This document shows, piece after piece, positions 1 to 64,000 of a DNA stretch of 64,000 bases. The translations under genes and the position numbers were made by a program. The notes below the pieces were generated by a model. The model saw only the letters and a list, made by a program, of their open reading frames with translations. It was not told the origin of the DNA and searched no databases. Each line of letters starts with the position of its first letter. The stretch's first letter is position 1. Origin of the DNA: Candidatus Accumulibacter sp. ACC003 (GTDB taxonomy: Bacteria; Pseudomonadota; Gammaproteobacteria; Burkholderiales; Rhodocyclaceae); NCBI RefSeq assembly GCF_907163085.1, contig NZ_CAJQTX010000003.1, forward strand, positions 62,001 to 126,000, given 5' to 3'.

Positions 1-2
1 AG

Positions 3-146
3 GACGACCCGACGCTGGCGAGCATGATGCTGGTGTTGCCTCTGGTGCCGCTGGAACCGGCATTTTTCAGGAGCGTTCTGGCAAGAAGGGCGTGGCCGGC
101 GCGAAAGCTGCGGCCGTCAAGGACCAGCGGCAGCGCATCGGGATGA
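3..146 (+). CDS. C-terminal tail of a second giant LEPRxLL-type protein (5' truncated by window edge)
   Basis: Reading frame 3 is open from the window edge to a TGA at 144-146. The 47 residues end with a tail very like that of the giant protein encoded at 857-33161: both carry TLAxMMLVLPLVPxEPxFF, then RSxLA, a basic proline-rich stretch and a final ASG. The DNA is also similar through this block, so the fragment is the 3' end of a tandem paralogue. The shared hydrophobic MMLVLPLVP segment near the very C-terminus could be an export or anchoring signal; that is inference. The rest of this gene lies outside the window, so its size and domains are unknown. Confidence 0.8.
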   Translation, partial: DDPTLASMMLVLPLVPLEPAFFRSVLARRAWPARKLRPSRTSGSASG

Positions 147-856
147 ACGCCTGGTCGGTGAACAGCGGCTAGCACCACACGTTTAAGGTCACGGCCCGCG
201 CTCGCCGATGCCTTGCGACGACCACTTGAGCGAAACGTAGGCATGCCAATTTTGGCATTTGCCAGCGCGCCGCCACGGCATTTTTTTTATTTCTCCGATG
301 GGCGAATCGTGTAGCATTCGCGACGCTGACCAGCGTCCTGCGGCAAGCCGATGGGCGTCAGTCATCGGTGCATGCGTGCTTTGCCGATAGGGCGCCGGGC
401 GCTGCCGCTGGAATGAACGCGTCATGGAATTTTCGGTCCTATACCAGTCGCACGCAGGGATGGGAAGTTGCTGGCGGCGCGCCGCTCGCGCTGCACGCAA
501 CAGTGCGAAATTTCTCTGATGGCGAGGCTCCCGCGGCGGCCAAGCGATGTCCCGTACAGGCGCTCCGGTACGGACCTAGGTGTGTAGGGATGTAGTACTC
601 CCGTCGTGAGGCGGGGCCAGCGACTGCCACGACTCTCCCCAGCGGGAAGTAGTCCGGCCGCCATGATGTTCGTCAGCATCGCAGCCAGAGGAGACTCAGT
701 GGCCGGCAGTCAATTACACAGCGAAAGCAAGCTGAGACTGGCTCGTTTGACGGCTTCCCGGCGTCCGCTCGGCTTGTCGGATCCGCTCAGCTCCCCGGCC
801 AGCCCGGCTCGCCGCCGCGGTCTTTTCTCCGGACCTCCTCTTCCTCGGGACTACTC
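147..856. other. Intergenic region between two giant genes
   Basis: About 710 bases without a convincing gene. Short open frames exist on both strands but have shadow-like, arginine- and proline-rich composition and no ribosome binding site. A small inverted repeat (TGCCAA, two bases, TTGGCA) lies near 243-256, followed by a T-rich stretch near 282-290; it is too short to call a terminator. The promoter of the giant gene is presumably here, but no clear -35/-10 pair was identified. Confidence 0.6.
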
Positions 857-3800
857 ATGAATCATGTCAAGCGCGCGAGCGCTTCCTCGCCGCGGCTGCG
901 TGGCTTTGGGGCGAAGCCGATCGTCGCGGCCTTGCGCAAGATGATCGCTGCCAATGCCTTCCGCAAGATCGGCGCGAGCGGCAGTGCCGACCGCGCCGCG
1001 TCGTCGAGCTTGCGTTTCGAAAGCCTGGAACCCCGGCTATTGCTTTCCGCAGACGTGTTGCCGTATCCGAATCAAGCGTCGACCACCGACCTGCCGGTGC
1101 AAGTGGCGCCGTGGGTGGACGTCGGTCCCCGGATTGATCTCGGCAGCGGCGCACGGTCGCTGGCGTCGACGGCGGTTGCCGGAACGAATCAGGCCGCTCC
1201 GGCCCGCCCCGGGTCACACGCGATCGTCGTCGTCGACGCCGGCCTTGGTGATTACCAGACGCTGCTTACGGCGATTGCCGCTGGCGAAGATGGCGCTGTC
1301 GGCGGCAGAGCAGGGAAGACCGAGGTTTTCGTTCTCGACCAGGGCGGCAATCGCTTGCTGCAGCAGATCACGGACGCTCTGGACGGAGAAAGCGACGTCT
1401 CGGCGATTCACATCGTGACGCACGGTGGCGACGGCAGCCTGCAGTTCGGCGCCGAGCGCGTTGATGCCGCAGGGCTGGATGCCTATGCCGCGCAACTGAG
1501 CACCTGGAGTCGTGCCCTGACGCCCGATGGCGATATCCTGATCTACGGCTGTGACGTCGGCTATGGGCCGGATGGTGACCGCTTCCTCGCACGCATGGCG
1601 GCGCTGACCGGCGCCGACGTTGCCGCATCGACCGACTTTACCGGCAGCCCGCTGCTGGGTGGCAATTGGCAACTGGAGAAAAGCACCGGTCCAATCGAGG
1701 CGTCGCTGCCGGCGAGCGAGTCCTCCTTGAACCGATACTCGTCGCTGCTCGGCAATCGAACATGGGATGGTGGCGGCGACGGTGTTTCGTGGAGTGACCG
1801 CTTCAATTGGAGTGGCGATCTGGCGCCAGGCGTGAACGACGACGTAATCATCGACGTCGCTGCCGGCGATCCGGCGATCAACGTCTCGGCTGCCGCCGGG
1901 CTGGTGCAGCTGAAGAGCCTGAGCAGCAGCCGGCCAATCACCCTTATGGCGGGGGCAACGCTGCAGGCGTCATCGACGATCGTGCTCAATAGGAGCATGA
2001 CGCTCGCCGGCGGCACGATCGACGGCGGCACGGTCAGTACCGTGGGTGGCGCGAAGCTGCTGGCGACCAGCTCGGGCGGCACCTTGCAGGACGTGACGCT
2101 GCAGGGTGATGCGGCGCAGAGCGAACCGACGGTGCTCGATCTGAGCGGCGGCTACGGCGTCAAGGTCGGCGTCAGCGGCGACCTGACGCTGGCCAACGCG
2201 ACGATCAACGTACAGAACTACGGCCAGCTCAATTTCAGTAGCGCCGCGGCGACGCTGGGCGGCAGCGGCACGGTTCTGTTCGGCGACAACAACAGCTACA
2301 ACAGCGTCCGCGAAGTCGCCAGTGGCGGCCAGCTGACGATCGGCGCGGGGATCGCCGTCACGGGCGCGGGTGGGACGATCGGCTACAACGCCGGCTGGGG
2401 CGGCCCGGCCAACGTTTCGGTGCGCAACCTCGGGAACATCGGTCCCGACCGCGTCGGCACCATCACATTCGCTGGCGCCAGCTTCAACAACCAGGGGACG
2501 CTGCAGGCCAGCGGTGGTGGCACGCTCAATCTCCAGGCGACGGCGTGGAGCAACAGTGGGCTGATTACCGAGAGCAACTCGACGCTCAATCTCGGCAGCA
2601 GCTTCAGCACCGCTGAGCTCGGTAACTACAGTCGCAGTGGCGGCGCAATCAATCTGAGCGGCACGCTGAACAACGCCGGCGGCACGCTGGCGCTGGACGC
2701 CGGCACGGGTTCCTGGAACCTCGCTGGCGGCACCATCCAGGGCGGCACGGTCAGCGCCACGGGCGGCGCGAAGCTGCTGGCGAGCAACCTGGGCGGCACC
2801 TTGCAGGACGTGACGCTGCAGGGTGATGCGGCGCAGAGCGAACCGACGGTGCTCGATCTGAGCGGCGGCTACGGCGTCAAGGTTGGCGTCAGCGGCGACC
2901 TGACGCTGGCCAACGCGACGATCAACGTACAGAACTACGGCCAGCTCACCTTCAGCAGCGCCGCGGCGACGCTGGGCGGTAGCGGCACGGTGCTGTTCGG
3001 CGACAACAACAGCTACAACAGCGTCCGCGAAGTCGCCAGTGGCGGCCAGCTGACGATTGGCCCGGGAATCACCGTCACGGGGTCTGGCGGGACGATCGGC
3101 TACAACGCCGGCTGGGGCGGCCCGGCCAACGTTTCGGTGCGCAACCTCGGGAACATCGGTCCCGACCGCGTCGGGACGATCACACTCGCTGGCGCCAGCT
3201 TCAACAACCAGGGGACGCTGCAGGCCAGCGGTGGTGGCACGCTCAATCTCCAGGCGACGGCGTGGAGCAACAGTGGCCTGATTACCGAGAGCAACTCGAC
3301 GCTCAATCTCGGCAGCAGCTTCAGCACCGCTGAGCTCGGCAACTACAGTCGCAGTGGCGGCGCAATCAATCTGACCGGCACGCTGAACAACAGCGGCGGC
3401 ACGCTGGCGCTGGACGCCGGCACGGGTTCCTGGAACCTCGCCGGCGGCACCATCCAGGGCGGCACGGTCAGCGCCACGGGCGGCGCGAAGCTGCTGGCGA
3501 GCAACCTGGGCGGCACCTTGCAGCACGTGACGCTGCAGGGTGATGCGGCGCAGAGCGAACCGACGGTGCTCGATCTGAGCGGCGGCTACGGCGTCAAGGT
3601 TGGCGTCAGCGGCGACCTGACGCTGGCCAACGCGACGATCAACGTACAGAACTACGGCCAGCTCACCTTCAGCAGCGCTGCGGCGACGCTGGGCGGTAGC
3701 GGCACGCTACTGTTCGGCGACAACAACAGCTACAACAGCGTCCGCGAAGTCGCCAGCGGCGGCGAGTTGACGATTGGCTCGGGAATCACCGTCACGGGCG

Positions 3801-6800
3801 CGGGTGGGACGATCGGCTACAACGCCGGCTGGGGCGGCCCGGCCAACGTTTCGGTGCGCAACCTCGGGAACATCGGTCCCGACCGCGTCGGGACGATCAC
3901 ACTCGCTGGCGCCAGCTTCAACAACCAGGGGACGCTGCAGGCCAGCGGTGGCGGCACGCTCAATCTCCAGGCGACGGCGTGGAGCAACAGTGGCCTGATT
4001 ACCGAGAGCAACTCGACGCTCAATCTCGGCAGCAGCTTCAGCACCGCTGAGCTCGGCAACTACAGTCGCAGTGGCGGCGCAATCAATCTGACCGGCACGC
4101 TAAACAACACCGGCGGCACGCTGGCGCTGGACGCCGGCACGGGTTCCTGGAACCTCGCTGGCGGCACGATCCAGGGCGGCACGGTCAGCGCCACGGGCGG
4201 CGCGAAGCTGCTGGCGAGCAACCTGGGCGGCACCTTGCAGGACGTGACGCTGCAGGGTGATGCGGCGCAGAGCGAACCGACGGTGCTCGATCTGAGCGGC
4301 GGCTACGGCGTCAAGGTTGGCGTCAGCGGCGACCTGACGCTGGCCAACGCGACGATCACCGTACAGAACTACGGCCAGCTCAATTTCAGCAGCGCTGCGG
4401 CGACGCTGGGCGGTAGCGGCACGCTGCTGTTCGGCGACAACAACAGCTACAACAGCGTCCGCGAAGTCGCCAGTGGCGGCGAGTTGACGATTGGCGCGGG
4501 GATCGCCGTCACGGGCGCGGGTGGGACGATCGGCTACAACGCCGGCTGGGGCGGCCCGGCCAACGTTTCGGTGCGCAACCTCGGGAACATCGGTCCCGAC
4601 CGCGTCGGGACGATCACACTCGCTGGCGCCAGCTTCAACAACCAGGGGACGCTGCAGGCCAGCGGTGGCGGCACGCTCAATGTGCAGCCGACAAGCTGGA
4701 GCAACGTGGCTGGCGCACAGATCACGGCCACTGACAGCACGCTGAATCTGGGTGGCAGCTACGCCAACGCCGGCACGATCAGCGCCAGCAACTCGACGGT
4801 CAAGCTAGGCGGCAGCCTGACGCTGGCCGATCTCGGGACCTTCAACCGCAGCGGCGGCACGGTCAATCTGAGCGGCACGCTGAACAACGCCGGCGGCACA
4901 CTGGCGCTGGACGCCGGCACGGGTTCCTGGAACCTGGCGGGCGGTACGATCCAGGGCGGCACGGTCAGCGCCACGGGCGGTGCGAAGCTGCTGGCGACCA
5001 ACCTGGGCGGCACCTTGCAGGACGTGACGCTGCAGGGCGACGCGGCGCAGAGCGAACCGACGGTACTCGACCTGAGCTCTGGCTACGGCGTCAACCTTGG
5101 CGTCAGCGGCGACCTGACGCTGGCCAACGCGACGATCACCGTACAGAACTACGGCCAGCTCAATTTCAGTAGCGCTGCGGCGACGCTGGGCGGTAGCGGC
5201 ACCGTGCTGTTCGGCGACAACAACAGCTACAACAGCGTCCGCGAAGTCGCCAGCGGCGGCGAGTTGATGATTGGCTCGGGAATCACCGTCACGGGCGCGG
5301 GTGGGACGATCGGCTACAACGCCGGCTGGGGCGGCCCGGCCAACGTTTCGGTGCGCAACCTCGGGAACATCGGTCCCGACCGCGTCGGGACGATCACACT
5401 CGCTGGCGCCAGCTTCAACAACCAGGGGACGCTGCAGGCCAGCGGTGGCGGCACGCTCAGTGTGCAGCCGACAAGCTGGAGCAACGTGGCTGGCGCACAG
5501 ATCACGGCCACTGACAGCACGCTGAATCTGGGTGGCAGCTACGCCAACGCCGGCACGATCAGCGCCAGCAACTCGACGGTCAAGCTAGGCGGCAGCCTGA
5601 CGCTGGCCGATCTCGGGACCTTCAACCGCAGCGGCGGCACGGTCAATCTGAGCGGCACGCTGAACAACACCGGCGGCGCGCTGGCGCTGGACGCCGGCAC
5701 GGGTTCCTGGAACCTGGCGGGCGGCACGATCCAGGGCGGCACGGTCAGCGCCACGGGCGGTGCGAAGCTGCTGGCGAGCAACCTGGGCGGCACCTTGCAG
5801 GACGTGACGCTGCAGGGCGACGCGGCGCAGAACGAACCGACGGTACTCGATCTGAGCTCTGGCTACGGCGTCAACCTTGGCGTCAGCGGCGACCTGACGC
5901 TGGCCAACGCGACGATCACCGTACAGAACTACGGCCAGCTCAATTTCAGTAGCGCTGCGGCGACGCTGGGCGGTAGCGGCACGCTGCTGTTCGGCGACAA
6001 CAACAGCTACAACAGCGTCCGCGAACTCGCCAGTGGCGGCGAGTTGACGATTGGCGCGGGGATCGCCGTCACGGGCGCGGGTGGGACGATCGGCTACAAC
6101 GCCGGCTGGGGCGGCCCGGCCAACGTTTCGGTACGCAACCTCGGGAGCATCGGTCCCGACCGCGTCGGCACCATCACACTCGCTGGCGCCAGCTTCAACA
6201 ACCAGGGGACGCTGCGGGCCAGCGGTGGCGGCACGCTCAATGTGCAGCCGACGACGCTTGCCAACTTTGTCGCCGGCACCCTGACCGGCGGCGTCTGGGA
6301 GGCGTCCGCGGGCAGCACTCTGCGCGTCCTGCTGAGTTCGCCGATCATCAGCAACGCGGCCAGCCTTGTCCTTGACGGGGTCAACGCCAATTTCTATCGC
6401 GATGCCGGTACGACCAGCGCCTTGAGTGGGCTCACGAGCAATGCCAGTGGCGGCAGCCTGACGCTGCGAAACGGCGCCAGCCTGGACCTGGCAAGCGACT
6501 TCAGCAATGCGGGCGCGGTGTTCGTCGGCACCAACAGCCTTCTCGAGGTCGGCAGCGCTGACCAGTATGCGGAGACGGTTCTCGGCTTCAGTTCTCAGTA
6601 CAGTAGCGGTTCGTGGTCCGCCGCGCAGGCTCTGGGAACGCCCAATACCCTCGGCTATGGCGACCGGCCGACGTCCTGGGCACCTTCGTCGCTCAACGGT
6701 ACGCTGGAGTTCCTCACGCTGGGCTTTGCAACACCTGTTTTCGCCAGTGGCGCAACGATTCGCGAGACCTCTGGAAATGGTTTCGTGTACCAGATCGACG

Positions 6801-9800
6801 TCGTCGATACCGGCGACGTCCTGCATACCGTCTGGAGTGGGGCCGACTCAAGCCAGCCAGGCGCGACCGTCGATTTCAGCGTGTCCTGGGCGCCGACGGC
6901 GTATCTGGTCAAAGGTCTCAAGGTCTATGTAGACACCAATCACGATCTCAATGCCTGGGAAGAAATCGACTCGGTCCGCCTGCGTGCCCGGGTGACCACG
7001 GATTCCTACGTGCAGACGGCGGGAAGCACGCTGCTCGACGGCGGTCGGCTGCAAGCGCCAGGCGTCGTCGATCTGCTGGGTGGGAGCCTGAGTGGTGCGG
7101 GCATCATCGACGCCGACCTGGCGAATTCGGCGCTGATCAACCCCGGTAAGCCGCTGGGCACGCTGAGCGTCGTCGGCAACTATACCCAGACCGCCGCTGG
7201 TGTGCTCACCGTCGAGCTCGGTGGAGTGAACGCAGGATCACAGTTCGATCAACTCGCCATCGACGGTGACGCGGCGCTTGACGGCACCCTGAATGTTGCC
7301 CTGATCAATGCCTTCACGCCGACCAGCGGCGATGCCTTCAAGGTCCTCGGCTTTGCCGCGCGGAGCGGCCAGTTCGCGCAGATTGCCAGCCCGTCGGCGC
7401 TCCTGCGCGCCAATTACAGTGCCAGCGACCTCACCCTGCTCAGCGAAGTTGCGGGCATCAAGATCAACCCGACTTTCGGACTGACGACGTCGGAGGCCGG
7501 GGCAACTGCGACTTTCACCGTGGTCCTCGACACGGCACCAACGGCCGCGGTGTCGATCGCTCTACTCTCGGATAAGCTGGCCGAAGGCACGCTGTCGACG
7601 GCATCGCTGCTGTTCACGCCGCAAGACTGGAATCTGCCGCAGACCGTCACGGTCACCGGCGTCGATGACGCCGTCGACGACGGCGACGTGGCGTACCACG
7701 TCGTCACCGCGCCGGCGGTCTCAGCCGATCCTGCCTACGACGGCTTCAACGCCAGCGACGTGACTCTCAGCAATCTCAACGACGATCACGCCGGCTTCAT
7801 TTTCAGCGCCATCTCCGGGCTGGCGACGTCTGAATCGGGCGCTGGCGCGACCTTTACCGTCGCGCTCGCTTCCAGGCCGACGGCGAACGTCCGCTTCGTG
7901 CTGGCGTCGAGCAATGGCAGCGAAGGCACGGTGCTGCCGTCGCAGCTCACGTTCACGCCGCAAAACTGGAATATCGCCCAGACGGTCACCGCCAGCGGCG
8001 TCGAAGACCAGGTCGTCGATGGCGACGTCGCCTGGGCGATCGTCACGTCGCCGGCGGTCAGTGCTGACCTCAAGTACCAGGGGCTCAACCCCCCGGACGT
8101 CAGCCTGGTCAACCACGACAACGACACGCTCGACCTGCGCATTGCCAACCTGTCGCTGACACCGGCCGCCGGACTACAGTCGGGTGGCACGGTGCTCGTC
8201 ACATGGACGGTGGCGAACGTTGGCAACGTCGCCACCAACCGTTCCTTTTCCGACCTGCTGGTGGTCAAGAACGCGAGCAGCGGCCAGACGCTGTTTAGCA
8301 CGCCGGTGCTCTACGACCAGAATTCGCTGGCCAACGGCGCGATCGAGGCCGGGGGGTCGCGGCAGCGGCAGTTCTCGCTCAGATTGCCCGATGGCCTGGT
8401 CGCTGTCGGCGACCTCTCATTTACGGTCACGCTCAACGCCTACGGCGAGATCAGTGAATCGACTCCGGCTGCGGCCAACAACACCGCCAGCATCACGCAG
8501 GCCTCGACGCTGGCGCCGTATCCGGATCTGCAAATCCAGAACCTGCGCCTGCAGCCCGCCACTGGCGTGTTGTCCGGCAGCCCGCTGCTCGTCCTCTGGG
8601 ACGACGCCAACGTCGGCAATGGCGCGACCAGCGCTGCGTGGCTCGATCGGCTGACGGTGCGGAACCTGAGCACCGGCGAAGTGCTGCTGTACACCACCAT
8701 CGCACACGATCCGGCGCTGCCGGCCAACGCGCCGATCGCCGCTGGCGGCACGCACTCGAAGCAGTACGCGTACACCCTGCCCGACGGACCGCGCGGCGTC
8801 GGTGACCTCGAGGTCACGGTGCTCGCCGACGCCAACGGCAATCTCTTCGAGCTCAATCCGGCGGGCACCGCCGAAGCCAACAACGCGGCCGTGGTCACGA
8901 CCACGTCTACACTCGCCAGCTACCCCGACCTGGTGGTCGCCAACCTGCGCATCGAACCGCCCGCCGGCCTGTTTTCGGGCGCTTCGTTCACGGTCCTCTG
9001 GAACGACAGCAATACCGGCACGCGCGCCACGTCTGCTGGCTGGAGCGACCAGCTGACGATCAGGAACACCAGCACCGGCGAGACTCTGGCCAGTGTCTCA
9101 TTGCCTTACGACCCCGCCGCGATCGGCAACGGCAGCATTACGCCGGGCGGCACTCGTGCCAGGCAGTACACGCTTCGTCTACCCGATGGTTTGCGCGGCG
9201 TTGGTCAAATCGAGGCGACGGTCAGCATCGACAGCAGCCAGACGATTTTCGAGAACAATGCCGGCGGTACCGCCGAGGCCAACAACACGGCGGTGTTGAC
9301 GCGTAGCTCGGCGCTGGCCGCGTATCCCGACCTGCAGGTCACCGAGCTGAGCATCGACGGTCCCGACGGGGTCGTTTCCGGCGGCGCCGTGACCGTTCAG
9401 TGGAACGACGCCAACACCGGCAGCGGCGCGACTGCTGGCGCCTGGAGCGACCTGCTGGAAGTGAAGAATACGACTACCGGCGAGATCCTGGTCAGCAGGG
9501 CGCTGGTCTACGACCCGGCGGTCACCGGCAACGGCGACATCGCCGCGGCCGACAAACGCGCCCGGCAGTACAGCTTTCGCTTGCCCGACGGCGTCGCTGG
9601 AGTGGGCCAGCTGCTGGTCAAGGTCCTTGCCGACACCGGCAATGCGCTTTTCGAAGGCAACCCCGCCGGTACGGCCGAGAGCAATAACGTCGCTTCGCTG
9701 AGCGCCGCGTCGGTCGCCGGGCCCTATCCAGACTTGCAGGTGAGTGATCTGGCGTTCGACCCGGTCAGCGGCCTGCAGTCGGGCGACGTGGTGACGCTGC

Positions 9801-12800
9801 GCTGGAGCGACCGCAATAGCGGCGGCCGCGAAACGAGCGGTTCGTGGAACGATTACGTCACGGTCACCAACGTCTCGACCGGCGAAACGCTGAGCACGGG
9901 CACCGTTGCCTACCAGGAATCGGCGGTCGGTAACGGCGCGATCGCCAGTGGCGCAAAGCGGTCACGACAGTTCGCCTTCACGTTGCCGAGCGGCTTGCGT
10001 GGCGCCGGGCAAATCCAGGCCACCGTCAGCAGCGACTGGTTCAACCAGATTTTTGAATACAACACCGCCGGGCCAGGTGGCGCCAATGCCGCCGAAGGCA
10101 ACAACAGTGCAAGCGCTACGGCAACGTCCTTGCTAGCACCGGCTCCCGACCTGCAGGTGAGCGGCCTCGCCCTGACCCCGGCCGCGGGGCTGGCATCGGG
10201 CGACAGCGTCGTCTTGCACTGGAATGTTGCCAACACCGGCACGGCCGCCGCCGGCAAAGCGTTCTACTCGCACGTCAGCGTCTTCAACGAGCAGACGGGC
10301 AAGGAGCTGAGCACCTTCGATGTGGCCTACGACCCGACGCTTGTCGGCAACGCGGCCATCGCCAGCGGCGACTCGCTTGCGCAGCAGCTCGCTTATACCT
10401 TGCCGGCCGGCGATGCCGGCGCCGGCACGCTGCTATTTACGGTCACCGCCGACTACTACAATCAGCTTTCCGAGTACAACACCGCCGGCCCGAACAGCAC
10501 CAGCACCGCCGAGACCAATAACGCCAGCAGCGTCACCGCGCTTTCGGCGCTGGCGCCGTATGCCGACCTGGCGGTAGACAGCGTCATGGCGCCGGCCTTG
10601 ACGATCGGCGACCCGGCGCAGGTGACGATCAGCTGGAGCGTCGCCAACGTCGGCAGCGCGGCAACGACGCTTGCCGCCTGGGTCGATACGATCATCATTT
10701 CGCCCGACGCCGAACCCAGCCATGGCACGGTGCTCAAGGAGTTCGCGCACCAGGGCGCGCTGGCGACGGGTGCCGGCTATTCGCGCAGCGAGACCTTCCT
10801 CTTGCCGGCGCAGTTCCAGACGCATTCGCACCTCTTCGTGCGCACCGACGCCGCTGATGCGGTCTTCGAGAACGGCGGCGAAGCAAACAACTTCGGCGAA
10901 GCCGCCAATCTCTTCGACGTGACGCCGATTCCCTACGCCGACCTGACCGTGTCGGGCGTCAGCGTGCCGCTTGCCGGCGCCAGCGGCCAGGCGATCGAGG
11001 TCGCCTGGACGGTCAGCAACCAGTCGCCGCACGCGATCGGTACGACCAATACCGGCCTGTGGGCTGATTCGCTGTATCTGGCGTCCGACGCGGCGGGCAA
11101 GAACGTCGTCGCGTCTCTGGGAGGCTTCGATCACCTCGGCGCGCTGGCCGTCGGCGGTAGCTATACACATACCGTCAGCGCGACCCTGCCGGACGGTCTG
11201 AGCGGTAGCTTCTACGTCGTCGTTCGCACCGGCGGACCGCACGAGTTCATTTACACCGACAATAACAGCGCCGTCTCGGGGCCTCTGGCGGTGGCCTTCT
11301 CGGCGCCGCCGGATCTGACGCCAAGCCACCTGGCGGCGACGACGCCGGGATCGACGGCCGTGCTTGACACCGCCAACGCCGGCGACAAGATCGATGTCAG
11401 CTGGACCGTTCACAATGTCGGTGCTGGCGAGACCAAGGGTACCTGGGTCGATAGCGTCGTGCTCAGGGAAGTCGGCGGCATCCGATCGTTTACGCTCGGC
11501 GCGTTCACCTACGCCAGCCCACTGCCGGGTGGCCAGTTCTATACCCGCACCGAGCAGCTGCAGCTGCCGAGCAAGGTTCAGGGCGTCTTCCAGCTGTTGC
11601 TGACGACCAATACCGGACTTTTCCCGATCTTCGAGAACGGCGCCAGTGCGAACAACACGCTCGTCGATGCGCAGACGCTGACGCTCACCGTGCCGCCCAA
11701 TCCCGACCTGCAAGTGTTCTCGATCGACAACGCCCCGGCAACGGCCAACGCCGGCGGCACCGTTGCCCTCGACTACACGGTCATCAACCAGGGGAGCGCC
11801 GACGCGCGTGGTCACTGGACCGACAAGGTTTACCTGTCTCTGAAGGACCATCTCGACGGCAGCGCGATCTTCCTGGGTTCCTTCGCCAACCAGTCGGCGT
11901 TGATGCCCGGCGCCAAGTATCAAGGACACAGCGACAACCTGTCAGTGCCCAAACGTCTTGGCGGGCCCGCCTACCTGATCGTCGCGACAAACGCCGACGG
12001 CAGCGTCGACGAATTCCCGCGCGCCGACAACAACACGCTCGTGCAGTCGATTTACATCAACCCTGAACCGCCGGCCGATCTCGTCACCGGCCTCGTCACC
12101 GCGCCGAACCAGACCTTCGACGGCACGACCATTGACGTCTCGTACCACGTCAGCAACCTTGGCCTGGAACCCACCGACCGGTCGAGCTGGACCGATACCA
12201 TCTGGCTGACCCGCGACGCGACGCGCCCGAACGTCACCAAGGGCGACGTGCTGCTGGCGACGCTGCCGCATAGCGGCCTCCTCGGCAACGACCCGTCGAT
12301 CATCGCGCCGCCGGTCGGCTACGATGTCAGCACGCAGGTGACGCTGCCCAAGCACATCTCGGGGCAGTTCTACATCACCGCCTGGTCAGATTCCTTCGAT
12401 GTCGTCCTCAAGAGTACCCAGGACGTCAATGTCAATCCCGACGACCCGACGCAGCTCAACAACGACAACTACAAGGCTCGGCCGATTACCGTCCTGCTGA
12501 CGCCGCCGCCCGACCTGGTGGTGACGGCGGTGACGCCGCAGGCTTCGGCGCTTGGCGGCGACGATTTCACCGTCCAATGGACGGTGCAGAACAAGGGCAC
12601 CAGCGCGACCGAAGGCAGCGTTCTCTTCGACCAGGTGTATCTCTCCGACAAGGCGACTTTCGTGCCGCCGTTCAGTGGCCAGAACGTCGGCAACCAGTGG
12701 TTCCTGGGCAGCGTCGAGCACGACGGGATCGTTGCCAGCAATGGCTCCTACACGGCACAGCACACCTTCAAGCTGTCGCCGGAGATCTCCGGCAAGTACG

Positions 12801-15800
12801 TCATCGTGGTGAGCAATACCGGCGGCACGGTGATCGACCCGAGCAAGGACCCGCGGTTTTCCGTCGCCGTCGGAACGTACTTTGCACCGACCTGGGAAGG
12901 ACCGTACACCGACGACAATGTCACCGCCGCCGCGACGCACGTCACGCCGCTGCCGCCGGCCGACCTGCAGGTGACTTCGGTCGTCGCCCAGGTGCCCAAC
13001 TATTCGGGCGAATCTACCGAGGTCACCTGGACCGTCCAGAACCTCGGTGCGGCGGCCTGGTCGGGTACGCGCTACTGGCTCGACGACGTCTATTTCTCGC
13101 GCTATCCGACGCTCGACGTGTCCCGCGACGTCCTGGTTGGCCAATTCGCTCACAGCAATGATCAGCCGCTGGCGGCGGCGGCCAGCTACACGCAGTCGGC
13201 AAGTTTCGTCTTGCCCAAGGGTATCGGCGGCAGCGTTGCCGATCCGCAGACTTTTTACGTGCACGTCGTGACCGACGCCCACGGCACGATCAATACCCGG
13301 TCGCGCGACAACAGCGCCAGCCGTGGATCGTTCGCGACGCTCGCCTATGAGGATGCCAGCAACAATCAGCGCACCGGCACGCTGCCGGTCATTTACCGCG
13401 AGCCTGACCTGCGGGTGACCGACCTGCTGGTGCCTACCGCCGGAGTGCATTCCGGCGATATCGTGGCGGTCACCTGGACGGTCGGCAACCTCGGCAACCG
13501 CGACACGCGCGAAGGCAACTGGAGCGACCGCGTATTCCTGTCCACCGACGCATCGCTCGACTCCGGCGACACGCAGTTGGGCGAGATTGCGCACAGCACG
13601 ATCCTCAAGACCGGCGAGCAGTACTCGGAGACGCTCAACGTTCGCCTGCCCGACGGCATCGGCGGCGACTTCCACATTCTGGTGTTCACCGACGCGACGG
13701 TACGCGGAACGAACGGCGTGCCGGGAGTCAGCGGCGGTACCTCGATGGGATCGGTTCCCGAGTTTCAGGGCGAGGGCAACAACCAGACCGCCGCAGCGAT
13801 GCCGGTTACGCTGACGCCGCCACCCGACCTGCAGGTCACCGCGCTCGTCGCGCTTGGCCCGGACCCGGCGCAGCCCGGCCACGTGCTCAGCGGCCAGTCA
13901 TTCACCGTCACCTACACCGTGACCAACACCGGCAGCGGCGATACGCCAGACCGCCAGGCGATTTGGGAAGACCGCATTTACCTGTCGCGCGACCCCTACC
14001 TCAGCGATGCCGACGTTTACTTTGCCGACGACCGCCACAGCGGTGGCCTGGCGGCCGGCGCCAGCTATTCGAGGAGCGTGACGCTCAAGGCGCCACGCAA
14101 CATGAGCGGACCCTGGTACGTCTTCGTCCTCAGCGATGCGCCGACGTCGATCTCGCCGCGCGGCCTGGTATTCGAGGGTGACCACGAGGGCAACAATGCG
14201 ACGGTGACGGCGACGCCGCTGCTGATCGAGCAGCCACCGCCGTCCGATCTGGTGGTCGACAGCATTACCGTACCGCAATCGGCGATGGCCGGCGATCCCG
14301 TGCACCTGAACTGGACGGTGAGCAACATCGGCGTCAACGCCGCCATTGGCAGCTGGAGCGACATCGCTTATCTGTCGGCCGACAACACCTGGGATATCAG
14401 CGACCGGCCGATCGGCCGTTTCAGTTTCAGCGGGACGCTGCTACCCGGAGATTCCTACCACGCCACGCTGGACGCCAATCTGCCGCCGGCCACGCCCGCT
14501 TCGTATCGGGTGATCGTGCGCAGCGACATCTTTGACGACATCTTCGAATCGCAGGAACTGAATAACACGACGACCTCGGCCGACCTGCTCAAGGTCAGCG
14601 TTCCCGAGTTGCACCTCGGCGTGCCGCTGAGCACGACGCTGCATACGGGCGAAGACCGGCTCTACCAGGTCAGCGTCGCGCAGGGGGAGACCTTGCGCGT
14701 CGACCTGATCTCCGCCGATTCGGCGGCGGCCAACGTCCTGTTCCTGCGCTACGCCGCCCTGCCGAGCGGCTCGACCTACGACGCCGCGTACCAGCAAGCG
14801 CTGCAGGCAAACCAGTTCGCGGTGATTCCCTCGACGACCGCCGGGACCTACTACGTGCTGATCCACGGGCAGTCGGAGCCGTCCGCCGGGGCGCCGGTCA
14901 GCATTCTGGCGCACGTCCTGCCCTTCGGCATTACCGACATCGTTCCCGACAAGGGTGGCGACAGTCGCTACGTCACGACGACCATTCTGGGAGCACAATT
15001 CGACGCGCAGGCGACGGTCAAGTTGATTCGTCCGGGCTTCGCCGAATACGAGCCGGTCAGCTATCAGGTGATCGACAAGACGCGCATCATCGCCATCTTC
15101 GACTTGCGCGCCGCGCCGCACGGCCTCTACGACGTCAAGGTCATCAACCCCGATGGCCGGACGGCCGTCGCGCCGTACCGCTACCTGGTCGAACAGGCCT
15201 TGCCGCCCGATGTCAGTATCGCCCTGGGTGGCCCGCGCGTCGTCTGGGCGGGGCAAAGCGGGCTGTATGGCTTCACGCTCACCAGCCGGACCAACGTCGA
15301 CATCCCCTACGTCGAGTTCCAGTATGGAGTTCCCGGGCTGCCGCTGAACGAAGGCGTGCCGTATCTCGGATTCACGACCAACGTCAGTGGCGCGCCAGAC
15401 GTCGCCAACGTTCCCTGGGCAGGCGTCGTGCCCAGCGCCAACAGCAATGGCCAGCTACTGAGCAGCGGTTACGCGATCGACTTCGCCGACCGCTCGAACA
15501 CCACTTTCAGCTTCCTCGTCCAGACCTACCCCAATGGCCTGCCGCCGGGCGCGTACTCCGAACAACCCGGGGTGACGGCGTTTGCCTTCAACATCATGGG
15601 CGCGGCGACGCCGCTGACGCGCGACGAGTACGTCGCGCAACAGAGCGCCCTGGCGGCGATCCTGCGCGCCAATATCATCAAGGACTCTGGCGCCTCGTCG
15701 GCGTTGCGCAATCTTGCCGCAGACGCGAGCTTATGGACCGGCCTGTATCTCGAGGCGCTGGTCCAGGCGGGCCTCCTGCGGGCCGTGGACGCGCCTCCGG

Positions 15801-18800
15801 CGGTGCACGAAAATCCGCTGTTGGTCAGCCTGCAGGCGATGTTGAGCGCCGGCATCCTGGCCGGGCCAGCGGGCCAGCAGATCATCACCAGCGGCAATCT
15901 GGTGCAGTTCTTCGACCAGGTGCGCACCTGGTACGGCGACGACCCGAGTAAAACGACGCCCTACAGCAGCGTCAAGCAGGATCTCGTCAGCCCCGACGAC
16001 CCGACCAGCTACTGGAGTTTCGATCCGCCGCCGGCCAGCGACTTCAACCTGCAGCAGTCGGCGCCGACGCATTACGAGGGTTTCTACGTCTACGTGCCGT
16101 GGGCCAACGACTGGGACTTTCCGACCCACCCGGACCACGGCGACTCGGACGAGACGCACCCCGAGAACCCGAACTTCCTCAACGTCCAGGCGCCGAATTT
16201 TGCCCCCTTCTTCACCGGCACCGGCCGCGCCGGGCAGGCGGCGGTGAATGGTCCGCTGGCTTTCGGTTCCGCGCAGTTCGTTCCGCAGAATCAGGCCGAG
16301 CCCTACACCATCCAGTTCCAGAACGGCGCCAACGCCGCCGCGACAGTCGGCCAGGTGCGCGTCGTCAGCCAGCTCGACGCCAATCTGGACCCGCGCAGTT
16401 TCCGGCTTGGCGACCTCCAGCTCGGCGATCTGCAGGTGCACATCCCGTCCGACGTCGGTTCTTTCCAGGGCGATTTCGACTTCACCAGGAGTCGCGGATT
16501 CATTCTGCGCGTCAGCACCGGCATCGACATCGCCTCCAACACCGTGACCTGGCTGTTGCAGGCCATCGATCCGTTGACCGGCGAGGTGGTCAGCGACCCG
16601 ACCCGCGGCCTGTTGCCGCCAGACAACGCGCAGGGCGCCGGACGTGGCTTCGTCACCTACACGGTGTTGCCGCGCGACGGCCTGGCCACCGGCACGCCGA
16701 TCAGCGCGCAGGCGCGCGTGCTGTTCAATACCACCGCGCCGCTCGATACCGCGCCGATCACCTACACCCTCGACGCGTTCGCTCCGACCAGCACGTTGAC
16801 CGCCAGCCGGGTAGTCCAGGGTGGCAGCGATTACCGCGTGCAGTGGAGCGCACAAGACGAAAATGGCGGCAGCGGCGTCAAGAGCGTCAGCGTCTACGTT
16901 GCCGAGGACGGCGGCGACTACGCGATCTGGAAGAGCCAGAGCAGCGATACCGCCGGTATCTACAACGGCCGCGCCGGACACAGCTACCAGTTTCTCGCGC
17001 TGGCGTCCGACAACGCCGGCAACCAGGAACAGCCGGGCGCCGGAAAGTCGGTCCCCAGCGATGATTCGCGAGCCAATCTGGGCGGCTTGCCGACGGTATC
17101 CGGCAGCAGTCGCGATTTCGGCTCGCCGCCGCCAGCGAGTGCGCAAGCGGCGGTCAATCCGCTGTTCGTGCAGGCCGAGCAGGGGATCCCCGCGAGCCTC
17201 AGTCCCAGCCACCTGCCCGAGTTCCAAAGCGTCGTGTCGCCGTTCACCGGCCAGGTCTTTGCCAGCGGATTCGTCCAGAGCGGCGCCGCTATCGGCCCGC
17301 TGGCGATTCTGATCCTGCCCGACGGTTCGCTGCTGGCCAGCGGCGGCGCCGCGCGCAACCAGTTGTTCCGCTTCAACAGCGACGGCGGCAGGGCGGCAAC
17401 GCCGCTGGCGACGCTCGCCCAGCCGATCTACGACATGGCCCTGGACAGCACGGGCGCCGTCATCTGGGCGACGACCGGCGGCGGTCCCTTGCTCAAGCTC
17501 GACGCGACCACCGGTGAGATCCTCGGCGAGTTCGGTGACGGCCTGACGCAGAGCCTGGCCATCGAGCCGGGCAGCGGGCTGATCTACCTGTCGTCGGGCA
17601 ACGGCATCGAGGTCTTCGATCCGGGCAGCGGCAGCTTCGCTCATTTCAGCGACATCCGCGTCGGCAGTCTGGCCTTCGCGCCCGACGGCACGCTCTGGGC
17701 GGCGACCTGGCCGCACAACCAGGCGCAGATCATCCAGTTCAGCGGGACGCCGGTGAAGCCGCGGCTGATGCTCGACTTCAACGCCGACGTCGACTCGCTG
17801 GCCTTCGGCCTGCCGGGCTCGCCACTAGAAGGCCTGCTCTTCGTCTCGCACAGCGAGGAGTCGATGGCGGGTGCCGGCAGCGAATTGACGATGGTCGATC
17901 TGGCGACGCTCAAGAGGGTGGTACTGGCCAGTGGTGGCACGCGTGGCGATCAGCTCAAGGCCGGCGCCGACGGCCGGGTGTTCATCAGCCAATCACACCA
18001 GATCGACGTCCTCAACCCGGTTCGCCCGCCGCACGTCGCGCGCAGCAACCCGCCGACGGACGCGACCGTGGCCTTGCCCTTCGCCAACGTCGCCGTGACC
18101 TTCGACGAAGACATGCTCGCCAGTAGCGCGGCCGACCCGCACTCGGTGCTCAATCCCGACAACTACCGCTTGCTGGGCGACTTGGCGGGCGCGGTGCCGA
18201 TCCGCGCCATCGCCTACGACCAGGCCAGTCGGACCGCCGTGTTGAGTTTCACGCCGCTATTGGCCGACCATTATCAGTTGCAGGTGTTGACGCAACTGCA
18301 CAGCAACGCCGGCCTCGCGCTGGCGGCGCCGTACAGCAGCGCGTTTACGGCCATCGGCGACCTCAGCGCGGTGCTCGGCCTGGACTTCTCGTTGGCGCGC
18401 AGCGATCGAGCGACGGGTACGATTTCGTTCGACGTCACGCTCAGCAACAACAGTCAGTACCGGCTGTTGTTGCCGGTGATCCTGCAATTGACGCCGCTGC
18501 AGCACTTCGACGGCGAGCCGCTCGGCAATCAGGGCCGCGCCGCCGATGGCTCGTGGTTGATCGACCTGAGCGGCACTCTGCCGCCCGACGGCATTCTCGA
18601 ACCGGGGCAGCGGGCGACCGGCAGAACCATTTCCGTGCTCACCCCCGATCGTCACCCGGTCGCCTTCGACCCTGGCGTATCGGGCCTGCTGGCCGGCAAC
18701 CATGCGCCCGCCTTTTCTTCGCTGCCGCCGACATCGGCCGCCGTCGCTGAGCTGTACAGCTACCAGCCGCTGGCGGCGGATAGCGATGGCGATCAGCTGT

Positions 18801-19804
18801 CGTACCTGCTGGTCCGCGGGCCGGCCGGAATGGTCGTGGACGCGCTCACTGGCCTGCTCACCTGGACGCCGTTGGCAGCGAGTTCCGGGCTGACGACTGC
18901 AGTCGTGCAGGTCTACGATTCGGCCGGCGCCTACGACACGCAATCGTTCACCGTGGCGGTGAACGGCGTCAACGGCACGCCGGTGTTTGTTTCTCTTGCC
19001 GACCAGATTCGCGGCAAGGAAGGCGAACGGCTACAAGTGCTGATCGAAGCGAGCGATCCGGAAGGCGATCCGCTGGTTTACTGGACCGATCACCTGCCGC
19101 CGGGTGCGGTCTTCGATGCCGTCCAGCACGCGCTGGTGTGGACGCCCGACTTCCATTCCGCGGGAACGTATAGCGACGTGCGCCTGCTGGTCAGCGACGG
19201 GTTGCACACGCTGAGCGAGACGATCACGGTGATCATCGCGCCGACGCCGCAAGCACCGACCTTTGCCAAGCCAGCCAATTTCACCGGCCGTGAAGGCGAC
19301 CCGATCGAGATTCAGTTGCGTGCCAGCGACGTGCATGGCGCGGCGCTGAGCTTTAGCAGCGACCTGCTGCCGCCGGGCGCCTTCCTCGACCCGCAGAGCG
19401 GCGTCTTGCAATGGACTCCCGATGCGACGCAGCACGGCGTTTTTTTCGGTGCCGATCCGCGTCAGCAACGGGCAGGCGAGCAGCAGCCAGACGCTGGCCA
19501 TCGTCGTGCTGAACGCCAATGCGGCGCCGGTATTCGAAAATCTCAGCGACTTCCAGATCCTCGAAGGGCAGCAGCTCCAGTTCCGCGCGCAGGCCTTCGA
19601 CGCCGACAACCCGACCTGGATCGCTCCCGAGCGTGCGGCCGATGGCACGCTGGTCAGCAGCGAGGCGGGCAGGGCTTCGGTCAGTTATGCCGCCAGCGGC
19701 CTGCCGCCAGGCGCGACTTTCGACGCCGAGACGCAACTCGTCACCTGGACACCGGGCTACGGCGACGCCGGCCAGCACACGCTGACGATCACCGCTACCG
19801 ATGA
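857..19804 (+). CDS. Giant LEPRxLL/DUF4347/CARDB surface protein, N-terminal part (up to frameshift)
   Basis: First and larger part of a giant mosaic protein; the true coding frame is left at the T run 19440-19446, and the last ~120 codons to 19804 are out-of-frame sequence. Domain order by base position: basic N-terminus with LEPRLLLSAD (1025-1054); DUF4347 (1217-1750); six long tandem repeats of beta-solenoid appearance (2012-6258); a discoidin-like segment (about 6560-7000); a passenger-like segment (to 7450); two Calx-beta-like repeats; 16 CARDB-type repeats (8129-14610); pre-peptidase-C-like and IPT/TIG-like segments (about 14620-15200); a conserved block (about 16140-16790); a propeller-like stretch (17220-18010); an SbsA-type Ig-like domain (about 18020-18350); and the first He_PIG repeats. 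LEPRxLL and CARDB proteins are typically very long cell-surface or secreted proteins of Gram-negative bacteria. Adhesion or matrix function is inferred. No clear Shine-Dalgarno precedes ATG 857; no secretion genes are in the window. Confidence 0.9.
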   Translation: MNHVKRASASSPRLRGFGAKPIVAALRKMIAANAFRKIGASGSADRAASSSLRFESLEPRLLLSADVLPYPNQASTTDLPVQVAPWVDVGPRIDLGSGARSLASTAVAGTNQAAPARPGSHAIVVVDAGLGDYQTLLTAIAAGEDGAVGGRAGKTEVFVLDQGGNRLLQQITDALDGESDVSAIHIVTHGGDGSLQFGAERVDAAGLDAYAAQLSTWSRALTPDGDILIYGCDVGYGPDGDRFLARMAALTGADVAASTDFTGSPLLGGNWQLEKSTGPIEASLPASESSLNRYSSLLGNRTWDGGGDGVSWSDRFNWSGDLAPGVNDDVIIDVAAGDPAINVSAAAGLVQLKSLSSSRPITLMAGATLQASSTIVLNRSMTLAGGTIDGGTVSTVGGAKLLATSSGGTLQDVTLQGDAAQSEPTVLDLSGGYGVKVGVSGDLTLANATINVQNYGQLNFSSAAATLGGSGTVLFGDNNSYNSVREVASGGQLTIGAGIAVTGAGGTIGYNAGWGGPANVSVRNLGNIGPDRVGTITFAGASFNNQGTLQASGGGTLNLQATAWSNSGLITESNSTLNLGSSFSTAELGNYSRSGGAINLSGTLNNAGGTLALDAGTGSWNLAGGTIQGGTVSATGGAKLLASNLGGTLQDVTLQGDAAQSEPTVLDLSGGYGVKVGVSGDLTLANATINVQNYGQLTFSSAAATLGGSGTVLFGDNNSYNSVREVASGGQLTIGPGITVTGSGGTIGYNAGWGGPANVSVRNLGNIGPDRVGTITLAGASFNNQGTLQASGGGTLNLQATAWSNSGLITESNSTLNLGSSFSTAELGNYSRSGGAINLTGTLNNSGGTLALDAGTGSWNLAGGTIQGGTVSATGGAKLLASNLGGTLQHVTLQGDAAQSEPTVLDLSGGYGVKVGVSGDLTLANATINVQNYGQLTFSSAAATLGGSGTLLFGDNNSYNSVREVASGGELTIGSGITVTGAGGTIGYNAGWGGPANVSVRNLGNIGPDRVGTITLAGASFNNQGTLQASGGGTLNLQATAWSNSGLITESNSTLNLGSSFSTAELGNYSRSGGAINLTGTLNNTGGTLALDAGTGSWNLAGGTIQGGTVSATGGAKLLASNLGGTLQDVTLQGDAAQSEPTVLDLSGGYGVKVGVSGDLTLANATITVQNYGQLNFSSAAATLGGSGTLLFGDNNSYNSVREVASGGELTIGAGIAVTGAGGTIGYNAGWGGPANVSVRNLGNIGPDRVGTITLAGASFNNQGTLQASGGGTLNVQPTSWSNVAGAQITATDSTLNLGGSYANAGTISASNSTVKLGGSLTLADLGTFNRSGGTVNLSGTLNNAGGTLALDAGTGSWNLAGGTIQGGTVSATGGAKLLATNLGGTLQDVTLQGDAAQSEPTVLDLSSGYGVNLGVSGDLTLANATITVQNYGQLNFSSAAATLGGSGTVLFGDNNSYNSVREVASGGELMIGSGITVTGAGGTIGYNAGWGGPANVSVRNLGNIGPDRVGTITLAGASFNNQGTLQASGGGTLSVQPTSWSNVAGAQITATDSTLNLGGSYANAGTISASNSTVKLGGSLTLADLGTFNRSGGTVNLSGTLNNTGGALALDAGTGSWNLAGGTIQGGTVSATGGAKLLASNLGGTLQDVTLQGDAAQNEPTVLDLSSGYGVNLGVSGDLTLANATITVQNYGQLNFSSAAATLGGSGTLLFGDNNSYNSVRELASGGELTIGAGIAVTGAGGTIGYNAGWGGPANVSVRNLGSIGPDRVGTITLAGASFNNQGTLRASGGGTLNVQPTTLANFVAGTLTGGVWEASAGSTLRVLLSSPIISNAASLVLDGVNANFYRDAGTTSALSGLTSNASGGSLTLRNGASLDLASDFSNAGAVFVGTNSLLEVGSADQYAETVLGFSSQYSSGSWSAAQALGTPNTLGYGDRPTSWAPSSLNGTLEFLTLGFATPVFASGATIRETSGNGFVYQIDVVDTGDVLHTVWSGADSSQPGATVDFSVSWAPTAYLVKGLKVYVDTNHDLNAWEEIDSVRLRARVTTDSYVQTAGSTLLDGGRLQAPGVVDLLGGSLSGAGIIDADLANSALINPGKPLGTLSVVGNYTQTAAGVLTVELGGVNAGSQFDQLAIDGDAALDGTLNVALINAFTPTSGDAFKVLGFAARSGQFAQIASPSALLRANYSASDLTLLSEVAGIKINPTFGLTTSEAGATATFTVVLDTAPTAAVSIALLSDKLAEGTLSTASLLFTPQDWNLPQTVTVTGVDDAVDDGDVAYHVVTAPAVSADPAYDGFNASDVTLSNLNDDHAGFIFSAISGLATSESGAGATFTVALASRPTANVRFVLASSNGSEGTVLPSQLTFTPQNWNIAQTVTASGVEDQVVDGDVAWAIVTSPAVSADLKYQGLNPPDVSLVNHDNDTLDLRIANLSLTPAAGLQSGGTVLVTWTVANVGNVATNRSFSDLLVVKNASSGQTLFSTPVLYDQNSLANGAIEAGGSRQRQFSLRLPDGLVAVGDLSFTVTLNAYGEISESTPAAANNTASITQASTLAPYPDLQIQNLRLQPATGVLSGSPLLVLWDDANVGNGATSAAWLDRLTVRNLSTGEVLLYTTIAHDPALPANAPIAAGGTHSKQYAYTLPDGPRGVGDLEVTVLADANGNLFELNPAGTAEANNAAVVTTTSTLASYPDLVVANLRIEPPAGLFSGASFTVLWNDSNTGTRATSAGWSDQLTIRNTSTGETLASVSLPYDPAAIGNGSITPGGTRARQYTLRLPDGLRGVGQIEATVSIDSSQTIFENNAGGTAEANNTAVLTRSSALAAYPDLQVTELSIDGPDGVVSGGAVTVQWNDANTGSGATAGAWSDLLEVKNTTTGEILVSRALVYDPAVTGNGDIAAADKRARQYSFRLPDGVAGVGQLLVKVLADTGNALFEGNPAGTAESNNVASLSAASVAGPYPDLQVSDLAFDPVSGLQSGDVVTLRWSDRNSGGRETSGSWNDYVTVTNVSTGETLSTGTVAYQESAVGNGAIASGAKRSRQFAFTLPSGLRGAGQIQATVSSDWFNQIFEYNTAGPGGANAAEGNNSASATATSLLAPAPDLQVSGLALTPAAGLASGDSVVLHWNVANTGTAAAGKAFYSHVSVFNEQTGKELSTFDVAYDPTLVGNAAIASGDSLAQQLAYTLPAGDAGAGTLLFTVTADYYNQLSEYNTAGPNSTSTAETNNASSVTALSALAPYADLAVDSVMAPALTIGDPAQVTISWSVANVGSAATTLAAWVDTIIISPDAEPSHGTVLKEFAHQGALATGAGYSRSETFLLPAQFQTHSHLFVRTDAADAVFENGGEANNFGEAANLFDVTPIPYADLTVSGVSVPLAGASGQAIEVAWTVSNQSPHAIGTTNTGLWADSLYLASDAAGKNVVASLGGFDHLGALAVGGSYTHTVSATLPDGLSGSFYVVVRTGGPHEFIYTDNNSAVSGPLAVAFSAPPDLTPSHLAATTPGSTAVLDTANAGDKIDVSWTVHNVGAGETKGTWVDSVVLREVGGIRSFTLGAFTYASPLPGGQFYTRTEQLQLPSKVQGVFQLLLTTNTGLFPIFENGASANNTLVDAQTLTLTVPPNPDLQVFSIDNAPATANAGGTVALDYTVINQGSADARGHWTDKVYLSLKDHLDGSAIFLGSFANQSALMPGAKYQGHSDNLSVPKRLGGPAYLIVATNADGSVDEFPRADNNTLVQSIYINPEPPADLVTGLVTAPNQTFDGTTIDVSYHVSNLGLEPTDRSSWTDTIWLTRDATRPNVTKGDVLLATLPHSGLLGNDPSIIAPPVGYDVSTQVTLPKHISGQFYITAWSDSFDVVLKSTQDVNVNPDDPTQLNNDNYKARPITVLLTPPPDLVVTAVTPQASALGGDDFTVQWTVQNKGTSATEGSVLFDQVYLSDKATFVPPFSGQNVGNQWFLGSVEHDGIVASNGSYTAQHTFKLSPEISGKYVIVVSNTGGTVIDPSKDPRFSVAVGTYFAPTWEGPYTDDNVTAAATHVTPLPPADLQVTSVVAQVPNYSGESTEVTWTVQNLGAAAWSGTRYWLDDVYFSRYPTLDVSRDVLVGQFAHSNDQPLAAAASYTQSASFVLPKGIGGSVADPQTFYVHVVTDAHGTINTRSRDNSASRGSFATLAYEDASNNQRTGTLPVIYREPDLRVTDLLVPTAGVHSGDIVAVTWTVGNLGNRDTREGNWSDRVFLSTDASLDSGDTQLGEIAHSTILKTGEQYSETLNVRLPDGIGGDFHILVFTDATVRGTNGVPGVSGGTSMGSVPEFQGEGNNQTAAAMPVTLTPPPDLQVTALVALGPDPAQPGHVLSGQSFTVTYTVTNTGSGDTPDRQAIWEDRIYLSRDPYLSDADVYFADDRHSGGLAAGASYSRSVTLKAPRNMSGPWYVFVLSDAPTSISPRGLVFEGDHEGNNATVTATPLLIEQPPPSDLVVDSITVPQSAMAGDPVHLNWTVSNIGVNAAIGSWSDIAYLSADNTWDISDRPIGRFSFSGTLLPGDSYHATLDANLPPATPASYRVIVRSDIFDDIFESQELNNTTTSADLLKVSVPELHLGVPLSTTLHTGEDRLYQVSVAQGETLRVDLISADSAAANVLFLRYAALPSGSTYDAAYQQALQANQFAVIPSTTAGTYYVLIHGQSEPSAGAPVSILAHVLPFGITDIVPDKGGDSRYVTTTILGAQFDAQATVKLIRPGFAEYEPVSYQVIDKTRIIAIFDLRAAPHGLYDVKVINPDGRTAVAPYRYLVEQALPPDVSIALGGPRVVWAGQSGLYGFTLTSRTNVDIPYVEFQYGVPGLPLNEGVPYLGFTTNVSGAPDVANVPWAGVVPSANSNGQLLSSGYAIDFADRSNTTFSFLVQTYPNGLPPGAYSEQPGVTAFAFNIMGAATPLTRDEYVAQQSALAAILRANIIKDSGASSALRNLAADASLWTGLYLEALVQAGLLRAVDAPPAVHENPLLVSLQAMLSAGILAGPAGQQIITSGNLVQFFDQVRTWYGDDPSKTTPYSSVKQDLVSPDDPTSYWSFDPPPASDFNLQQSAPTHYEGFYVYVPWANDWDFPTHPDHGDSDETHPENPNFLNVQAPNFAPFFTGTGRAGQAAVNGPLAFGSAQFVPQNQAEPYTIQFQNGANAAATVGQVRVVSQLDANLDPRSFRLGDLQLGDLQVHIPSDVGSFQGDFDFTRSRGFILRVSTGIDIASNTVTWLLQAIDPLTGEVVSDPTRGLLPPDNAQGAGRGFVTYTVLPRDGLATGTPISAQARVLFNTTAPLDTAPITYTLDAFAPTSTLTASRVVQGGSDYRVQWSAQDENGGSGVKSVSVYVAEDGGDYAIWKSQSSDTAGIYNGRAGHSYQFLALASDNAGNQEQPGAGKSVPSDDSRANLGGLPTVSGSSRDFGSPPPASAQAAVNPLFVQAEQGIPASLSPSHLPEFQSVVSPFTGQVFASGFVQSGAAIGPLAILILPDGSLLASGGAARNQLFRFNSDGGRAATPLATLAQPIYDMALDSTGAVIWATTGGGPLLKLDATTGEILGEFGDGLTQSLAIEPGSGLIYLSSGNGIEVFDPGSGSFAHFSDIRVGSLAFAPDGTLWAATWPHNQAQIIQFSGTPVKPRLMLDFNADVDSLAFGLPGSPLEGLLFVSHSEESMAGAGSELTMVDLATLKRVVLASGGTRGDQLKAGADGRVFISQSHQIDVLNPVRPPHVARSNPPTDATVALPFANVAVTFDEDMLASSAADPHSVLNPDNYRLLGDLAGAVPIRAIAYDQASRTAVLSFTPLLADHYQLQVLTQLHSNAGLALAAPYSSAFTAIGDLSAVLGLDFSLARSDRATGTISFDVTLSNNSQYRLLLPVILQLTPLQHFDGEPLGNQGRAADGSWLIDLSGTLPPDGILEPGQRATGRTISVLTPDRHPVAFDPGVSGLLAGNHAPAFSSLPPTSAAVAELYSYQPLAADSDGDQLSYLLVRGPAGMVVDALTGLLTWTPLAASSGLTTAVVQVYDSAGAYDTQSFTVAVNGVNGTPVFVSLADQIRGKEGERLQVLIEASDPEGDPLVYWTDHLPPGAVFDAVQHALVWTPDFHSAGTYSDVRLLVSDGLHTLSETITVIIAPTPQAPTFAKPANFTGREGDPIEIQLRASDVHGAALSFSSDLLPPGAFLDPQSGVLQWTPDATQHGVFFGADPRQQRAGEQQPDAGHRRAERQCGAGIRKSQRLPDPRRAAAPVPRAGLRRRQPDLDRSRACGRWHAGQQRGGQGFGQLCRQRPAARRDFRRRDATRHLDTGLRRRRPAHADDHRYR
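1025..1054 (+). other. LEPRxLL motif
   Basis: Residues 57-66 of the giant protein read LEPRLLLSAD, preceded by RFES and an arginine/lysine-rich N-terminus. This is the signature of the LEPR-XLL family of very long proteobacterial surface proteins, where it lies close to the N-terminus as here. Its role is not established; a targeting or processing function is inference. Confidence 0.9.
1217..1750 (+). other. DUF4347 domain with caspase-like His/Cys pair
   Basis: Residues about 121-298. The block contains IHIVTHGGDG (His189) and DILIYGCDVG (Cys232), followed by a second alpha/beta unit with GADVAASTDFTG and a GGNWQLE ending. This pattern is DUF4347, found at the N-terminus of many giant adhesin-like proteins. 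A strand ending in HG and a later strand ending in GC resembles the catalytic dyad of clan CD cysteine peptidases (caspase-like fold). A self-processing role is inference from that pattern. Confidence 0.8.
2012..6258 (+). repeat. Six long near-identical tandem repeats (717- and 780-bp units)
   Basis: Units begin at GGC codons of the GTIxGGTVS motif at about 2012, 2729, 3446, 4163, 4943 and 5723. The first three are 717 bp (239 codons); the next two are 780 bp because the segment after GGGTLNVQP is replaced by one 21 codons longer (SNVAGAQITATD, then GSYANAGTISAS). The sixth is truncated after NVQPTT. Copies differ by only scattered bases, so they arose recently or are homogenised. Short glycine, asparagine and threonine motifs (GGTLQDVTLQGD, GASFNNQGTLQASGGG) suggest a beta-solenoid fold like filamentous haemagglutinins or autotransporter passengers. 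Confidence 0.93.
7470..8128 (+). repeat. Two Calx-beta-like repeats
   Basis: Two consecutive modules of about 110 residues, each with TSEAGATATFTV or TSESGAGATFTV, a central LxFTPQxWNxxQTVT, and a VDDGDVAY or VVDGDVAW block before a final DVxLxNxxDD. This is the Calx-beta-type pattern common in calcium-binding surface proteins. Calcium binding is inferred from the acidic loops. Confidence 0.75.
8129..14610 (+). repeat. Array of 16 CARDB-type repeats
   Basis: Sixteen modules of roughly 110-150 residues, each opening with a variant of PDLxVxxL, then SGxxVxVxWxVxNxG and W-D motifs, LPDGxxG, and an ending rich in E-x-N-N. This is the CARDB (cell adhesion related domain found in bacteria) pattern. 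Neighbouring copies are clearly diverged in sequence, unlike the 717/780-bp repeats upstream, so this array is older. A long extended stalk or ligand-binding region is the likely role. Confidence 0.85.
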
Positions 19805-21290
19805 CGGCGACGGCACCGGGCAGCCACTCAGCACCGTCCAGACGGTCACCATCAAGGTGCTCAACGTCAACCGTGCGCCGCAGCTGGACTTCATGGCCAA
19901 CCTGCACATCGACCACGATACGGTCGTGCACCTCCCGCTGCAGGCGGTGGACGCCGACGGCGATCCGCTGAGGCTCGCGCTGGTCGGCTTGCCGGCCTTC
20001 GGCGAGTTCGTCGATTACGGCGACGGTACCGGCCAGCTCACTTTCAAGCCCGGGCGCGATGACCGGGGCAACTACACGCTCTCGCTGAGCGCCTTCGACA
20101 ACGGCGACGGCAATGGACCGGGGGCGATTCTGTCGGCTACGCAGTCCTTTGTGCTGAGCGTCGACGCGACCAACGTGCCGCCGCATCTGGCGCCTATCGG
20201 TAACCAGGTGGCGCTGGTCGGGCAGGCCTTGCAGTTCACCATCCAGGCCGGCGACGGCGATCAGGAAGCGCTGGCCTTCAGCGCCGTCGGTCTGCCCGGC
20301 AACGCCAGCATCGCTGCCGGCCCGGCTTACGGCCAGGCCGTCATCAGCTGGACGCCGACGGCGCTCGACGTCGGCAACTACACGGTTCTCGTCAGGGTCG
20401 CCGACGGCGGCAACGGCGATCCGGCACGCTCGCTTGCCGATCAACGCACCTTTACGCTGGCCGTGCGCACCAGCAACCAGGCGCCAGCGTGGCTGTCGTC
20501 CGCCACCCAGACAGCGCCCGCCAGCCAGACGCTGGCGCTGCAGTTGCGAGCGCTTGACGCCGACGGCGACCCGTTGACGTATTCGGCGGCCAATCTGCCG
20601 GTCGGGGCGACGCTCGACGCGCTCGCCGGCGTACTGACCTGGACGCCGCTGTTGGTGCAGGTCGGCAAATACGAGCATATCGTGCTGACCGCCAGCGACG
20701 GCAACCTGGCGACCAGCCAGACGATGAGTATCACCGTCACGCCGGTCAACGAGGCGCCGCGCTTCGTGCCGCTGCCCGCACAGTCGGGCCGCGAGGGAAC
20801 TTTGCTGCAATTCACGCTGGCCGCCGCCGACGCCAACCAGGATCCGCTGACCTACAGCGCGACCTCGGCGCTGCCTGCCGGGGTGCTTCTCGAAGCGTCG
20901 ACCGGGCGCCTGCAATGGACTCCGGACTACCAGCAGGCGGGTGACTACGCGCTCGCCTTCACCGTGACCGATGCCGGTGGTCTGACCGACAGCCTGGCGG
21001 CGCAGCTGCATATCGACAACGTGGACCGGCCACCGACGCTGCTGGTCGATAATCACGGGCTGCTCGTCGGGCAGCCGTTCAGCCTGCAGTTGACCGGTGC
21101 CGATGCCGATCTGGCGACGACCTTGAGCTACTCGGCGAGCGGGCTGCCTGCGGGCGCGACGCTGGACGCCGGCAGCGGGCGCCTGCTGTGGACTCCCGGA
21201 CCGTCGCAGACCGGCGACTTTCCCGTGCAATTTGCCGTCAGCGACGGCGAGTTGACGATCACCCGACCGTCGCTCCTGCGCGTCACGCTC
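18690..21290 (+). repeat. Nine He_PIG / cadherin-like repeats (frameshift lies in the third)
   Basis: Nine Ig-fold modules of 80-100 residues, each with an N-x-x-P start, an A-x-D-x-D-G-D-x-L-x-Y centre, LPxGAxxD and a terminal WTPxxxxxG motif. The pattern matches He_PIG/cadherin-like domains of large adhesins. The T-run frameshift falls within the third module, and the modules on either side align normally, which is the best evidence that both frames belong to one protein. Confidence 0.82.
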
Positions 21291-24200
21291 GCTGCCGTAC
21301 CGCCACAGGTGCTGATCGAGCTGACCCCCAGTTTCCCCGGCGTTCCAGGTTCACCGGTGCTCGTACACGCCGCCGCCAGCAGCGTCGCACCGATCAGCGG
21401 CCTGACCCTGACGGTCGACGGACAGCCGCTCGTCCTTGACGTACACGGTCGCGCGACCTACGTTCCAGCGACGCCCGGTCGCTTTGCGATTGTCGCCACG
21501 GCCAGCGACGGCGACGGCCGCGTTGGCACTGCCAGCAGCGTCTTGAAGGTCCGCGACCCGAACGATCAACTCGCACCGCTGCTGTCGTTGGCAAACCTTG
21601 CGGCCGGCAGCACGCTGACCAGCGTCCTCGATCTGCGCGGCTCGGTCAGCGACAGCAACCTTGACTTCTGGACCCTGGAGTTGGCGCCACTCGGCTCCGA
21701 ACGCTTCACGACGTTGGCTGGCGGCGACAGCTCGGTCAGCGGCGTGCTCTACGCACTCGATCCGGCCAGCCTGGCCAACGGCGTTTATCGCCTGCGCCTG
21801 ACGGCAAGCGATATCAGTGGTCGTACGACGACTACCGAGACGGTCTTCGACGCCAATACGGCGAGCAAGCCGGGAAGCTACCAGCAAGCGGACGTCGATC
21901 TTTCGGCAAATCTCGGCGGCACGGTGGTCCACCTGGTACGTTCCTACGATTCCCTGCAGCACGATGTGGCGGGAACTTTCGGCCTGGGTTGGCGGCTCGC
22001 CAACCGCGACAGCGACATCCAGACCAGCGTCGTGCCGACCGGCGAGGAAAGCCGCGGCATCTACAATCCCTTCCAGCAGGGCACGCGCGTTTACCTGACG
22101 CTGCCCGATGGTCGGCGAGTCGGCTATACCTTTACTCCCGAGAAGCACACGCTCTCCGGCGTCAGCTATTACACGCCCGCGTACCAGGCCGATGTCGGCG
22201 TCGACTACCGGCTCGATTCGGCCGGCGCGGTGCTGATTCGTGGTCCGAAAGGCTTCTACGACGCGCAGACCGGGCAGGCTTACGATCCTGCCAGTGGGCA
22301 GTTCGACGGGCCCGAATACACGCTCAGCGCGCCCGACGGAACCGTTTACCAGCTCAGCGCGGCCAAGGGCGTCGAGCAGCAAGTCCTGCCCGGCGGCGGG
22401 CGCCTGATTTTCACCGACGACGGCATCACCAGTTCGACGGGCGAGGCCGTGCACTTCGTTCGCGATGCGTCGGGGAGGGTCAGCGAGATTATTGGGCCCG
22501 ACGGCCGGCGCGTGGTCTACGCCTACGATGCGCTCGGCAAGCTGACTTCCTTCCACGACACCAGCACGCAGGAAAGCAGCCGCTACGGCTACGCCGGCAA
22601 CGATGCGCCGCGGCTGATCCTGGCGACTTCGCCGTCGACTCAGACGGGTAAGGCGATCGAATACGGCGCCAACGTGCTCATTTCTCCGGTGCTCGCCGAC
22701 CTCGGCGGCCCCGGACAGTTCTCCAATACGCCATTTCACGGCACCCTGACGGCAGGCGCGAGCGATCTTTTGAGCTTCAATCTGCGGCCTCTGGAAATCC
22801 AGTCGACGCGCCAGGGGACGGTCCTCCTGGGAGTCGAACTGCGTGCCGACGTCGGCAGCGCACTGCAACCGGCGCTGCCGACGATCGCCGGGTTGACGCC
22901 GCTGCTGCAGAGGATCGGCAACGGCAGCGCCTTCGCTTTGTTTTCAGTCAGCGACGCGGGACTCGCTTTGCTGCGCATTGCCGGCATTGACGCCGGCAGT
23001 GCCGGCGCTTACACGCTGCAACTCTTCGTCGCTGGCGACGCCAACGAGGACGGCAAGGTGGACGGGCTCGACGCCGCCCTGGTCGCGCAGGCGCTGGGCA
23101 GTTCAAGCGGGCAAGTGACTTACGTGGCCGCCGTCGATGCCAACCGTGACGGCACGATCGACCCGAACGACGCGCAGTTGCTGGGCAGCAATTTCGGCTT
23201 TGTCGCCATCGGTCCGCCGGTCGCCCATTCGTCCGAAGCGCTGACGCACATCGACCTGCCGACTTCGATCGACCTGACGACGCTGGCCAGCGACGCCGCC
23301 GGTGATCCGCTGTTCTTCCGCATCGTCGGCGCGCAGAACGGGATGGCGACGCTGGCGCCCGGTGGCCGTTCGGTGAGCTTCCTTCCCGACGTCGGCTTTG
23401 CCGGGCAGGGCAGCTTCCAGTTCCTGGCTGACGATGGCTATGGCACTTCCGCGGTCGCCACCGTTGTCGTCACTGTCAGCAATGCACCGCTGATCAACCT
23501 GGACTTCCAGGAGCGGGCGCCGCGTTTGCAGCTCGGCGTCATCGGCAGCTGGGACGCGATTTGGGATGTGTCGGTCGGTGACTTCGTTCCAACCGGCCCG
23601 GCGCCAGTGGTCACACCGGTTGACTTCCAGTTCAATGTCTTCGGCGATTTTGCCGACCAGCAGGGCGTGTTCCTGCCCAGCTCGTATCTCACCTTCCAAT
23701 CGACCGACCTGACGGTGGCCAGCGTCTCGTCAAGCGGCCTGCTGCACGCCGTGAACAACGGGAGCACCGCGCTTGTCGTCGCCAGCCACGGCGTCCAGGC
23801 GGCGACTGCGGTCACCGTTGGCATTCCCGAGAGTCTGTTGGGGCAATATCTCTATGCCCTCGGACTCAATGCCTACCCGGGCGCGGTGACCCTCAGCAGC
23901 AAGGATGGCAGCCGCCAGATGCAGGTCTTTGCCGAGGCCGATACGACGCTGTCGATGGACCTTACCGCGGCGGCCGCTGGCACCCGCTACTTCCTCAACC
24001 ATCCGGGAGTGGTGACGGTGAGTGCCGATGGCCTGATCACTGCCGTCGCTGAAGGAAACGCGACGCTGACGGTCATCAACGGCGCTGCTGAATCGCTGCT
24101 GCCGGTGCGCGTCGTGGCGCCTGGCCCGACGGGTCCTGCCGTGCTGGGGTCGGCCGGTGGCGTGGTGACCGCCGTGGACGGTTCTTACGTCGCGGTACCG

Positions 24201-27200
24201 CCGGGCGACCTGGCCGCCGAGACGACCGTCAGCCTGACGTCGGCCACTCTGGCGGAGCTTCCGCAAGCCGTTCCCGACGGTTTCAAGTTCGCCGCAGCGT
24301 TCAATCTCGATGTCGGCGACAAAGCCCTGGCGGTGCCGCTGCAACTCCACGTCAAGGTCGATCCGTCGATTCCCGTCGGCGCGACGGTCTATTTCTACCA
24401 GGCCGGTGAATATCTCAACGACGACGGCACGACGCGGCCGATCTGGTGGCAGGTCGACAGCGGCGAGGTCGGCAGCGACGGGATGGCGCATACCCATTCA
24501 CGCCCCTTCCCCGGCATCAAGGACAAATCCCAGTACCTGATCGCCTACCCGACGGTTGATCTCGGGCGCCTGCAGCTCGAGGCGGCACTGATCCAACAGC
24601 TGGTCCTCACGGTCTCGCTGGCCAGCGCCGGCGGCACGCTGGTCGGCACGCTCGGGGCGGTCAGCGCCGCGGGGATCATGGCCTCGCTGGCGGTTCCTTC
24701 GGCGCCACAACCCTTGCCGTTTGCGATTCAGGTCGTACCGCAGGACGGCCTGCCGATCACGACGGTCTCCGATTTCCAGATCAACCCCAACCAGGTCAGC
24801 AACTACGCGACCACGATCACGCCACCGCCCAGCCTGCCGCCGACGGCGCCGCACATCACCTCGGTCTCGGTCGACCTGAGCAAGACCGATCCGGCCACCG
24901 GCGAATTGCTGCACGAGCTGGTGTTGACCGGCAGCCATTTCACCGACTCGGGACAAAACCCCGACGAACTGTCGGTCAGCTTCAGCATGCCCGGGCCGTT
25001 CAACAGCAAGAGAACGACGACCGTCAGTCCTTCATCGGGCAGTACGGCGACCGAGCTGCACGTGCTCGTGCCGGCGTCGGTCGTCCTCGGTCTCGCGCAA
25101 ATCAGGGTCACCCGGATCGACGCGCAGCAGTCGTACCAGAACGGCGTCGTCGTTTACAACTTCCATCCGGTCGATAGCAACGAGGCGACGATCAACTCCG
25201 AAGGGACCTACGTTTTCGTCGCGCTACCCGAGGGCAAGTACACCCCTGCCGGCGTGCAAGGCGATCTCGCCGTTCTCAATGGCAATCCGATTCTCGGCGA
25301 ACTCGGCGATCTGATCGCCAGGATTCCTCTCGACTCGGCCGAGGACAATCCCTTCCCGCGAGACGTGGCGATTACCCCGGATAACACGCGCGCCTACGTC
25401 ACGCTGCGCGGCTCCGGGCGCGTGGCCGTCGTCGATACCGTGGCGCTGCAGCAAATCAATACCAACAGCGCGCCGCCGCCTGCCAGCAACAAGCCGATCA
25501 GCGGTTCGCTGCACGTCGATCCCGACCTTTTCGGAAGGGAGGTCAGCCGGGCCACGGCGATTCGCGCAACGATCGATATTGCCAATCTTGCGAGCTGGAC
25601 TCTCAGTCTGCTGGCCATGAACGACGGCAGCTCGATGCAACTGGCGACGGGAAGCGGCACGGTAAACAGCGGCATTCTGACCACCTTCGACCCGAAAAAC
25701 TACGCCACCGGGAACTACCGCCTGGAGCTGGTGGCGACCCGGAAGGACGGTCTTTCATTCGTCGATTCATCGGTCTACATCTACTCGAATCAGTTTCCCA
25801 GCGATTCGATTCGCCTGCCCTTCGGTGCCCAGCCCTACGGCATCGCCATCGACCCGGCCGGAAAATACGCCTACGTCGCCGCACAAAGCCCGTATCTCAT
25901 CATGGGCGTCGCATCGTCCTACCTGTTCCAGATCGACATCGACCCGGCGTCGGTGAACTACAACCGGGTCGTGCAAAATATCCGCGTCGGCGGCGAGGTG
26001 TCGCTGTCCGGGGTCGACCAGGGTAACCAGCAAAGCTTTGCCAGCGCTTCGAAGGCACCGTCGGGCCTGCGTAAGGTCGCGGTTTCCGCCGACGGCCTGC
26101 ACGTCTATGTGACGGCTCCGAACGAGAATACGGATCCGAACGGTGGCCACTCGTGGACGAAACTTGCCGGTAATCTGGTCGATATCGATCTGAGCAAGCT
26201 GCAAGCGGGCGACCCGGCGGCCATCAAGTACATCCCGGGAAGTCGCGAAACCTACGGCGTTGCCGTCACTCCGGGCCGCCAGGATGTCGGGTTCACCAAT
26301 GCCGAGGCCGACGCGCTGGGCGTCTTCGTGACCAACTTTGCGGCGAGCCAGAAGCGCACCATTCCGCTCGACCTCGACAAGCTGGCGACCGCGCTGAACC
26401 CGCAACTCGCCGTGCACAACGCCAGCGGCATCGTGTTCACTCCCGACGGCAGTTATGCCTTTGTTGCCGCCCGTGCTGACCAGGTCAACAAGGTCTTCGG
26501 CGGCGAATTCAACGGCTTCAGCTTCAATGGCGGCGGTGTCAGCGGCTATCTCGACCAGAGTGCCAATCCCCTCTACGAAGCCGGTAACGTGGCGATCATC
26601 AAGGATCCCTTGACCGACCATCCGCAGGTGGTCGCGGCAACGCGCCCGACACCGCATGGTTTCCCGGTGGACCTGGCGCTGTCGGCCGATGGTCGCTATC
26701 TCTACGTCAGCTACCAGGGGCTGCCGACCAGCGCTGGCTCGGGTGGGGTGATGGTCTTTGACGCCAGGGCGATGCTGCAGCTGGTCCAGCTGCAGCTGGC
26801 CAAGGATCCCTCGGGCAAGGACATGCGCAAGTACGCGATCGACGACCTGCCGCTGATCAACGGCAATCGCGCGGCGAACGCCGAGATCGACGTGCGCGCC
26901 GACTATCTGCTGCATACCGATACCCTTGACGACGGCAGTACGCTGACGGCCTTCGGGATCCCGGCGGGCAGCAACCGGCCGCCGGTCCTCACCGGCGGCT
27001 TCCCGGGTGGCATCGCGCTGCAGACGCGCTCGTATCCGCTGAGCGTTTACGACGCGTCTGGCGACAACACGCCGGAGACCGTGTTTCAGCATGGCGTCCT
27101 GAAAGTCAGCTTTGGCATTCCCTCTTCGGGGCTTGCCGGGGTCGTGAAACAAATCCAGCTCAAGGCCAAGCCGACCGGTGGCGGCGCCGATGTGCTCCTG

Positions 27201-30200
27201 AAGACCTATAACGGCCAGCAACTCCAGGTTACCGACGAACTCCTGAACCTTGATGTGCTGCTCGCCGGGCCGGCTGGCAGCACGCCGTCCCTGCCAAGCG
27301 AGGGCTACTACAAGATCTATCTGCACCTCGAGTTCGAGAACGGCGCGGCAGCCCAGGACGTCGGTTTCAAGCCGATGATTATTCAGGGCGATCGGGCGGA
27401 TACTGCGGCACCCTTTGTCGCCTCCGACGGCATGATTCGCGGCTCGTTTGCGCCGCAAACGTACAAGCTTGCCGACTACCTCAATGACGGCATCGTCATC
27501 TATGGCGGCGGCGGCACCGATACGCTCAATCTCGGCGTGCTGCCTGCGCAGCTGACGAGTATCGACGGCCGCTCACTCAGTGCTTTCAACAATGCCTGGA
27601 GTTCGCCGCCCAGTCAGGTGATCTACCGGGGAACGGCGTTTGACTACCTGTGTCTGGACACCGGCCAGGAAATCTACTGCCAGGGGATCGAGCGCTTGCT
27701 GTTCTCCGACGGAACGGTCAAGGAACTGCAGGTCCATCCGAGCGATCCTTTCTACAGCCTGCAATGGAATCTGGCCGTCACGGATACCCCCGACGCCTGG
27801 CGTTTCACGACCGGCAGCAGCAAGATCCTGATCGTGTCGGTGGACAACGGCCTGCCCAATGCGCCCACTGGCGTAGACGACCTCGACCCGACGCGGATCG
27901 ATGCTTCGCACCCGGGAGCGGTCTCGTCCTCGGGTAGCGATTCGCATGGCCATCAGTCGATCAGCATCATGTCGGCGATCGTGAACAACGCGCTCGGAGT
28001 CGCCGGCATCAACTGGACCAGCCCGGTTCTCGTGGAAGACCCCTACAACGCCGCAAGTTCCGCCAACTTCTCGGTAAGCGACGCGCTGGCCTACGCCGTT
28101 GCCAAAGGTTACGACCATGTTGTTTTCCAGGGCGGCATTCAAGGCGAAGGCTGGTTGACCAGCGGCGGCACACCGGCCCAGTTGCAGCAACTGATCGCGG
28201 CCAACGCCAATTACGCACTCTTTGCCGTGGCCGCGGGCAACGGTGGAATCGACATCGACATCACGAATCCCGGCAACCCCGTTCTCAGCGGTGGTGTCGC
28301 CCGTTTCGCCGCTACCAACAGCAATGTCATCGCTGTCGGCGCCTTGATCGCCAACGCGAGCGACGCCTTCACCACCCCGGTCTCCTCGCTGACGGCGGCA
28401 GCCGGCCTTCAGAACGCGACGGCGGTCAGCCGCGCCAACTACTCGAACTTCGGTCCGACGCTGACCTTGATGGCCCCGACCGATTCACCGGCGGTAATTG
28501 GCAATGGCACCGTCCTGGGGAATTGGCCCGGGCTCACGCCGGCGTCGAACGGCTCACTTTTCTTCAATGGCACTTCCGCGGCCAATCCGAACATGGCCGG
28601 CTACGCCTCTCTGGTCTGGAGCGTCAATCCCGACCTGACCGGCGGCGAACTGCGACAGCTTCTGATCGACACGGCCAGCCCACTCGCGGCCCGCAAAACG
28701 ACCGGTGTATTCGCGCTGACGGCCGCCGTTCCGGATGCCACGACGACTTCGATCAGCGTTTCGGACTCCTACACTTCTGCCGGACCAGCCTTCTCGCCAT
28801 CCATCTGGGTGATCCGGGTGGGTTCGGAAGACATGCTTGTCACCTCCGTGACGCCCGGTATCGGAAGTTCGACGTATCAGGTGATCCGCGCTTACAACGG
28901 CACGACATCCGCTGCTCACAACAACGGCTTGAGCGTTGTCCGTTTCGCCTACAGCGGTGCGACGGCAAGCGTCGGCACCACCCCCGGCACCGGTCAGAAC
29001 CTGGCCTACGGTTACGGGCTGGTCGATGTCGGTGCCGCCGTACGGCGTGCGTTTGCGCTGACCAGCAATCCGCTTCTCGCCAATTTCTACTTGAGTAACG
29101 GGACCAGGAATCTCGCCGTTGCCGACAGCGGCACGGTGACCGCCGTCAGCATCGAGAGCGTAGCGCTGACCATGTCCGATCTCGATGCTGCCGCGACCAA
29201 TCCGGCGGCCGCCCTTGAGCTCTGGTCCAGCCGCCTGCACGAGGCGGCGGCGATTCAGATCAGCGTCAGCCTGGCAGACCTGCCCGACGGTCAACTCGGC
29301 GAGGCGCGCATTGACGCCGTCGGCGCCGACGGCCTGCCGACCGCCGGTACCATCGTCCTCGACCGCAACGCCAGTGGCCTCGGCTGGTTCGTCGATCCGA
29401 CGCCGCTCGATCACTCCGAATTCTCGACGACGCTCGCTGACACGGCCTTCCGGGCCGCCGCCGATTCGCTCGCTGCCGGCAGGTACGACCTGCTCACCGT
29501 GTTGCTGCACGAGGAAGGCCATCTGCTTGGCTTCAATCCGCTGACGGCCGGCTTTGCCGCCCAGGTGGGGACGGTCGCCGGCTCGCAGGTTTTCGTCGGC
29601 GCCGGTTTCACCGCCCGCTTGTCGCTTGACGGCCAGCACCTGGCGAGCAGCAGCTACGCTGATGATCTGATGAACGATATCCTGGCACCGTCGGTGCGGC
29701 GCCTGCCGTCGGCGAGGGACGTGCAGATTATCGATGCCATCCGCTCGCCGATCGTCGCCCCGTCGATTCTTGAGGCGCTCTTCCCCGAGGCGGTGCTCAG
29801 GGTCAGCGATGCACTTCCCGTCGGCTACGGGCAGCCATCGGCCGCGGCCTTGCTGCATGCGGCGCCGCCGGTTTCGCCAAACGTTAACAACGGTTTTACG
29901 ATTACTGGCGCCGGTGGGCCGCTGCTCGGCTGGACGGAAAGCGGATCGGTCGTGACGACCGTCAGTACGGCAACGCTGAGCGAGAATTCGACCGTCAACA
30001 GCGGTCTGTCGCAAACCTTTGTCGTACCGCTTGGTGCGACGTCGCTCGAGTTCACTCTCGCCGCCAGCGACTTCAGGAGCAATGTCGCCGGCAATCCTCC
30101 CGATGCCTTCGAAGCGGCCTTGCTCGACGCCAGCGGCAACTCGCTTGTCGGCACGGCGACCGGGCTGAGCATGACCGACGCGTTCCTGAACGTTCAGTCC

Positions 30201-33161
30201 GACGGCGACATCTTCTTCGCGCCGGGCGTCAGCGTTTCCGGAAGATCGGTCTCGGGCCAGGGCGGGTCGCTGGCGTCGCCGATCACCGTCAGCGTGGACC
30301 TCGCTGGCGTGGCTGCCGGATCTGCGATCACGCTCTACCTGGACCTGCTCGGATTCGGGCCGTACGACAGTTCGCTGATCCTCGACGACGTGCGTTTCGG
30401 CCTCGCCAACGGCAACCACGCGCCAGTTGCGGTCGACGATCAGTTTGTCGTCAGCGAAGACGTGCCGACGCTGCTCGACGTGCTCGGCAACGACAGCGAC
30501 GCCGAGAACAGCCCGCTGACGGTGACGGTGGTCGCCGCTCCCGGCCATGGCACGCTGACGCAGACGGCTGGCGGCAACTTCCTGTACACGCCGGCGGCGA
30601 ACTACAACGGGCTAGATGGCTTCACCTACACGGTCAACGACGGCCTCCTCGATTCGCGGCTGGCGAGCGTCAGCCTGAGCATCGCAGCGGTCAATGACGC
30701 TCCGCGCGGAACCAGTGCCAGCATCGTCACGCTGGAAGGCACGTCGGCCGTCCTCAAGGCCAGCGACTTCGGTTTCAGCGATCCCGACGACACGCCGGCG
30801 AACGCCTTCAAGGCGGTGATCATCGACAGCCTGCCGAGCGCCGGGACGCTGACACTCAATGGCCTTGCCCTGAGTGCCGGCGCGGTCGTCGAGCTTGCCG
30901 AAATCAACGCCAACGCGCTGCTGTTCACGCCGGCGGCCAAGGCCATCGGCGTGGGCTACGCACAACTGAGCTTCCGCGTGCAGGACGACGGCGGCACGGC
31001 CAACGCTGGCGTCGATACCGACCCGACGGCGCGGACGCTGAGCTTCGACGTCACGGCGGTGAACCATGCGCCGCTGGCGGTCGACGATCAGTTTGTCGTC
31101 AGCGAAGACGTGCCGACGCTGCTCGACGTGCTTGGCAACGACAGCGACGCCGAGAACAGCCCGCTGACGGTGACGGTGGTCGCCGCTCCCGGTCATGGCA
31201 CGCTGACGCAGACGGTTGGCGGCAACTTCCTGTACACCCCGGCGGCGAACTACAACGGGCTCGATGGCTTCACCTACACGGTCAACGACGGCCTCCTCGA
31301 TTCGCGGCTGGCGAGCGTCAGCCTGAGCATCGCAGCGGTCAATGACGCTCCGCGCGGAACCAGTGCCAGCATCGTCACGCTGGAAGGCACGTCGGCCGTC
31401 CTCAAGGCCAGCGACTTCGGTTTCAGCGATCCCGACGACACGCCGGCGAACGCCTTCAAGGCGGTGATCATCGACAGCCTGCCGAGCGCCGGGACGCTGA
31501 CACTCAATGGCCTTGCCCTGAGTGCCGGCGCGGTCGTCGAGCTTGCCGAAATCAACGCCAACGCGCTGCTGTTCACGCCGGCGGCCAAGGCCATCGGCGT
31601 GGCTTACGCACAATTGAGCTTCCGCGTGCAGGACGACGGCGGCACGGCCAACGCTGGCGTCGATACCGACCCGACGGCGCGGACGCTGAGCTTCGACGTC
31701 ACAGCGGTGAACCAGGCGCCGATCGCTGTGGCGGACAGCGCCAGGGTTGACGCGGGCGATTCGGTGTTGATCGACGTCCTGGCTAACGACAGCGACCCCG
31801 AGAATCAGGCCTTGACGCTGGCCAGTGTCAGCCAGCCTGCGCACGGAACGGCCGTCGTCGAGGACGGGCAGGTGCGCTACACGCCGGCCGCCGGCAACTT
31901 CAGCACCGACGACTTCCACTATGTGCTCGCCGACAGCGCCGGTGCCAGCAGCCGTGGCGACGTTCGGGTGACGATCGAGCCGAGAGCAAACCACGCACCG
32001 ACGCTCGACCCGATCGCGGACATCCGCCTCAAGGAAGGGGAAATCCTGACCGTATTTGCCACCGGCCATGATGTCGATAAGGGTGACGCGCTGACTTATA
32101 GCGTGGATGCCTCGTTGGCGGCGGGAGCGCGCATCGATCCGCTCACCGGCGCGATCAGCTGGCGGGTAAGCGATGGTGACGAGCACTATGGTTTCGTCGT
32201 ACGCGTCAATGATTCGGGTGGCGCTTCGGCGACTCGCCGATTCACGGTAAGCGTTGCCAATGTCGCGCCGACGCTGCGTGTGGCCGGCCTGCCGTCGACC
32301 GCCGCCGGCGAGATCTACACCCTGGCGCTGAGCAGTAGCGACCCTGGCGATGACCGCATCAGCAACTGGCGGATCGACTGGGGCGATGGCCAGGTCGTCG
32401 ACTATGCGGGTAACCCGCGGCAGCTTGAGCACCGCTATGGCGCCGTCGCGGGGCCGCTCGAGATCAGGGCGACGGTCACCGATGAGGATGGCAGTTACGT
32501 CGTCGAACCGCTGCCGCTCGTGGTCACGCGACAGCCGTTGCAACTCGCTTCCTTCGCTGTCGACAGCAACGGCGTTGCCGGTAGTGCCAGCGCCGGGCAG
32601 CAAGCCAACGGTGTCGATCGCCTGCCGAGTTCGTCAGCGCCAGGTATCGCCCCTCGCGACACTGTTTTCAGCGCGCCGCCGGGCTTGGCGACCGACGACG
32701 CGACGGCGGCGGCGGAAGTGCGCTTGGCCGTGCTGCCGCAGATCGACTTTCTCCCGCGTCCTGCCGGCTTCCGCTTGCCGGTGGGACTTGGCCGCGGTAC
32801 GCGCGATGAGTGGCGGAAATCGTTCGTGACCAATATGGCGAAGAAATCGGACAACCCGAACAAGGACTTGCGAGTGACGCCCGGGCCGTCGCGACAATTG
32901 CCAGTGGCACCCGAGGAGTTTCTGGAAGATGCACCGGAGGGCACGCCAGAGCGGCTTGAGGAGGGCACGCCAGAGCGTCTGCCCGATCGCGCGCAGGAAG
33001 CGAACGCGGATGGCCAGGACGAAGCGACGCTGGCGGGCATGATGCTGGTGCTGCCCCTGGTGCCGTTCGAGCCGGTATTCTTCAGGAGCATTCTGGCCGC
33101 GCGGCCGGCGAGAAAGGCGAATCCGCAGCCACCGACGACCGGCGGCCGCGCGTCCGGATGA
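19422..33161 (+). CDS. Giant surface protein, C-terminal part with embedded protease domains (continues after frameshift)
   Basis: Continuation of the giant gene in the next frame. The ATG at 19422 is only the first in this frame; the genuine continuation is from about 19446, inside the third He_PIG repeat, so this is not an independent gene. Order by base position: remaining He_PIG/cadherin-like repeats (to 21290); Ig-like segments; YD/RHS-like region (21890-22640); dockerin-like pair of calcium loops (23032-23206); Big_2-like (about 23640-24110); a ZU5-like block (24130-24530); propeller-like YVTN-type repeats (25200-26860); subtilisin-type domain (27815-28700); HExxH domain (29130-29760); two identical-looking Ig-like modules plus a third divergent one (30414-31980); cadherin- and PKD-like domains (31990-32520); then a low-complexity tail with EGTPERL repeats and the MMLVLPLVPFEPVFF motif shared with the upstream paralogue. 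With the frame corrected the whole protein is about 10,767 aa. Confidence 0.88.
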   Translation: MRRSTAFFSVPIRVSNGQASSSQTLAIVVLNANAAPVFENLSDFQILEGQQLQFRAQAFDADNPTWIAPERAADGTLVSSEAGRASVSYAASGLPPGATFDAETQLVTWTPGYGDAGQHTLTITATDDGDGTGQPLSTVQTVTIKVLNVNRAPQLDFMANLHIDHDTVVHLPLQAVDADGDPLRLALVGLPAFGEFVDYGDGTGQLTFKPGRDDRGNYTLSLSAFDNGDGNGPGAILSATQSFVLSVDATNVPPHLAPIGNQVALVGQALQFTIQAGDGDQEALAFSAVGLPGNASIAAGPAYGQAVISWTPTALDVGNYTVLVRVADGGNGDPARSLADQRTFTLAVRTSNQAPAWLSSATQTAPASQTLALQLRALDADGDPLTYSAANLPVGATLDALAGVLTWTPLLVQVGKYEHIVLTASDGNLATSQTMSITVTPVNEAPRFVPLPAQSGREGTLLQFTLAAADANQDPLTYSATSALPAGVLLEASTGRLQWTPDYQQAGDYALAFTVTDAGGLTDSLAAQLHIDNVDRPPTLLVDNHGLLVGQPFSLQLTGADADLATTLSYSASGLPAGATLDAGSGRLLWTPGPSQTGDFPVQFAVSDGELTITRPSLLRVTLAAVPPQVLIELTPSFPGVPGSPVLVHAAASSVAPISGLTLTVDGQPLVLDVHGRATYVPATPGRFAIVATASDGDGRVGTASSVLKVRDPNDQLAPLLSLANLAAGSTLTSVLDLRGSVSDSNLDFWTLELAPLGSERFTTLAGGDSSVSGVLYALDPASLANGVYRLRLTASDISGRTTTTETVFDANTASKPGSYQQADVDLSANLGGTVVHLVRSYDSLQHDVAGTFGLGWRLANRDSDIQTSVVPTGEESRGIYNPFQQGTRVYLTLPDGRRVGYTFTPEKHTLSGVSYYTPAYQADVGVDYRLDSAGAVLIRGPKGFYDAQTGQAYDPASGQFDGPEYTLSAPDGTVYQLSAAKGVEQQVLPGGGRLIFTDDGITSSTGEAVHFVRDASGRVSEIIGPDGRRVVYAYDALGKLTSFHDTSTQESSRYGYAGNDAPRLILATSPSTQTGKAIEYGANVLISPVLADLGGPGQFSNTPFHGTLTAGASDLLSFNLRPLEIQSTRQGTVLLGVELRADVGSALQPALPTIAGLTPLLQRIGNGSAFALFSVSDAGLALLRIAGIDAGSAGAYTLQLFVAGDANEDGKVDGLDAALVAQALGSSSGQVTYVAAVDANRDGTIDPNDAQLLGSNFGFVAIGPPVAHSSEALTHIDLPTSIDLTTLASDAAGDPLFFRIVGAQNGMATLAPGGRSVSFLPDVGFAGQGSFQFLADDGYGTSAVATVVVTVSNAPLINLDFQERAPRLQLGVIGSWDAIWDVSVGDFVPTGPAPVVTPVDFQFNVFGDFADQQGVFLPSSYLTFQSTDLTVASVSSSGLLHAVNNGSTALVVASHGVQAATAVTVGIPESLLGQYLYALGLNAYPGAVTLSSKDGSRQMQVFAEADTTLSMDLTAAAAGTRYFLNHPGVVTVSADGLITAVAEGNATLTVINGAAESLLPVRVVAPGPTGPAVLGSAGGVVTAVDGSYVAVPPGDLAAETTVSLTSATLAELPQAVPDGFKFAAAFNLDVGDKALAVPLQLHVKVDPSIPVGATVYFYQAGEYLNDDGTTRPIWWQVDSGEVGSDGMAHTHSRPFPGIKDKSQYLIAYPTVDLGRLQLEAALIQQLVLTVSLASAGGTLVGTLGAVSAAGIMASLAVPSAPQPLPFAIQVVPQDGLPITTVSDFQINPNQVSNYATTITPPPSLPPTAPHITSVSVDLSKTDPATGELLHELVLTGSHFTDSGQNPDELSVSFSMPGPFNSKRTTTVSPSSGSTATELHVLVPASVVLGLAQIRVTRIDAQQSYQNGVVVYNFHPVDSNEATINSEGTYVFVALPEGKYTPAGVQGDLAVLNGNPILGELGDLIARIPLDSAEDNPFPRDVAITPDNTRAYVTLRGSGRVAVVDTVALQQINTNSAPPPASNKPISGSLHVDPDLFGREVSRATAIRATIDIANLASWTLSLLAMNDGSSMQLATGSGTVNSGILTTFDPKNYATGNYRLELVATRKDGLSFVDSSVYIYSNQFPSDSIRLPFGAQPYGIAIDPAGKYAYVAAQSPYLIMGVASSYLFQIDIDPASVNYNRVVQNIRVGGEVSLSGVDQGNQQSFASASKAPSGLRKVAVSADGLHVYVTAPNENTDPNGGHSWTKLAGNLVDIDLSKLQAGDPAAIKYIPGSRETYGVAVTPGRQDVGFTNAEADALGVFVTNFAASQKRTIPLDLDKLATALNPQLAVHNASGIVFTPDGSYAFVAARADQVNKVFGGEFNGFSFNGGGVSGYLDQSANPLYEAGNVAIIKDPLTDHPQVVAATRPTPHGFPVDLALSADGRYLYVSYQGLPTSAGSGGVMVFDARAMLQLVQLQLAKDPSGKDMRKYAIDDLPLINGNRAANAEIDVRADYLLHTDTLDDGSTLTAFGIPAGSNRPPVLTGGFPGGIALQTRSYPLSVYDASGDNTPETVFQHGVLKVSFGIPSSGLAGVVKQIQLKAKPTGGGADVLLKTYNGQQLQVTDELLNLDVLLAGPAGSTPSLPSEGYYKIYLHLEFENGAAAQDVGFKPMIIQGDRADTAAPFVASDGMIRGSFAPQTYKLADYLNDGIVIYGGGGTDTLNLGVLPAQLTSIDGRSLSAFNNAWSSPPSQVIYRGTAFDYLCLDTGQEIYCQGIERLLFSDGTVKELQVHPSDPFYSLQWNLAVTDTPDAWRFTTGSSKILIVSVDNGLPNAPTGVDDLDPTRIDASHPGAVSSSGSDSHGHQSISIMSAIVNNALGVAGINWTSPVLVEDPYNAASSANFSVSDALAYAVAKGYDHVVFQGGIQGEGWLTSGGTPAQLQQLIAANANYALFAVAAGNGGIDIDITNPGNPVLSGGVARFAATNSNVIAVGALIANASDAFTTPVSSLTAAAGLQNATAVSRANYSNFGPTLTLMAPTDSPAVIGNGTVLGNWPGLTPASNGSLFFNGTSAANPNMAGYASLVWSVNPDLTGGELRQLLIDTASPLAARKTTGVFALTAAVPDATTTSISVSDSYTSAGPAFSPSIWVIRVGSEDMLVTSVTPGIGSSTYQVIRAYNGTTSAAHNNGLSVVRFAYSGATASVGTTPGTGQNLAYGYGLVDVGAAVRRAFALTSNPLLANFYLSNGTRNLAVADSGTVTAVSIESVALTMSDLDAAATNPAAALELWSSRLHEAAAIQISVSLADLPDGQLGEARIDAVGADGLPTAGTIVLDRNASGLGWFVDPTPLDHSEFSTTLADTAFRAAADSLAAGRYDLLTVLLHEEGHLLGFNPLTAGFAAQVGTVAGSQVFVGAGFTARLSLDGQHLASSSYADDLMNDILAPSVRRLPSARDVQIIDAIRSPIVAPSILEALFPEAVLRVSDALPVGYGQPSAAALLHAAPPVSPNVNNGFTITGAGGPLLGWTESGSVVTTVSTATLSENSTVNSGLSQTFVVPLGATSLEFTLAASDFRSNVAGNPPDAFEAALLDASGNSLVGTATGLSMTDAFLNVQSDGDIFFAPGVSVSGRSVSGQGGSLASPITVSVDLAGVAAGSAITLYLDLLGFGPYDSSLILDDVRFGLANGNHAPVAVDDQFVVSEDVPTLLDVLGNDSDAENSPLTVTVVAAPGHGTLTQTAGGNFLYTPAANYNGLDGFTYTVNDGLLDSRLASVSLSIAAVNDAPRGTSASIVTLEGTSAVLKASDFGFSDPDDTPANAFKAVIIDSLPSAGTLTLNGLALSAGAVVELAEINANALLFTPAAKAIGVGYAQLSFRVQDDGGTANAGVDTDPTARTLSFDVTAVNHAPLAVDDQFVVSEDVPTLLDVLGNDSDAENSPLTVTVVAAPGHGTLTQTVGGNFLYTPAANYNGLDGFTYTVNDGLLDSRLASVSLSIAAVNDAPRGTSASIVTLEGTSAVLKASDFGFSDPDDTPANAFKAVIIDSLPSAGTLTLNGLALSAGAVVELAEINANALLFTPAAKAIGVAYAQLSFRVQDDGGTANAGVDTDPTARTLSFDVTAVNQAPIAVADSARVDAGDSVLIDVLANDSDPENQALTLASVSQPAHGTAVVEDGQVRYTPAAGNFSTDDFHYVLADSAGASSRGDVRVTIEPRANHAPTLDPIADIRLKEGEILTVFATGHDVDKGDALTYSVDASLAAGARIDPLTGAISWRVSDGDEHYGFVVRVNDSGGASATRRFTVSVANVAPTLRVAGLPSTAAGEIYTLALSSSDPGDDRISNWRIDWGDGQVVDYAGNPRQLEHRYGAVAGPLEIRATVTDEDGSYVVEPLPLVVTRQPLQLASFAVDSNGVAGSASAGQQANGVDRLPSSSAPGIAPRDTVFSAPPGLATDDATAAAEVRLAVLPQIDFLPRPAGFRLPVGLGRGTRDEWRKSFVTNMAKKSDNPNKDLRVTPGPSRQLPVAPEEFLEDAPEGTPERLEEGTPERLPDRAQEANADGQDEATLAGMMLVLPLVPFEPVFFRSILAARPARKANPQPPTTGGRASG
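19440..19446 (+). other. Frameshift site: run of seven T in the giant gene
   Basis: Seven consecutive T follow GGCG. In the upstream frame the product reads HGVFFGADP and then becomes arginine-rich nonsense. With six T it would read HGVFSVPIRVSNGQ and continue directly into the downstream He_PIG repeats, with no residues lost. A single-base insertion (sequencing error or real mutation) therefore explains the split. Slippage or programmed shifting is possible, but seven T is short for this. Confidence 0.9.
21890..22640 (+). other. YD/RHS-like segment in the giant protein
   Basis: The segment has the composition of RHS/YD proteins: LVRSYDSL, GTFGLGWRL, LPDGRRVGYTF, LSAPDGTVYQL, VRDASGRVSEI and GRRVVYAYDALGKL, the last being a recognisable YD repeat. 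Only a few repeats are present and no toxin-like C-terminal domain or self-cleavage core follows, so it is a structural module here rather than a complete RHS toxin cage. Confidence 0.7.
23032..23206 (+). other. Dockerin-type I-like calcium-binding module
   Basis: Two EF-hand-like loops, DANEDGKVDGLD and DANRDGTIDPND, are separated by a helix-like ALVAQALGSSSG segment. This duplicated loop-helix arrangement is typical of type I dockerins, which often occur in non-cellulosomal giant surface proteins. Calcium binding follows from the loop residues; the partner (a cohesin) is not in this window. Confidence 0.75.
27815..28700 (+). other. Subtilisin-like (S8) peptidase domain inside the giant protein
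   Basis: All four expected motifs appear in the right order and spacing. The Asp motif is ILIVSVDNG (Asp codon 27843, corrected residue 8996); the His motif is SDSHGHQSI (codon 27945, residue 9030); the oxyanion Asn is in AVAAGNGG (codon 28239, residue 9128); the nucleophile Ser is in NGTSAANPNMAG (codon 28575, residue 9240). The last matches the S8 GTSxAxPxxAG signature. With all residues intact the domain is predicted to be catalytically active, possibly for self-cleavage or release from the surface. Confidence 0.85.
29130..29760 (+). other. Zinc-metallopeptidase-like domain with HExxHxxGF
   Basis: A helix YDLLTVLLHEEGHLLGFN carries the HExxH motif (first His codon 29508, corrected residue 9551) in the style of matrixin/serralysin-type metzincins. 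The third ligand expected at HExxHxxGxxH is missing: a proline occupies that position. The downstream DDLMNDILAPSVRRLPS block is of the kind seen after HExxH segments in LEPRxLL-type proteins. The domain may be degenerate or use another ligand; activity is uncertain. Confidence 0.65.
30414..31709 (+). repeat. 648-bp tandem duplication of Ig-like modules
   Basis: Two adjacent 216-codon units begin at AAC codons 30414 and 31062 (NHAPVAVDDQ and NHAPLAVDDQ). They are almost base-for-base identical; a 321-base stretch appears unchanged between copies. Each unit contains two Ig-fold modules of the kind seen in bacterial cadherin-like proteins. A third, diverged half-unit (NQAPIAVADS) follows. The near identity points to recent duplication or gene conversion. 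Confidence 0.93.
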
Positions 33162-33374
33162 TGGGCGCGCTGTGGCCGATCGCCAGGCGCCCGTCAAGGC
33201 CGCTACGGCGCGTCCTGTGCGGCTGGGGGCACGGTATTTGCCGGTAGCTCGACGTGCCATGGCGGGCAGGCTTCCGGCGCCATCGGGAGGCGACGTATAG
33301 TGCTTGTGACAGCAGCGTCCGGCGAACACCTCGGCGCTGGCTATCGCCGCTGAGCTTTTGCAAAGGACTGATCG

Positions 33375-34121
33375 ATGAACAAGCCGCCCGCGCCACCGCC
33401 AGAACGCCAGGAAAATGCCGGCAGGCGAATGCCCAGGAAAAAAGCTCGGGCGACGGCCAGCGAGCCTGCCGCTGTTGAGTCGGGTCTGGTCGAGCGGGTG
33501 CGCAGCATCGCCGGTCGATTGCTCGACGTCAGTTCGGCGGCTGGCGTCGCCGGACGAACGCTAGAGGCGGCCGGCAAGGTCTCCAGAGCGTTGTCGGACG
33601 GGCAGGCGATCGAGGCGGCAGCCGAGGTCTTGCGCGTCGTCTTGCCGAGTGCGGCGGAAACCGCTGCCTGGGGCCGAACGGGCGCGGCGGTACGCGCCAT
33701 GCGCGAGGCTGCCGGTTTGACGATTGCTGAAGTCGGCGCGGCCATCGACCTCAAGGACCCGTCGCTGATCGAAGCGCTGGAGAACGGTCGGGTGGCGCTG
33801 TCGTTCGAGTTGATCCTTCGCCTGGCGGCGGTTTTCGGTCGTCAGGATCCGCTCGGTTTTGTCATGAAGATGACGCGCACGGCCAACCCGGAATTGTGGA
33901 AGAGCCTCGAAGCCCTCGGCGTCGGCAAGCTGGTGCTGCAGTCGGTTCGCGAACACCAGTTCGTGAACGTCTATCGCAGTAACGACGCCGCGCGGGGCCT
34001 CAGTGACCCGGAGTTTGCCGAGATTCTGAGCTTCACGCAGGCCGCATTCGAGATGGCCATGGCCCAGCGGGAACGCTATAAAGGCCGCCCCGGCAGGGCG
34101 GCAGCCGCTGCCGATCAGTAG
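33375..34121 (+). CDS. XRE-family helix-turn-helix protein
   Basis: A 248-residue protein with a Cro/C1-type helix-turn-helix at about residues 104-160 (VRAMREAAGLTIAEVGAAID, then PSLIEALENGRVALS). The N-terminal third is basic and alanine-rich with an apparent amphipathic helix; the C-terminal region is helical and not recognised. The start is supported by AAAGGA eight bases before ATG 33375. It lies alone between the giant gene and dksA, so its targets are unknown; regulation of the giant locus is possible but only inferred from position. Confidence 0.8.
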   Translation: MNKPPAPPPERQENAGRRMPRKKARATASEPAAVESGLVERVRSIAGRLLDVSSAAGVAGRTLEAAGKVSRALSDGQAIEAAAEVLRVVLPSAAETAAWGRTGAAVRAMREAAGLTIAEVGAAIDLKDPSLIEALENGRVALSFELILRLAAVFGRQDPLGFVMKMTRTANPELWKSLEALGVGKLVLQSVREHQFVNVYRSNDAARGLSDPEFAEILSFTQAAFEMAMAQRERYKGRPGRAAAAADQ

Positions 34122-34171
34122 ATCTCGGCAGACGCGCTCCCGGCCTTTGCCGGCAGGCGCGCAGAGGCTGC

Positions 34172-34200
34172 TTGCCAGGCGGCTGTATTTCTGCTATCTA
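34172..34200 (+). promoter_or_regulatory. Predicted sigma70-type promoter of dksA
   Basis: TTGCCA at 34172-34177 and TATCTA at 34195-34200 are separated by exactly 17 bases. The pair lies 32 bases upstream of the dksA start codon at 34233 and downstream of the stop of the XRE gene. Confidence 0.6.
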
Positions 34201-34232
34201 GTCGTTTTTTTGCAAAGTAGGGTCTTCGAAAA

Positions 34233-34658
34233 ATGACTGACGAGTTAGCGTACAAACACTTCACTCCCTACGCGCCAACAGCCGGAGAGGAGTACATGAA
34301 CAGCGCGCAGCTGGATCATTTCCGCAGCATTCTCGAGGCTCTCAAGCAGCAGCTTGTGGTCGACATCGAGCGCACGGTTCATACCATGAAGGACGAGGCG
34401 ACGAACTTCGCCGATCCCAACGACCGCGCCAGTCAGGAGACCGACATTGCCATCGAATTACGCAACCGTGACCGCGAGCGCAAGCTGATCAAGAAGATCG
34501 AAGAAACGATGGATCTGATCGGCAGTGGTGACTACGGTTACTGTGCCGCGTGCGGTGTCGAGATCGGTATCAAGCGCCTGGAAGCGCGGCCAACGGCGAC
34601 GATGTGCATCGACTGCAAGACGCTCGAAGAAGTGCGCGAGAAACAGATCGCCAAGTAG
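34233..34658 (+). CDS. dksA: RNA polymerase-binding transcription factor DksA
   Basis: DksA binds the RNA polymerase secondary channel and, with ppGpp, adjusts rRNA and amino-acid promoters. The 141-residue length is close to the family norm. The coiled-coil tip [11 protein letters not shown] (Asp61 and Asp64) has the acidic residues needed for activity, and the zinc finger has all four cysteines (Cys104, Cys107, Cys125, Cys128). It has its own predicted promoter and is followed by a strong terminator shared with the convergent pnp gene, so it is probably monocistronic. Confidence 0.95.
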
Positions 34659-34693
34659 AGGGGTGACAGCGCTGAGCCAAGGCTGCGCAGAGC

Positions 34694-34722
34694 AAAAAAA
34701 GGACGCCGGGGCGTCCTTTTTT
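34694..34722. terminator. Bidirectional intrinsic terminator between dksA and pnp
   Basis: GGACGC (34701-34706), a four-base loop CGGG, and GCGTCC (34711-34716) form a perfect stem flanked by an A run on the left and a T run on the right. It would terminate dksA on the plus strand and pnp on the minus strand. Confidence 0.9.
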
Positions 34723-34748
34723 GTCAGCTTTTTCCTACGAGACGGTGG

Positions 34749-36866
34749 TTACGAAGCCGGGCCAGCCGCCGTGCCGCCTTCTTCAACGGTCAGTGCCTTC
34801 ATTGACAGGCGCACGCGTCCCTTCTCGTCGGCTTCGAGAACCTTGACGCGGACTTTCTGGCCGTCCTTGAGATAATCGGCAACGGCATTGACGCGTTCAT
34901 TGGCGATCTGGGAAATGTGCAGCAGGCCGTCGCGTCCCGGCAGGATGCTGACGATGGCACCGAAGTCAAGCAGCTTGAGCACCGTGCCGTCATAGACCTT
35001 GCCAACTTCAACGTCAGCGGTGATCGACTCGATACGTGCCTTGGCGGCATCGGCTGCTTCACCGCTTACCGAGGCGATGGTGATCGTGCCGTCGTCCTTG
35101 ATATCGATCGTCGTGCCGGTTTCTTCAGTGATGGCACGAATCACCGCGCCGCCCTTGCCGATCACGTCGCGAATCTTCTCGGGATTGATCTTCATGGTGT
35201 ACAGGCGGGGCGCGTAGGTCGATACCTCGTCGCGATGGCCGGACATCGAACTCTGCATCTCCTTGAGGATGTGCAGGCGGGCTTCGCTGGCCTGGGCAAG
35301 GGCGATCTGCATGATTTCCTGCGTGATGCCCTGGATCTTGATGTCCATCTGCAGTGCGGTGACGCCGTTCTCGGTGCCGGCGACCTTGAAGTCCATGTCG
35401 CCCAGGTGATCCTCGTCGCCGAGAATGTCGGTCAGCACGGCCACACGATTGCCTTCCTTGATCAGCCCCATGGCTATGCCGGCGACGTGTGCCTTGAGCG
35501 GAACGCCGGCATCCATCAGCGCCAACGATGCACCGCAGACCGAGGCCATCGAGCTCGAGCCATTTGATTCGGTGATTTCCGAGACCACGCGAATGGTGTA
35601 GGAGAAATCTTCCGGCGACGGCAAGACGGCGATCAGGGCGCGCTTGGCGAGGCGGCCATGGCCGATTTCGCGACGCTTCGGCGTTCCGACGCGGCCGCAT
35701 TCTCCGGTCGCGTAGGGCGGGAAGTTGTAGTGCATCATGAAGCGCTCGCGGTATTCACCAGCCAGCGCGTCGATGATCTGCTCGTCACGCCCGGTGCCGA
35801 GCGTGGCGACGACGATCGCCTGCGTTTCGCCACGCGTGAACAAGGACGAGCCGTGCGCCCGCGGCAGCACGCCCGAACGGATCGCAATCGGCCTGACGGT
35901 ACGCGTATCGCGCCCGTCGATACGTGGCTCGCCGGCGAGGATGCGACCACGGACGATCCGGGCTTCGACGTCGGAGACCATTCTGCGGACCGCGCTGGCG
36001 TCGGGGGCGTTGTCGTCGGCGGTCAGCGCTTCGACCGCGTAGGCGGTGATTTCCTTGAGACGCTGGCTACGTAGCGGCTTGCTGGTAATCCGGTAGGCTT
36101 CTTCGAGCTCGCCGGTAACCAGCTTGTCGAGTTTCTCGTGGACGGCTTCGTTTCGGGCGGCGGCGGACCACTCCCATTCGGGCTTGCCGGCTTCGTCAAC
36201 GAGTTCGTTGATGGCGTTGATCACCGCCTGCAGCTGCTGGTGACCGAAGAGCACGGCGCCGAGCATGACTTCCTCGGAGAGCTCCCGGGCTTCCGATTCA
36301 ACCATCAGCACGGCCGTCTGCGTCCCGGCGACAACCAGATTGAGCTGGCTGGAAGCGAGTTGAGTGGTGCTGGGATTGACCACATACTGACCGTCGATGT
36401 AGCCGACGCGGGCGCCACCGATCGGGCCGTCGAAGGGGATTCCGGAGATCGACAGCGCTGCCGAAGCGCCGATCATCGCCGGGATGTCGGGGTCGATTTC
36501 GGGGTTGAGCGACATCACCATGGCGACGATCTGGACTTCGTGGTAGAAGCCCTCGGGGAAGAGCGGACGGAGCGGCCGATCGATCAGCCGCGAGGTCAGC
36601 GTTTCCTTCTCGGACGGGCGGCCCTCGCGTTTGAAGAAGCCGCCGGGGATCTTGCCGGCGGCGTAGGTCTTCTCGATGTAATCGACGGTCAGCGGAAAGA
36701 AGTCCTGACCAGGCTTGGCGGTCTTGTTGCCAACGACGCTGACCAGCACCACCGTGTCGTCCATCGAGACGATGACGGCGCCGCCGGCCTGGCGGGCGAT
36801 TTCGCCGGTCTCCAGGGTCACCTGATGGGCGCCGTAGTTGAAGCTTTTCTTGACGATATTAAACAT
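34749..36866 (-). CDS. pnp: Polyribonucleotide nucleotidyltransferase (PNPase)
   Basis: PNPase degrades RNA 3' to 5' by phosphorolysis and is part of the degradosome. The 705-residue protein has two RNase PH-like domains, a KH domain with IGKGG (in [13 protein letters not shown]), and a C-terminal S1 domain starting near [16 protein letters not shown]. The start is taken at the ATG of MFNIVKKSF because GAGAAAGG lies six bases before it; an upstream TTG five codons earlier is less likely. It follows rpsO, the classic rpsO-pnp order, and ends against the terminator shared with dksA. Confidence 0.96.
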
Positions 36867-36894
36867 TGTTGCCTTTCTCAATTGTCTGGCGCGT

Positions 36895-36917
36895 GCCTGC
36901 CCACGACTCCGGCAGGC
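36895..36917 (-). promoter_or_regulatory. Hairpin in the pnp leader
   Basis: GCCTGCC and GGCAGGC form a 7-bp stem around a 9-base loop, about 30 bases upstream of the pnp start codon. In enteric bacteria a stem-loop in this position is cut by RNase III and mediates PNPase autoregulation; the same role here is inferred from position. Confidence 0.5.
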
Positions 36918-36960
36918 GATTCAATGGCGCGCCAAGTTGGCAAAACGCCGCAGCGCGAAC

Positions 36961-36990
36961 AGCGGCACAGCCCGCGAGGGGCTGGCCGCT
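36961..36990 (-). terminator. Strong hairpin just downstream of rpsO
   Basis: AGCGGC-A-CAGCCC and GGGCTG-GCCGCT pair to form a stem of about 12 bp with one bulged base and a small loop. It lies 51 bases past the rpsO stop on the minus strand. The following minus-strand sequence has only a four-T stretch, so it would be a partial terminator or RNA-processing element in the rpsO-pnp operon. Confidence 0.55.
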
Positions 36991-37041
36991 GACGGCTGAA
37001 TGGCCCGCAGCCCGGATCGCAGCGCGGGTCGGCGAGGGAGT

Positions 37042-37311
37042 CTATTTGCGCAGGCCGAGTCGCTGCAGCAGCGAGCGGTACGAGTCGACGTTGGTGCGCT
37101 TCAGATAGTCCAGCAACTTGCGGCGCCGACTGACCATGCGCAACAGCCCGCGACGTGAGTGGTTGTCCTTCTTGTGCTCTCTGAAATGACCGGTCAGGTC
37201 GTTGATGCGGGCGGTCAGCAGCGCCACCTGGACTTCGGAAGAACCCGAGTCACCAGCGGCACGCTGGTAGTCGGCCATGATGCTTGCTTTTTGCTCAACG
37301 TTAATCGCCAT
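37042..37311 (-). CDS. rpsO: 30S ribosomal protein S15
   Basis: An 89-residue protein with the full S15 sequence pattern, including the [20 protein letters not shown] core (here [17 protein letters not shown]) and [19 protein letters not shown]15 binds 16S rRNA early in assembly of the 30S platform. It is the first gene of an rpsO-pnp pair; upstream on the minus strand a small hairpin (CTTCGC, TTG, GCGAAG near 37382-37396) lies in its leader. Confidence 0.97.
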
Positions 37312-37564
37312 GTCAAACTCTCTTTCATAAAGAACGGCGCAGCCCCGGTTTGATAGAGCGAACGCCTGATGGATAAATGGTTCTTCGCTTGGCGAAGCGA
37401 ACCGCGGATTTTAACGGCTGCGCAGCCGGGCGGCAAGCAATTGCCGGGAGCTGGTTGCGGCAAAGACTCTTGTCATCGCTGAAAAGAAGGCCTGGGGGAG
37501 CCTCGGCCAGCCAGTCGGGCGCGCTGGGCGAGCGTCCCTGGTGAGTTCGGGATAGCGCCTTGCG

Positions 37565-38125
37565 TCATGAAAACCCCGGCAGCCAGCCGCTCTGCTGGGG
37601 CACCGTGACGGCCTCGATGGTGCCTTGGAAAAGTGCTTCGATCACCGGCGGTTCCCGCCAGCGTTCGTTCATGAAGGTCAGCCCGACCTCTTCGACCAGC
37701 GCGCCGCGCCAGTAGTGGTTGGCGATTTCGTCCAGCGTCGACAGGCTCAGGCTGTGCGGCAGGCGCAGGTAGTCGAGCCAACTGCAATCGTGAAACGAAC
37801 AGACGTAAGCCCCCTTGCTGCGCGCACGCGTCAGTGCCTTGCCAAAGACATGTGTTGGATGCTTGCTGCGGTAGGTTTCGGCATCGACGCGTGTGGCAAA
37901 CAGCAGGACGGCGTGCAGGCGGCTCGGGAAGTGCTGGTAGAGCCGCTGCCGGAAATATTCGAGGTGATACTCGGCAAAGTAGTTCTGAACCGTACTTATC
38001 CGGTCTTCGGCGAGCGACTCGGCAAAGGGGTTGTCGACCAGAATATCCCAGCCCGGCAACGGCGCATCGTCGTTCAGCCAGGCGTATAACTCGAGTGTGG
38101 CGTTGTCCCTGAGCAGGTGATCCAT
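37565..38125 (-). CDS. Uncharacterised protein, possibly ADP-ribosyltransferase-like fold
   Basis: A 186-residue soluble protein with balanced, gene-like composition and no signal peptide or membrane segment. It is rich in aromatic and histidine residues. Motifs FPSRLHAVLLFATRVDAETY, then CSWLDYLRLP, ANHYWRGA and PPVIEALFQGTIEAV recall the layout of DUF2441-type proteins and other small ADP-ribosyltransferase-like folds, in which an arginine-containing strand and a late glutamate matter. This comparison is from memory and weak, so the function stays unknown. It lies between rpsO and the ProQ-domain gene, all on the minus strand, but gaps of over 150 bases argue against tight coupling. Confidence 0.7.
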   Translation of the reverse strand: MDHLLRDNATLELYAWLNDDAPLPGWDILVDNPFAESLAEDRISTVQNYFAEYHLEYFRQRLYQHFPSRLHAVLLFATRVDAETYRSKHPTHVFGKALTRARSKGAYVCSFHDCSWLDYLRLPHSLSLSTLDEIANHYWRGALVEEVGLTFMNERWREPPVIEALFQGTIEAVTVPQQSGWLPGFS

Positions 38126-38289
38126 GATGCTTTCGTGGCCGGCTCAGTGGCGCCAGCCGCGTTGTGCGGGTGGCGCTGCAGCGACCGCTCTCGGCATTGC
38201 GTAGGCCAGCGGCGGCCAGAGCACCAGGCCGTCGCCAGAGCGCTTCGACGCCAGGCATCGCTGCCGGTAAGGCGACGCGCGCAGGCGAT

Positions 38290-38907
38290 TCACCGCTGCC
38301 GGCCGAACTTCTCGACCAACTGCCCCAGCTTCTCTTCGTGCTCCTCGTGCTGTCTCGCCAGCGCGTCCGCTGCGCGCTGTGCCTGGCGCTGTTCGGCGTG
38401 TTTCTTGTGGCGCTCCTTGATGACCTCGGAGGCATGCGAGCGGTGCGTAGCGGTGATCTCGCCAGCGGGCTGGCCGTCGAGGTCCAGGCGTTCAGTCGCT
38501 CGTTCGATCGTTTTCAGGTAGCGCAAGGAGTGCGTGTGGATACCCAGGGCGATCCGCAAGGGTTTGCGATCAAGGCCCGGGAGTCGCGACAGCAGCTGCT
38601 TGTCGATGCCGATCGCCAGGGGCAGGCAGTCGCGAAAAACCGGAAACGTCTCGTGCAATTCCTTCAGGAGTTGACGAGCGTTGGCGGCGGGTTTCGGGCT
38701 TGGTACCGGATCCGGCACGGCGTTAGCGGATGAGTCTGGAGTGGGGCTGGGCGCTGGATCGGGCATGGCGCTAGCTGTTGAGTCTGGAGTCTGGCTGGGC
38801 ATGGCAATGGGCATTTGGCCTGGAGTGGGCGTAGTCATCAATGGTCGGTTGCAGTCAAGGTGAGCGGGGTGTGGATGGCTGGCAGAGTGGTCTGCCGTAT
38901 CGTACAT
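38290..38907 (-). CDS. ProQ/FinO-domain RNA-binding protein
   Basis: The central region (about residues 80-175) matches the ProQ/FinO domain of RNA chaperones: LLKELHETFPVFRDCLPLAI, LALGIHTHSLRYLK-type sequence (here IALGIHTHSLRYLK) and a basic helix. Such proteins bind structured 3' ends of mRNAs and small RNAs. The N-terminal 75 residues are low complexity, with repeated PDSxAxAxPDPxPSP motifs, and the C-terminal tail is a charged helix. Two starts are possible, ATG 38907 and ATG 38838; neither has a clear Shine-Dalgarno. Confidence 0.85.
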   Translation of the reverse strand: MYDTADHSASHPHPAHLDCNRPLMTTPTPGQMPIAMPSQTPDSTASAMPDPAPSPTPDSSANAVPDPVPSPKPAANARQLLKELHETFPVFRDCLPLAIGIDKQLLSRLPGLDRKPLRIALGIHTHSLRYLKTIERATERLDLDGQPAGEITATHRSHASEVIKERHKKHAEQRQAQRAADALARQHEEHEEKLGQLVEKFGRQR

Positions 38908-39004
38908 CGACTCGGCGGGTTTTTTGCCGCTGTGAGCAAGCGCTTGTCGGGCGGCGCTTGTCCCGCATGGTGAGCCGTTTGGCTGGCGATTCGCCGCAGC
39001 GTCT

Positions 39005-40990
39005 TCAGAAGTGAATCCCGCGCATCATCTGCGAGAAAGCGATCTGGTCTGCCGTTTGCGGTGCCGACTTCTCCAGCTTGTGCGTCGCCGCGCTGGAGTC
39101 GGTGAACATCCGGAAGCTGGTGTTCATGACGATCTGCGCCACTTTCGGCGTCAGCGAATGGAGCAGCGCGCCGAAGATACCCAGGCGGGTGGCGATGCGC
39201 ACCGGTTTGTGGATGATCGCTTCGACGACCAGGTCAGCGGCTTCTTCAGGAGACAACGTTGGTACCTGCTCGTAGATCTTGGTCGGCGCGATCATCGGCG
39301 TCCGGACCAGCGGCATGTTGATCGTCGTGAATTCGATGCCGCGGTCGGCAAACTCCGATGCCGCGCAACGTGCCCAGGCGTCCATCGCCGCTTTCGATGC
39401 GACGTAGGCCGAGAAGCGCGGCGCGTTGGTCAGGACGCCGATCGACGAGATGTTGATCACCTGTCCCTTGCGTTTGGCGATCATTCCCGGCAACAAGCCC
39501 ATGGTCAGTCGCAGCGCGCCGAAATAGTTGACTTCCATGGTCCGCTCGTAGTCGTGGAAGCGGTCGAAAGAGTTCTCGATGCCGCGGCGAATCGAACGAC
39601 CGGCGTTGTTGACCAGGATGTCAACGCCGCCGTGCTCGTCCTTGAGCGATTTCAGCAGTTCCTCGCATTGCTGTGGATCGGCAATATCTACCGCGTGCGT
39701 GATCAGCCGCAGACCGGCCGCTGCGAACTCGGCGCGCGTCTCGTCGAGCGTCTTCGGGTCGCGGGCGATGGTGATGGCTATGGCGCCGGCTTCGGCGAGC
39801 TTGCGAATCGTCGCCCGGCCGATTCCGGACGAGCCGCCGGTGACCAGAACGACCTTGCCTTCGACCTTGCCGCGCAGCGTACGATCGATGAACAGATCGG
39901 GGTCGAGGTGCCGTTCCCAGTAGTCCCACAGGCGCCAGGCGTAGTCGTCGAGCGGTGGTACGGCGATGCCGCTACCCTTGAGCGCGCGCTGGGTTTCGCG
40001 GCAATCGAAGCGGGTCGGGTAGTTGATGAAATCGAGAATGTCGTCGGGCAGTCCGAGATCCTTCATCACCGCGTTGCGGATGCGGCGAACGGGCGTCAGG
40101 GCAAACATCGCCTTGCGCACCGAGCGCGGGATGAAACCGAGTAGCGCGGCGTTGATGCGCATCGCCATTTCCGGCGCGTGCGCCGCGCGCGCGAAGGTAT
40201 TGAGCAGATCGCCAACGCGCATCGGCGTTGGGTCGGTCAGGTGGAAGCAGCGACCGTCCTCGTTCTTGAGGTGTGCGATGTGGTCCATCGCGGCGGCCAC
40301 GAAGTCGACCGGGACGACGTTGATGCGTCCGCCTTCGATGCCGACCGTCGGCATCCACACCGGGAAGGCCTTGCGAATCTTCTGGATCAGCTTGAAGAAG
40401 TAGTAAGGCCCATCGATTTTGTCCATTTCGCCGGTGCGCGAATCGCCAACGACGATCGCCGGGCGGAAGATTCGCCACGGGATGCTGCACTCCTTGCGGA
40501 CGATCGCTTCGGAATCGTGCTTGGTGCGGAAGTATGGGTTTTCGAGGTTCTCGGCTTCATCGAACATGTCCTCGCGAAACAGCCCTTCGTAGAGTCCGGC
40601 GGCGGCGATCGAGCTGACCAGGTGGAAATGCCTGGCGCCGATTTCCTCGGCCAGGCGCACGGTGTTGCGCGTGCCGTCCACGTTGGCCAGTTGCTGGTCC
40701 TCGGCGCTGGCCTTGAGGTCATAAACGGCGGCCAGATGGAAGAAGTGCTCAACCTTGCCTTTGAGCTTGCGAATATCGGTTTTCGAGACCCCCAGGTCGG
40801 CTTGTGTCAGGTCGCCGACGATCGCCACGACGCGCTTGTCGTCGCATCCCCAGTACTCGTACAAGTCCTGGAGCCGTGAAAGTTCAAGCGAGCGCGTCAG
40901 GAAATAGACGATGCTTCCTGGTCGGCTCAGCAGGCGGGTGACCAGCCGTTTGCCGATGAAGCCAGAGGCACCGGTGACGAAGTAATTCAT
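39005..40990 (-). CDS. Bifunctional fatty acyl-CoA/ACP reductase (two-domain SDR) giving fatty alcohol
   Basis: A 661-residue two-domain enzyme. The N-terminal domain has the NADP-binding TGASGFIG (residues 7-14) and a YFRTK active-site motif and resembles male-sterility-type acyl reductases. The C-terminal domain from about residue 370 is a classical SDR with TGGSSGIG, NNAG, ISSIG and YVASK. The length, domain order and blocks such as GPYYFFK, NYPTRFD and IMNTSFRMF agree with the Marinobacter-type fatty acyl-CoA reductase that makes fatty alcohols for wax esters; this match is from memory. AGGAGA lies seven bases before the ATG. It is divergent from the phasin gene and near a WS/DGAT gene, which fits a wax-ester pathway. 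Confidence 0.85.
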   Translation of the reverse strand: MNYFVTGASGFIGKRLVTRLLSRPGSIVYFLTRSLELSRLQDLYEYWGCDDKRVVAIVGDLTQADLGVSKTDIRKLKGKVEHFFHLAAVYDLKASAEDQQLANVDGTRNTVRLAEEIGARHFHLVSSIAAAGLYEGLFREDMFDEAENLENPYFRTKHDSEAIVRKECSIPWRIFRPAIVVGDSRTGEMDKIDGPYYFFKLIQKIRKAFPVWMPTVGIEGGRINVVPVDFVAAAMDHIAHLKNEDGRCFHLTDPTPMRVGDLLNTFARAAHAPEMAMRINAALLGFIPRSVRKAMFALTPVRRIRNAVMKDLGLPDDILDFINYPTRFDCRETQRALKGSGIAVPPLDDYAWRLWDYWERHLDPDLFIDRTLRGKVEGKVVLVTGGSSGIGRATIRKLAEAGAIAITIARDPKTLDETRAEFAAAGLRLITHAVDIADPQQCEELLKSLKDEHGGVDILVNNAGRSIRRGIENSFDRFHDYERTMEVNYFGALRLTMGLLPGMIAKRKGQVINISSIGVLTNAPRFSAYVASKAAMDAWARCAASEFADRGIEFTTINMPLVRTPMIAPTKIYEQVPTLSPEEAADLVVEAIIHKPVRIATRLGIFGALLHSLTPKVAQIVMNTSFRMFTDSSAATHKLEKSAPQTADQIAFSQMMRGIHF

Positions 40991-41034
40991 TGCTCTCTCC
41001 TGAAATCCATGGACTTTCCGTGCTGCGGGTATTT

Positions 41035-41045
41035 GCTAGACTAGC
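41035..41045. promoter_or_regulatory. Small palindrome in the divergent reductase-phasin promoter region
   Basis: GCTAG-A-CTAGC is a perfect 11-base inverted repeat lying between the two divergent starts (40990 and 41170). A related CTAGA...CTAG pattern follows near 41087-41104. It could be an operator for a local regulator such as the TetR protein at 43335; this is inference. Confidence 0.3.
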
Positions 41046-41169
41046 GCGTTATAGAGGCCTTACTCCAGGCCTTTAGTGTGCGTCCTCTAGATATTGTCAC
41101 TAGACTCGCTTTCCAGGGCAAGCGGAAAGCTTGTTGACCTTTTTGATTAATACCTCCAAGGAGATGGAA

Positions 41170-41763
41170 ATGGGCAAGAAACTCAAGGAACTGGCGGGTG
41201 ACGTGACGGAAAACCAGTTGGCATCGACGGTCAAGGAATCGGCGCAGCAGATCTGGCTGGCCGGGCTTGGCGCTTTTGCCAAGGCACAGGAAGAGGGTGG
41301 CAAGGTGTTCGACGCACTGGTCAAGGAAGGTGAGAGCATTCAGTCGAAGACGCGCAAGGCGACCGATGAAAAGATCGCGCAGGTTGCCGGCAAGGCGACC
41401 GGCACCTGGGATCGCCTCGAGCACGTTTTTGAAGATCGCGTCGCGCGCGCCCTGGGCAGCCTCGGCGTGCCGAGCAAGCAGGATATTGACAAGCTGTCCA
41501 AGCGCGTCGTCGAGTTGAGCGCCGCGGTACAGGCGCTGACCGAAGGCAAGCCTGCTGCCAAGGCGACGCCCAGGGCCGCCGCCAAAACGGTTGTCAAGGA
41601 CGTCGCCAAGGACCTGCCGAAGGACCTTGGCGATGTCGCCAAGCCGGTAGCGGCACGGGCGGCGGCCCGCAAACCAGCGGTTCGCAAAGCGGCTGCCGCC
41701 AAGCCTGTGGCGCCGGTCACCCCAGCCGATGTGCTGAATACTCTGCCGCACACTGGCGAGTAA
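41170..41763 (+). CDS. Phasin family granule-associated protein
   Basis: Phasins coat polyhydroxyalkanoate (or neutral-lipid) granules. The 197-residue protein has the phasin core (QIWLAGLGAFAKAQEEGGKVFDALVKEGESIQ) followed by a coiled-coil and an alanine-, lysine- and proline-rich tail with AAKP repeats, like PhaF-type phasins whose tail binds DNA. The start at ATG 41170 is chosen because AAGGAG ends six bases earlier; more upstream starts lack a site. It is divergent from the fatty acyl reductase and followed by the patatin gene. Confidence 0.9.
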   Translation: MGKKLKELAGDVTENQLASTVKESAQQIWLAGLGAFAKAQEEGGKVFDALVKEGESIQSKTRKATDEKIAQVAGKATGTWDRLEHVFEDRVARALGSLGVPSKQDIDKLSKRVVELSAAVQALTEGKPAAKATPRAAAKTVVKDVAKDLPKDLGDVAKPVAARAAARKPAVRKAAAAKPVAPVTPADVLNTLPHTGE

Positions 41764-42010
41764 GGCGCTCGGCCGCGTCGTTCCTGATCGCAGCTTGCTG
41801 GTTGCCGACCAGGAAGCCGCTCAGGGTTCCCGATTTGGTCGGAGGGCGTGCCGCCCTGCTGCCCGGAGGGCTCTGGGCAGCGTCGCTGACGGCTCGCCGC
41901 GCCTGCTCCCGGCGAGCGCGTGCAGCGGCGCGCCTTAACACCAGAAGGTGCCAGGCGGCAGTCGCCAAGACTGCCTGGGGTCGCGCTTTCCATTGACAAA
42001 AGGCTGTTCT

Positions 42011-43231
42011 ATGGCTGCTGCAGCAACTCGGCGTGCAAAGATCGGGCTGGCGCTGGCCGGCGGTGGTCCGGTCGGTGGCATTTATGAAGTCGGCGCGATG
42101 GTGGCACTCGCCGAGGCGATCGAAGGCGCCGATTTTACCGAGTTCGATATCTACGTCGGGGTCAGCTCGGGGGCCATCATCGCGGCCGCGGTAGCCAACG
42201 GACTGGGGCCCGCGACGCTGGCCCGGATGCTCGTCGAGAACGACGCCGACGAAGTGTTCGACCCGGAAATGTTATTGCGTCCGGCGTTTGCCGAATACCT
42301 CCGGTGCGCGCTGTCGGTACCGGTGCTACTGTGGTCTTCGCTGCGGCAGTATCTCTCCGATCCGTGGCATCTTCGTCTCATCGAGTCCTTTCAGGGGCTC
42401 GGTCATGCCATCCCGACCGGCGTCTTCAACAACGCCGGCATCGATCAGCTGCTGCGCAAACTCTTTTCAACGGCTGGGCGCAGCAACGATTTTCGCCAGC
42501 TCAAACATCGGCTGTTGCTGGTGGCGACCGATCTCGACACCGGCGAATCGGTGGCCTTCGGTTCCGAAGGCCACGATGAGGTGCCGATTTCCGTTGCCGT
42601 GCAGGCCAGCGCCGCGCTGCCGGGATTGTTTCCGCCGGTCAAGATCGGCGAACGCTATTTCGTGGATGGCGCCTTGATCAAGACCCTGCACGCTTCCGTC
42701 GCTCTGCACGAAGGCGTTGAATTGTTGATCTGCATCAACCCGCTGGTGCCCTTCGATTCGCGTCTGGCGGCGCAGCGTTCGCCAGGCGATCGGCGGGCGC
42801 CGCCGCCGGCGCATCTGGTTGATGGTGGTCTGCCGGTGGTCCTGGCACAGACCTTTCGCGCCATCATCCACTCGCGGATGCGTACCGGTATGGATCGCTA
42901 CCGGCTTGAGTTCGCCAATGCCGATGTGGTGCTTTTCGAACCGACACGCGACGATGCCGAGATGTTCTTTACCAATGTATTCAGCTATCGCAGCCGCAGT
43001 CGGCTTTGCGAGCATGCCTATCAGCGTACGCGTGGCGACCTGTACCGGCGTCACCACGAGCTGCAGCCGATCCTTGAGCGCCACGGTCTCGCTCTGAACC
43101 TCGGGGTGCTCAAGGACCACAGTCGCTCGCTGCTCTCGCGCAAGCGTCGCCCGGACCTGGCGAGCAGCGCCAGTGCGCTGGATTCTTCCCTGCACGACCT
43201 GGAGTGCTGGCTGAAGGCACAGCAGTCGTGA
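42011..43231 (+). CDS. Patatin-like phospholipase
   Basis: A 406-residue patatin-family serine hydrolase. It has the oxyanion loop GGGPVGG (residues 17-23), nucleophile elbow GVSSG with Ser52, and the catalytic DGA at Asp219, so the Ser-Asp dyad is complete. Patatins hydrolyse phospholipids or neutral acylglycerols; some bacterial members act on storage-granule lipids. No signal peptide is seen, so it is cytoplasmic. The start at ATG 42011 gives a family-like N-terminus immediately before the hydrolase strand, with AAAGG 10 bases upstream. The position between a phasin and a TetR gene supports a role in storage-lipid turnover (inference). Confidence 0.9.
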   Translation: MAAAATRRAKIGLALAGGGPVGGIYEVGAMVALAEAIEGADFTEFDIYVGVSSGAIIAAAVANGLGPATLARMLVENDADEVFDPEMLLRPAFAEYLRCALSVPVLLWSSLRQYLSDPWHLRLIESFQGLGHAIPTGVFNNAGIDQLLRKLFSTAGRSNDFRQLKHRLLLVATDLDTGESVAFGSEGHDEVPISVAVQASAALPGLFPPVKIGERYFVDGALIKTLHASVALHEGVELLICINPLVPFDSRLAAQRSPGDRRAPPPAHLVDGGLPVVLAQTFRAIIHSRMRTGMDRYRLEFANADVVLFEPTRDDAEMFFTNVFSYRSRSRLCEHAYQRTRGDLYRRHHELQPILERHGLALNLGVLKDHSRSLLSRKRRPDLASSASALDSSLHDLECWLKAQQS

Positions 43232-43334
43232 GCTGAGCGCGCCGGCAGAGAGAGTGCCGTCGGCCTCATTTCCCGCGCTTGCCGGTAATGCTATGCTCGC
43301 CGCTGGCGAGGTTCAGGATAGGGGCGGGGAGCTG

Positions 43335-43982
43335 ATGGAAAGGAAACCGAAGCGGCGAACACGCGAGAGGATTGTCGAGACCAGCCTGCGGCTATTCAAC
43401 GATTTCGGCGAGCCGAACGTGACCACCACGGTCATTGCGGACGAGATGAACATCAGTCCGGGCAACCTCTACTACCACTTCCACAACAAGTACGAGATCA
43501 TCGAGGCGATCTTCGCCGTCTTCGAACGCGAGATCGAGGAAACGCTCGCCGCTCCGACTCGCAGGCTCGCCGATGTCGAAGACATCTGGCTATTTCTGCA
43601 CCTCCTTTTCGAACAGATCTGGAAGTATCGTTTCTTCTATCGCGACCTCAACGACTTGCTGACGCGCAATCGCGTTCTCGAGATCCACTTCAAGCAGATC
43701 ATGGCGCACAAGGTGCACACCGCGACGATTCTCTGCGAGGGTCTGGTGGCCACCGGCGCGATGCGGGCAACGACCGAGGAAGTGCGTGCGTTGGCGACGA
43801 ACATGGCGGTGCTTGCCAGCTACTGGCTGTCTTTCGAATACGCGTGCGACCCTCGCGGCAAGGTCGAGAGCGGTCGTATTGGGCGCGGCGTCTATCAGGT
43901 CATGGCGATGGTTTCACCGTTCTTGCTGGATGAATCCCGGGGGCTGCTCGAGAAGCTGTCGCGCGAGTACCTCAGCCCGTAG
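43335..43982 (+). CDS. TetR family transcriptional regulator
   Basis: A 215-residue protein with an N-terminal TetR helix-turn-helix (RERIVETSLRLFNDFGEPNV, then IADEMNISPGNLYYHFHNK) and an all-helical ligand-binding region. ATG 43335 is preceded by GGGGAG, giving a better site than in-frame upstream starts. TetR proteins of this size often sense acyl-CoAs or other lipids; regulation of the surrounding lipid genes is inferred from position. Confidence 0.9.
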   Translation: MERKPKRRTRERIVETSLRLFNDFGEPNVTTTVIADEMNISPGNLYYHFHNKYEIIEAIFAVFEREIEETLAAPTRRLADVEDIWLFLHLLFEQIWKYRFFYRDLNDLLTRNRVLEIHFKQIMAHKVHTATILCEGLVATGAMRATTEEVRALATNMAVLASYWLSFEYACDPRGKVESGRIGRGVYQVMAMVSPFLLDESRGLLEKLSREYLSP

Positions 43983-44030
43983 CCGCGCGTTTCGCCTGCC
44001 GCCAGCGCTTAATTACTCTGGAGAAAGATC

Positions 44031-44804
44031 ATGGCCTGGAAGAAATTCCCTTATCCCGAAAAGGCGTACGCTTATCCCGGCACGGCGCTGCAGAAGAACT
44101 GGGCGCGTCTGCATGCCGGCGACCGTGAGCCTTATCCCGCAGACGCCAAGGTGCAGGACGCGTGGCGCAGTTACCATGCCGGCGACTTCGGCAAAGCCGT
44201 CGACAGCGGTCTGGCCTGCGGCCTTGCGGGTTACAACGCAGCCAACAAGGCCGCTGCAATCTACGCCAACTATCTGGAAACCGATGAAGGACGCAAGTGC
44301 AGTCTGTTGATGGACGTCGCTCGCCGTTGCGAAGAACTGCAGGAGCAGACGCCGGGCAATGCCAATGCCTGGTATCTCCACGCCTATGCTCTGGGCCGCT
44401 ATAGCCAGAGCATCTCGGTGGTCAAGGCGCTGGCGCAGGGGCTCGGCGGCAAGATCAAACACAGTCTGACGCAGGCGCTGGAAATCGAGCCGCAGCATGC
44501 CGACGCACAGATCGCTTTGGGCGCTTATCACGCCGAGGTGATTGACAAGGTTGGGGCGCTGGTTGGCGGGCTGACCTACGGCGCCAAGAAGAGTAGCGGC
44601 AACGAACTGCTTGAAGCGGCTCTCAAGCTCAACCCCGACTCGGCGATTGCCCGTATCGAGTACGCCAACGCGCTGGTCATGATGTTCGGCAAGGCGAAGA
44701 TGAAGGATGCCGAGCGCCTCTACCAGGAAGCGGCCGAGTTCGCCGCGATGGATGCCATGGAACGGCTGGACGTCGAGCAGGCCAAGGCCGAGCTGGCGGA
44801 TTGA
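44031..44804 (+). CDS. TPR-like protein of unknown function
   Basis: A 257-residue protein built of helical pairs: QDAWRSYHAGDFGKAVDSGL, NANAWYLHAYALGRYSQS, IKHSLTQALEIEPQHADAQIALG, NELLEAALKLNPDSAIARIEYANAL and a final KDAERLYQEAAEF. The pattern is that of tetratricopeptide repeats, possibly similar to TatT-type TRAP-associated proteins. No signal peptide or membrane helix is present. GGAGAAAG lies just before ATG 44031. It follows the TetR gene by 48 bases, so co-transcription is likely. Confidence 0.75.
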   Translation: MAWKKFPYPEKAYAYPGTALQKNWARLHAGDREPYPADAKVQDAWRSYHAGDFGKAVDSGLACGLAGYNAANKAAAIYANYLETDEGRKCSLLMDVARRCEELQEQTPGNANAWYLHAYALGRYSQSISVVKALAQGLGGKIKHSLTQALEIEPQHADAQIALGAYHAEVIDKVGALVGGLTYGAKKSSGNELLEAALKLNPDSAIARIEYANALVMMFGKAKMKDAERLYQEAAEFAAMDAMERLDVEQAKAELAD

Positions 44805-44855
44805 CGTCTTGTCTGTCCGGGGCCGCCAGCCCGGGCAAGATCAGATCGCCGATGC

Positions 44856-44879
44856 GCCAGCGGCGAAGCGGCCGCTGGC
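44856..44879. terminator. Hairpin between convergent TPR and WS/DGAT genes
   Basis: GCCAGCGG and CCGCTGGC form a perfect 8-bp stem with an eight-base loop, in the 92-base gap between two convergent genes. There is no clear T tract, so a terminator role is tentative. Confidence 0.35.
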
Positions 44880-44896
44880 GAACTGTTTGCGGCGGA

Positions 44897-46387
44897 TCAG
44901 CCAGCGGCCAGGGCTGCGAGATGATCTTCGACGGCTGTCGGATCAGCGAGCACGTCAGCGGGTAACAGCAGAGTCAGCCAGAGGAGTTTCTCGAACTCGC
45001 CGGCAAAGCGATCGACGATGTTCTGCGGGTCGTCGACCATGCTCTTGTCGGTGATCAAGCCGAATTGCACCCGGCCGTTGTACGAGAGGATGCTCACCCC
45101 CATGCCGATGTCGCCGCTTTGCGGCACCCAGACCATCTGCTGGTCAATCCGGCTGCCAGCGAAGTAGCGCGGCTGCTGCGAGCCGGGGACATTGGTCATG
45201 ACCGCCGTGGTCTTGTCGGCCAGTTGCAGCAACAGCTGTTCCTCGACGGAGGCGGGCGCCATGCCGGCCACGCCGAGCAGCACAAAGGTCAGCATCGCCT
45301 GGTACGAGCCCTTCAAGGCAGCCATCCGCGCGCGCGTGGCGTACAGCCTGGCCAGCGGGTTGGCGATACCGATCGGCAGTTCGAGGGCGACCAGGCCGAA
45401 GCGGTTGCCGAGCTCGTCACGCTCGCTGGCGGCGCGCAGATTGACCGGCACCATGACGCGAATCTCGGCGGCGTTTAGCCGATCGCCCTTGGCCAGCAGG
45501 TAGCCGCGCAGGGCGCCGGCGACGGCCGAGAGAAGAGTGTCGTTGACCGAGCAGTCGAGTAGCCGGCCGCAAGCCTTGATCTCGGCCAGCGAGATCGGCG
45601 GCGACCAGGCCACGCGTTTGACCGTGCCAGCCTTGCCTTTGAAGCGTGTCACGCTGTCCGCCGGCAGGCGCGCAAGCTTGCCAAGCTCGCGGGCGACGGT
45701 GCGAGCGACGCGGGCGTAGTCGGCGATCGCCGCCGGGTTCTGGCGCAGACCGAGGTAATGCCCCCAGAGATTTCCGCCGACGCTGATCGCCGTCTGCGCA
45801 CCGTCGGCGAGCGCTTCGATGATCAGGTGCGAGAGGGCGCCGCGGTGATCGCTGTCGCCCCCGGCGTTACCGGGTCGGCCGCTGCTGGCGCCGCTTCCTG
45901 GCGGCGCGCCGTCGTCCTCGGGGGTGTCGAAGTGCTCGTCGGTCAGCGAGTTCATGACGCCGATCAGGGCGATCCCGTCGGCGATCGCGTGATGAATGCG
46001 AACGACCAGCGCCGAGTTGCCGTCGGCCATTTCGACGAGCGTGAACTGCCAGCGCGGCCGCGCTGCATTCAGCGGCGTGCTGGTCGCGTCGCCGACGAAT
46101 TTCTGCAACTCGTGCTGGCCGCCTGGAGCGGGCAGCAGTGCGTGGCACACATGGCTGTCGATGTCGAAGTCGGCGTCGTCGACCCAGTACGCACCGTCGG
46201 AGTCGCGCACCGCGATCTGCTGGAAGCGCCGGTAGCGCAACAGGCGATGGCCGACCGTACGCTTGAAGCGCTCGGCGTCGATGCGGCCGGCGAAGATCAT
46301 GACGCCGACGATCTGCATCAGGTTTGCCGGCCGGTCCATGCGCAGCCAGGCGTTGTCGACCGGGGAAACCCTTTCGCGCGAGGCCAT
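44897..46387 (-). CDS. Wax ester synthase/diacylglycerol O-acyltransferase (WS/DGAT)
   Basis: The 496-residue enzyme condenses acyl-CoA with a fatty alcohol (wax ester) or diacylglycerol (triacylglycerol). The family signature is clear: N-terminal SPVDNAWLRMDRPANLMQI, the catalytic HHAIADG (residues 132-138), and the later SVNDTLLSAVAGALR motif. The start at ATG 46387 is preferred because GGGGAG lies about eight bases upstream; an in-frame ATG 11 codons earlier has none. With the fatty acyl reductase at 39005-40990 and the acyl-CoA ligase at 59783, the window encodes activation, reduction and esterification steps of wax-ester formation. Confidence 0.92.
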   Translation of the reverse strand: MASRERVSPVDNAWLRMDRPANLMQIVGVMIFAGRIDAERFKRTVGHRLLRYRRFQQIAVRDSDGAYWVDDADFDIDSHVCHALLPAPGGQHELQKFVGDATSTPLNAARPRWQFTLVEMADGNSALVVRIHHAIADGIALIGVMNSLTDEHFDTPEDDGAPPGSGASSGRPGNAGGDSDHRGALSHLIIEALADGAQTAISVGGNLWGHYLGLRQNPAAIADYARVARTVARELGKLARLPADSVTRFKGKAGTVKRVAWSPPISLAEIKACGRLLDCSVNDTLLSAVAGALRGYLLAKGDRLNAAEIRVMVPVNLRAASERDELGNRFGLVALELPIGIANPLARLYATRARMAALKGSYQAMLTFVLLGVAGMAPASVEEQLLLQLADKTTAVMTNVPGSQQPRYFAGSRIDQQMVWVPQSGDIGMGVSILSYNGRVQFGLITDKSMVDDPQNIVDRFAGEFEKLLWLTLLLPADVLADPTAVEDHLAALAAG

Positions 46388-46420
46388 CGCGTGCGCTCCC
46401 CAAGGAAATGGCAAGCTCAT

Positions 46421-46451
46421 ATAATAGCAGGCCCATTCGTCAGATCAGCAA
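46421..46451 (-). promoter_or_regulatory. Predicted extended -10 promoter of the WS/DGAT gene
   Basis: On the minus strand TGC-TATTAT (TATTAT at 46426-46421) is an extended -10 element about 35 bases before the ATG at 46387. TTGCTG (46451-46446) lies 19 bases further up as a possible -35 box and falls in the 15-base direct repeat at the edge of the inserted element. Confidence 0.45.
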
Positions 46452-46734
46452 GCCCTTGACGCTCTCAGGAATTGACCCACTTTTGCTCACGAAACCGGAC
46501 CCGCCTAGTCGTCATGGCTGTGCGCACGAAAATGCCGCGCACACAGCCATTCCCGAGCGTACTCGCCTCTACACGGCGTCAAGGGTACGCTGCGCCGGGC
46601 TGCAAAAACCGCAGCCCGCCCTTGACCCCGCTCCGAGGCGAAAACCTGGGTGTTGGCGCGCGCCAACGGTGGGTCAATTTCCGTGAGCGAAAAAGGGTCA
46701 GTTTTCGTGAGCGTTGAGGGTCAGATCAGCAAGC
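46439..46734. mobile_element. Small non-autonomous element with repeated ends, flanked by 15-bp direct repeats
   Basis: GTCAGATCAGCAAGC occurs at 46439-46453 and again at 46720-46734, bracketing 266 bases with no gene. The ends share a module of TGACCC, a short spacer, GCTCACG and an A run: one good copy at the left (46473-46494) and two inverted copies at the right (46682-46700 and 46706-46723). Multiple end repeats of this sort recall IS21-family termini, so this may be a remnant or MITE-like derivative. Internal stems GGCTGTGCGC/GCGCACACAGCC and GGGCTGC/GCAGCCC add structure. Confidence 0.6.
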
Positions 46735-46742
46735 GGAGAAAA

Positions 46743-48382
46743 CCCCAAATTCCGCGATTGGAATTCTTGCCGACCTGATGCCAGGGCTCTGCCCTGCGCT
46801 GGAGCACCTCAAGGCGCGAGTTAGCCTGCGCCAGAGCGTGCTGAAGGTCGCTGAGCAGTCAAAAGCGGGACGAAAGGATCCCAATGGCATTGCTGACGCG
46901 AATTCTGGGCGAACCGATCCTCGCGCATCGCGGCGCGGGGGAGTTTTTTCCGGCGTGTCGAGAGAGAACGGGCGCTTGCTATGGAGGACTTGCCATGGCC
47001 TGCGCGAAGCTACGGGTGCGAATGCTGTGGAATAAGTCGACGGTGTCGCCGGCGACCTTCAACACCCATGCCCCGGCATGGCGCACGACCTTGCCCGGCA
47101 GATGAAACAGACGCCAGCGAACGGTAGCGACTTTGTGGCGTTGCCAGGCGGTGTCCAGGGCGGCCTGCTTGAACAGGACGAACAGGTTGTGGGCGATGAC
47201 GCCGATGCGGAAAAAGGCGGCGTTGGCGGCAAACTGTCCGCAGGGCATGCGCTCCATGCCGAAGCCGATCTTCAGTTCCTTGATCCCGTTCTCGGAAGTT
47301 TCGCCGCGCTGGCGATACCAGATCAAGGTGTCTGCGGTCGATTCGACCCGATTGCTGACAATGACGTGGTATTTCGGTGCGTCGTCGAACAGCTCGGCCT
47401 GCCGTCGATATTTGACGACGATCAAGCGGAACGCTTTCCTGGTCTCGTTCATGCTGTGCAGCGTTTCGGCCACGGCACAGTCCGCGTAGGTTTTCCAGGC
47501 GGCTTCGGGGATTCCGGCAATGGCCTGTTGGGTCGCCCCATCCAGCCGTCCACCGATGGCGAAGGTCTTGCCGGTGTCTTCGCAGTAGTTGACGATGTCG
47601 GCCTGATAGCCGGCCGAGTCCAGGCGGACATGGGCAATGCGATGCCCTTTGGGCAGGCGTGCTTCGCACGCCTGAATGAATTCGAAGTTCTCTGTCGCCG
47701 GGGCGATATTGCCTTCCCGAAACTCGTCGAAGATCACGATACCGGCTTCAGCCAGATGCCCGATCATCGGCATGTAGCCTTGCTCTCCCTTGTACGTGTG
47801 CTGCGCCGCTTCCTTTTCGGCGACGATCTGCGAAGCGTCACCATCCAGCGTATGGGCGATGAGACCACTCTGCCGAAGCCGCGTCGCCACGACGCGTCGG
47901 TTGATGCGATCCAGCCCGGCAAGTCCGTCGCCGGCACCGGTGCGGCGCAGCCAGTCGCCTACGGCGTCGGTGCTGGGCAGCGCATCCTGCTTGAGGAGAT
48001 GGCCCAGGGCGGCGTCGTTCTTCAGCGTCCGCAGGTCTTCCAACGAACGACCACCACCGGTCAGCATGAGCACCAGCGGGGTGACATAGGCACTGGCTTG
48101 ATAGCCGCGCCGACTGCCGGGCTTGGGCATCTCCGTACCCAGCCACCGATTCAATCCCAAGCCGCGCACAAATTCGCCGAACAGCACCAGCCCGGCATTC
48201 GCCGTCAGCAGTTCGTCCGTCGCTTCAACCTTGAACGGAAGCACCGTTTGTGCCAGAGTTCCCATCGCCCCGCCTCCTTTGCTCTCCAAATAGGTGACTG
48301 TCTCAGTAACATCACTCTACCCAAGATCAAGGCTTGGCGGGGCATTCCCGCTATCTATTCAGATTGAATCGCGGAACCCGGG
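46743..48382 (-). mobile_element. IS1380-family insertion sequence
   Basis: About 1640 bp containing one transposase gene. The left end begins CCCCAAATTCCGCGATT and the right end, read inwards, begins CCCGGGTTCCGCGATT; the ends share TTCCGCGATT. The element is bordered by AAAA on both sides (46739-46742 and 48383-48386), fitting the 4-bp duplications made by IS1380 elements. Removing it joins GGAG-AAAACAGC to the GTG start of the acyl-CoA-binding gene. Confidence 0.8.
46979..48265 (-). CDS. IS1380 family transposase
   Basis: A 428-residue DDE transposase of the IS1380 type. Recognisable blocks include LTGGGRSLEDLRTLKND, HTLDGDASQIVAEKEAAQHTY (first catalytic Asp region), HVRLDSAGYQ (second Asp) and a late SENGIKELKIGFGMERMP block that carries the glutamate. 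The start at ATG 48265 is supported by AAAGGAGG seven bases upstream; a TTG eight codons earlier lacks this. The frame is intact, so the element may still be active. Confidence 0.92.
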   Translation of the reverse strand: MGTLAQTVLPFKVEATDELLTANAGLVLFGEFVRGLGLNRWLGTEMPKPGSRRGYQASAYVTPLVLMLTGGGRSLEDLRTLKNDAALGHLLKQDALPSTDAVGDWLRRTGAGDGLAGLDRINRRVVATRLRQSGLIAHTLDGDASQIVAEKEAAQHTYKGEQGYMPMIGHLAEAGIVIFDEFREGNIAPATENFEFIQACEARLPKGHRIAHVRLDSAGYQADIVNYCEDTGKTFAIGGRLDGATQQAIAGIPEAAWKTYADCAVAETLHSMNETRKAFRLIVVKYRRQAELFDDAPKYHVIVSNRVESTADTLIWYRQRGETSENGIKELKIGFGMERMPCGQFAANAAFFRIGVIAHNLFVLFKQAALDTAWQRHKVATVRWRLFHLPGKVVRHAGAWVLKVAGDTVDLFHSIRTRSFAQAMASPP

Positions 48383-48390
48383 AAAACAGC

Positions 48391-48651
48391 GTGAGTGACT
48401 TGCCAGCCCAGTTCGACGCCGCCGTGGCCAGTTCCAGGGATCTTCCCGAGCGTCCGGACAATGCCACCATGCTGAAACTCTATGCGCTCTACAAGCAGGC
48501 CAGCAGTGGCGACGTCGAAGGTCGGCGGCCGGGGTTTACGGACCTGATCGGGCGCGCCAAGTACGACGCATGGGCGGCGATCAAGGGCACCGCAGGCGCG
48601 GCAGCGATGGCGCAGTACGTCGCCCTGGTCGACGCGCTGAAAGGCTGCTGA
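48391..48651 (+). CDS. Acyl-CoA-binding protein
   Basis: An 86-residue ACBP that would bind and carry long-chain acyl-CoA in the cytoplasm. The fold's landmark residues are present: the N-terminal helix DLPAQFDAAV, then RPDNATMLKLYALYKQASSG, the RPGFTDLIGRAKYDAWAA segment and a final helix. The start is GTG 48391, which gives the usual SDLxAQF N-terminus. An IS1380 element ends nine bases before it. The native GGAG site (46735-46738) is now 1.6 kb away, so expression may be reduced or driven from the IS end. Before insertion it was divergent from WS/DGAT with only about 78 bases between starts. Confidence 0.9.
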   Translation: MSDLPAQFDAAVASSRDLPERPDNATMLKLYALYKQASSGDVEGRRPGFTDLIGRAKYDAWAAIKGTAGAAAMAQYVALVDALKGC

Positions 48652-48690
48652 AACCGGCGCGGCGCTACTCGCTTTCGCAGGCGCTGTTGT

Positions 48691-48969
48691 TCAGGCCGGA
48701 AAGTTCTCGTCGAAGAAGCGCTGGACTTCGCGCTCGATGCTCGGTTTGAGCGCGAACAGCATCAAGCTGAGACGGATCTCGAGCGCGACTTCGTGTTTGT
48801 CGAGTGACAGCTCGCCGGCTACTCCCGGGCGCTTGAAGTTCATGACGTCGCCGTCCCAGGCGTAGTCCAGGTCGAACTCGTCCTTCAATTCGGAAGCCAT
48901 GTGTTCGGCAGAGGCACGGGCCTCGGCACGGGTTTTGCCATGTTGGCGGCGAATGCTGATGTCGCTCAT
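48691..48969 (-). CDS. Polyhydroxyalkanoic acid system family protein
   Basis: A 92-residue protein matching the small PHA granule-region family (PHA_gran_rgn type): MSDISIRRQHGKTRAEARA near the start, a central YAWDGDVMNFKRPGVAGEL and an ending in EVQRFFDENF. Members occur beside PHA genes in proteobacteria; their exact activity is not established. It is convergent with the acyl-CoA-binding gene and 18 bases downstream of rsgA, so it is probably co-transcribed with phhB-rsgA. Confidence 0.85.
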   Translation of the reverse strand: MSDISIRRQHGKTRAEARASAEHMASELKDEFDLDYAWDGDVMNFKRPGVAGELSLDKHEVALEIRLSLMLFALKPSIEREVQRFFDENFPA

Positions 48970-48987
48970 CGGAGGGGTCCTGTGGGG

Positions 48988-49854
48988 TTAGCCGATTTCG
49001 GCACAAAGTGAGCGAAACGCCGCATAGCGGCGTGGGTTGATGTCGCCGTGTTGAAGCGCTGCATGAACGCTGCAGTCGGGTTCGCGATCGTGCCGGCAGT
49101 CGCGGAAACGGCATTTCCCGAGCAGCGGTCTGAGTTCTCGGAACGTTTGCGCAAGGTCGTCCGACGACAGGTGGTGCAGGCCAAACTCGGTCAGCCCGGG
49201 CGAGTCGATCAGCGCCGACGCTTGGCCGAGGCGGTAGAGTTTGGCGTGCGTCGTGGTGTGCTTGCCGGTGTTGAGGGCTTGCGAGATCTCCCGCGTTGGC
49301 GCTCTGGCGCCAGGAACCAGGGCGTTGATCAGCGTGGACTTGCCCATTCCGGATTGGCCGATCAGCACGCTGAGGTGATCGGCAAGATAGGGTAGCAAGA
49401 GCGCACCGTTCTGGTGCGCGCAGAGTTCGCAGACCCGGTAGCCGAGCTTCTCGAATTGCACCAGCGCGGCTCTGGGCGCCGCCAGGCGAGTGCTCAAGTC
49501 GCATTTATTGAGCACGATCAGGACCTCGATATCCTGACTCTCGGCGGCGACGATACAGCGTGTGACCAGCTCGTCGGAAAACGGCGGGTCGGTGGCCACG
49601 ACGACGATCACTTGCGTGACGTTCGCGGCAATCAGCTTCTGCTTGAACTGATCGGAACGATAGAGCAGCGTCTGGCGTGCGGCGACCGTGCTGATCACGC
49701 CTTGCCCCGAACCCGTTTGCTGGACGCTGACCTGGTCGCCGCAGGCCAGTTCGCTTTTCTTGCCGCGAGGGAAGCAGAGCAGTGTGGCGCCGTCGGCCAG
49801 TTCGACGCGATATTGCCGACCGTAAGCGGCGACGACGGTGCCGGCGAGGTTCAA
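48988..49854 (-). CDS. rsgA: Ribosome small subunit-dependent GTPase A (RsgA)
   Basis: RsgA is a circularly permuted GTPase that assists late 30S maturation. The 288 residues contain an OB-fold N-terminus, NKCD (116-119), the P-loop GQSGMGKST (166-174), DSPG (217-220) and a zinc motif with Cys248, Cys253, His255 and Cys261. The G4-G1-G3 order is that expected for the family. Translation likely begins at TTG 49854, which overlaps the TGA of phhB, suggesting translational coupling. Confidence 0.95.
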   Translation of the reverse strand: MNLAGTVVAAYGRQYRVELADGATLLCFPRGKKSELACGDQVSVQQTGSGQGVISTVAARQTLLYRSDQFKQKLIAANVTQVIVVVATDPPFSDELVTRCIVAAESQDIEVLIVLNKCDLSTRLAAPRAALVQFEKLGYRVCELCAHQNGALLLPYLADHLSVLIGQSGMGKSTLINALVPGARAPTREISQALNTGKHTTTHAKLYRLGQASALIDSPGLTEFGLHHLSSDDLAQTFRELRPLLGKCRFRDCRHDREPDCSVHAALQHGDINPRRYAAFRSLCAEIG

Positions 49855-50195
49855 ATCCGTGTCAATGCCTCGATCTTGGCAGCGCAGATGAAGTCGTTGC
49901 GCGACAGGCCGCCAACGTCATGCGTGCTGTAACTGAGCTTGACGCGGCCGTAGCCGACGGCGAGCTCCGGGTGGTGGTTTTCGCGTTCGGCGAGGCCGGC
50001 GACGGTGTTGACGAACAGCAGTGTCGCGGCGTAACTGGCGAAGACAAAGTCCTTCTGCAGGACGCCCGCCTCGGCAATCGTCCAGTCGGGCAGACACGTT
50101 TTTTGCAGCGCGCTAGCCTGCGCGGGGTCAAGCAGGTGTTCGTTGCCGCGCAAGGGGCGGCAATGTTCGAGGGCAAGTTCTTGAGCGGTAGTCAT
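49851..50195 (-). CDS. phhB: Pterin-4a-carbinolamine dehydratase
   Basis: The 114-residue enzyme dehydrates 4a-hydroxytetrahydropterin in tetrahydropterin recycling. The active-site motif ENHHPEL (His74, His75, Pro76) and the later STHDVGGLS (His92) are present. ATG 50195 is preceded by GGAGG eight bases away. It overlaps the start of rsgA and lies 25 bases after the M48 protease gene on the same strand. No phenylalanine hydroxylase gene is in the window. Confidence 0.93.
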   Translation of the reverse strand: MTTAQELALEHCRPLRGNEHLLDPAQASALQKTCLPDWTIAEAGVLQKDFVFASYAATLLFVNTVAGLAERENHHPELAVGYGRVKLSYSTHDVGGLSRNDFICAAKIEALTRI

Positions 50196-50220
50196 CTTGG
50201 GACCTCCGGTGACGGGCGGG

Positions 50221-51459
50221 TCACGCCTCCTGCAGGCGGGCAATGCGCAGCGCGGCGGGCGGATGCGAATCGTAAAACAGCGAGTGTAAGGGGTCGGGGG
50301 TCAAGGTCGACGCGTTGTCTTCATACAATTTCACCAGCGCCGCGACGAGATCGTCTGCGGAGGCGTTGGCCGCGGCGTAGCGATCCGCTTCAAACTCGTC
50401 GCGGCGAGACAGCAGGCTCAGCAGCGGCGTCAGGAGGAAGGTGAACACGGGTCCGACAAGGAAGAACAACAGTAGCCCGAGTGCCGTGTTGCCGGCCTCG
50501 ACACCGAGGCCATTGAAAAACCAGCTGGCGTCGATCAGCTGCCCGAGTACGGCGAGAAAAGCCAGCGACATGGCAAAGAGCATGCCGATCCGTTTGATTA
50601 CGTGGCGATGCTTGAAGTGACCGAGTTCGTGCGCCAGTACGGCTTCGACTTCGACGGCTTGCAGGCGACCAAGCAAGGTGTCGAAGAAGACGATGCGTTT
50701 GCTCTTGCCAAAGCCGGTGAAGTAGGCGTTGCCATGGCTTGAGCGGCGGGAACCGTCCATGACGAACAAGCCCGAGCTGGTGAAGCCGCAGCGGCTCAGC
50801 AGCGCTTCGACGCGCGCTTTGAGTTGAGCGTCGTCAAGCTCGACGAATTTGTTGAACAGGGGCGCGATCCAGGTCGGGTAGATGAACAGCAAGAGCAGAT
50901 TGAAGGCGCACCAGAAGAGCCAGACGTAGAGCCACCACAGGCTCCCCATTCTGTCCATCAGCCAGAGCACGGCGAGTAGCACCGGCGTGCCGATGGCGAA
51001 GGCCAGTGCCGCCTGTTTCAGCAGATCAAGGACGAAGAGCTTCGCCGTCATGCGGTTGAAGCCGAAGCGTTCTTCGACGACGAACTGTTGATAGAACGCC
51101 AGCGGCAGATCAATGAGCGCGGAAATCAGCAGCACGCTGAAGATCAGCGCGACGCCATAAAGCAGGCCGTCTACCCGCGCCGACCAGAATTCGTGCAGCA
51201 CCTGCACGCCACCACCGAGAGTGAAGGCCAGCAAGGCAGCGACTTCCACGGCCAGACCGATGCGGCCCAGGCGTGTGCGCGCCACCGTATAGTCGGCCGC
51301 CTTGTGGTGCGCGGCGAGGGCGATGCGACCCGCGAAACCGACCGGCACATGCGCCCGGTGGGCGATGACATGCGAAATCTGGCGGCCGGCCAACCAGAGA
51401 CGCAGAGCGCACGTTGACAGCAGGGCGGCAAGAAAGACGAGCGAGAAAGTATCGAGCAT
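50221..51459 (-). CDS. M48 family membrane metallopeptidase (Ste24-like)
   Basis: A 412-residue integral-membrane zinc peptidase. It begins with a membrane helix and has several more (about residues 65-85, 98-122, 145-168, 174-196 and two after the active site). The zinc motif HELGH (277-281) and the later glutamate-containing [12 protein letters not shown] are those of CAAX prenyl protease 1/Ste24-like M48A enzymes. Bacterial members act in membrane-protein quality control. It is divergent from orn, with 44 bases between starts, and the first gene of a likely operon with phhB, rsgA and the PHA-system gene. Confidence 0.93.
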
Positions 51460-51503
51460 GCGAGTGTGACACAATGTTGTTTTTACAGGTTCAGGCAGAT
51501 TAT

Positions 51504-52049
51504 ATGGCACACGATGCAAATCACCTCGTTTGGCTGGACATGGAGATGAGCGGTCTCGAGCCGGAACGTGAGCGGATCATCGAGCTGGCGATGATCGTTA
51601 CCGACAGCCAGCTGACGACGATTGCCGAATCACCGGTGTGGGCCGTACATCAGGACGATGCCTGTCTGGACGCGATGGACGAGTGGAACCGAAAGACGCA
51701 CGGGCGCTCGGGTCTGATCGATCGGGTGCGCGCGTCGATCCTCGACGAGGCGGCTGTCGAAGCCGCGGCGCTGGCTTTCATGCAGGGCTACGTCGCGCAG
51801 GCGGCCAGTCCGCTGTGCGGTAACTCGATCGGGCAGGATCGTCGCTTCATGGTGAAATACATGCCGCAACTCGAAGCCTGGTTCCACTATCGCAACCTCG
51901 ATGTCAGCACCCTGAAGGAGCTGTGTCGGCGCTGGAAGCCGGAGGTGGCGAAGGCCTTCGTGAAGCGCTCCGAGCACACGGCGCTGGCTGATATTCGCGA
52001 GTCGATCGCCGAGTTGGCGCACTACCGCGAGCATTTCATCAAGCTTTGA
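51504..52049 (+). CDS. orn: Oligoribonuclease
   Basis: Orn is a DEDDh exonuclease that degrades two- to five-nucleotide RNAs, including pGpG from cyclic-di-GMP turnover. The 181-residue protein keeps all catalytic residues: Asp12 and Glu14 in LDMEMSGL, Asp112 in SIGQDRRFM, and His158 and Asp163 in [10 protein letters not shown]. The ATG at 51504 gives the family-standard N-terminus; in-frame upstream starts would add an unsupported 30-residue extension. Confidence 0.96.
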
Positions 52050-52080
52050 AAGCGTTCGACGATCGTCGGCAAGGAAAAGC

Positions 52081-53715
52081 CTAGCCGCCGGCGTGGCCTG
52101 CCTTGCGCCGGTAGAGGCTGATTTTTTCCGAGTCACGGCGGTCGCCCGGTCGTCCGCCCTGCCACACTTTCTGCCAGCCATTGATGGTCGGCGAGCCGTG
52201 CGTCAGCAGCAGGTCGCAGCTTCTCCCCTCCGCCGATTCCCGCGCTACGGTTTGTATTCCGTCGAAATAGTCCAGCGACGCGAGCAGCGAATCGGCGACA
52301 TTGGCGGCGATGCAGCCATGTTTGGCAGGCAGCGCCTTGGCCAGCGCCGCCGAGAGCGGACGGTAGGTTTTTCCGTAGTCGATCCACGGCATCCAGAGCG
52401 TCGCAATCAATAACCAGAACAGCGTCAGGCCAGCCATCCAGTGCATGATGCCGCGCATCGGCGAGCGCGGGCTGCTGGCGATCAGCCAGCACCAGACGAG
52501 AGTTCCGAGCACCGCGAAGCTGACGTTTAACCAGCTGAATTGGCCGACAAATCCCGGTTCCTGCCGATTGGCCTGGCGTGCCAGCTGCTCTGGCCAGCCG
52601 AATACCATCGCCGACCAGCCAAGCCAGGCGAGCACGGCGAAGAAGCTGAAGGTGATCATGTTGAACCAGTCGAAGGCGTTCGCCGCGCCACGCCGCAGCG
52701 ATGTAACGCCCGGGACTGCCAGCAGAACCAGCGGTGGCAGCAGCAACAAGGCCGGCGCGCTGCGCGCTCCAAGGCTGACGCTGAGCACCGCCAGGATGAT
52801 CAGGAAAGCGACAATCGGCAGAGCCAGTGCGGTCGAGCGCAGCTGTCTACGCTTCACCCAGAGCGTCCACCCGGCGAGCGGGAAGGCCGGCCATGCGTAC
52901 CAGGGGAGCAGCATCGAGAAATTCAGCAAGCTGAGTAGCGGTTGCGCGTCGTCGCCGAGCTGGCTCAATTCGAGTTGCCAGAATTCCGCCAGGTAGGCCG
53001 GCGAACTGGCGAACAAGGCGGCGAGCCACGCGCCGGCGAAAGCGCTGGCCAGGAGCAAGGAGGCGAGGAGTAATAGCGCCGATCGCTGGCGATTCTCCGA
53101 TCGCCAGACGACAAAGGCGGCAATCGGCAAGAGCGGCAGCATCGGTAGGGCGCCGTTGGCGAGGAAGCCGAGCCCCAGTGCCGAGCCGAAACAAGACGCG
53201 CCACGCAGTGGCCGCCTCGGCAGCTCGCTCAAGCCCCAGTAGGCGGCGGTGTGCGCGGTCAGCGTCGCCAACATCGGCTGCGCCTCGTGCGCGTGGAACA
53301 GAAAGCCGATACTGCCGGCCAGCAGTAGCGGCGCCGCCGGCGCCAGTTCGCGGCCGTGCAGCTGGCGCGCGGCGAGGTAGATGAAGGCCAGCGAGAGCAG
53401 GGTGAACAAGCCGCTGGCCAGTCTTGCCGACTCATGTACCGGTAAGACCCAGGCAAACAGGTGGCTGCTGGCGGCCGCCACCCAATAGTGTAGCGGGGCG
53501 TCGGGGTAGGGGCGACCAGCGAGGCTGGGGGTCAACCAGTGGCCGTTGGTGACCAGGTCGTGCACCACGCCGATGGTTACCGCATCATCGTTTTTCCACG
53601 GGTCGTGGCCGATCAGGCCGGTGAAAATATAAAGGACGAGCAGGACTGCCAGCGCCAGGCCGCTGGGCGGCAGTGGCATCCCCTTGAAGCGCGAATGTTC
53701 CGGCTGAGTTGGCAT
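52081..53715 (-). CDS. Glycosyltransferase family 39-like membrane protein
   Basis: A 544-residue polytopic membrane protein of the ArnT/PMT (GT39) type. It has a first membrane helix, then the periplasmic acidic motif GHDPWKNDDA, followed by HWLTPSLAGRPYPDAPLHYW, which corresponds to the W-L-x-P-x-L-x-G-x-P-x-x-x-x-P-P-L-Y-Y-W block of the family, and about ten further hydrophobic helices. Such enzymes move sugars from polyprenyl phosphate to proteins or lipid A. The substrate cannot be told. The ATG at 53715 is chosen for the family-like start; in-frame upstream residues are basic and low in hydrophobicity. Confidence 0.85.
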   Translation of the reverse strand: MPTQPEHSRFKGMPLPPSGLALAVLLVLYIFTGLIGHDPWKNDDAVTIGVVHDLVTNGHWLTPSLAGRPYPDAPLHYWVAAASSHLFAWVLPVHESARLASGLFTLLSLAFIYLAARQLHGRELAPAAPLLLAGSIGFLFHAHEAQPMLATLTAHTAAYWGLSELPRRPLRGASCFGSALGLGFLANGALPMLPLLPIAAFVVWRSENRQRSALLLLASLLLASAFAGAWLAALFASSPAYLAEFWQLELSQLGDDAQPLLSLLNFSMLLPWYAWPAFPLAGWTLWVKRRQLRSTALALPIVAFLIILAVLSVSLGARSAPALLLLPPLVLLAVPGVTSLRRGAANAFDWFNMITFSFFAVLAWLGWSAMVFGWPEQLARQANRQEPGFVGQFSWLNVSFAVLGTLVWCWLIASSPRSPMRGIMHWMAGLTLFWLLIATLWMPWIDYGKTYRPLSAALAKALPAKHGCIAANVADSLLASLDYFDGIQTVARESAEGRSCDLLLTHGSPTINGWQKVWQGGRPGDRRDSEKISLYRRKAGHAGG

Positions 53716-53757
53716 TTCGAGACTGCTGCTGACGCTCGTCGGCCGTTGACGGAAATG

Positions 53758-53784
53758 AAAAAGGCAGCCTTGTGGCTGCCTTTT
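53758..53784. terminator. Intrinsic terminator downstream of rpmE
   Basis: AAAAAGGCAGCC, a four-base loop, and GGCTGCCTTTT form a strong stem with flanking A and T runs. On the minus strand it lies 32 bases past the rpmE stop and ends in five T, so it separates rpmE from the GT39-like gene. Confidence 0.9.
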
Positions 53785-53815
53785 CTGCCGACTCCAGTCG
53801 ACCGCGTGGGCCGGC

Positions 53816-54031
53816 CTAAGCCGACTTGCGCATCGCGCCGTACTTCTGGTTGAATTTCTCGACACGGCCAGCCGTATCGATCATCTTCTGTTTGCCGGTG
53901 TAGAAAGGGTGACACGCCGCGCACACTTCGACGTGCAGGTCTTTCTTCATCGTCGACTTGGTGACGAAGGTGTTGCTGCACGAGCAGGTCACCGTGATTT
54001 CGCTGTACGCAGGATGGATGGTGGCTTTCAT
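53816..54031 (-). CDS. rpmE: 50S ribosomal protein L31 (zinc-type)
   Basis: A 71-residue L31 with [22 protein letters not shown] and the later [13 protein letters not shown]. The four cysteines (Cys16, Cys18, Cys37, Cys40) make it the zinc-binding type rather than the zinc-free paralogue. ATG 54031 is used; a second ATG three codons upstream has its site too close. The gene follows rho in the usual betaproteobacterial order but is now separated from it by a mobile element. Confidence 0.95.
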
Positions 54032-54252
54032 CTGGTGCATTTCCTGTATGTTATATCAATAAGTCCGGTGCCAGGGTCGGCGAACAGGACGTGAGTCTTT
54101 TCGGGAAGACGCGAATTATCGGTGATTTTTCGATCGTCTGCAATCGCTGTCGTTCAGCGGCAGCCCTGACGCATGACCTCCCCGAATCGACAGCACTTGC
54201 CGGTTACGCCCACTTTCGCCGCCGAGGCGGCCAGATGGGGGTTGGCTAGCGG
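54032..54252. other. Upstream region of rpmE up to the mobile element
   Basis: No gene is visible. This stretch presumably contains the rpmE promoter on the minus strand; no clear -35/-10 pair was assigned. The inserted DruA-carrying element begins near 54253. Confidence 0.5.
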
Positions 54253-54399
54253 CAAGGGAGCGCTTGCGGCGCGGGGGTTTGGTGTTCAGTCAGTGGGACA
54301 GGAGAGGTCGAGGGAGCTCCGTTACGATCGCCAGGCGAGCCTTTCCCGGCGCGGGGTGCGCCGCGCTTGGGAAGATGTGTTGGGCAGGCCTGGGCAAGG

Positions 54400-55920
54400 T
54401 TATTCGAGTTGCAGCAGGAACGGTTCGGCGAGAAGCAGACGCAGGCGTGCTGGGTCAAGCCAGGGCGCAGCACAGGAATTACGGATGAAGGCGATGGCGC
54501 CGCGCACACCGAGTTCTTGATACAGGTTGCGTAACTGCCGGGTGAAACGTGCCAGGGTATTGAACACATGCGCCAGGCGCATGAGGAGGTGATAGCCTTT
54601 CATGGCATTCCAGTCGAGGGCAAAGGCATGCTCGTAGTGGTAGCCCTGATGTTTTTCGACGAGGAAGCCCGCTTCGATGCCCCAACGGTGGCGGGCACCG
54701 AGGTTGCAGCGCTCATGGACATTGTCTTGTCTGAGCGGTTGGCTGGAGAGCCAGGCGTGGCGCGATGTTTCGGTGACGGTCCTGGCCTGTTCATCGATCT
54801 TTTCCCAGCTTTCCTCACAGACCACCAGGTTCAGCTTGAGACGCTGACGCCCGTTGGCCGCGAAGGCGTAGTCGATGTCGTTGACCCAGCTGAAGTGTTG
54901 TCGGCGCCTTCCCCAAGCGCGCTGCACGGCTTGTGGCTTCAGGGCGTGGAGTGCGCGGAACTCCTGCCAGACCGTGGACAAATCCTTGTCCTTAAGCACG
55001 ATAATGAACTGCCAGTGGGCGCGCAAGCAGCGCTGCATCACCGGCCCGTTGGCGTAAAGGCCGTCGAGCAGGAGCAGGATCGGCAGGCGGGGGAACAGCG
55101 TCTTGAGCCGGTCGCTCAAGCGCACAAAGCCGCGCAGCTCGCAGTCCTGCTTTTGCGCTTCGGTATCGCCCAGCGCGTGTTCGAGGAACTCGCTGAGCAG
55201 TGGGACGACCAGGCCGTTGTGGAAAGCCAGGCTGGCCTCGAGGACGTAGACGAAGTACTGGGTGTGGCGGGTTTCCTCCTTGCCGACGGTGCGCTGGAGG
55301 AGTTCCTCCGCCCAGAGGGTGTCGCCGGCGACCTTCTGCGAGCCGTCGATGGCGATGGGGTAGCAGTGGTTGATCAGATAGCGGCGGAAGCTCTTGCCGC
55401 GGATCAGCCGCTTCACCAGATCGACGTGGGCCTGCTCAAGGTGGTCAAGGTCGATGTCGCGCAGCAGCCGAAACAGGGTGTCGGCGTGTGGCAGGGTCTC
55501 GATCTCCGGGAACAGCAGGTGGAGGTTGGCCATGAACTGGGGACGGGATATTTCGCGGTTGGTCTCGCGCCGAGAGGAGAACTGAAAGACGAACATCAGC
55601 AGACCGTAAAGCAGCAGCGCGGTCAGCTTGTGGCGGCGCTTCCTGGGGTCTCTCGGGTCGGGAATTTGTTCCAGTTGCTCGAGCAAGGCGGGTAGCTCTT
55701 TGCGCAGGAGACGCGTCTTTTTGCTCACGGCGTCCTCGCGGGCCTCCCTTTCCTCGCCGACGGTCGCGAAGGCTGAGCATCGGTTGGGCAGAGAAGTGGG
55801 GGAGTGGAGGACTTGTCCACTCGCGCGCCGTTTCGCGTTCAGTGCCTTTTCCTGCCGTTTCTTCTCTGAGCGCAGCTCCTTGAGGGCAGCGCGTGTCGGG
55901 CGACGGCAGGGTTTGCTCAT
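54400..55920 (-). CDS. DDE transposase
   Basis: A 506-residue protein with a conserved transposase core: DPRDPRKRRHKLTALLLYGL, PIAIDGSQK (first Asp), ILLLLDGLYANG (second Asp) and HRWGIEAGFLVEKHQGYHYEH (Glu). The N-terminal 70 residues are basic and helical. I could not assign it to a named IS family. ATG 55920 overlaps the stop codon of the upstream DruA-like gene in an ATGA, indicating translational coupling. The longer open frame extending upstream of 55920 is out-of-frame DruA sequence. Confidence 0.88.
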   Translation of the reverse strand: MSKPCRRPTRAALKELRSEKKRQEKALNAKRRASGQVLHSPTSLPNRCSAFATVGEEREAREDAVSKKTRLLRKELPALLEQLEQIPDPRDPRKRRHKLTALLLYGLLMFVFQFSSRRETNREISRPQFMANLHLLFPEIETLPHADTLFRLLRDIDLDHLEQAHVDLVKRLIRGKSFRRYLINHCYPIAIDGSQKVAGDTLWAEELLQRTVGKEETRHTQYFVYVLEASLAFHNGLVVPLLSEFLEHALGDTEAQKQDCELRGFVRLSDRLKTLFPRLPILLLLDGLYANGPVMQRCLRAHWQFIIVLKDKDLSTVWQEFRALHALKPQAVQRAWGRRRQHFSWVNDIDYAFAANGRQRLKLNLVVCEESWEKIDEQARTVTETSRHAWLSSQPLRQDNVHERCNLGARHRWGIEAGFLVEKHQGYHYEHAFALDWNAMKGYHLLMRLAHVFNTLARFTRQLRNLYQELGVRGAIAFIRNSCAAPWLDPARLRLLLAEPFLLQLE

Positions 55921-56822
55921 GGCCGGGAGCTCCCAGGGGCGGCACACAGCCGGTCGCGACAATCGGCGCTCAGCGGTTTGAGCCACACCTGGCGGGGCGT
56001 GCTGCGATACGACTGGCCGGGGCGGGCCAGCCCGCGCCCGCTGGTTGCCCCGAGCAACTGCCAACCGGCCGCGCGGTAACAGGTGCCGGTATAGTGACGA
56101 GGATCGACGAAAGTCTCCAGCAACAGGGGCTCGAAGCCCCAGTGATCGAGCCAGTCCGCGCGTGCGCGGCGCGCGAGTTGTCCGAGCACATGACTGGCCA
56201 GATGCGGCACCCGGACGTGGGGAAAGATCAGGAAGCGGCTGTTGTTCACCACCCGCGCCAGGTTCTCGCGGCGGGCCTGGGCCGTCCAGCCGATCCAGCG
56301 GTCGCGCACGGCGACCGCGCGGGCAGCGCCGGCCAGCAGGACGCTGCCGAGCCGCCGGTCGCCCGCCGTGATGAAGTAGCGCAGGCGGTAGCCGAAGGCC
56401 CCCTGGAAACCCAGTGGGTGCCAGCGCGCCACCAGCGCATCCCACTGCGCCACCAACGCCGCGTCGCGAACGACTTCCAGGCAGACCGGTGCGAGTGCCG
56501 ACAGGGCGCAGTGCACGGGAAGCTCCCCGGTGACCGTATCTACGGGTGCCGCGGGCGGCGCGCAACGGCGTGCTGACGACGGCCTTATCGCCGGCAGTGT
56601 CAGCAGCCCGGCCGCCTGCAAACGCTCCAGAAACTCCAGGCAGGCGCTGATCTTCGCCGTCCCTGTCAGAGTGGTCCACCCCAGGTGCTCGCAGACCGTC
56701 GCCGCCAACTCCTTGCGCGCCAATCCCGGCAGCCACGCCACCGTCCCGCACACCTCGGCGATCTCCGCGGCGCTGAATACGCGACCGCAGTGCACCCACT
56801 CCCCTTCGCTCGTTGCAACCAC
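55917..56822 (-). CDS. DruA-like DUF4338 family protein
   Basis: A protein of about 301 residues with the DUF4338/DruA core: GFQGAFGYRLRYFI, VAVRDRWIGWT, ARRENLARVVNNSRFLIFP, VRVPHLASHVLGQLARR, LLETFVDPRHYTGTCYRAAGW and GATSGRG. DUF4338 is the DruA component of the Druantia anti-phage system, whose other genes are absent here. The start is taken at GTG 56822, seven bases after GGAGG; the adjacent GTG 56825 or an upstream TTG 56852 are alternatives. It is coupled to a transposase gene, so here it is probably part of a transposon rather than a Druantia locus. Confidence 0.87.
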   Translation of the reverse strand: MVATSEGEWVHCGRVFSAAEIAEVCGTVAWLPGLARKELAATVCEHLGWTTLTGTAKISACLEFLERLQAAGLLTLPAIRPSSARRCAPPAAPVDTVTGELPVHCALSALAPVCLEVVRDAALVAQWDALVARWHPLGFQGAFGYRLRYFITAGDRRLGSVLLAGAARAVAVRDRWIGWTAQARRENLARVVNNSRFLIFPHVRVPHLASHVLGQLARRARADWLDHWGFEPLLLETFVDPRHYTGTCYRAAGWQLLGATSGRGLARPGQSYRSTPRQVWLKPLSADCRDRLCAAPGSSRP

Positions 56823-56978
56823 CACGATACCTCCGGCTGAAACGTGGACCAATGACCCTCCACCTATCCTGCCAGAAGTCCCCCCGGCTGTCTAGCTCCC
56901 TTGTGCGAAACCTTTTTTGCCTGCCCACCGCAACGCCTTGCCAGTACTGGGCTGGCGCAGTCATGCTTCAGCGCTGGT

Positions 56979-58235
56979 TCAGCGGCGCATCGAGTCGAAG
57001 AACTCGGCGTTGTTCTTGGTCGCCTTGATCTTGTCGAGCAGAAACTCCATCGCCTCGAGATCGTCCATGTTGTACAGCAGTTTGCGCAGCACCCACATTT
57101 TCTGCAGAACGTCTGGCTTGAGGAGGAGTTCTTCACGGCGGGTACCCGAGCGATTGACGTTGATTGCCGGATAAACGCGCTTTTCGGCCATGCGGCGATC
57201 AAGGTGGATTTCCATGTTGCCGGTGCCCTTGAACTCTTCGTAGATCACGTCGTCCATGCGGCTGCCGGTGTCGATCAGCGCCGTGGCGATGATGGTCAGC
57301 GAACCGCCTTCCTCGATATTTCGTGCCGCACCAAAGAAGCGTTTGGGTTTTTGTAGCGCGTTGGCGTCTACGCCACCCGTCAGCACCTTGCCCGATGCCG
57401 GCTGTACGGTGTTGTAAGCGCGCGCCAGGCGGGTGATCGAGTCGAGCAGGATGACCACGTCGCGCTTGTGCTCGATCAGTCGCTTGGCCTTCTCGATGAC
57501 CATCTCTGCGACCTGCACGTGGCGCGTCGCTGGCTCGTCAAAAGTCGAGGCGACAACTTCGCCGCGGACCGAGCGCGTCATTTCGGTGACTTCCTCGGGA
57601 CGTTCGTCGATCAGCAGCACGATTACCGTTACGTCGGGGTGGTTGGTCGTGATCGCATGTGCGATGTGCTGCATCATGACCGTCTTGCCGCTTTTCGGGC
57701 TGGCGACCAGCAGGCCGCGTTGACCTTTGCCGATTGGCGCGATGATGTCGATGATCCGGCTGGTGATGTTCTCCTCGCCGCGGATGTCGCGTTCGAGCTT
57801 CATGTGCTCGGCGGGGTGCAGCGGCGTCAGGTTCTCGAAGAGAATCTTGTTTTTCGACGCCTCCGGCGCTTCGCCGTTGATCTTGTCGACCTTGACCAGA
57901 GCAAAGTAGCGTTCGCCATCTTTCGGCGTCCGGATCTCGCCCTCAATGGTGTCGCCGGTGTGCAGGTTGAAGCGTCTGATCTGGCTTGGGCTGACGTAGA
58001 TGTCGTCGGTACTGGCAAGATACGAGGTATCCGGCGAGCGCAAGAAGCCGAAGCCGTCCGACAGCGTTTCGAGCGTACCGTCGCCGAAGATGCTTTCGCC
58101 TTTCCGGGCCTGATTCTTGAGTAGTGCGAAAATCAGCTCGTGCTTGCGCAGGCGGTTCGCGCCTTCGACATTGTCGGTAATCGCCATGTCAAGAAGCTGG
58201 CTGACGTGAAGTGCTTTGAGTTCGGATAAGTGCAT
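56979..58235 (-). CDS. rho: Transcription termination factor Rho
   Basis: A 418-residue hexameric RNA helicase that ends transcription. Recognisable parts are the N-terminal helical domain, the RNA-binding cold-shock-like fold with [14 protein letters not shown], the Walker A ASPKSGKT, the Walker [17 protein letters not shown], and the R-loop/arginine finger region [19 protein letters not shown]. It lies downstream of trxA with a 235-base structured leader. A mobile element begins 75 bases beyond its stop codon, without damaging it. Confidence 0.97.
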
Positions 58236-58383
58236 GTATTGGAGACGGAAAAGGGAAAGCCGAGGAGGGAAGAATGGACGCGCCGACAGGAAGAAGGATG
58301 CGCGCCGTGCGCTGCCGCGAACGAGGCGCGTGCTGGGGTAGGCTGCGGCGGAGCCGGGCGGGAGCTGCTAAAGGGAGAGGGAG

Positions 58384-58455
58384 CCTGAAGGTTGTGCGGT
58401 GGCTCTTGATCTACGATGGGCCGCAGGCTTTAGCCGCGGCCAACCAACCTTCAGG
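58384..58455 (-). promoter_or_regulatory. Long nested hairpin in the trxA-rho intergenic leader
   Basis: CCTGAAGGTTG (58384-58394) pairs perfectly with CAACCTTCAGG (58445-58455). Inside lies a second stem, GGCCGC with GCGGCC (58419-58424 and 58436-58441), containing a further GGCT/AGCC. The element sits in the 235-base leader of rho. rho leaders are autoregulated in E. coli, so this may be an attenuator; alternatively it ends trxA transcription. It lacks a T tract. Confidence 0.6.
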
Positions 58456-58470
58456 GTTAGCGTATCGGCT

Positions 58471-58797
58471 TCAGAGGTTGTTGTCAATGAACGTTGTTAG
58501 CTGCAGTTTGGACAGGGCGCCGACTTTGGTGGCGTGCACCTGACCGTTCTTGAAGATCATCAGCGTCGGAATGCCGCGGATGCCATAGCTGGCCGGCGTC
58601 TTCTGATTGTCATCAATGTTCAGCTTTACGACTTTCAGACGGCCGGCGTAGTCATTGGCGATGTCGTCAAGAAGCGGCGCAATCATTTTGCATGGGCCGC
58701 ACCATTCGGCCCAGTAGTCAACCAGAACGGGTTGCTCCGATTGCAGTACATCGGCGCCGAAGCTGGTGTCCGTAACGTGTTGGATGTGTTCGCTCAT
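58471..58797 (-). CDS. trxA: Thioredoxin
   Basis: A 108-residue thioredoxin with the active site WCGPC (residues 32-36), the DYWAEW strand and the cis-proline loop [11 protein letters not shown]. It reduces protein disulfides in the cytoplasm. It lies upstream of rho on the same strand, the common trxA-rho order. Confidence 0.96.
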
Positions 58798-58988
58798 TAA
58801 GAGGCCTCTTGCGGGGGAAGCGGGTGGGATTGTGACGGAAGCGGGTGGCGTGGCCAGGGGAGACGAGCTGTGCGCCCGGCCAGCCTTGCAATGCTAGCGA
58901 AAAACGCCAGCGAAGGGAAGCCACAGCCTGTTTCGGCGCCGGCAAGTACGCTATAGTGCTGGACGTTCCATTCCCCAGAATCCCGACA

Positions 58989-59312
58989 ATGACCTACGTT
59001 GTTACTGAGAACTGCATCAAGTGCAAATTTACGGACTGTGTTGACGTTTGTCCCGTTGATTGCTTCCACGAAGGACCGAATTGCCTGGTCATCGACCCGG
59101 ACGAGTGCATCGATTGCACGCTGTGCGTTCCCGAGTGTCCGGCAGAAGCGATTTTCGCCGAGGACGACGTGCCAGACACGCAGCGCGCCTTCATTGCGCT
59201 CAATGCCGAGTTGGCCAAGGTCTGGCCGGTGCTCGCCGAACGCAAGGAGCCACCGGTCGATGCCGACGAGTGGAACAACCAGCCGGACAAGCTCAAGTAC
59301 CTGCAACGCTGA
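58989..59312 (+). CDS. fdxA: 7Fe ferredoxin FdxA
   Basis: A 107-residue ferredoxin with one [3Fe-4S] and one [4Fe-4S] cluster. The N-terminal [17 protein letters not shown] and the [12 protein letters not shown] motif (Cys40, Cys43, Cys46, Cys50) carry the ligands, and the long C-terminal extension ending near DKLKYLQR is typical of FdxA. ATG 58989 gives the family-standard start [16 protein letters not shown] element about 35 bases upstream is a possible -10 box. Confidence 0.95.
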
Positions 59313-59782
59313 GCAAGGCGCTCGCTGCTGCCGAGGCGGGCTACCGGAACTGATCGCGCCAGCCGGCCGTCGCCTGGCTGGCGGCGACTGCTACGCTTCC
59401 TTGCCGTGAGTTGCCGGATGCGGTCGCCGGGCCGTCGTCTGGGCGCACGCTATCCTGCGCCGGGATGGGTCGCCGCTGCTTGACTCGGCGCACGGCTTGT
59501 GGCCGGACACGGTTCTTGGTGCGAGCATCTTGCAGCGGCGCCCGCTGCCGTCTCGCCAGCCTGCCGCCGCCGGAGAGGTGCTTGTCGGGCGCGCTTGTTT
59601 CGTGTGGGCGACCGTGCCGGAAACCTAAACGAGGCGCGAAAGAAACGCAAAACTCCATTAGAATTAGACCGCTAGCAACAGATGCGCGGAATTTACTTGA
59701 CCGAGACCCACGAGTTTGCCGCGACGCGGTATCGGCATCGACGCTTCAAGACTACCGGCAGCGTGACTCAGGAGGAGAACAG
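59313..59782. other. Intergenic region upstream of fadD
   Basis: About 470 bases without a supported gene. In-frame upstream extension of the ligase exists but has shadow-like composition. The fadD promoter is likely near its 3' end, where the sequence becomes less GC-rich (around 59640-59720), but no clear -35/-10 pair was assigned. Confidence 0.55.
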
Positions 59783-61459
59783 GTGGACAAGATATGGCTC
59801 AAGAGCTACCAGGAGGGTGTGCCCGCCGAGATTGATTTGAGCGACTATCAGTCGCTGGGCGAGCTCTTCGAAAAGAGTGTTGCGCAGTATCGCGATCGCG
59901 TGGCCTATATCAACATGGGCGTGCAGCTGACCTACGGGGAACTCGAGAAGTTGTCGCGGGATTTCGCGGCTTACCTGCAGTCGGTCCTCAAGCTGCCGAA
60001 GGGAGCGCGCGTGGCGGTGATGATGCCGAACGTGCTGCAGTACCCGATTTGTATCTTTGGCGCCTTGCGTGCCGGCTACGTGGTGGTGAACGTCAACCCG
60101 CTCTACACGCCGCGTGAGTTGGAGCATCAACTCAAGGATTCGGGGGCCGAAGCGATCGTCATCCTTGAGAATTTTGCAGTCACTTTGGAGCAGGTGCTGG
60201 CCAGGACGCCGGTCAAGCACATTGTGCTGGCGCGACTTGGCGATATGCTCGGCTTTCCGAAGGGCGCGGTCGTCAACTTCGTCGTCAAGTACGTCAAGAA
60301 AATGATCCCGGCGTGGACCCTGCCGCGCGCAGTTAACTTCCGTGCCGCACTGGCCAAGGGAGCTGCCAGCGAGCTGAAAGCGGTGGCGGTCGCGCAGGAA
60401 GATCTGGCGTTCCTGCAATATACGGGAGGGACGACCGGCGTTTCAAAGGGAGCAATGCTGACCCATCGCAATATCCTGGCAAATCTGGCGCAGGCGCATG
60501 CCTGGATCAGGCCGGCGCTGGGGAAAGAGCAGCACCTGGTGGTCACGGCATTGCCGCTGTACCACATCTTTGCGTTGACGGCGAACTGCTTCACCTTTTT
60601 CAAGGTCGGTGCGAGCAATTTGCTGATCACCAATCCACGCGACATCCCGGCGTTTGTCGCCGAGTTGGCCAGGTATCCGTTTACGGTGATTACCGGCGTC
60701 AACACCCTGTTCAATGCGATGCTCAACAACGACGCTTTCTGCGCGCTCGACTTTGCCAAGCTGAAGGTCACTCTGGGTGGCGGGATGGCCGTGCAGAAAG
60801 CGGTCGCGGAAAGATGGAAAGAGGTCACTGGCAAGCCGCTGATCGAAGCGTATGGCCTGACCGAAACCTCGCCGGCAGCAACCATCAATCCGCTCGACAT
60901 TCCCGAGTACAACGGTTCGATAGGCTTGCCCGTATCGTCTACCGAAGTCGCCATTCGCAGCGATGCCGGCGCCGACCTTCCTTTGGGCGAACGCGGTGAG
61001 CTTTGCGTGCGTGGCCCGCAGGTCATGAAGGGTTATTACCATCGTCCCGAAGAGACCGCCAAGGTGATCATGCCGGACGGTTTCCTGCTGACCGGCGACA
61101 TCGCGGTAATGGACGAAAAGGGCTTCGTGCGCATCGTCGATCGCAAGAAGGACATGATTCTGGTCTCGGGTTTCAACGTCTATCCGAACGAAGTCGAGGA
61201 CGTTGTCGCTCAACATCCGGGCGTCATCGAGGTGGCGGCAGTCGGCGTGCCAAGTGAAAAATCGGGCGAGGCGGTCAAGATCTTCGTCGTCAAGAAGGAC
61301 CAGGCGCTCACCGCCGAGGCGCTGATTGCCCATTGTCGTGAGCATCTGACCGGCTACAAGGTGCCTGGTCAGGTCGAGTTTCGTGCGGAGTTACCAAAGA
61401 CCAACGTCGGCAAGATCTTGCGTCGCGAACTGCGCGACGAGGCGCTGAAGAAGGGCTGA
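59783..61459 (+). CDS. fadD: Long-chain fatty acid-CoA ligase
   Basis: A 558-residue AMP-forming acyl-CoA synthetase. It carries the ATP-binding [11 protein letters not shown] (residues 213-223), the YGLTETSP motif, [16 protein letters not shown] with the hinge DRKKDMI, and the catalytic lysine in GKILRRELR. The start is GTG 59783, five bases after GGAGGAG; this gives the usual FadD N-terminus VDKIWLKSY. It would supply acyl-CoA for beta-oxidation or for the reductase and WS/DGAT encoded upstream. No beta-oxidation genes adjoin it. Confidence 0.94.
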
Positions 61460-61542
61460 GAGTTGCTGGCGACGCGGTGTCGCGCGAGCGCCGTCGGAGT
61501 CAGCCGAGCTGCGCTCCGGAGTTCCTGGTGCGCTTCGAAATT

Positions 61543-61561
61543 CGACCCGCCGGCGGGGTCG
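61543..61561. terminator. Possible terminator hairpin between fadD and the ankyrin gene
   Basis: CGACCC-GCC and GGC-GGGGTCG form a short GC-rich hairpin in the gap between two convergent genes. There is no T tract. Confidence 0.3.
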
Positions 61562-61573
61562 CCGAGCGCTCCG

Positions 61574-62185
61574 TCAATCCTTTTTGCTGTACTGCTGCAG
61601 GACGCCGGTAGTGATGGGATGGCCGTTTCTCGAGGCATAGAACAGCGGCGTCTTGCCGTCGTGGTCTTTGCTCTGCGGATCGGCGCCCTGGGCGATGAGG
61701 TATTGCGAGAGCTTGGGTTGACCGGTCGCGCCGGAAAGGTGAAGCGGCGTTTGTCCGGCATCGGTACGCGCGTGCACGTCGGCGTTCCTCTCGATCAGCA
61801 CTTCTACCTCCCGCCTGCCGCCTGATAGTACGGCCGCATGCAAGGGGGTCATGCCAATGCGGTCTCTGGCTTCGAGCTTGGCGCCGCGGGCGATCAGCAG
61901 CGCCGTTGTTTTCGGGTGGCCGTAGAAAGCGGCTATATGCAGCGGCGTTCTGCCGAGCGCGTCGCTGAGGTTGACGTCGTCGCCGGCGTCGAGCAGAGCC
62001 CTTATTTTTGCCAGGTCGCCGCTGCTGGTGGCGATCATCAGCGGTACGGCTGCTGGTGGCGTTTCAGCCACCACCGCGGCTATTGCCGGGGCGGCATGGT
62101 CGCCAGACTGTTCACTGCACGCGCTCAGGGCCAGCGACAACACGGCGAAGGCGGCCAGCGCCGTGCGAGGTGCGGCTGTTTTCAT
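61574..62185 (-). CDS. Ankyrin-repeat lipoprotein
   Basis: A 203-residue protein with a signal peptide ending in a lipobox, LSAC (Cys23), followed by a short linker and four to five ankyrin repeats (for example GRTPLHIAAFYGHPKTTALL, GMTPLHAAVLSGGRREVEVL and QTPLHLSGATGQPKLSQYL). It should be anchored in the envelope and act in protein-protein contacts. The start at ATG 62185 gives the signal peptide and has AGGAG ten bases upstream. It is convergent with fadD. Confidence 0.9.
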   Translation of the reverse strand: MKTAAPRTALAAFAVLSLALSACSEQSGDHAAPAIAAVVAETPPAAVPLMIATSSGDLAKIRALLDAGDDVNLSDALGRTPLHIAAFYGHPKTTALLIARGAKLEARDRIGMTPLHAAVLSGGRREVEVLIERNADVHARTDAGQTPLHLSGATGQPKLSQYLIAQGADPQSKDHDGKTPLFYASRNGHPITTGVLQQYSKKD

Positions 62186-62395
62186 CCGAGAAATTCTCCT
62201 GCCACGATGAAATTGCTGTTCATTGTCTCCCGGGTTCCAGTTTGACGGCGCCGATGCCTGCCTGTCGACCCCAACGGTGATGAATCGTCGAGCACCCTCA
62301 TGATGATCAAGATCATCACCGTTGGTGAGCTTCAGAGTCCGCAAGTTCGAGCTTCGGCTTGGCGGCCAGCGTCGCGCATATTACCATCGCTGTCG

Positions 62396-63532
62396 ATGAC
62401 CACGTTCTTTTGCCACCGTCCGATCGCCGTGCGCGTACGCTTCACGCTGCGCTCACTCGTTTTGTTGGTCGTGCTGCTCGTGGTCTGTAGCCGGTTTGAC
62501 GGCCTTGCCGTTATCGCCGCGCAGGAGTCGACCGATCGTCCCGACCAGCGGCGCGCGCTCACCGTGCAACTGTCGCGCCAGCCTCGCTTCGAGTCCGCGG
62601 CTTTCCTGGCGGCGCTGACCAAAGGCTACTACCAGCAGGCTGGCCTCGAGGTCTTTCTGCGCGAGTGGTCTGCTGGCGTCGACGTCGCCAAGGAGGTCAG
62701 TGACGGGAACGCCGATTTCGGAACCTTCGATTCGTCCCTCCTCGTTGAACGTGCCAACGGCCGGCCGGTGATCGCCCTGGCCGCGCTACTGCAGCACTCG
62801 GGGGTGGTCGTGCTTGCCACTCGGCAGGCGGGGACTCTTGCCGCCGGCGATCTTGCCGGCCAACGTGTTGGCAGTAGCGCTGGCAGCGACAGCGAAGTTC
62901 GCGCCTACCTCGCGGCCAGCGGCGTCTCGGCTGGCAGTTTTCGTCAATTCGCCGACGCCGCTGAGGCGCGCCGCGCCCTCGTTGAAGGCCAGGTCGACGC
63001 GGTCGCGGTGTTCGTCGGCGATGCGGCGGTGCAGGAGTTGGTCGCTGGGGGCGAGTACCTGCTCGTGGCGCCGCGCCGCACGGCCATCGACTTTTACGGT
63101 AGCGTGCTATTCACCTCCGAACGCCTGTTGGCGTCGCAGCCAGGCATGGTGCGGGCGTTTCGCGCGGCGACGCTCAAAGGGCTTGACTATGCGCTTGATC
63201 ATCCGGAAGAGCTGGTCGATCTGATCCTGGCGAAGGAGCACCGGCCGAGCGCCAGCCGCGAACAACTGCGCTTTGCCGCCCAGCAGATGCGCGATCTGGC
63301 GCGACCCGCCGGTGTTGAAACGGGAGCGATGCGCTTTGCCCGCTGGCAGCAGGCGCTGGAAGTCTACCGGGCGCAGGGCGCGATCAAGCCCGATGCTGAC
63401 TTGCTGGGTTTCATTTATGATCCCGACGCGGCTGGCCTGGGTCCTTTCGTGCCATGGATGCTGGGCGGCGCACTGCTGGGCGTGCTGGTGCTGGGCTGGG
63501 CGCTACGCCGGTTTCTGGCCCGGAAGAATTAA
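62396..63532 (+). CDS. NMT1/THI5-like substrate-binding protein with C-terminal membrane anchor
   Basis: A protein of about 378 residues. It begins with a basic segment and a hydrophobic helix (SLVLLVVLLVVCSRF), then a periplasmic binding domain of the SsuA/THI5/NMT1 type: LTVQLSRQPRFESAAFLAAL, GYYQQAGLEVFLREW, DFGTFDSSLL and GSVLFTSERLLASQPGMV. A second helix, WMLGGALLGVLVLGWALRRF, lies at the extreme C-terminus. Binding domains between two helices are usual in sensor kinases or cyclases, but no output domain follows, so it may be a stand-alone sensor. Start codon uncertain (62300 or 62396). It is 18 bases upstream of the isochorismatase-family gene. Confidence 0.85.
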   Translation: MTTFFCHRPIAVRVRFTLRSLVLLVVLLVVCSRFDGLAVIAAQESTDRPDQRRALTVQLSRQPRFESAAFLAALTKGYYQQAGLEVFLREWSAGVDVAKEVSDGNADFGTFDSSLLVERANGRPVIALAALLQHSGVVVLATRQAGTLAAGDLAGQRVGSSAGSDSEVRAYLAASGVSAGSFRQFADAAEARRALVEGQVDAVAVFVGDAAVQELVAGGEYLLVAPRRTAIDFYGSVLFTSERLLASQPGMVRAFRAATLKGLDYALDHPEELVDLILAKEHRPSASREQLRFAAQQMRDLARPAGVETGAMRFARWQQALEVYRAQGAIKPDADLLGFIYDPDAAGLGPFVPWMLGGALLGVLVLGWALRRFLARKN

Positions 63533-63550
63533 TCACCTGGAGGGCAAGCG

Positions 63551-64000
63551 ATGCTGATTCACCCCGACCGTTCGACCTTGTTGCTGGTTGACTTGCAGGA
63601 GCGCCTTCAACCCGCTATTCACGACGCTGCGCGAGTCCTCGAAGCCAGCGTGTGGTTGACCCGAGTGGCGCAGCGGCTGGCTGTGCCGGTGATCTGCACC
63701 GAGCAATATCCGCGGGGACTGGGGCCGACGGCGCCAGCCCTGCGGGTTCTGCTGCCGGATCAGTGCGTCCTTGAAAAGATGCATTTCTCGGCGGTCGCCG
63801 ACGACGCCCTGTTCCGCGCCGCCGGAGGCGATCGTGCGCAGTTCGTCGTCGCCGGGACTGAAGCACACGTTTGCGTCCTGCAGACCGTTCTCGACCTGCT
63901 CGCCGCCGGCCGCCGGGTCTTCGTCGTCGAGGAGGCGCTTGGCTCGCGGCGAATTGCCGACAAGGAGCTGGCACTGAAGCGCATGCGCCACCATGGCGCC
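63551..64000 (+). CDS. Isochorismatase-family hydrolase (3' end beyond window)
   Basis: The first 150 residues of a cysteine hydrolase. Catalytic triad residues of the family are visible: Asp14 in LLVDLQERL, the lysine of LEKMHFS, and the cysteine of AGTEAHVCVLQT. YcaC-like and similar enzymes hydrolyse amides or isochorismate-type ethers; the substrate cannot be inferred. GGAGGG precedes ATG 63551, and the gene follows the binding-protein gene by 18 bases, so the two are likely co-transcribed. The reading frame is still open at the window end. Confidence 0.9.
   Translation, partial: MLIHPDRSTLLLVDLQERLQPAIHDAARVLEASVWLTRVAQRLAVPVICTEQYPRGLGPTAPALRVLLPDQCVLEKMHFSAVADDALFRAAGGDRAQFVVAGTEAHVCVLQTVLDLLAAGRRVFVVEEALGSRRIADKELALKRMRHHGA

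What the first reader, a model, noticed from the sequence alone, without database searches (positions are those of the whole stretch)
857..33161. A ~10,770-residue mosaic surface protein
Once one base is corrected the gene is about 32.3 kb, among the largest of bacterial genes. It combines LEPRxLL, DUF4347, beta-solenoid, Calx-beta, CARDB, He_PIG, YD, dockerin, propeller, S8 and HExxH segments in one chain. Such a combination in one protein is unusual, and its function (adhesion, matrix, surface catalysis) is unknown.
Basis: partly seen in the sequence, partly recalled or inferred. Interest (0 to 1): 0.8.

Follow-up and report, generated by a model that had tools for sequence, protein, structure and literature searches.

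The report
Giant surface protein with export module
A bacterium of the sewage-cleaning Accumulibacter group carries a giant, probably surface-exposed protein of about 10,800 residues, and proteins of this class repeatedly sit beside the same small set of genes in two bacterial phyla, which looks like an undescribed machine for exporting them.

Summary
In detail: frames 857-19804 and 19422-33161 belong to one gene. A relative carries it as a single 10,565-aa frame that aligns without a gap across the junction, and both sides are under purifying selection. The frame change lies on the only homopolymer of 7 or more in this and the neighbouring giant gene, so an assembly error is likeliest. In the host genus the architecture is common: 43 LEPR-XLL sites in 19 of 28 genomes.

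The larger finding lies just upstream: a 12,258-aa paralogue and an operon of DUF3467, GAF-HlyD, PqqD-M50-HlyD, SecA-like ATPase and HlyD. In 299 Pseudomonadota genomes a strong M50-HlyD match occurs in 30 of 39 genomes with LEPR-XLL and 5 of 260 without; in 145 Verrucomicrobiota-side genomes, in 10 of 11 and 1 of 134. The genes are often adjacent. I propose a dedicated export route for LEPR-XLL giants that uses a SecA-type motor and an M50-HlyD fusion instead of an ABC transporter. DUF4347 is probably a clan-CD cysteine protease with its His/Cys pair kept. Export itself is inferred from genomes only; my ten searches of one open-access library found no description of it.

The parts
1..146 (+). 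3' end of the upstream giant paralogue A (whole gene at contig C3:25370-62146, 12,258 aa, intact)
857..19804 (+). first frame of giant B (6315 aa; residues up to about 6196 are in the true frame)
1010..1075 (+). LEPR-XLL domain (NF012209, residues 52-73) after a basic N-terminus without a hydrophobic signal
1223..1750 (+). DUF4347 (PF14252, residues 123-298); probable clan-CD cysteine protease; H189 at 1421-1423, C232 at 1550-1552
1760..6800 (+). long repetitive Gly/Thr/Asn-rich stretch, near-identical units, probably a beta-solenoid (limits approximate, by eye)
   Evidence: translation; no named family
14243..14575 (+). best of several CARDB domains (PF07705, 153 bits for the protein piece)
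18707..18964 (+). He_PIG domain in the first frame
19440..19446 (+). T7 homopolymer at which the reading frame changes; relatives G016 and G018 are open across this place
19422..33161 (+). second frame of giant B (4579 aa; in true frame from about residue 8)
22464..22556 (+). RHS/YD repeat (PF05593, 25.2 bits, cut-off 22)
23031..23183 (+). Dockerin type I (PF00404, 42.8 bits, cut-off 22.9)
27924..28685 (+). Subtilase S8 (PF00082, 55.7 bits); putative triad D at 27843, H at 27945, S at 28575 (assigned by eye)
29364..29537 (+). HExxH metallopeptidase-like stretch (HEEGH at 29508-29522); below the NF038122 cut-off
30414..32495 (+). Big_9 / cadherin-like repeats and a PKD domain
32742..32876 (+). 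C-terminal tail motif IDF...W(R)K.F(V)..M...NPN..LRV shared with other giants of the genus and some outside it

Best explanation
The gene is a LEPR-XLL giant protein of a Candidatus Accumulibacter-like bacterium, one of three in the genome, split in this assembly by an error in a homopolymer. It is most likely exported by the operon directly upstream of its tandem paralogue: DUF3467, GAF-HlyD, PqqD-M50-HlyD, SecA-like ATPase, HlyD. Proposed steps: the N-terminal LEPR-XLL region marks the substrate (inferred); the SecA-like motor drives it across the inner membrane (inferred from homology; the ATPase motifs are present); the membrane M50 metalloprotease fused to HlyD may cut the signal and hand the chain to the HlyD adaptors (inferred); the outer-membrane step uses TolC in some lineages and a TpsB pore in others (genes seen next to the operon elsewhere, none identified for Accumulibacter). 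On the surface the chain would act as a long adhesive or matrix fibre, with DUF4347, a probable clan-CD cysteine protease, and the S8 and HExxH segments cutting itself or its neighbours (inferred). Shown: gene unity, conservation, genome-scale association, gene order, homologies. Not shown: transport, surface location, cleavage.
For: Intact relative and gapless junction; dN/dS 0.21 and 0.24 against G016_B. Operon next to giants in 4 of 4 Accumulibacter contigs fetched. LEPR-XLL versus strong M50-HlyD (>= 320 bits) in 299 Pseudomonadota: 30 both, 9 LEPR only, 5 M50-HlyD only, 255 neither, P = 3.7e-28; collapsed to genera 16 both of 22 and 21 among 154, P = 5.8e-13. Second phylum: 10 both, 1 and 1 single, 133 neither, P = 1.5e-13. 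Within the genus: 17 both, 2 and 1 single, 8 neither, P = 1.2e-4. 25 of 53 LEPR-XLL sites have an M50-HlyD gene within 12 kb of the giant's frame, of 28 with one listed on the same contig. In 32 fetched strong loci GAF-HlyD lies beside M50-HlyD in 32 and a SecA-like gene in 30. The SecA-like proteins and canonical SecA fall on two sides of one branch, support 100 (40 and 18 rows). M50 motifs HELGH and NPLLRYD, SecA motifs GEGKT, DEAD and GRAGRQGD are present. Annotated plasmids show the same order with TolC in Methylosinus and Thalassospira.
Against: No experiment. The 320-bit line was drawn after seeing the score lists; with any match at E <= 1e-10 the split is 38 of 39 against 48 of 260, so M50-HlyD genes without LEPR-XLL are common in the wider sense. 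Related genomes are not independent. 9 of 39 LEPR genomes lack a strong M50-HlyD match, and 28 of 53 LEPR-XLL sites have none listed within 12 kb, including this very gene, whose nearest is 42 kb away across its paralogue, and the third own giant, on another contig. Thalassospira has the module without an annotated SecA; L103 lacks a SecA-like gene and L100 has none in the 2.8 kb available. Published LEPR-XLL giant in Vibrio ends in RTX domains (passage of PMC10868602), which points to ordinary type I secretion there. The C-terminal tail motif fits only 11 of 23 giant ends, so it is not a universal signal. The genome of L004 has DUF4347 but no convincing M50-HlyD.
Confidence: 0.6

Rival explanations
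1. The operon is a peptide-maturation and export system (M50 and PqqD-like parts resemble RiPP systems) and lies beside giants for another reason, such as processing of a small signal or regulation; the giants leave by ordinary type I secretion or the general Sec route.
For: NCBIfam's best partial match to the M50-HlyD protein is the daptide intramembrane metalloprotease (157 bits, cut-off 300), with weaker PqqD and LiaK matches. A LEPR-XLL giant with RTX domains is published.
Against: No ABC transporter among the neighbouring proteins scanned (not every small ORF was scanned). No hydrophobic signal in the first 300 residues of the seven giant N-termini tested. The association with giants holds in two phyla.
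Confidence: 0.2
2. The giant gene is a decaying pseudogene or two separate genes, so the 10,768-residue protein does not exist.
For: Stop in the first frame at 19804 and a change of frame. G018's relative is split too, at another place, and the third own giant appears split.
Against: Intact relative of 10,565 aa; dN/dS 0.21-0.24 on both sides against G016_B and 0.22-0.39 against G018; the break lies inside a He_PIG domain and on the one long homopolymer.
Confidence: 0.1
3. The frame change is real and used: slippage on the T7 run yields both a 6.3-kilodalton-scale shorter product of 6315 residues and the full protein, or switches the gene by phase variation.
For: The change sits exactly on a T7 run; splits are seen in other giants.
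Against: The run is absent from both relatives examined at this place, so it is not a conserved site; sequencing error at homopolymers is the commoner cause.
Confidence: 0.08

Closest known systems
LEPR-XLL domain giants (NCBIfam NF012209, LEPR-8K)
   Same: N-terminal LEPR-XLL domain above cut-off, very large size, repeats of Ig and cadherin type
   Different: NCBIfam defines a domain only; in the searches made here I found no stated link to a SecA / M50-HlyD operon
Type I secretion and LapA/RTX-type giant adhesins
   Same: HlyD-family adaptors, TolC beside the operon in some carriers, very long repetitive substrate
   Different: no ABC transporter found near, no RTX repeats in the Pfam scan; SecA-like motor and M50-HlyD fusion instead
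Accessory Sec (SecA2) systems
   Same: a second, shorter SecA-like ATPase beside a large surface protein; NCBIfam SecA2 models match below cut-off
   Different: known ones are of Gram-positive bacteria (recalled); no SecY2 or Asp genes among the neighbours scanned; HlyD and M50 partners
Two-partner secretion (TpsA/TpsB)
   Same: a ShlB/FhaC-type pore follows the operon in 5 of 20 Pseudomonadota strong loci
   Different: no TPS N-terminal domain on the giant; SecA-like and HlyD genes present
DUF4347 effector Tce1 (PA0256) of Pseudomonas aeruginosa
   Same: DUF4347 family; best fold match 9qpe_G (E 2.6e-5, TM 0.51, 19% identity); His/Cys pair described as putative cysteine protease
   Different: free-standing T6SS cargo there; here an N-terminal domain of a giant LEPR-XLL protein

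Membership tests
LEPR-XLL giants (NF012209) | LEPR-XLL domain above the curated cut-off near the N-terminus of a very large protein | tested here: met
   32.5 bits, cut-off 17, residues 52-73
DUF4347 (PF14252) | profile match above the gathering score | tested here: met
   168.1 bits, cut-off 24.6
Clan-CD cysteine proteases | caspase-like fold with His and Cys pair | tested here: inconclusive
   His-Gly and Gly-Cys invariant in 5 of 5 aligned rows; model pLDDT 72.8, pTM 0.76; best PDB match is DUF4347 protein Tce1, ranks 2 and 3 are a flavoprotein and an aminotransferase, caspase and legumain chains only at E 1e-3 and weaker, TM 0.35-0.44
Clan-CD cysteine proteases | proteolytic activity | not testable with these tools
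   needs an assay
Type I secretion system | ABC transporter encoded with the adaptor | tested here: not met
   no ABC transporter among neighbours scanned; unlinked genes not searched
Type I secretion system | RTX repeats in the substrate | tested here: not met
   no RTX family at E <= 0.01
Accessory Sec system | second SecA | tested here: met
   two SecA_DEAD matches in the genome, C2 (955-aa frame) and C3 (756-aa frame)
Accessory Sec system | SecY2 and accessory Asp proteins | tested here: not met
   none among the neighbours scanned; rest of genome not searched
Two-partner secretion | TPS domain at the N-terminus of the exported protein | tested here: not met
   no such family in the scan of residues 1-3200
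Subtilases (S8) | profile match and Asp/His/Ser triad | tested here: met
   55.7 bits, cut-off 21.8; candidate D, H, S by eye
NF038122 metalloproteases | score above cut-off | tested here: not met
   19.8 bits, cut-off 80

The most novel reading that the evidence does not exclude
A secretion system not yet described: DUF3467, GAF-HlyD, PqqD-M50-HlyD, a SecA-like motor and HlyD, with TolC or a TpsB pore, dedicated to LEPR-XLL proteins of up to about 20,000 residues and spread over at least two phyla. The substrate carries no hydrophobic signal; the M50 protease acts as its signal peptidase.
Probability: 0.4. Interest if true: 0.88.

Novelty: new variant of a known kind. Interest (0 to 1): 0.7.

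Why it matters
How bacteria move the largest proteins they make across two membranes is poorly understood, and LEPR-XLL giants have had a name but, in the searches made here, no export route. If the association holds, a four-gene module can be deleted in culturable carriers such as Methylosinus, Thalassospira or Pontibrevibacter and the route tested directly. For Accumulibacter, the central organism of biological phosphorus removal, the giants are candidates for the protein part of floc and granule matrix.

Tried and rejected
Gene unity was tested as pieces; the two frames were never joined or mended. Calx-beta and a named solenoid family were looked for in Pfam and NCBIfam and not found. The tandem repeat finder gave nothing. 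A universal C-terminal sorting signal was considered because the tail motif recurs in giants of different build; the pattern, written after seeing part of the set, fits 11 of 23 ends, with looser look-alikes in three more by eye, so it was dropped as a general signal. DUF3467 as a SecB-like chaperone was my idea: the profile had no meaningful PDB match (best E 0.12), and the single-sequence model (pLDDT 68.5, pTM 0.46) had no fold match under E 0.29; the test is inconclusive and the idea is not claimed. Searching viral models with the DUF4347 model gave two matches at E <= 0.001 without useful names and some caspases lower down.

Limits: only three candidates a genome were scored, and seven, and the match lists of 37 and 38 were cut, so site counts are lower bounds. 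The loci were chosen because they held such rows: 20 of 45 in Pseudomonadota and 12 of 12 on the Verrucomicrobiota side. One SecA-like gene (G070) dropped out of the tree for a weak match, and the tree names four long branches whose place is unsure. Canonical SecA rows in it are from Pseudomonadota only. dN/dS in the repetitive part may pair repeat units wrongly.

Full report
1. What is there. The window carries two overlapping + strand frames, 857-19804 (6315 aa) and 19422-33161 (4579 aa). Pfam and NCBIfam, run on the pieces, confirm LEPR-8K, DUF4347, CARDB, He_PIG, Big_9, Big_5, dockerin, RHS repeat, Big_2, cadherin-like repeats, subtilase S8 and PKD above cut-off; a YVTN propeller and an HExxH metallopeptidase fall below cut-off; Calx-beta and a named beta-solenoid family were not found.

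2. One gene, broken in this assembly. The relative G016_B (an Accumulibacter MAG contig; its length equals that of JACKLW010000013.1) is a single frame of 10,565 aa. The last 496 residues before the junction align to it without a gap up to residue 5978 (86%), and the second frame continues from residue 5978 (81%). G018 is open across the same place but split further on. dN/dS against G016_B is 0.212 for the first and 0.235 for the second frame; against G018 it is 0.216, 0.228 and, for the last 1066 codons, 0.386. The change of frame lies on a T7 run at 19440, the only homopolymer of 7 or more in this gene and the neighbouring giant; the two others in the rest of the window lie between genes (gene limits). 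An assembly error is the likeliest cause; slippage or phase variation is not excluded.

3. Host and frequency. The two best DUF4347 relatives in named genomes are Accumulibacter MAGs, 71 and 73% identical. The genome has 13 contigs and 5.39 Mb. LEPR-XLL occurs three times in it and 43 times in 19 of 28 genomes of the genus, with open frames up to 14,708 aa. A search of 61 relatives with the last 385 residues gave matches in 25, 5 of 34 genera. DUF4347 occurs once in the genome.

4. The neighbourhood. Upstream of giant B lies giant A (C3:25370-62146, 12,258 aa, intact), whose C-terminus is 69% identical over 328 residues. Upstream of A is an operon: DUF3467 (C3:16818-17153), GAF-HlyD (17276-19141), PqqD-M50-HlyD (19152-21299), SecA-like (about 21244-23301), HlyD (23246-24232), and a 251-aa protein with three hydrophobic segments (24248-25003). 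The genome has a canonical SecA elsewhere. In G016 the order is giant B, operon, giant A. In G018 giant B sits inside the operon, between M50-HlyD and the SecA-like gene, with a second DUF3467 and a fragment of M50-HlyD at its far side. The giant has thus moved relative to the operon yet stayed with it. No ABC transporter was among the neighbours scanned; not every small ORF was scanned.

5. Association across genomes. In the same 299 Pseudomonadota genomes LEPR-XLL was found in 39 and an M50-HlyD match of at least 320 bits in 35: 30 both, 9 LEPR only, 5 M50-HlyD only, 255 neither, P = 3.7e-28. The line was set after seeing the list. With any match at E <= 1e-10 it is 38 of 39 against 48 of 260. 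By genus, 22 and 21 of 154 with 16 shared, P = 5.8e-13. In 145 genomes of the phylum of G358 (locus L005, titled Victivallales) LEPR-XLL was found in 11 and a match of at least 320 bits in 11, 10 shared, P = 1.5e-13. Within the genus 19 and 18 of 28, 17 shared, P = 1.2e-4. Genomes are not independent and these P values ignore that.

6. Association on the map. Of 53 LEPR-XLL sites, 28 have a listed M50-HlyD gene on the same contig and 25 have it within 12 kb of the giant's frame. Of 45 strong M50-HlyD sites, 36 have a listed SecA-like gene within 4 kb. In 32 strong loci that I fetched, GAF-HlyD is adjacent or close in 32 and a SecA-like gene in 30; two of these are remote (24-28% identical). 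DUF3467 was found by BLAST in 4 of 4 Accumulibacter contigs and in 8 of the 20 Pseudomonadota strong loci, in none of the 12 on the Verrucomicrobiota side. A TpsB-type pore follows in 5 of 20. SapC is nearby in several loci. In a tree of 40 SecA-like and 18 canonical SecA rows one branch with support 100 parts the two kinds; 11 of the 40 come from the second phylum.

7. Annotated examples. Among plasmids 13 records hold the M50-HlyD gene at E <= 1e-60. I viewed 9. Six have a listed gene of 12 to 38 kb directly upstream (Methylosinus, Pseudosulfitobacter, Alisedimentitalea, Pontibrevibacter, Mesorhizobium, Thalassospira); three have an unlisted stretch there. Methylosinus reads giant, DUF3467, HlyD, PqqD/M50, SecA-like (named prepilin peptidase), HlyD, TolC. 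Thalassospira reads LEPR-XLL, DUF3467, HlyD, M50-HlyD, HlyD, TolC, without a SecA. The giant N-termini of Methylosinus, Pseudosulfitobacter and Pontibrevibacter carry LEPRVLL, FEPRVLL and MEPRVLL; that of Alisedimentitalea shows none at the annotated start. The parts bear unrelated generic names, and no record viewed names a system.

8. DUF4347. In five aligned rows His-Gly and Gly-Cys are invariant. The model (pLDDT 72.8, pTM 0.76) matches best 9qpe_G, Tce1 (E 2.6e-5); ranks 2 and 3 are a flavoprotein and an aminotransferase, and caspase and legumain chains follow at E 1e-3 and weaker. A profile of the rows finds the same chain at E 0.024. From passages: PA0256 contains DUF4347 (PMC8262886), and it is Tce1, a putative cysteine protease with a His/Cys pair placed like that of the C. 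difficile toxin B protease domain (PMC13323088). By analogy the domain may cut the giant itself near the N-terminus; this is inference.

9. Mechanism and its limits. The SecA-like protein keeps the ATPase motifs and is shorter than canonical SecA; the M50-HlyD protein has five hydrophobic segments and the M50 motifs; the giants show no hydrophobic segment in the first 300 residues. This fits a route in which SecA moves the chain, M50 cuts it and HlyD with TolC or TpsB passes it out. Each step is inferred. Against it stand the cases without SecA, the LEPR-XLL sites far from any module, the published Vibrio giant with LEPR-XLL and RTX domains (passage, PMC10868602), and the absence of any experiment.

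10. Literature. Ten searches of one open-access library. DUF4347 occurs in 4 papers and LEPR-XLL in 2; Accumulibacter with giant protein in none; combinations of SecA, HlyD and M50, PqqD, LEPR or accessory SecA gave no paper whose listing described such a system, though I did not open the two that held the terms (PMC8277102, PMC7352654). In the Accumulibacter matrix paper PMC12016536 I saw only passages; it has adhesin three times and none of my other terms. Subscription journals and preprints were not searched.

11. Verdict. The giant is real and a member of a known kind. The linked operon makes it a candidate substrate of an export route that fits no known secretion type in all its defining features. 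Interest 0.7; the claim of a new secretion system stands at 0.4.

Noticed in passing
G000 contig C11 around 283001-303000 (L083): The third LEPR-XLL giant of the genome also looks split: an 8757-aa frame with an out-of-frame tail is followed by a 4415-aa frame.
   Followed up: partly
G018 contig C6:47700-88293 (L029-L031): Giant B lies inside the export operon with a duplicated DUF3467 gene and a 3' fragment of the M50-HlyD gene, as if a cassette had been inserted.
   Followed up: partly
L067, L069, L073, L074 (giant C-termini): Near the C-terminus these giants share a metallopeptidase-like block with HExxH (degenerate in L067) before the IDW...NPN tail; three keep a metzincin-like third His that the window gene lacks (by eye).
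   Followed up: no
window 46979-48289 and 54400-56964: Transposase-related genes (DDE_Tnp_1_4; DDE_Tnp_1_assoc).
   Followed up: no
window 52081-53865: PMT_2 mannosyltransferase-like membrane protein, a possible surface glycosylation gene.
   Followed up: no
window 33375-34121: Helix-turn-helix protein (HTH_31, HTH_3) just downstream of the giant, possibly a regulator.
   Followed up: no
G373 and G121: LEPR-XLL lies in open frames of 20,466 and 19,427 aa, larger than the window gene.
   Followed up: no
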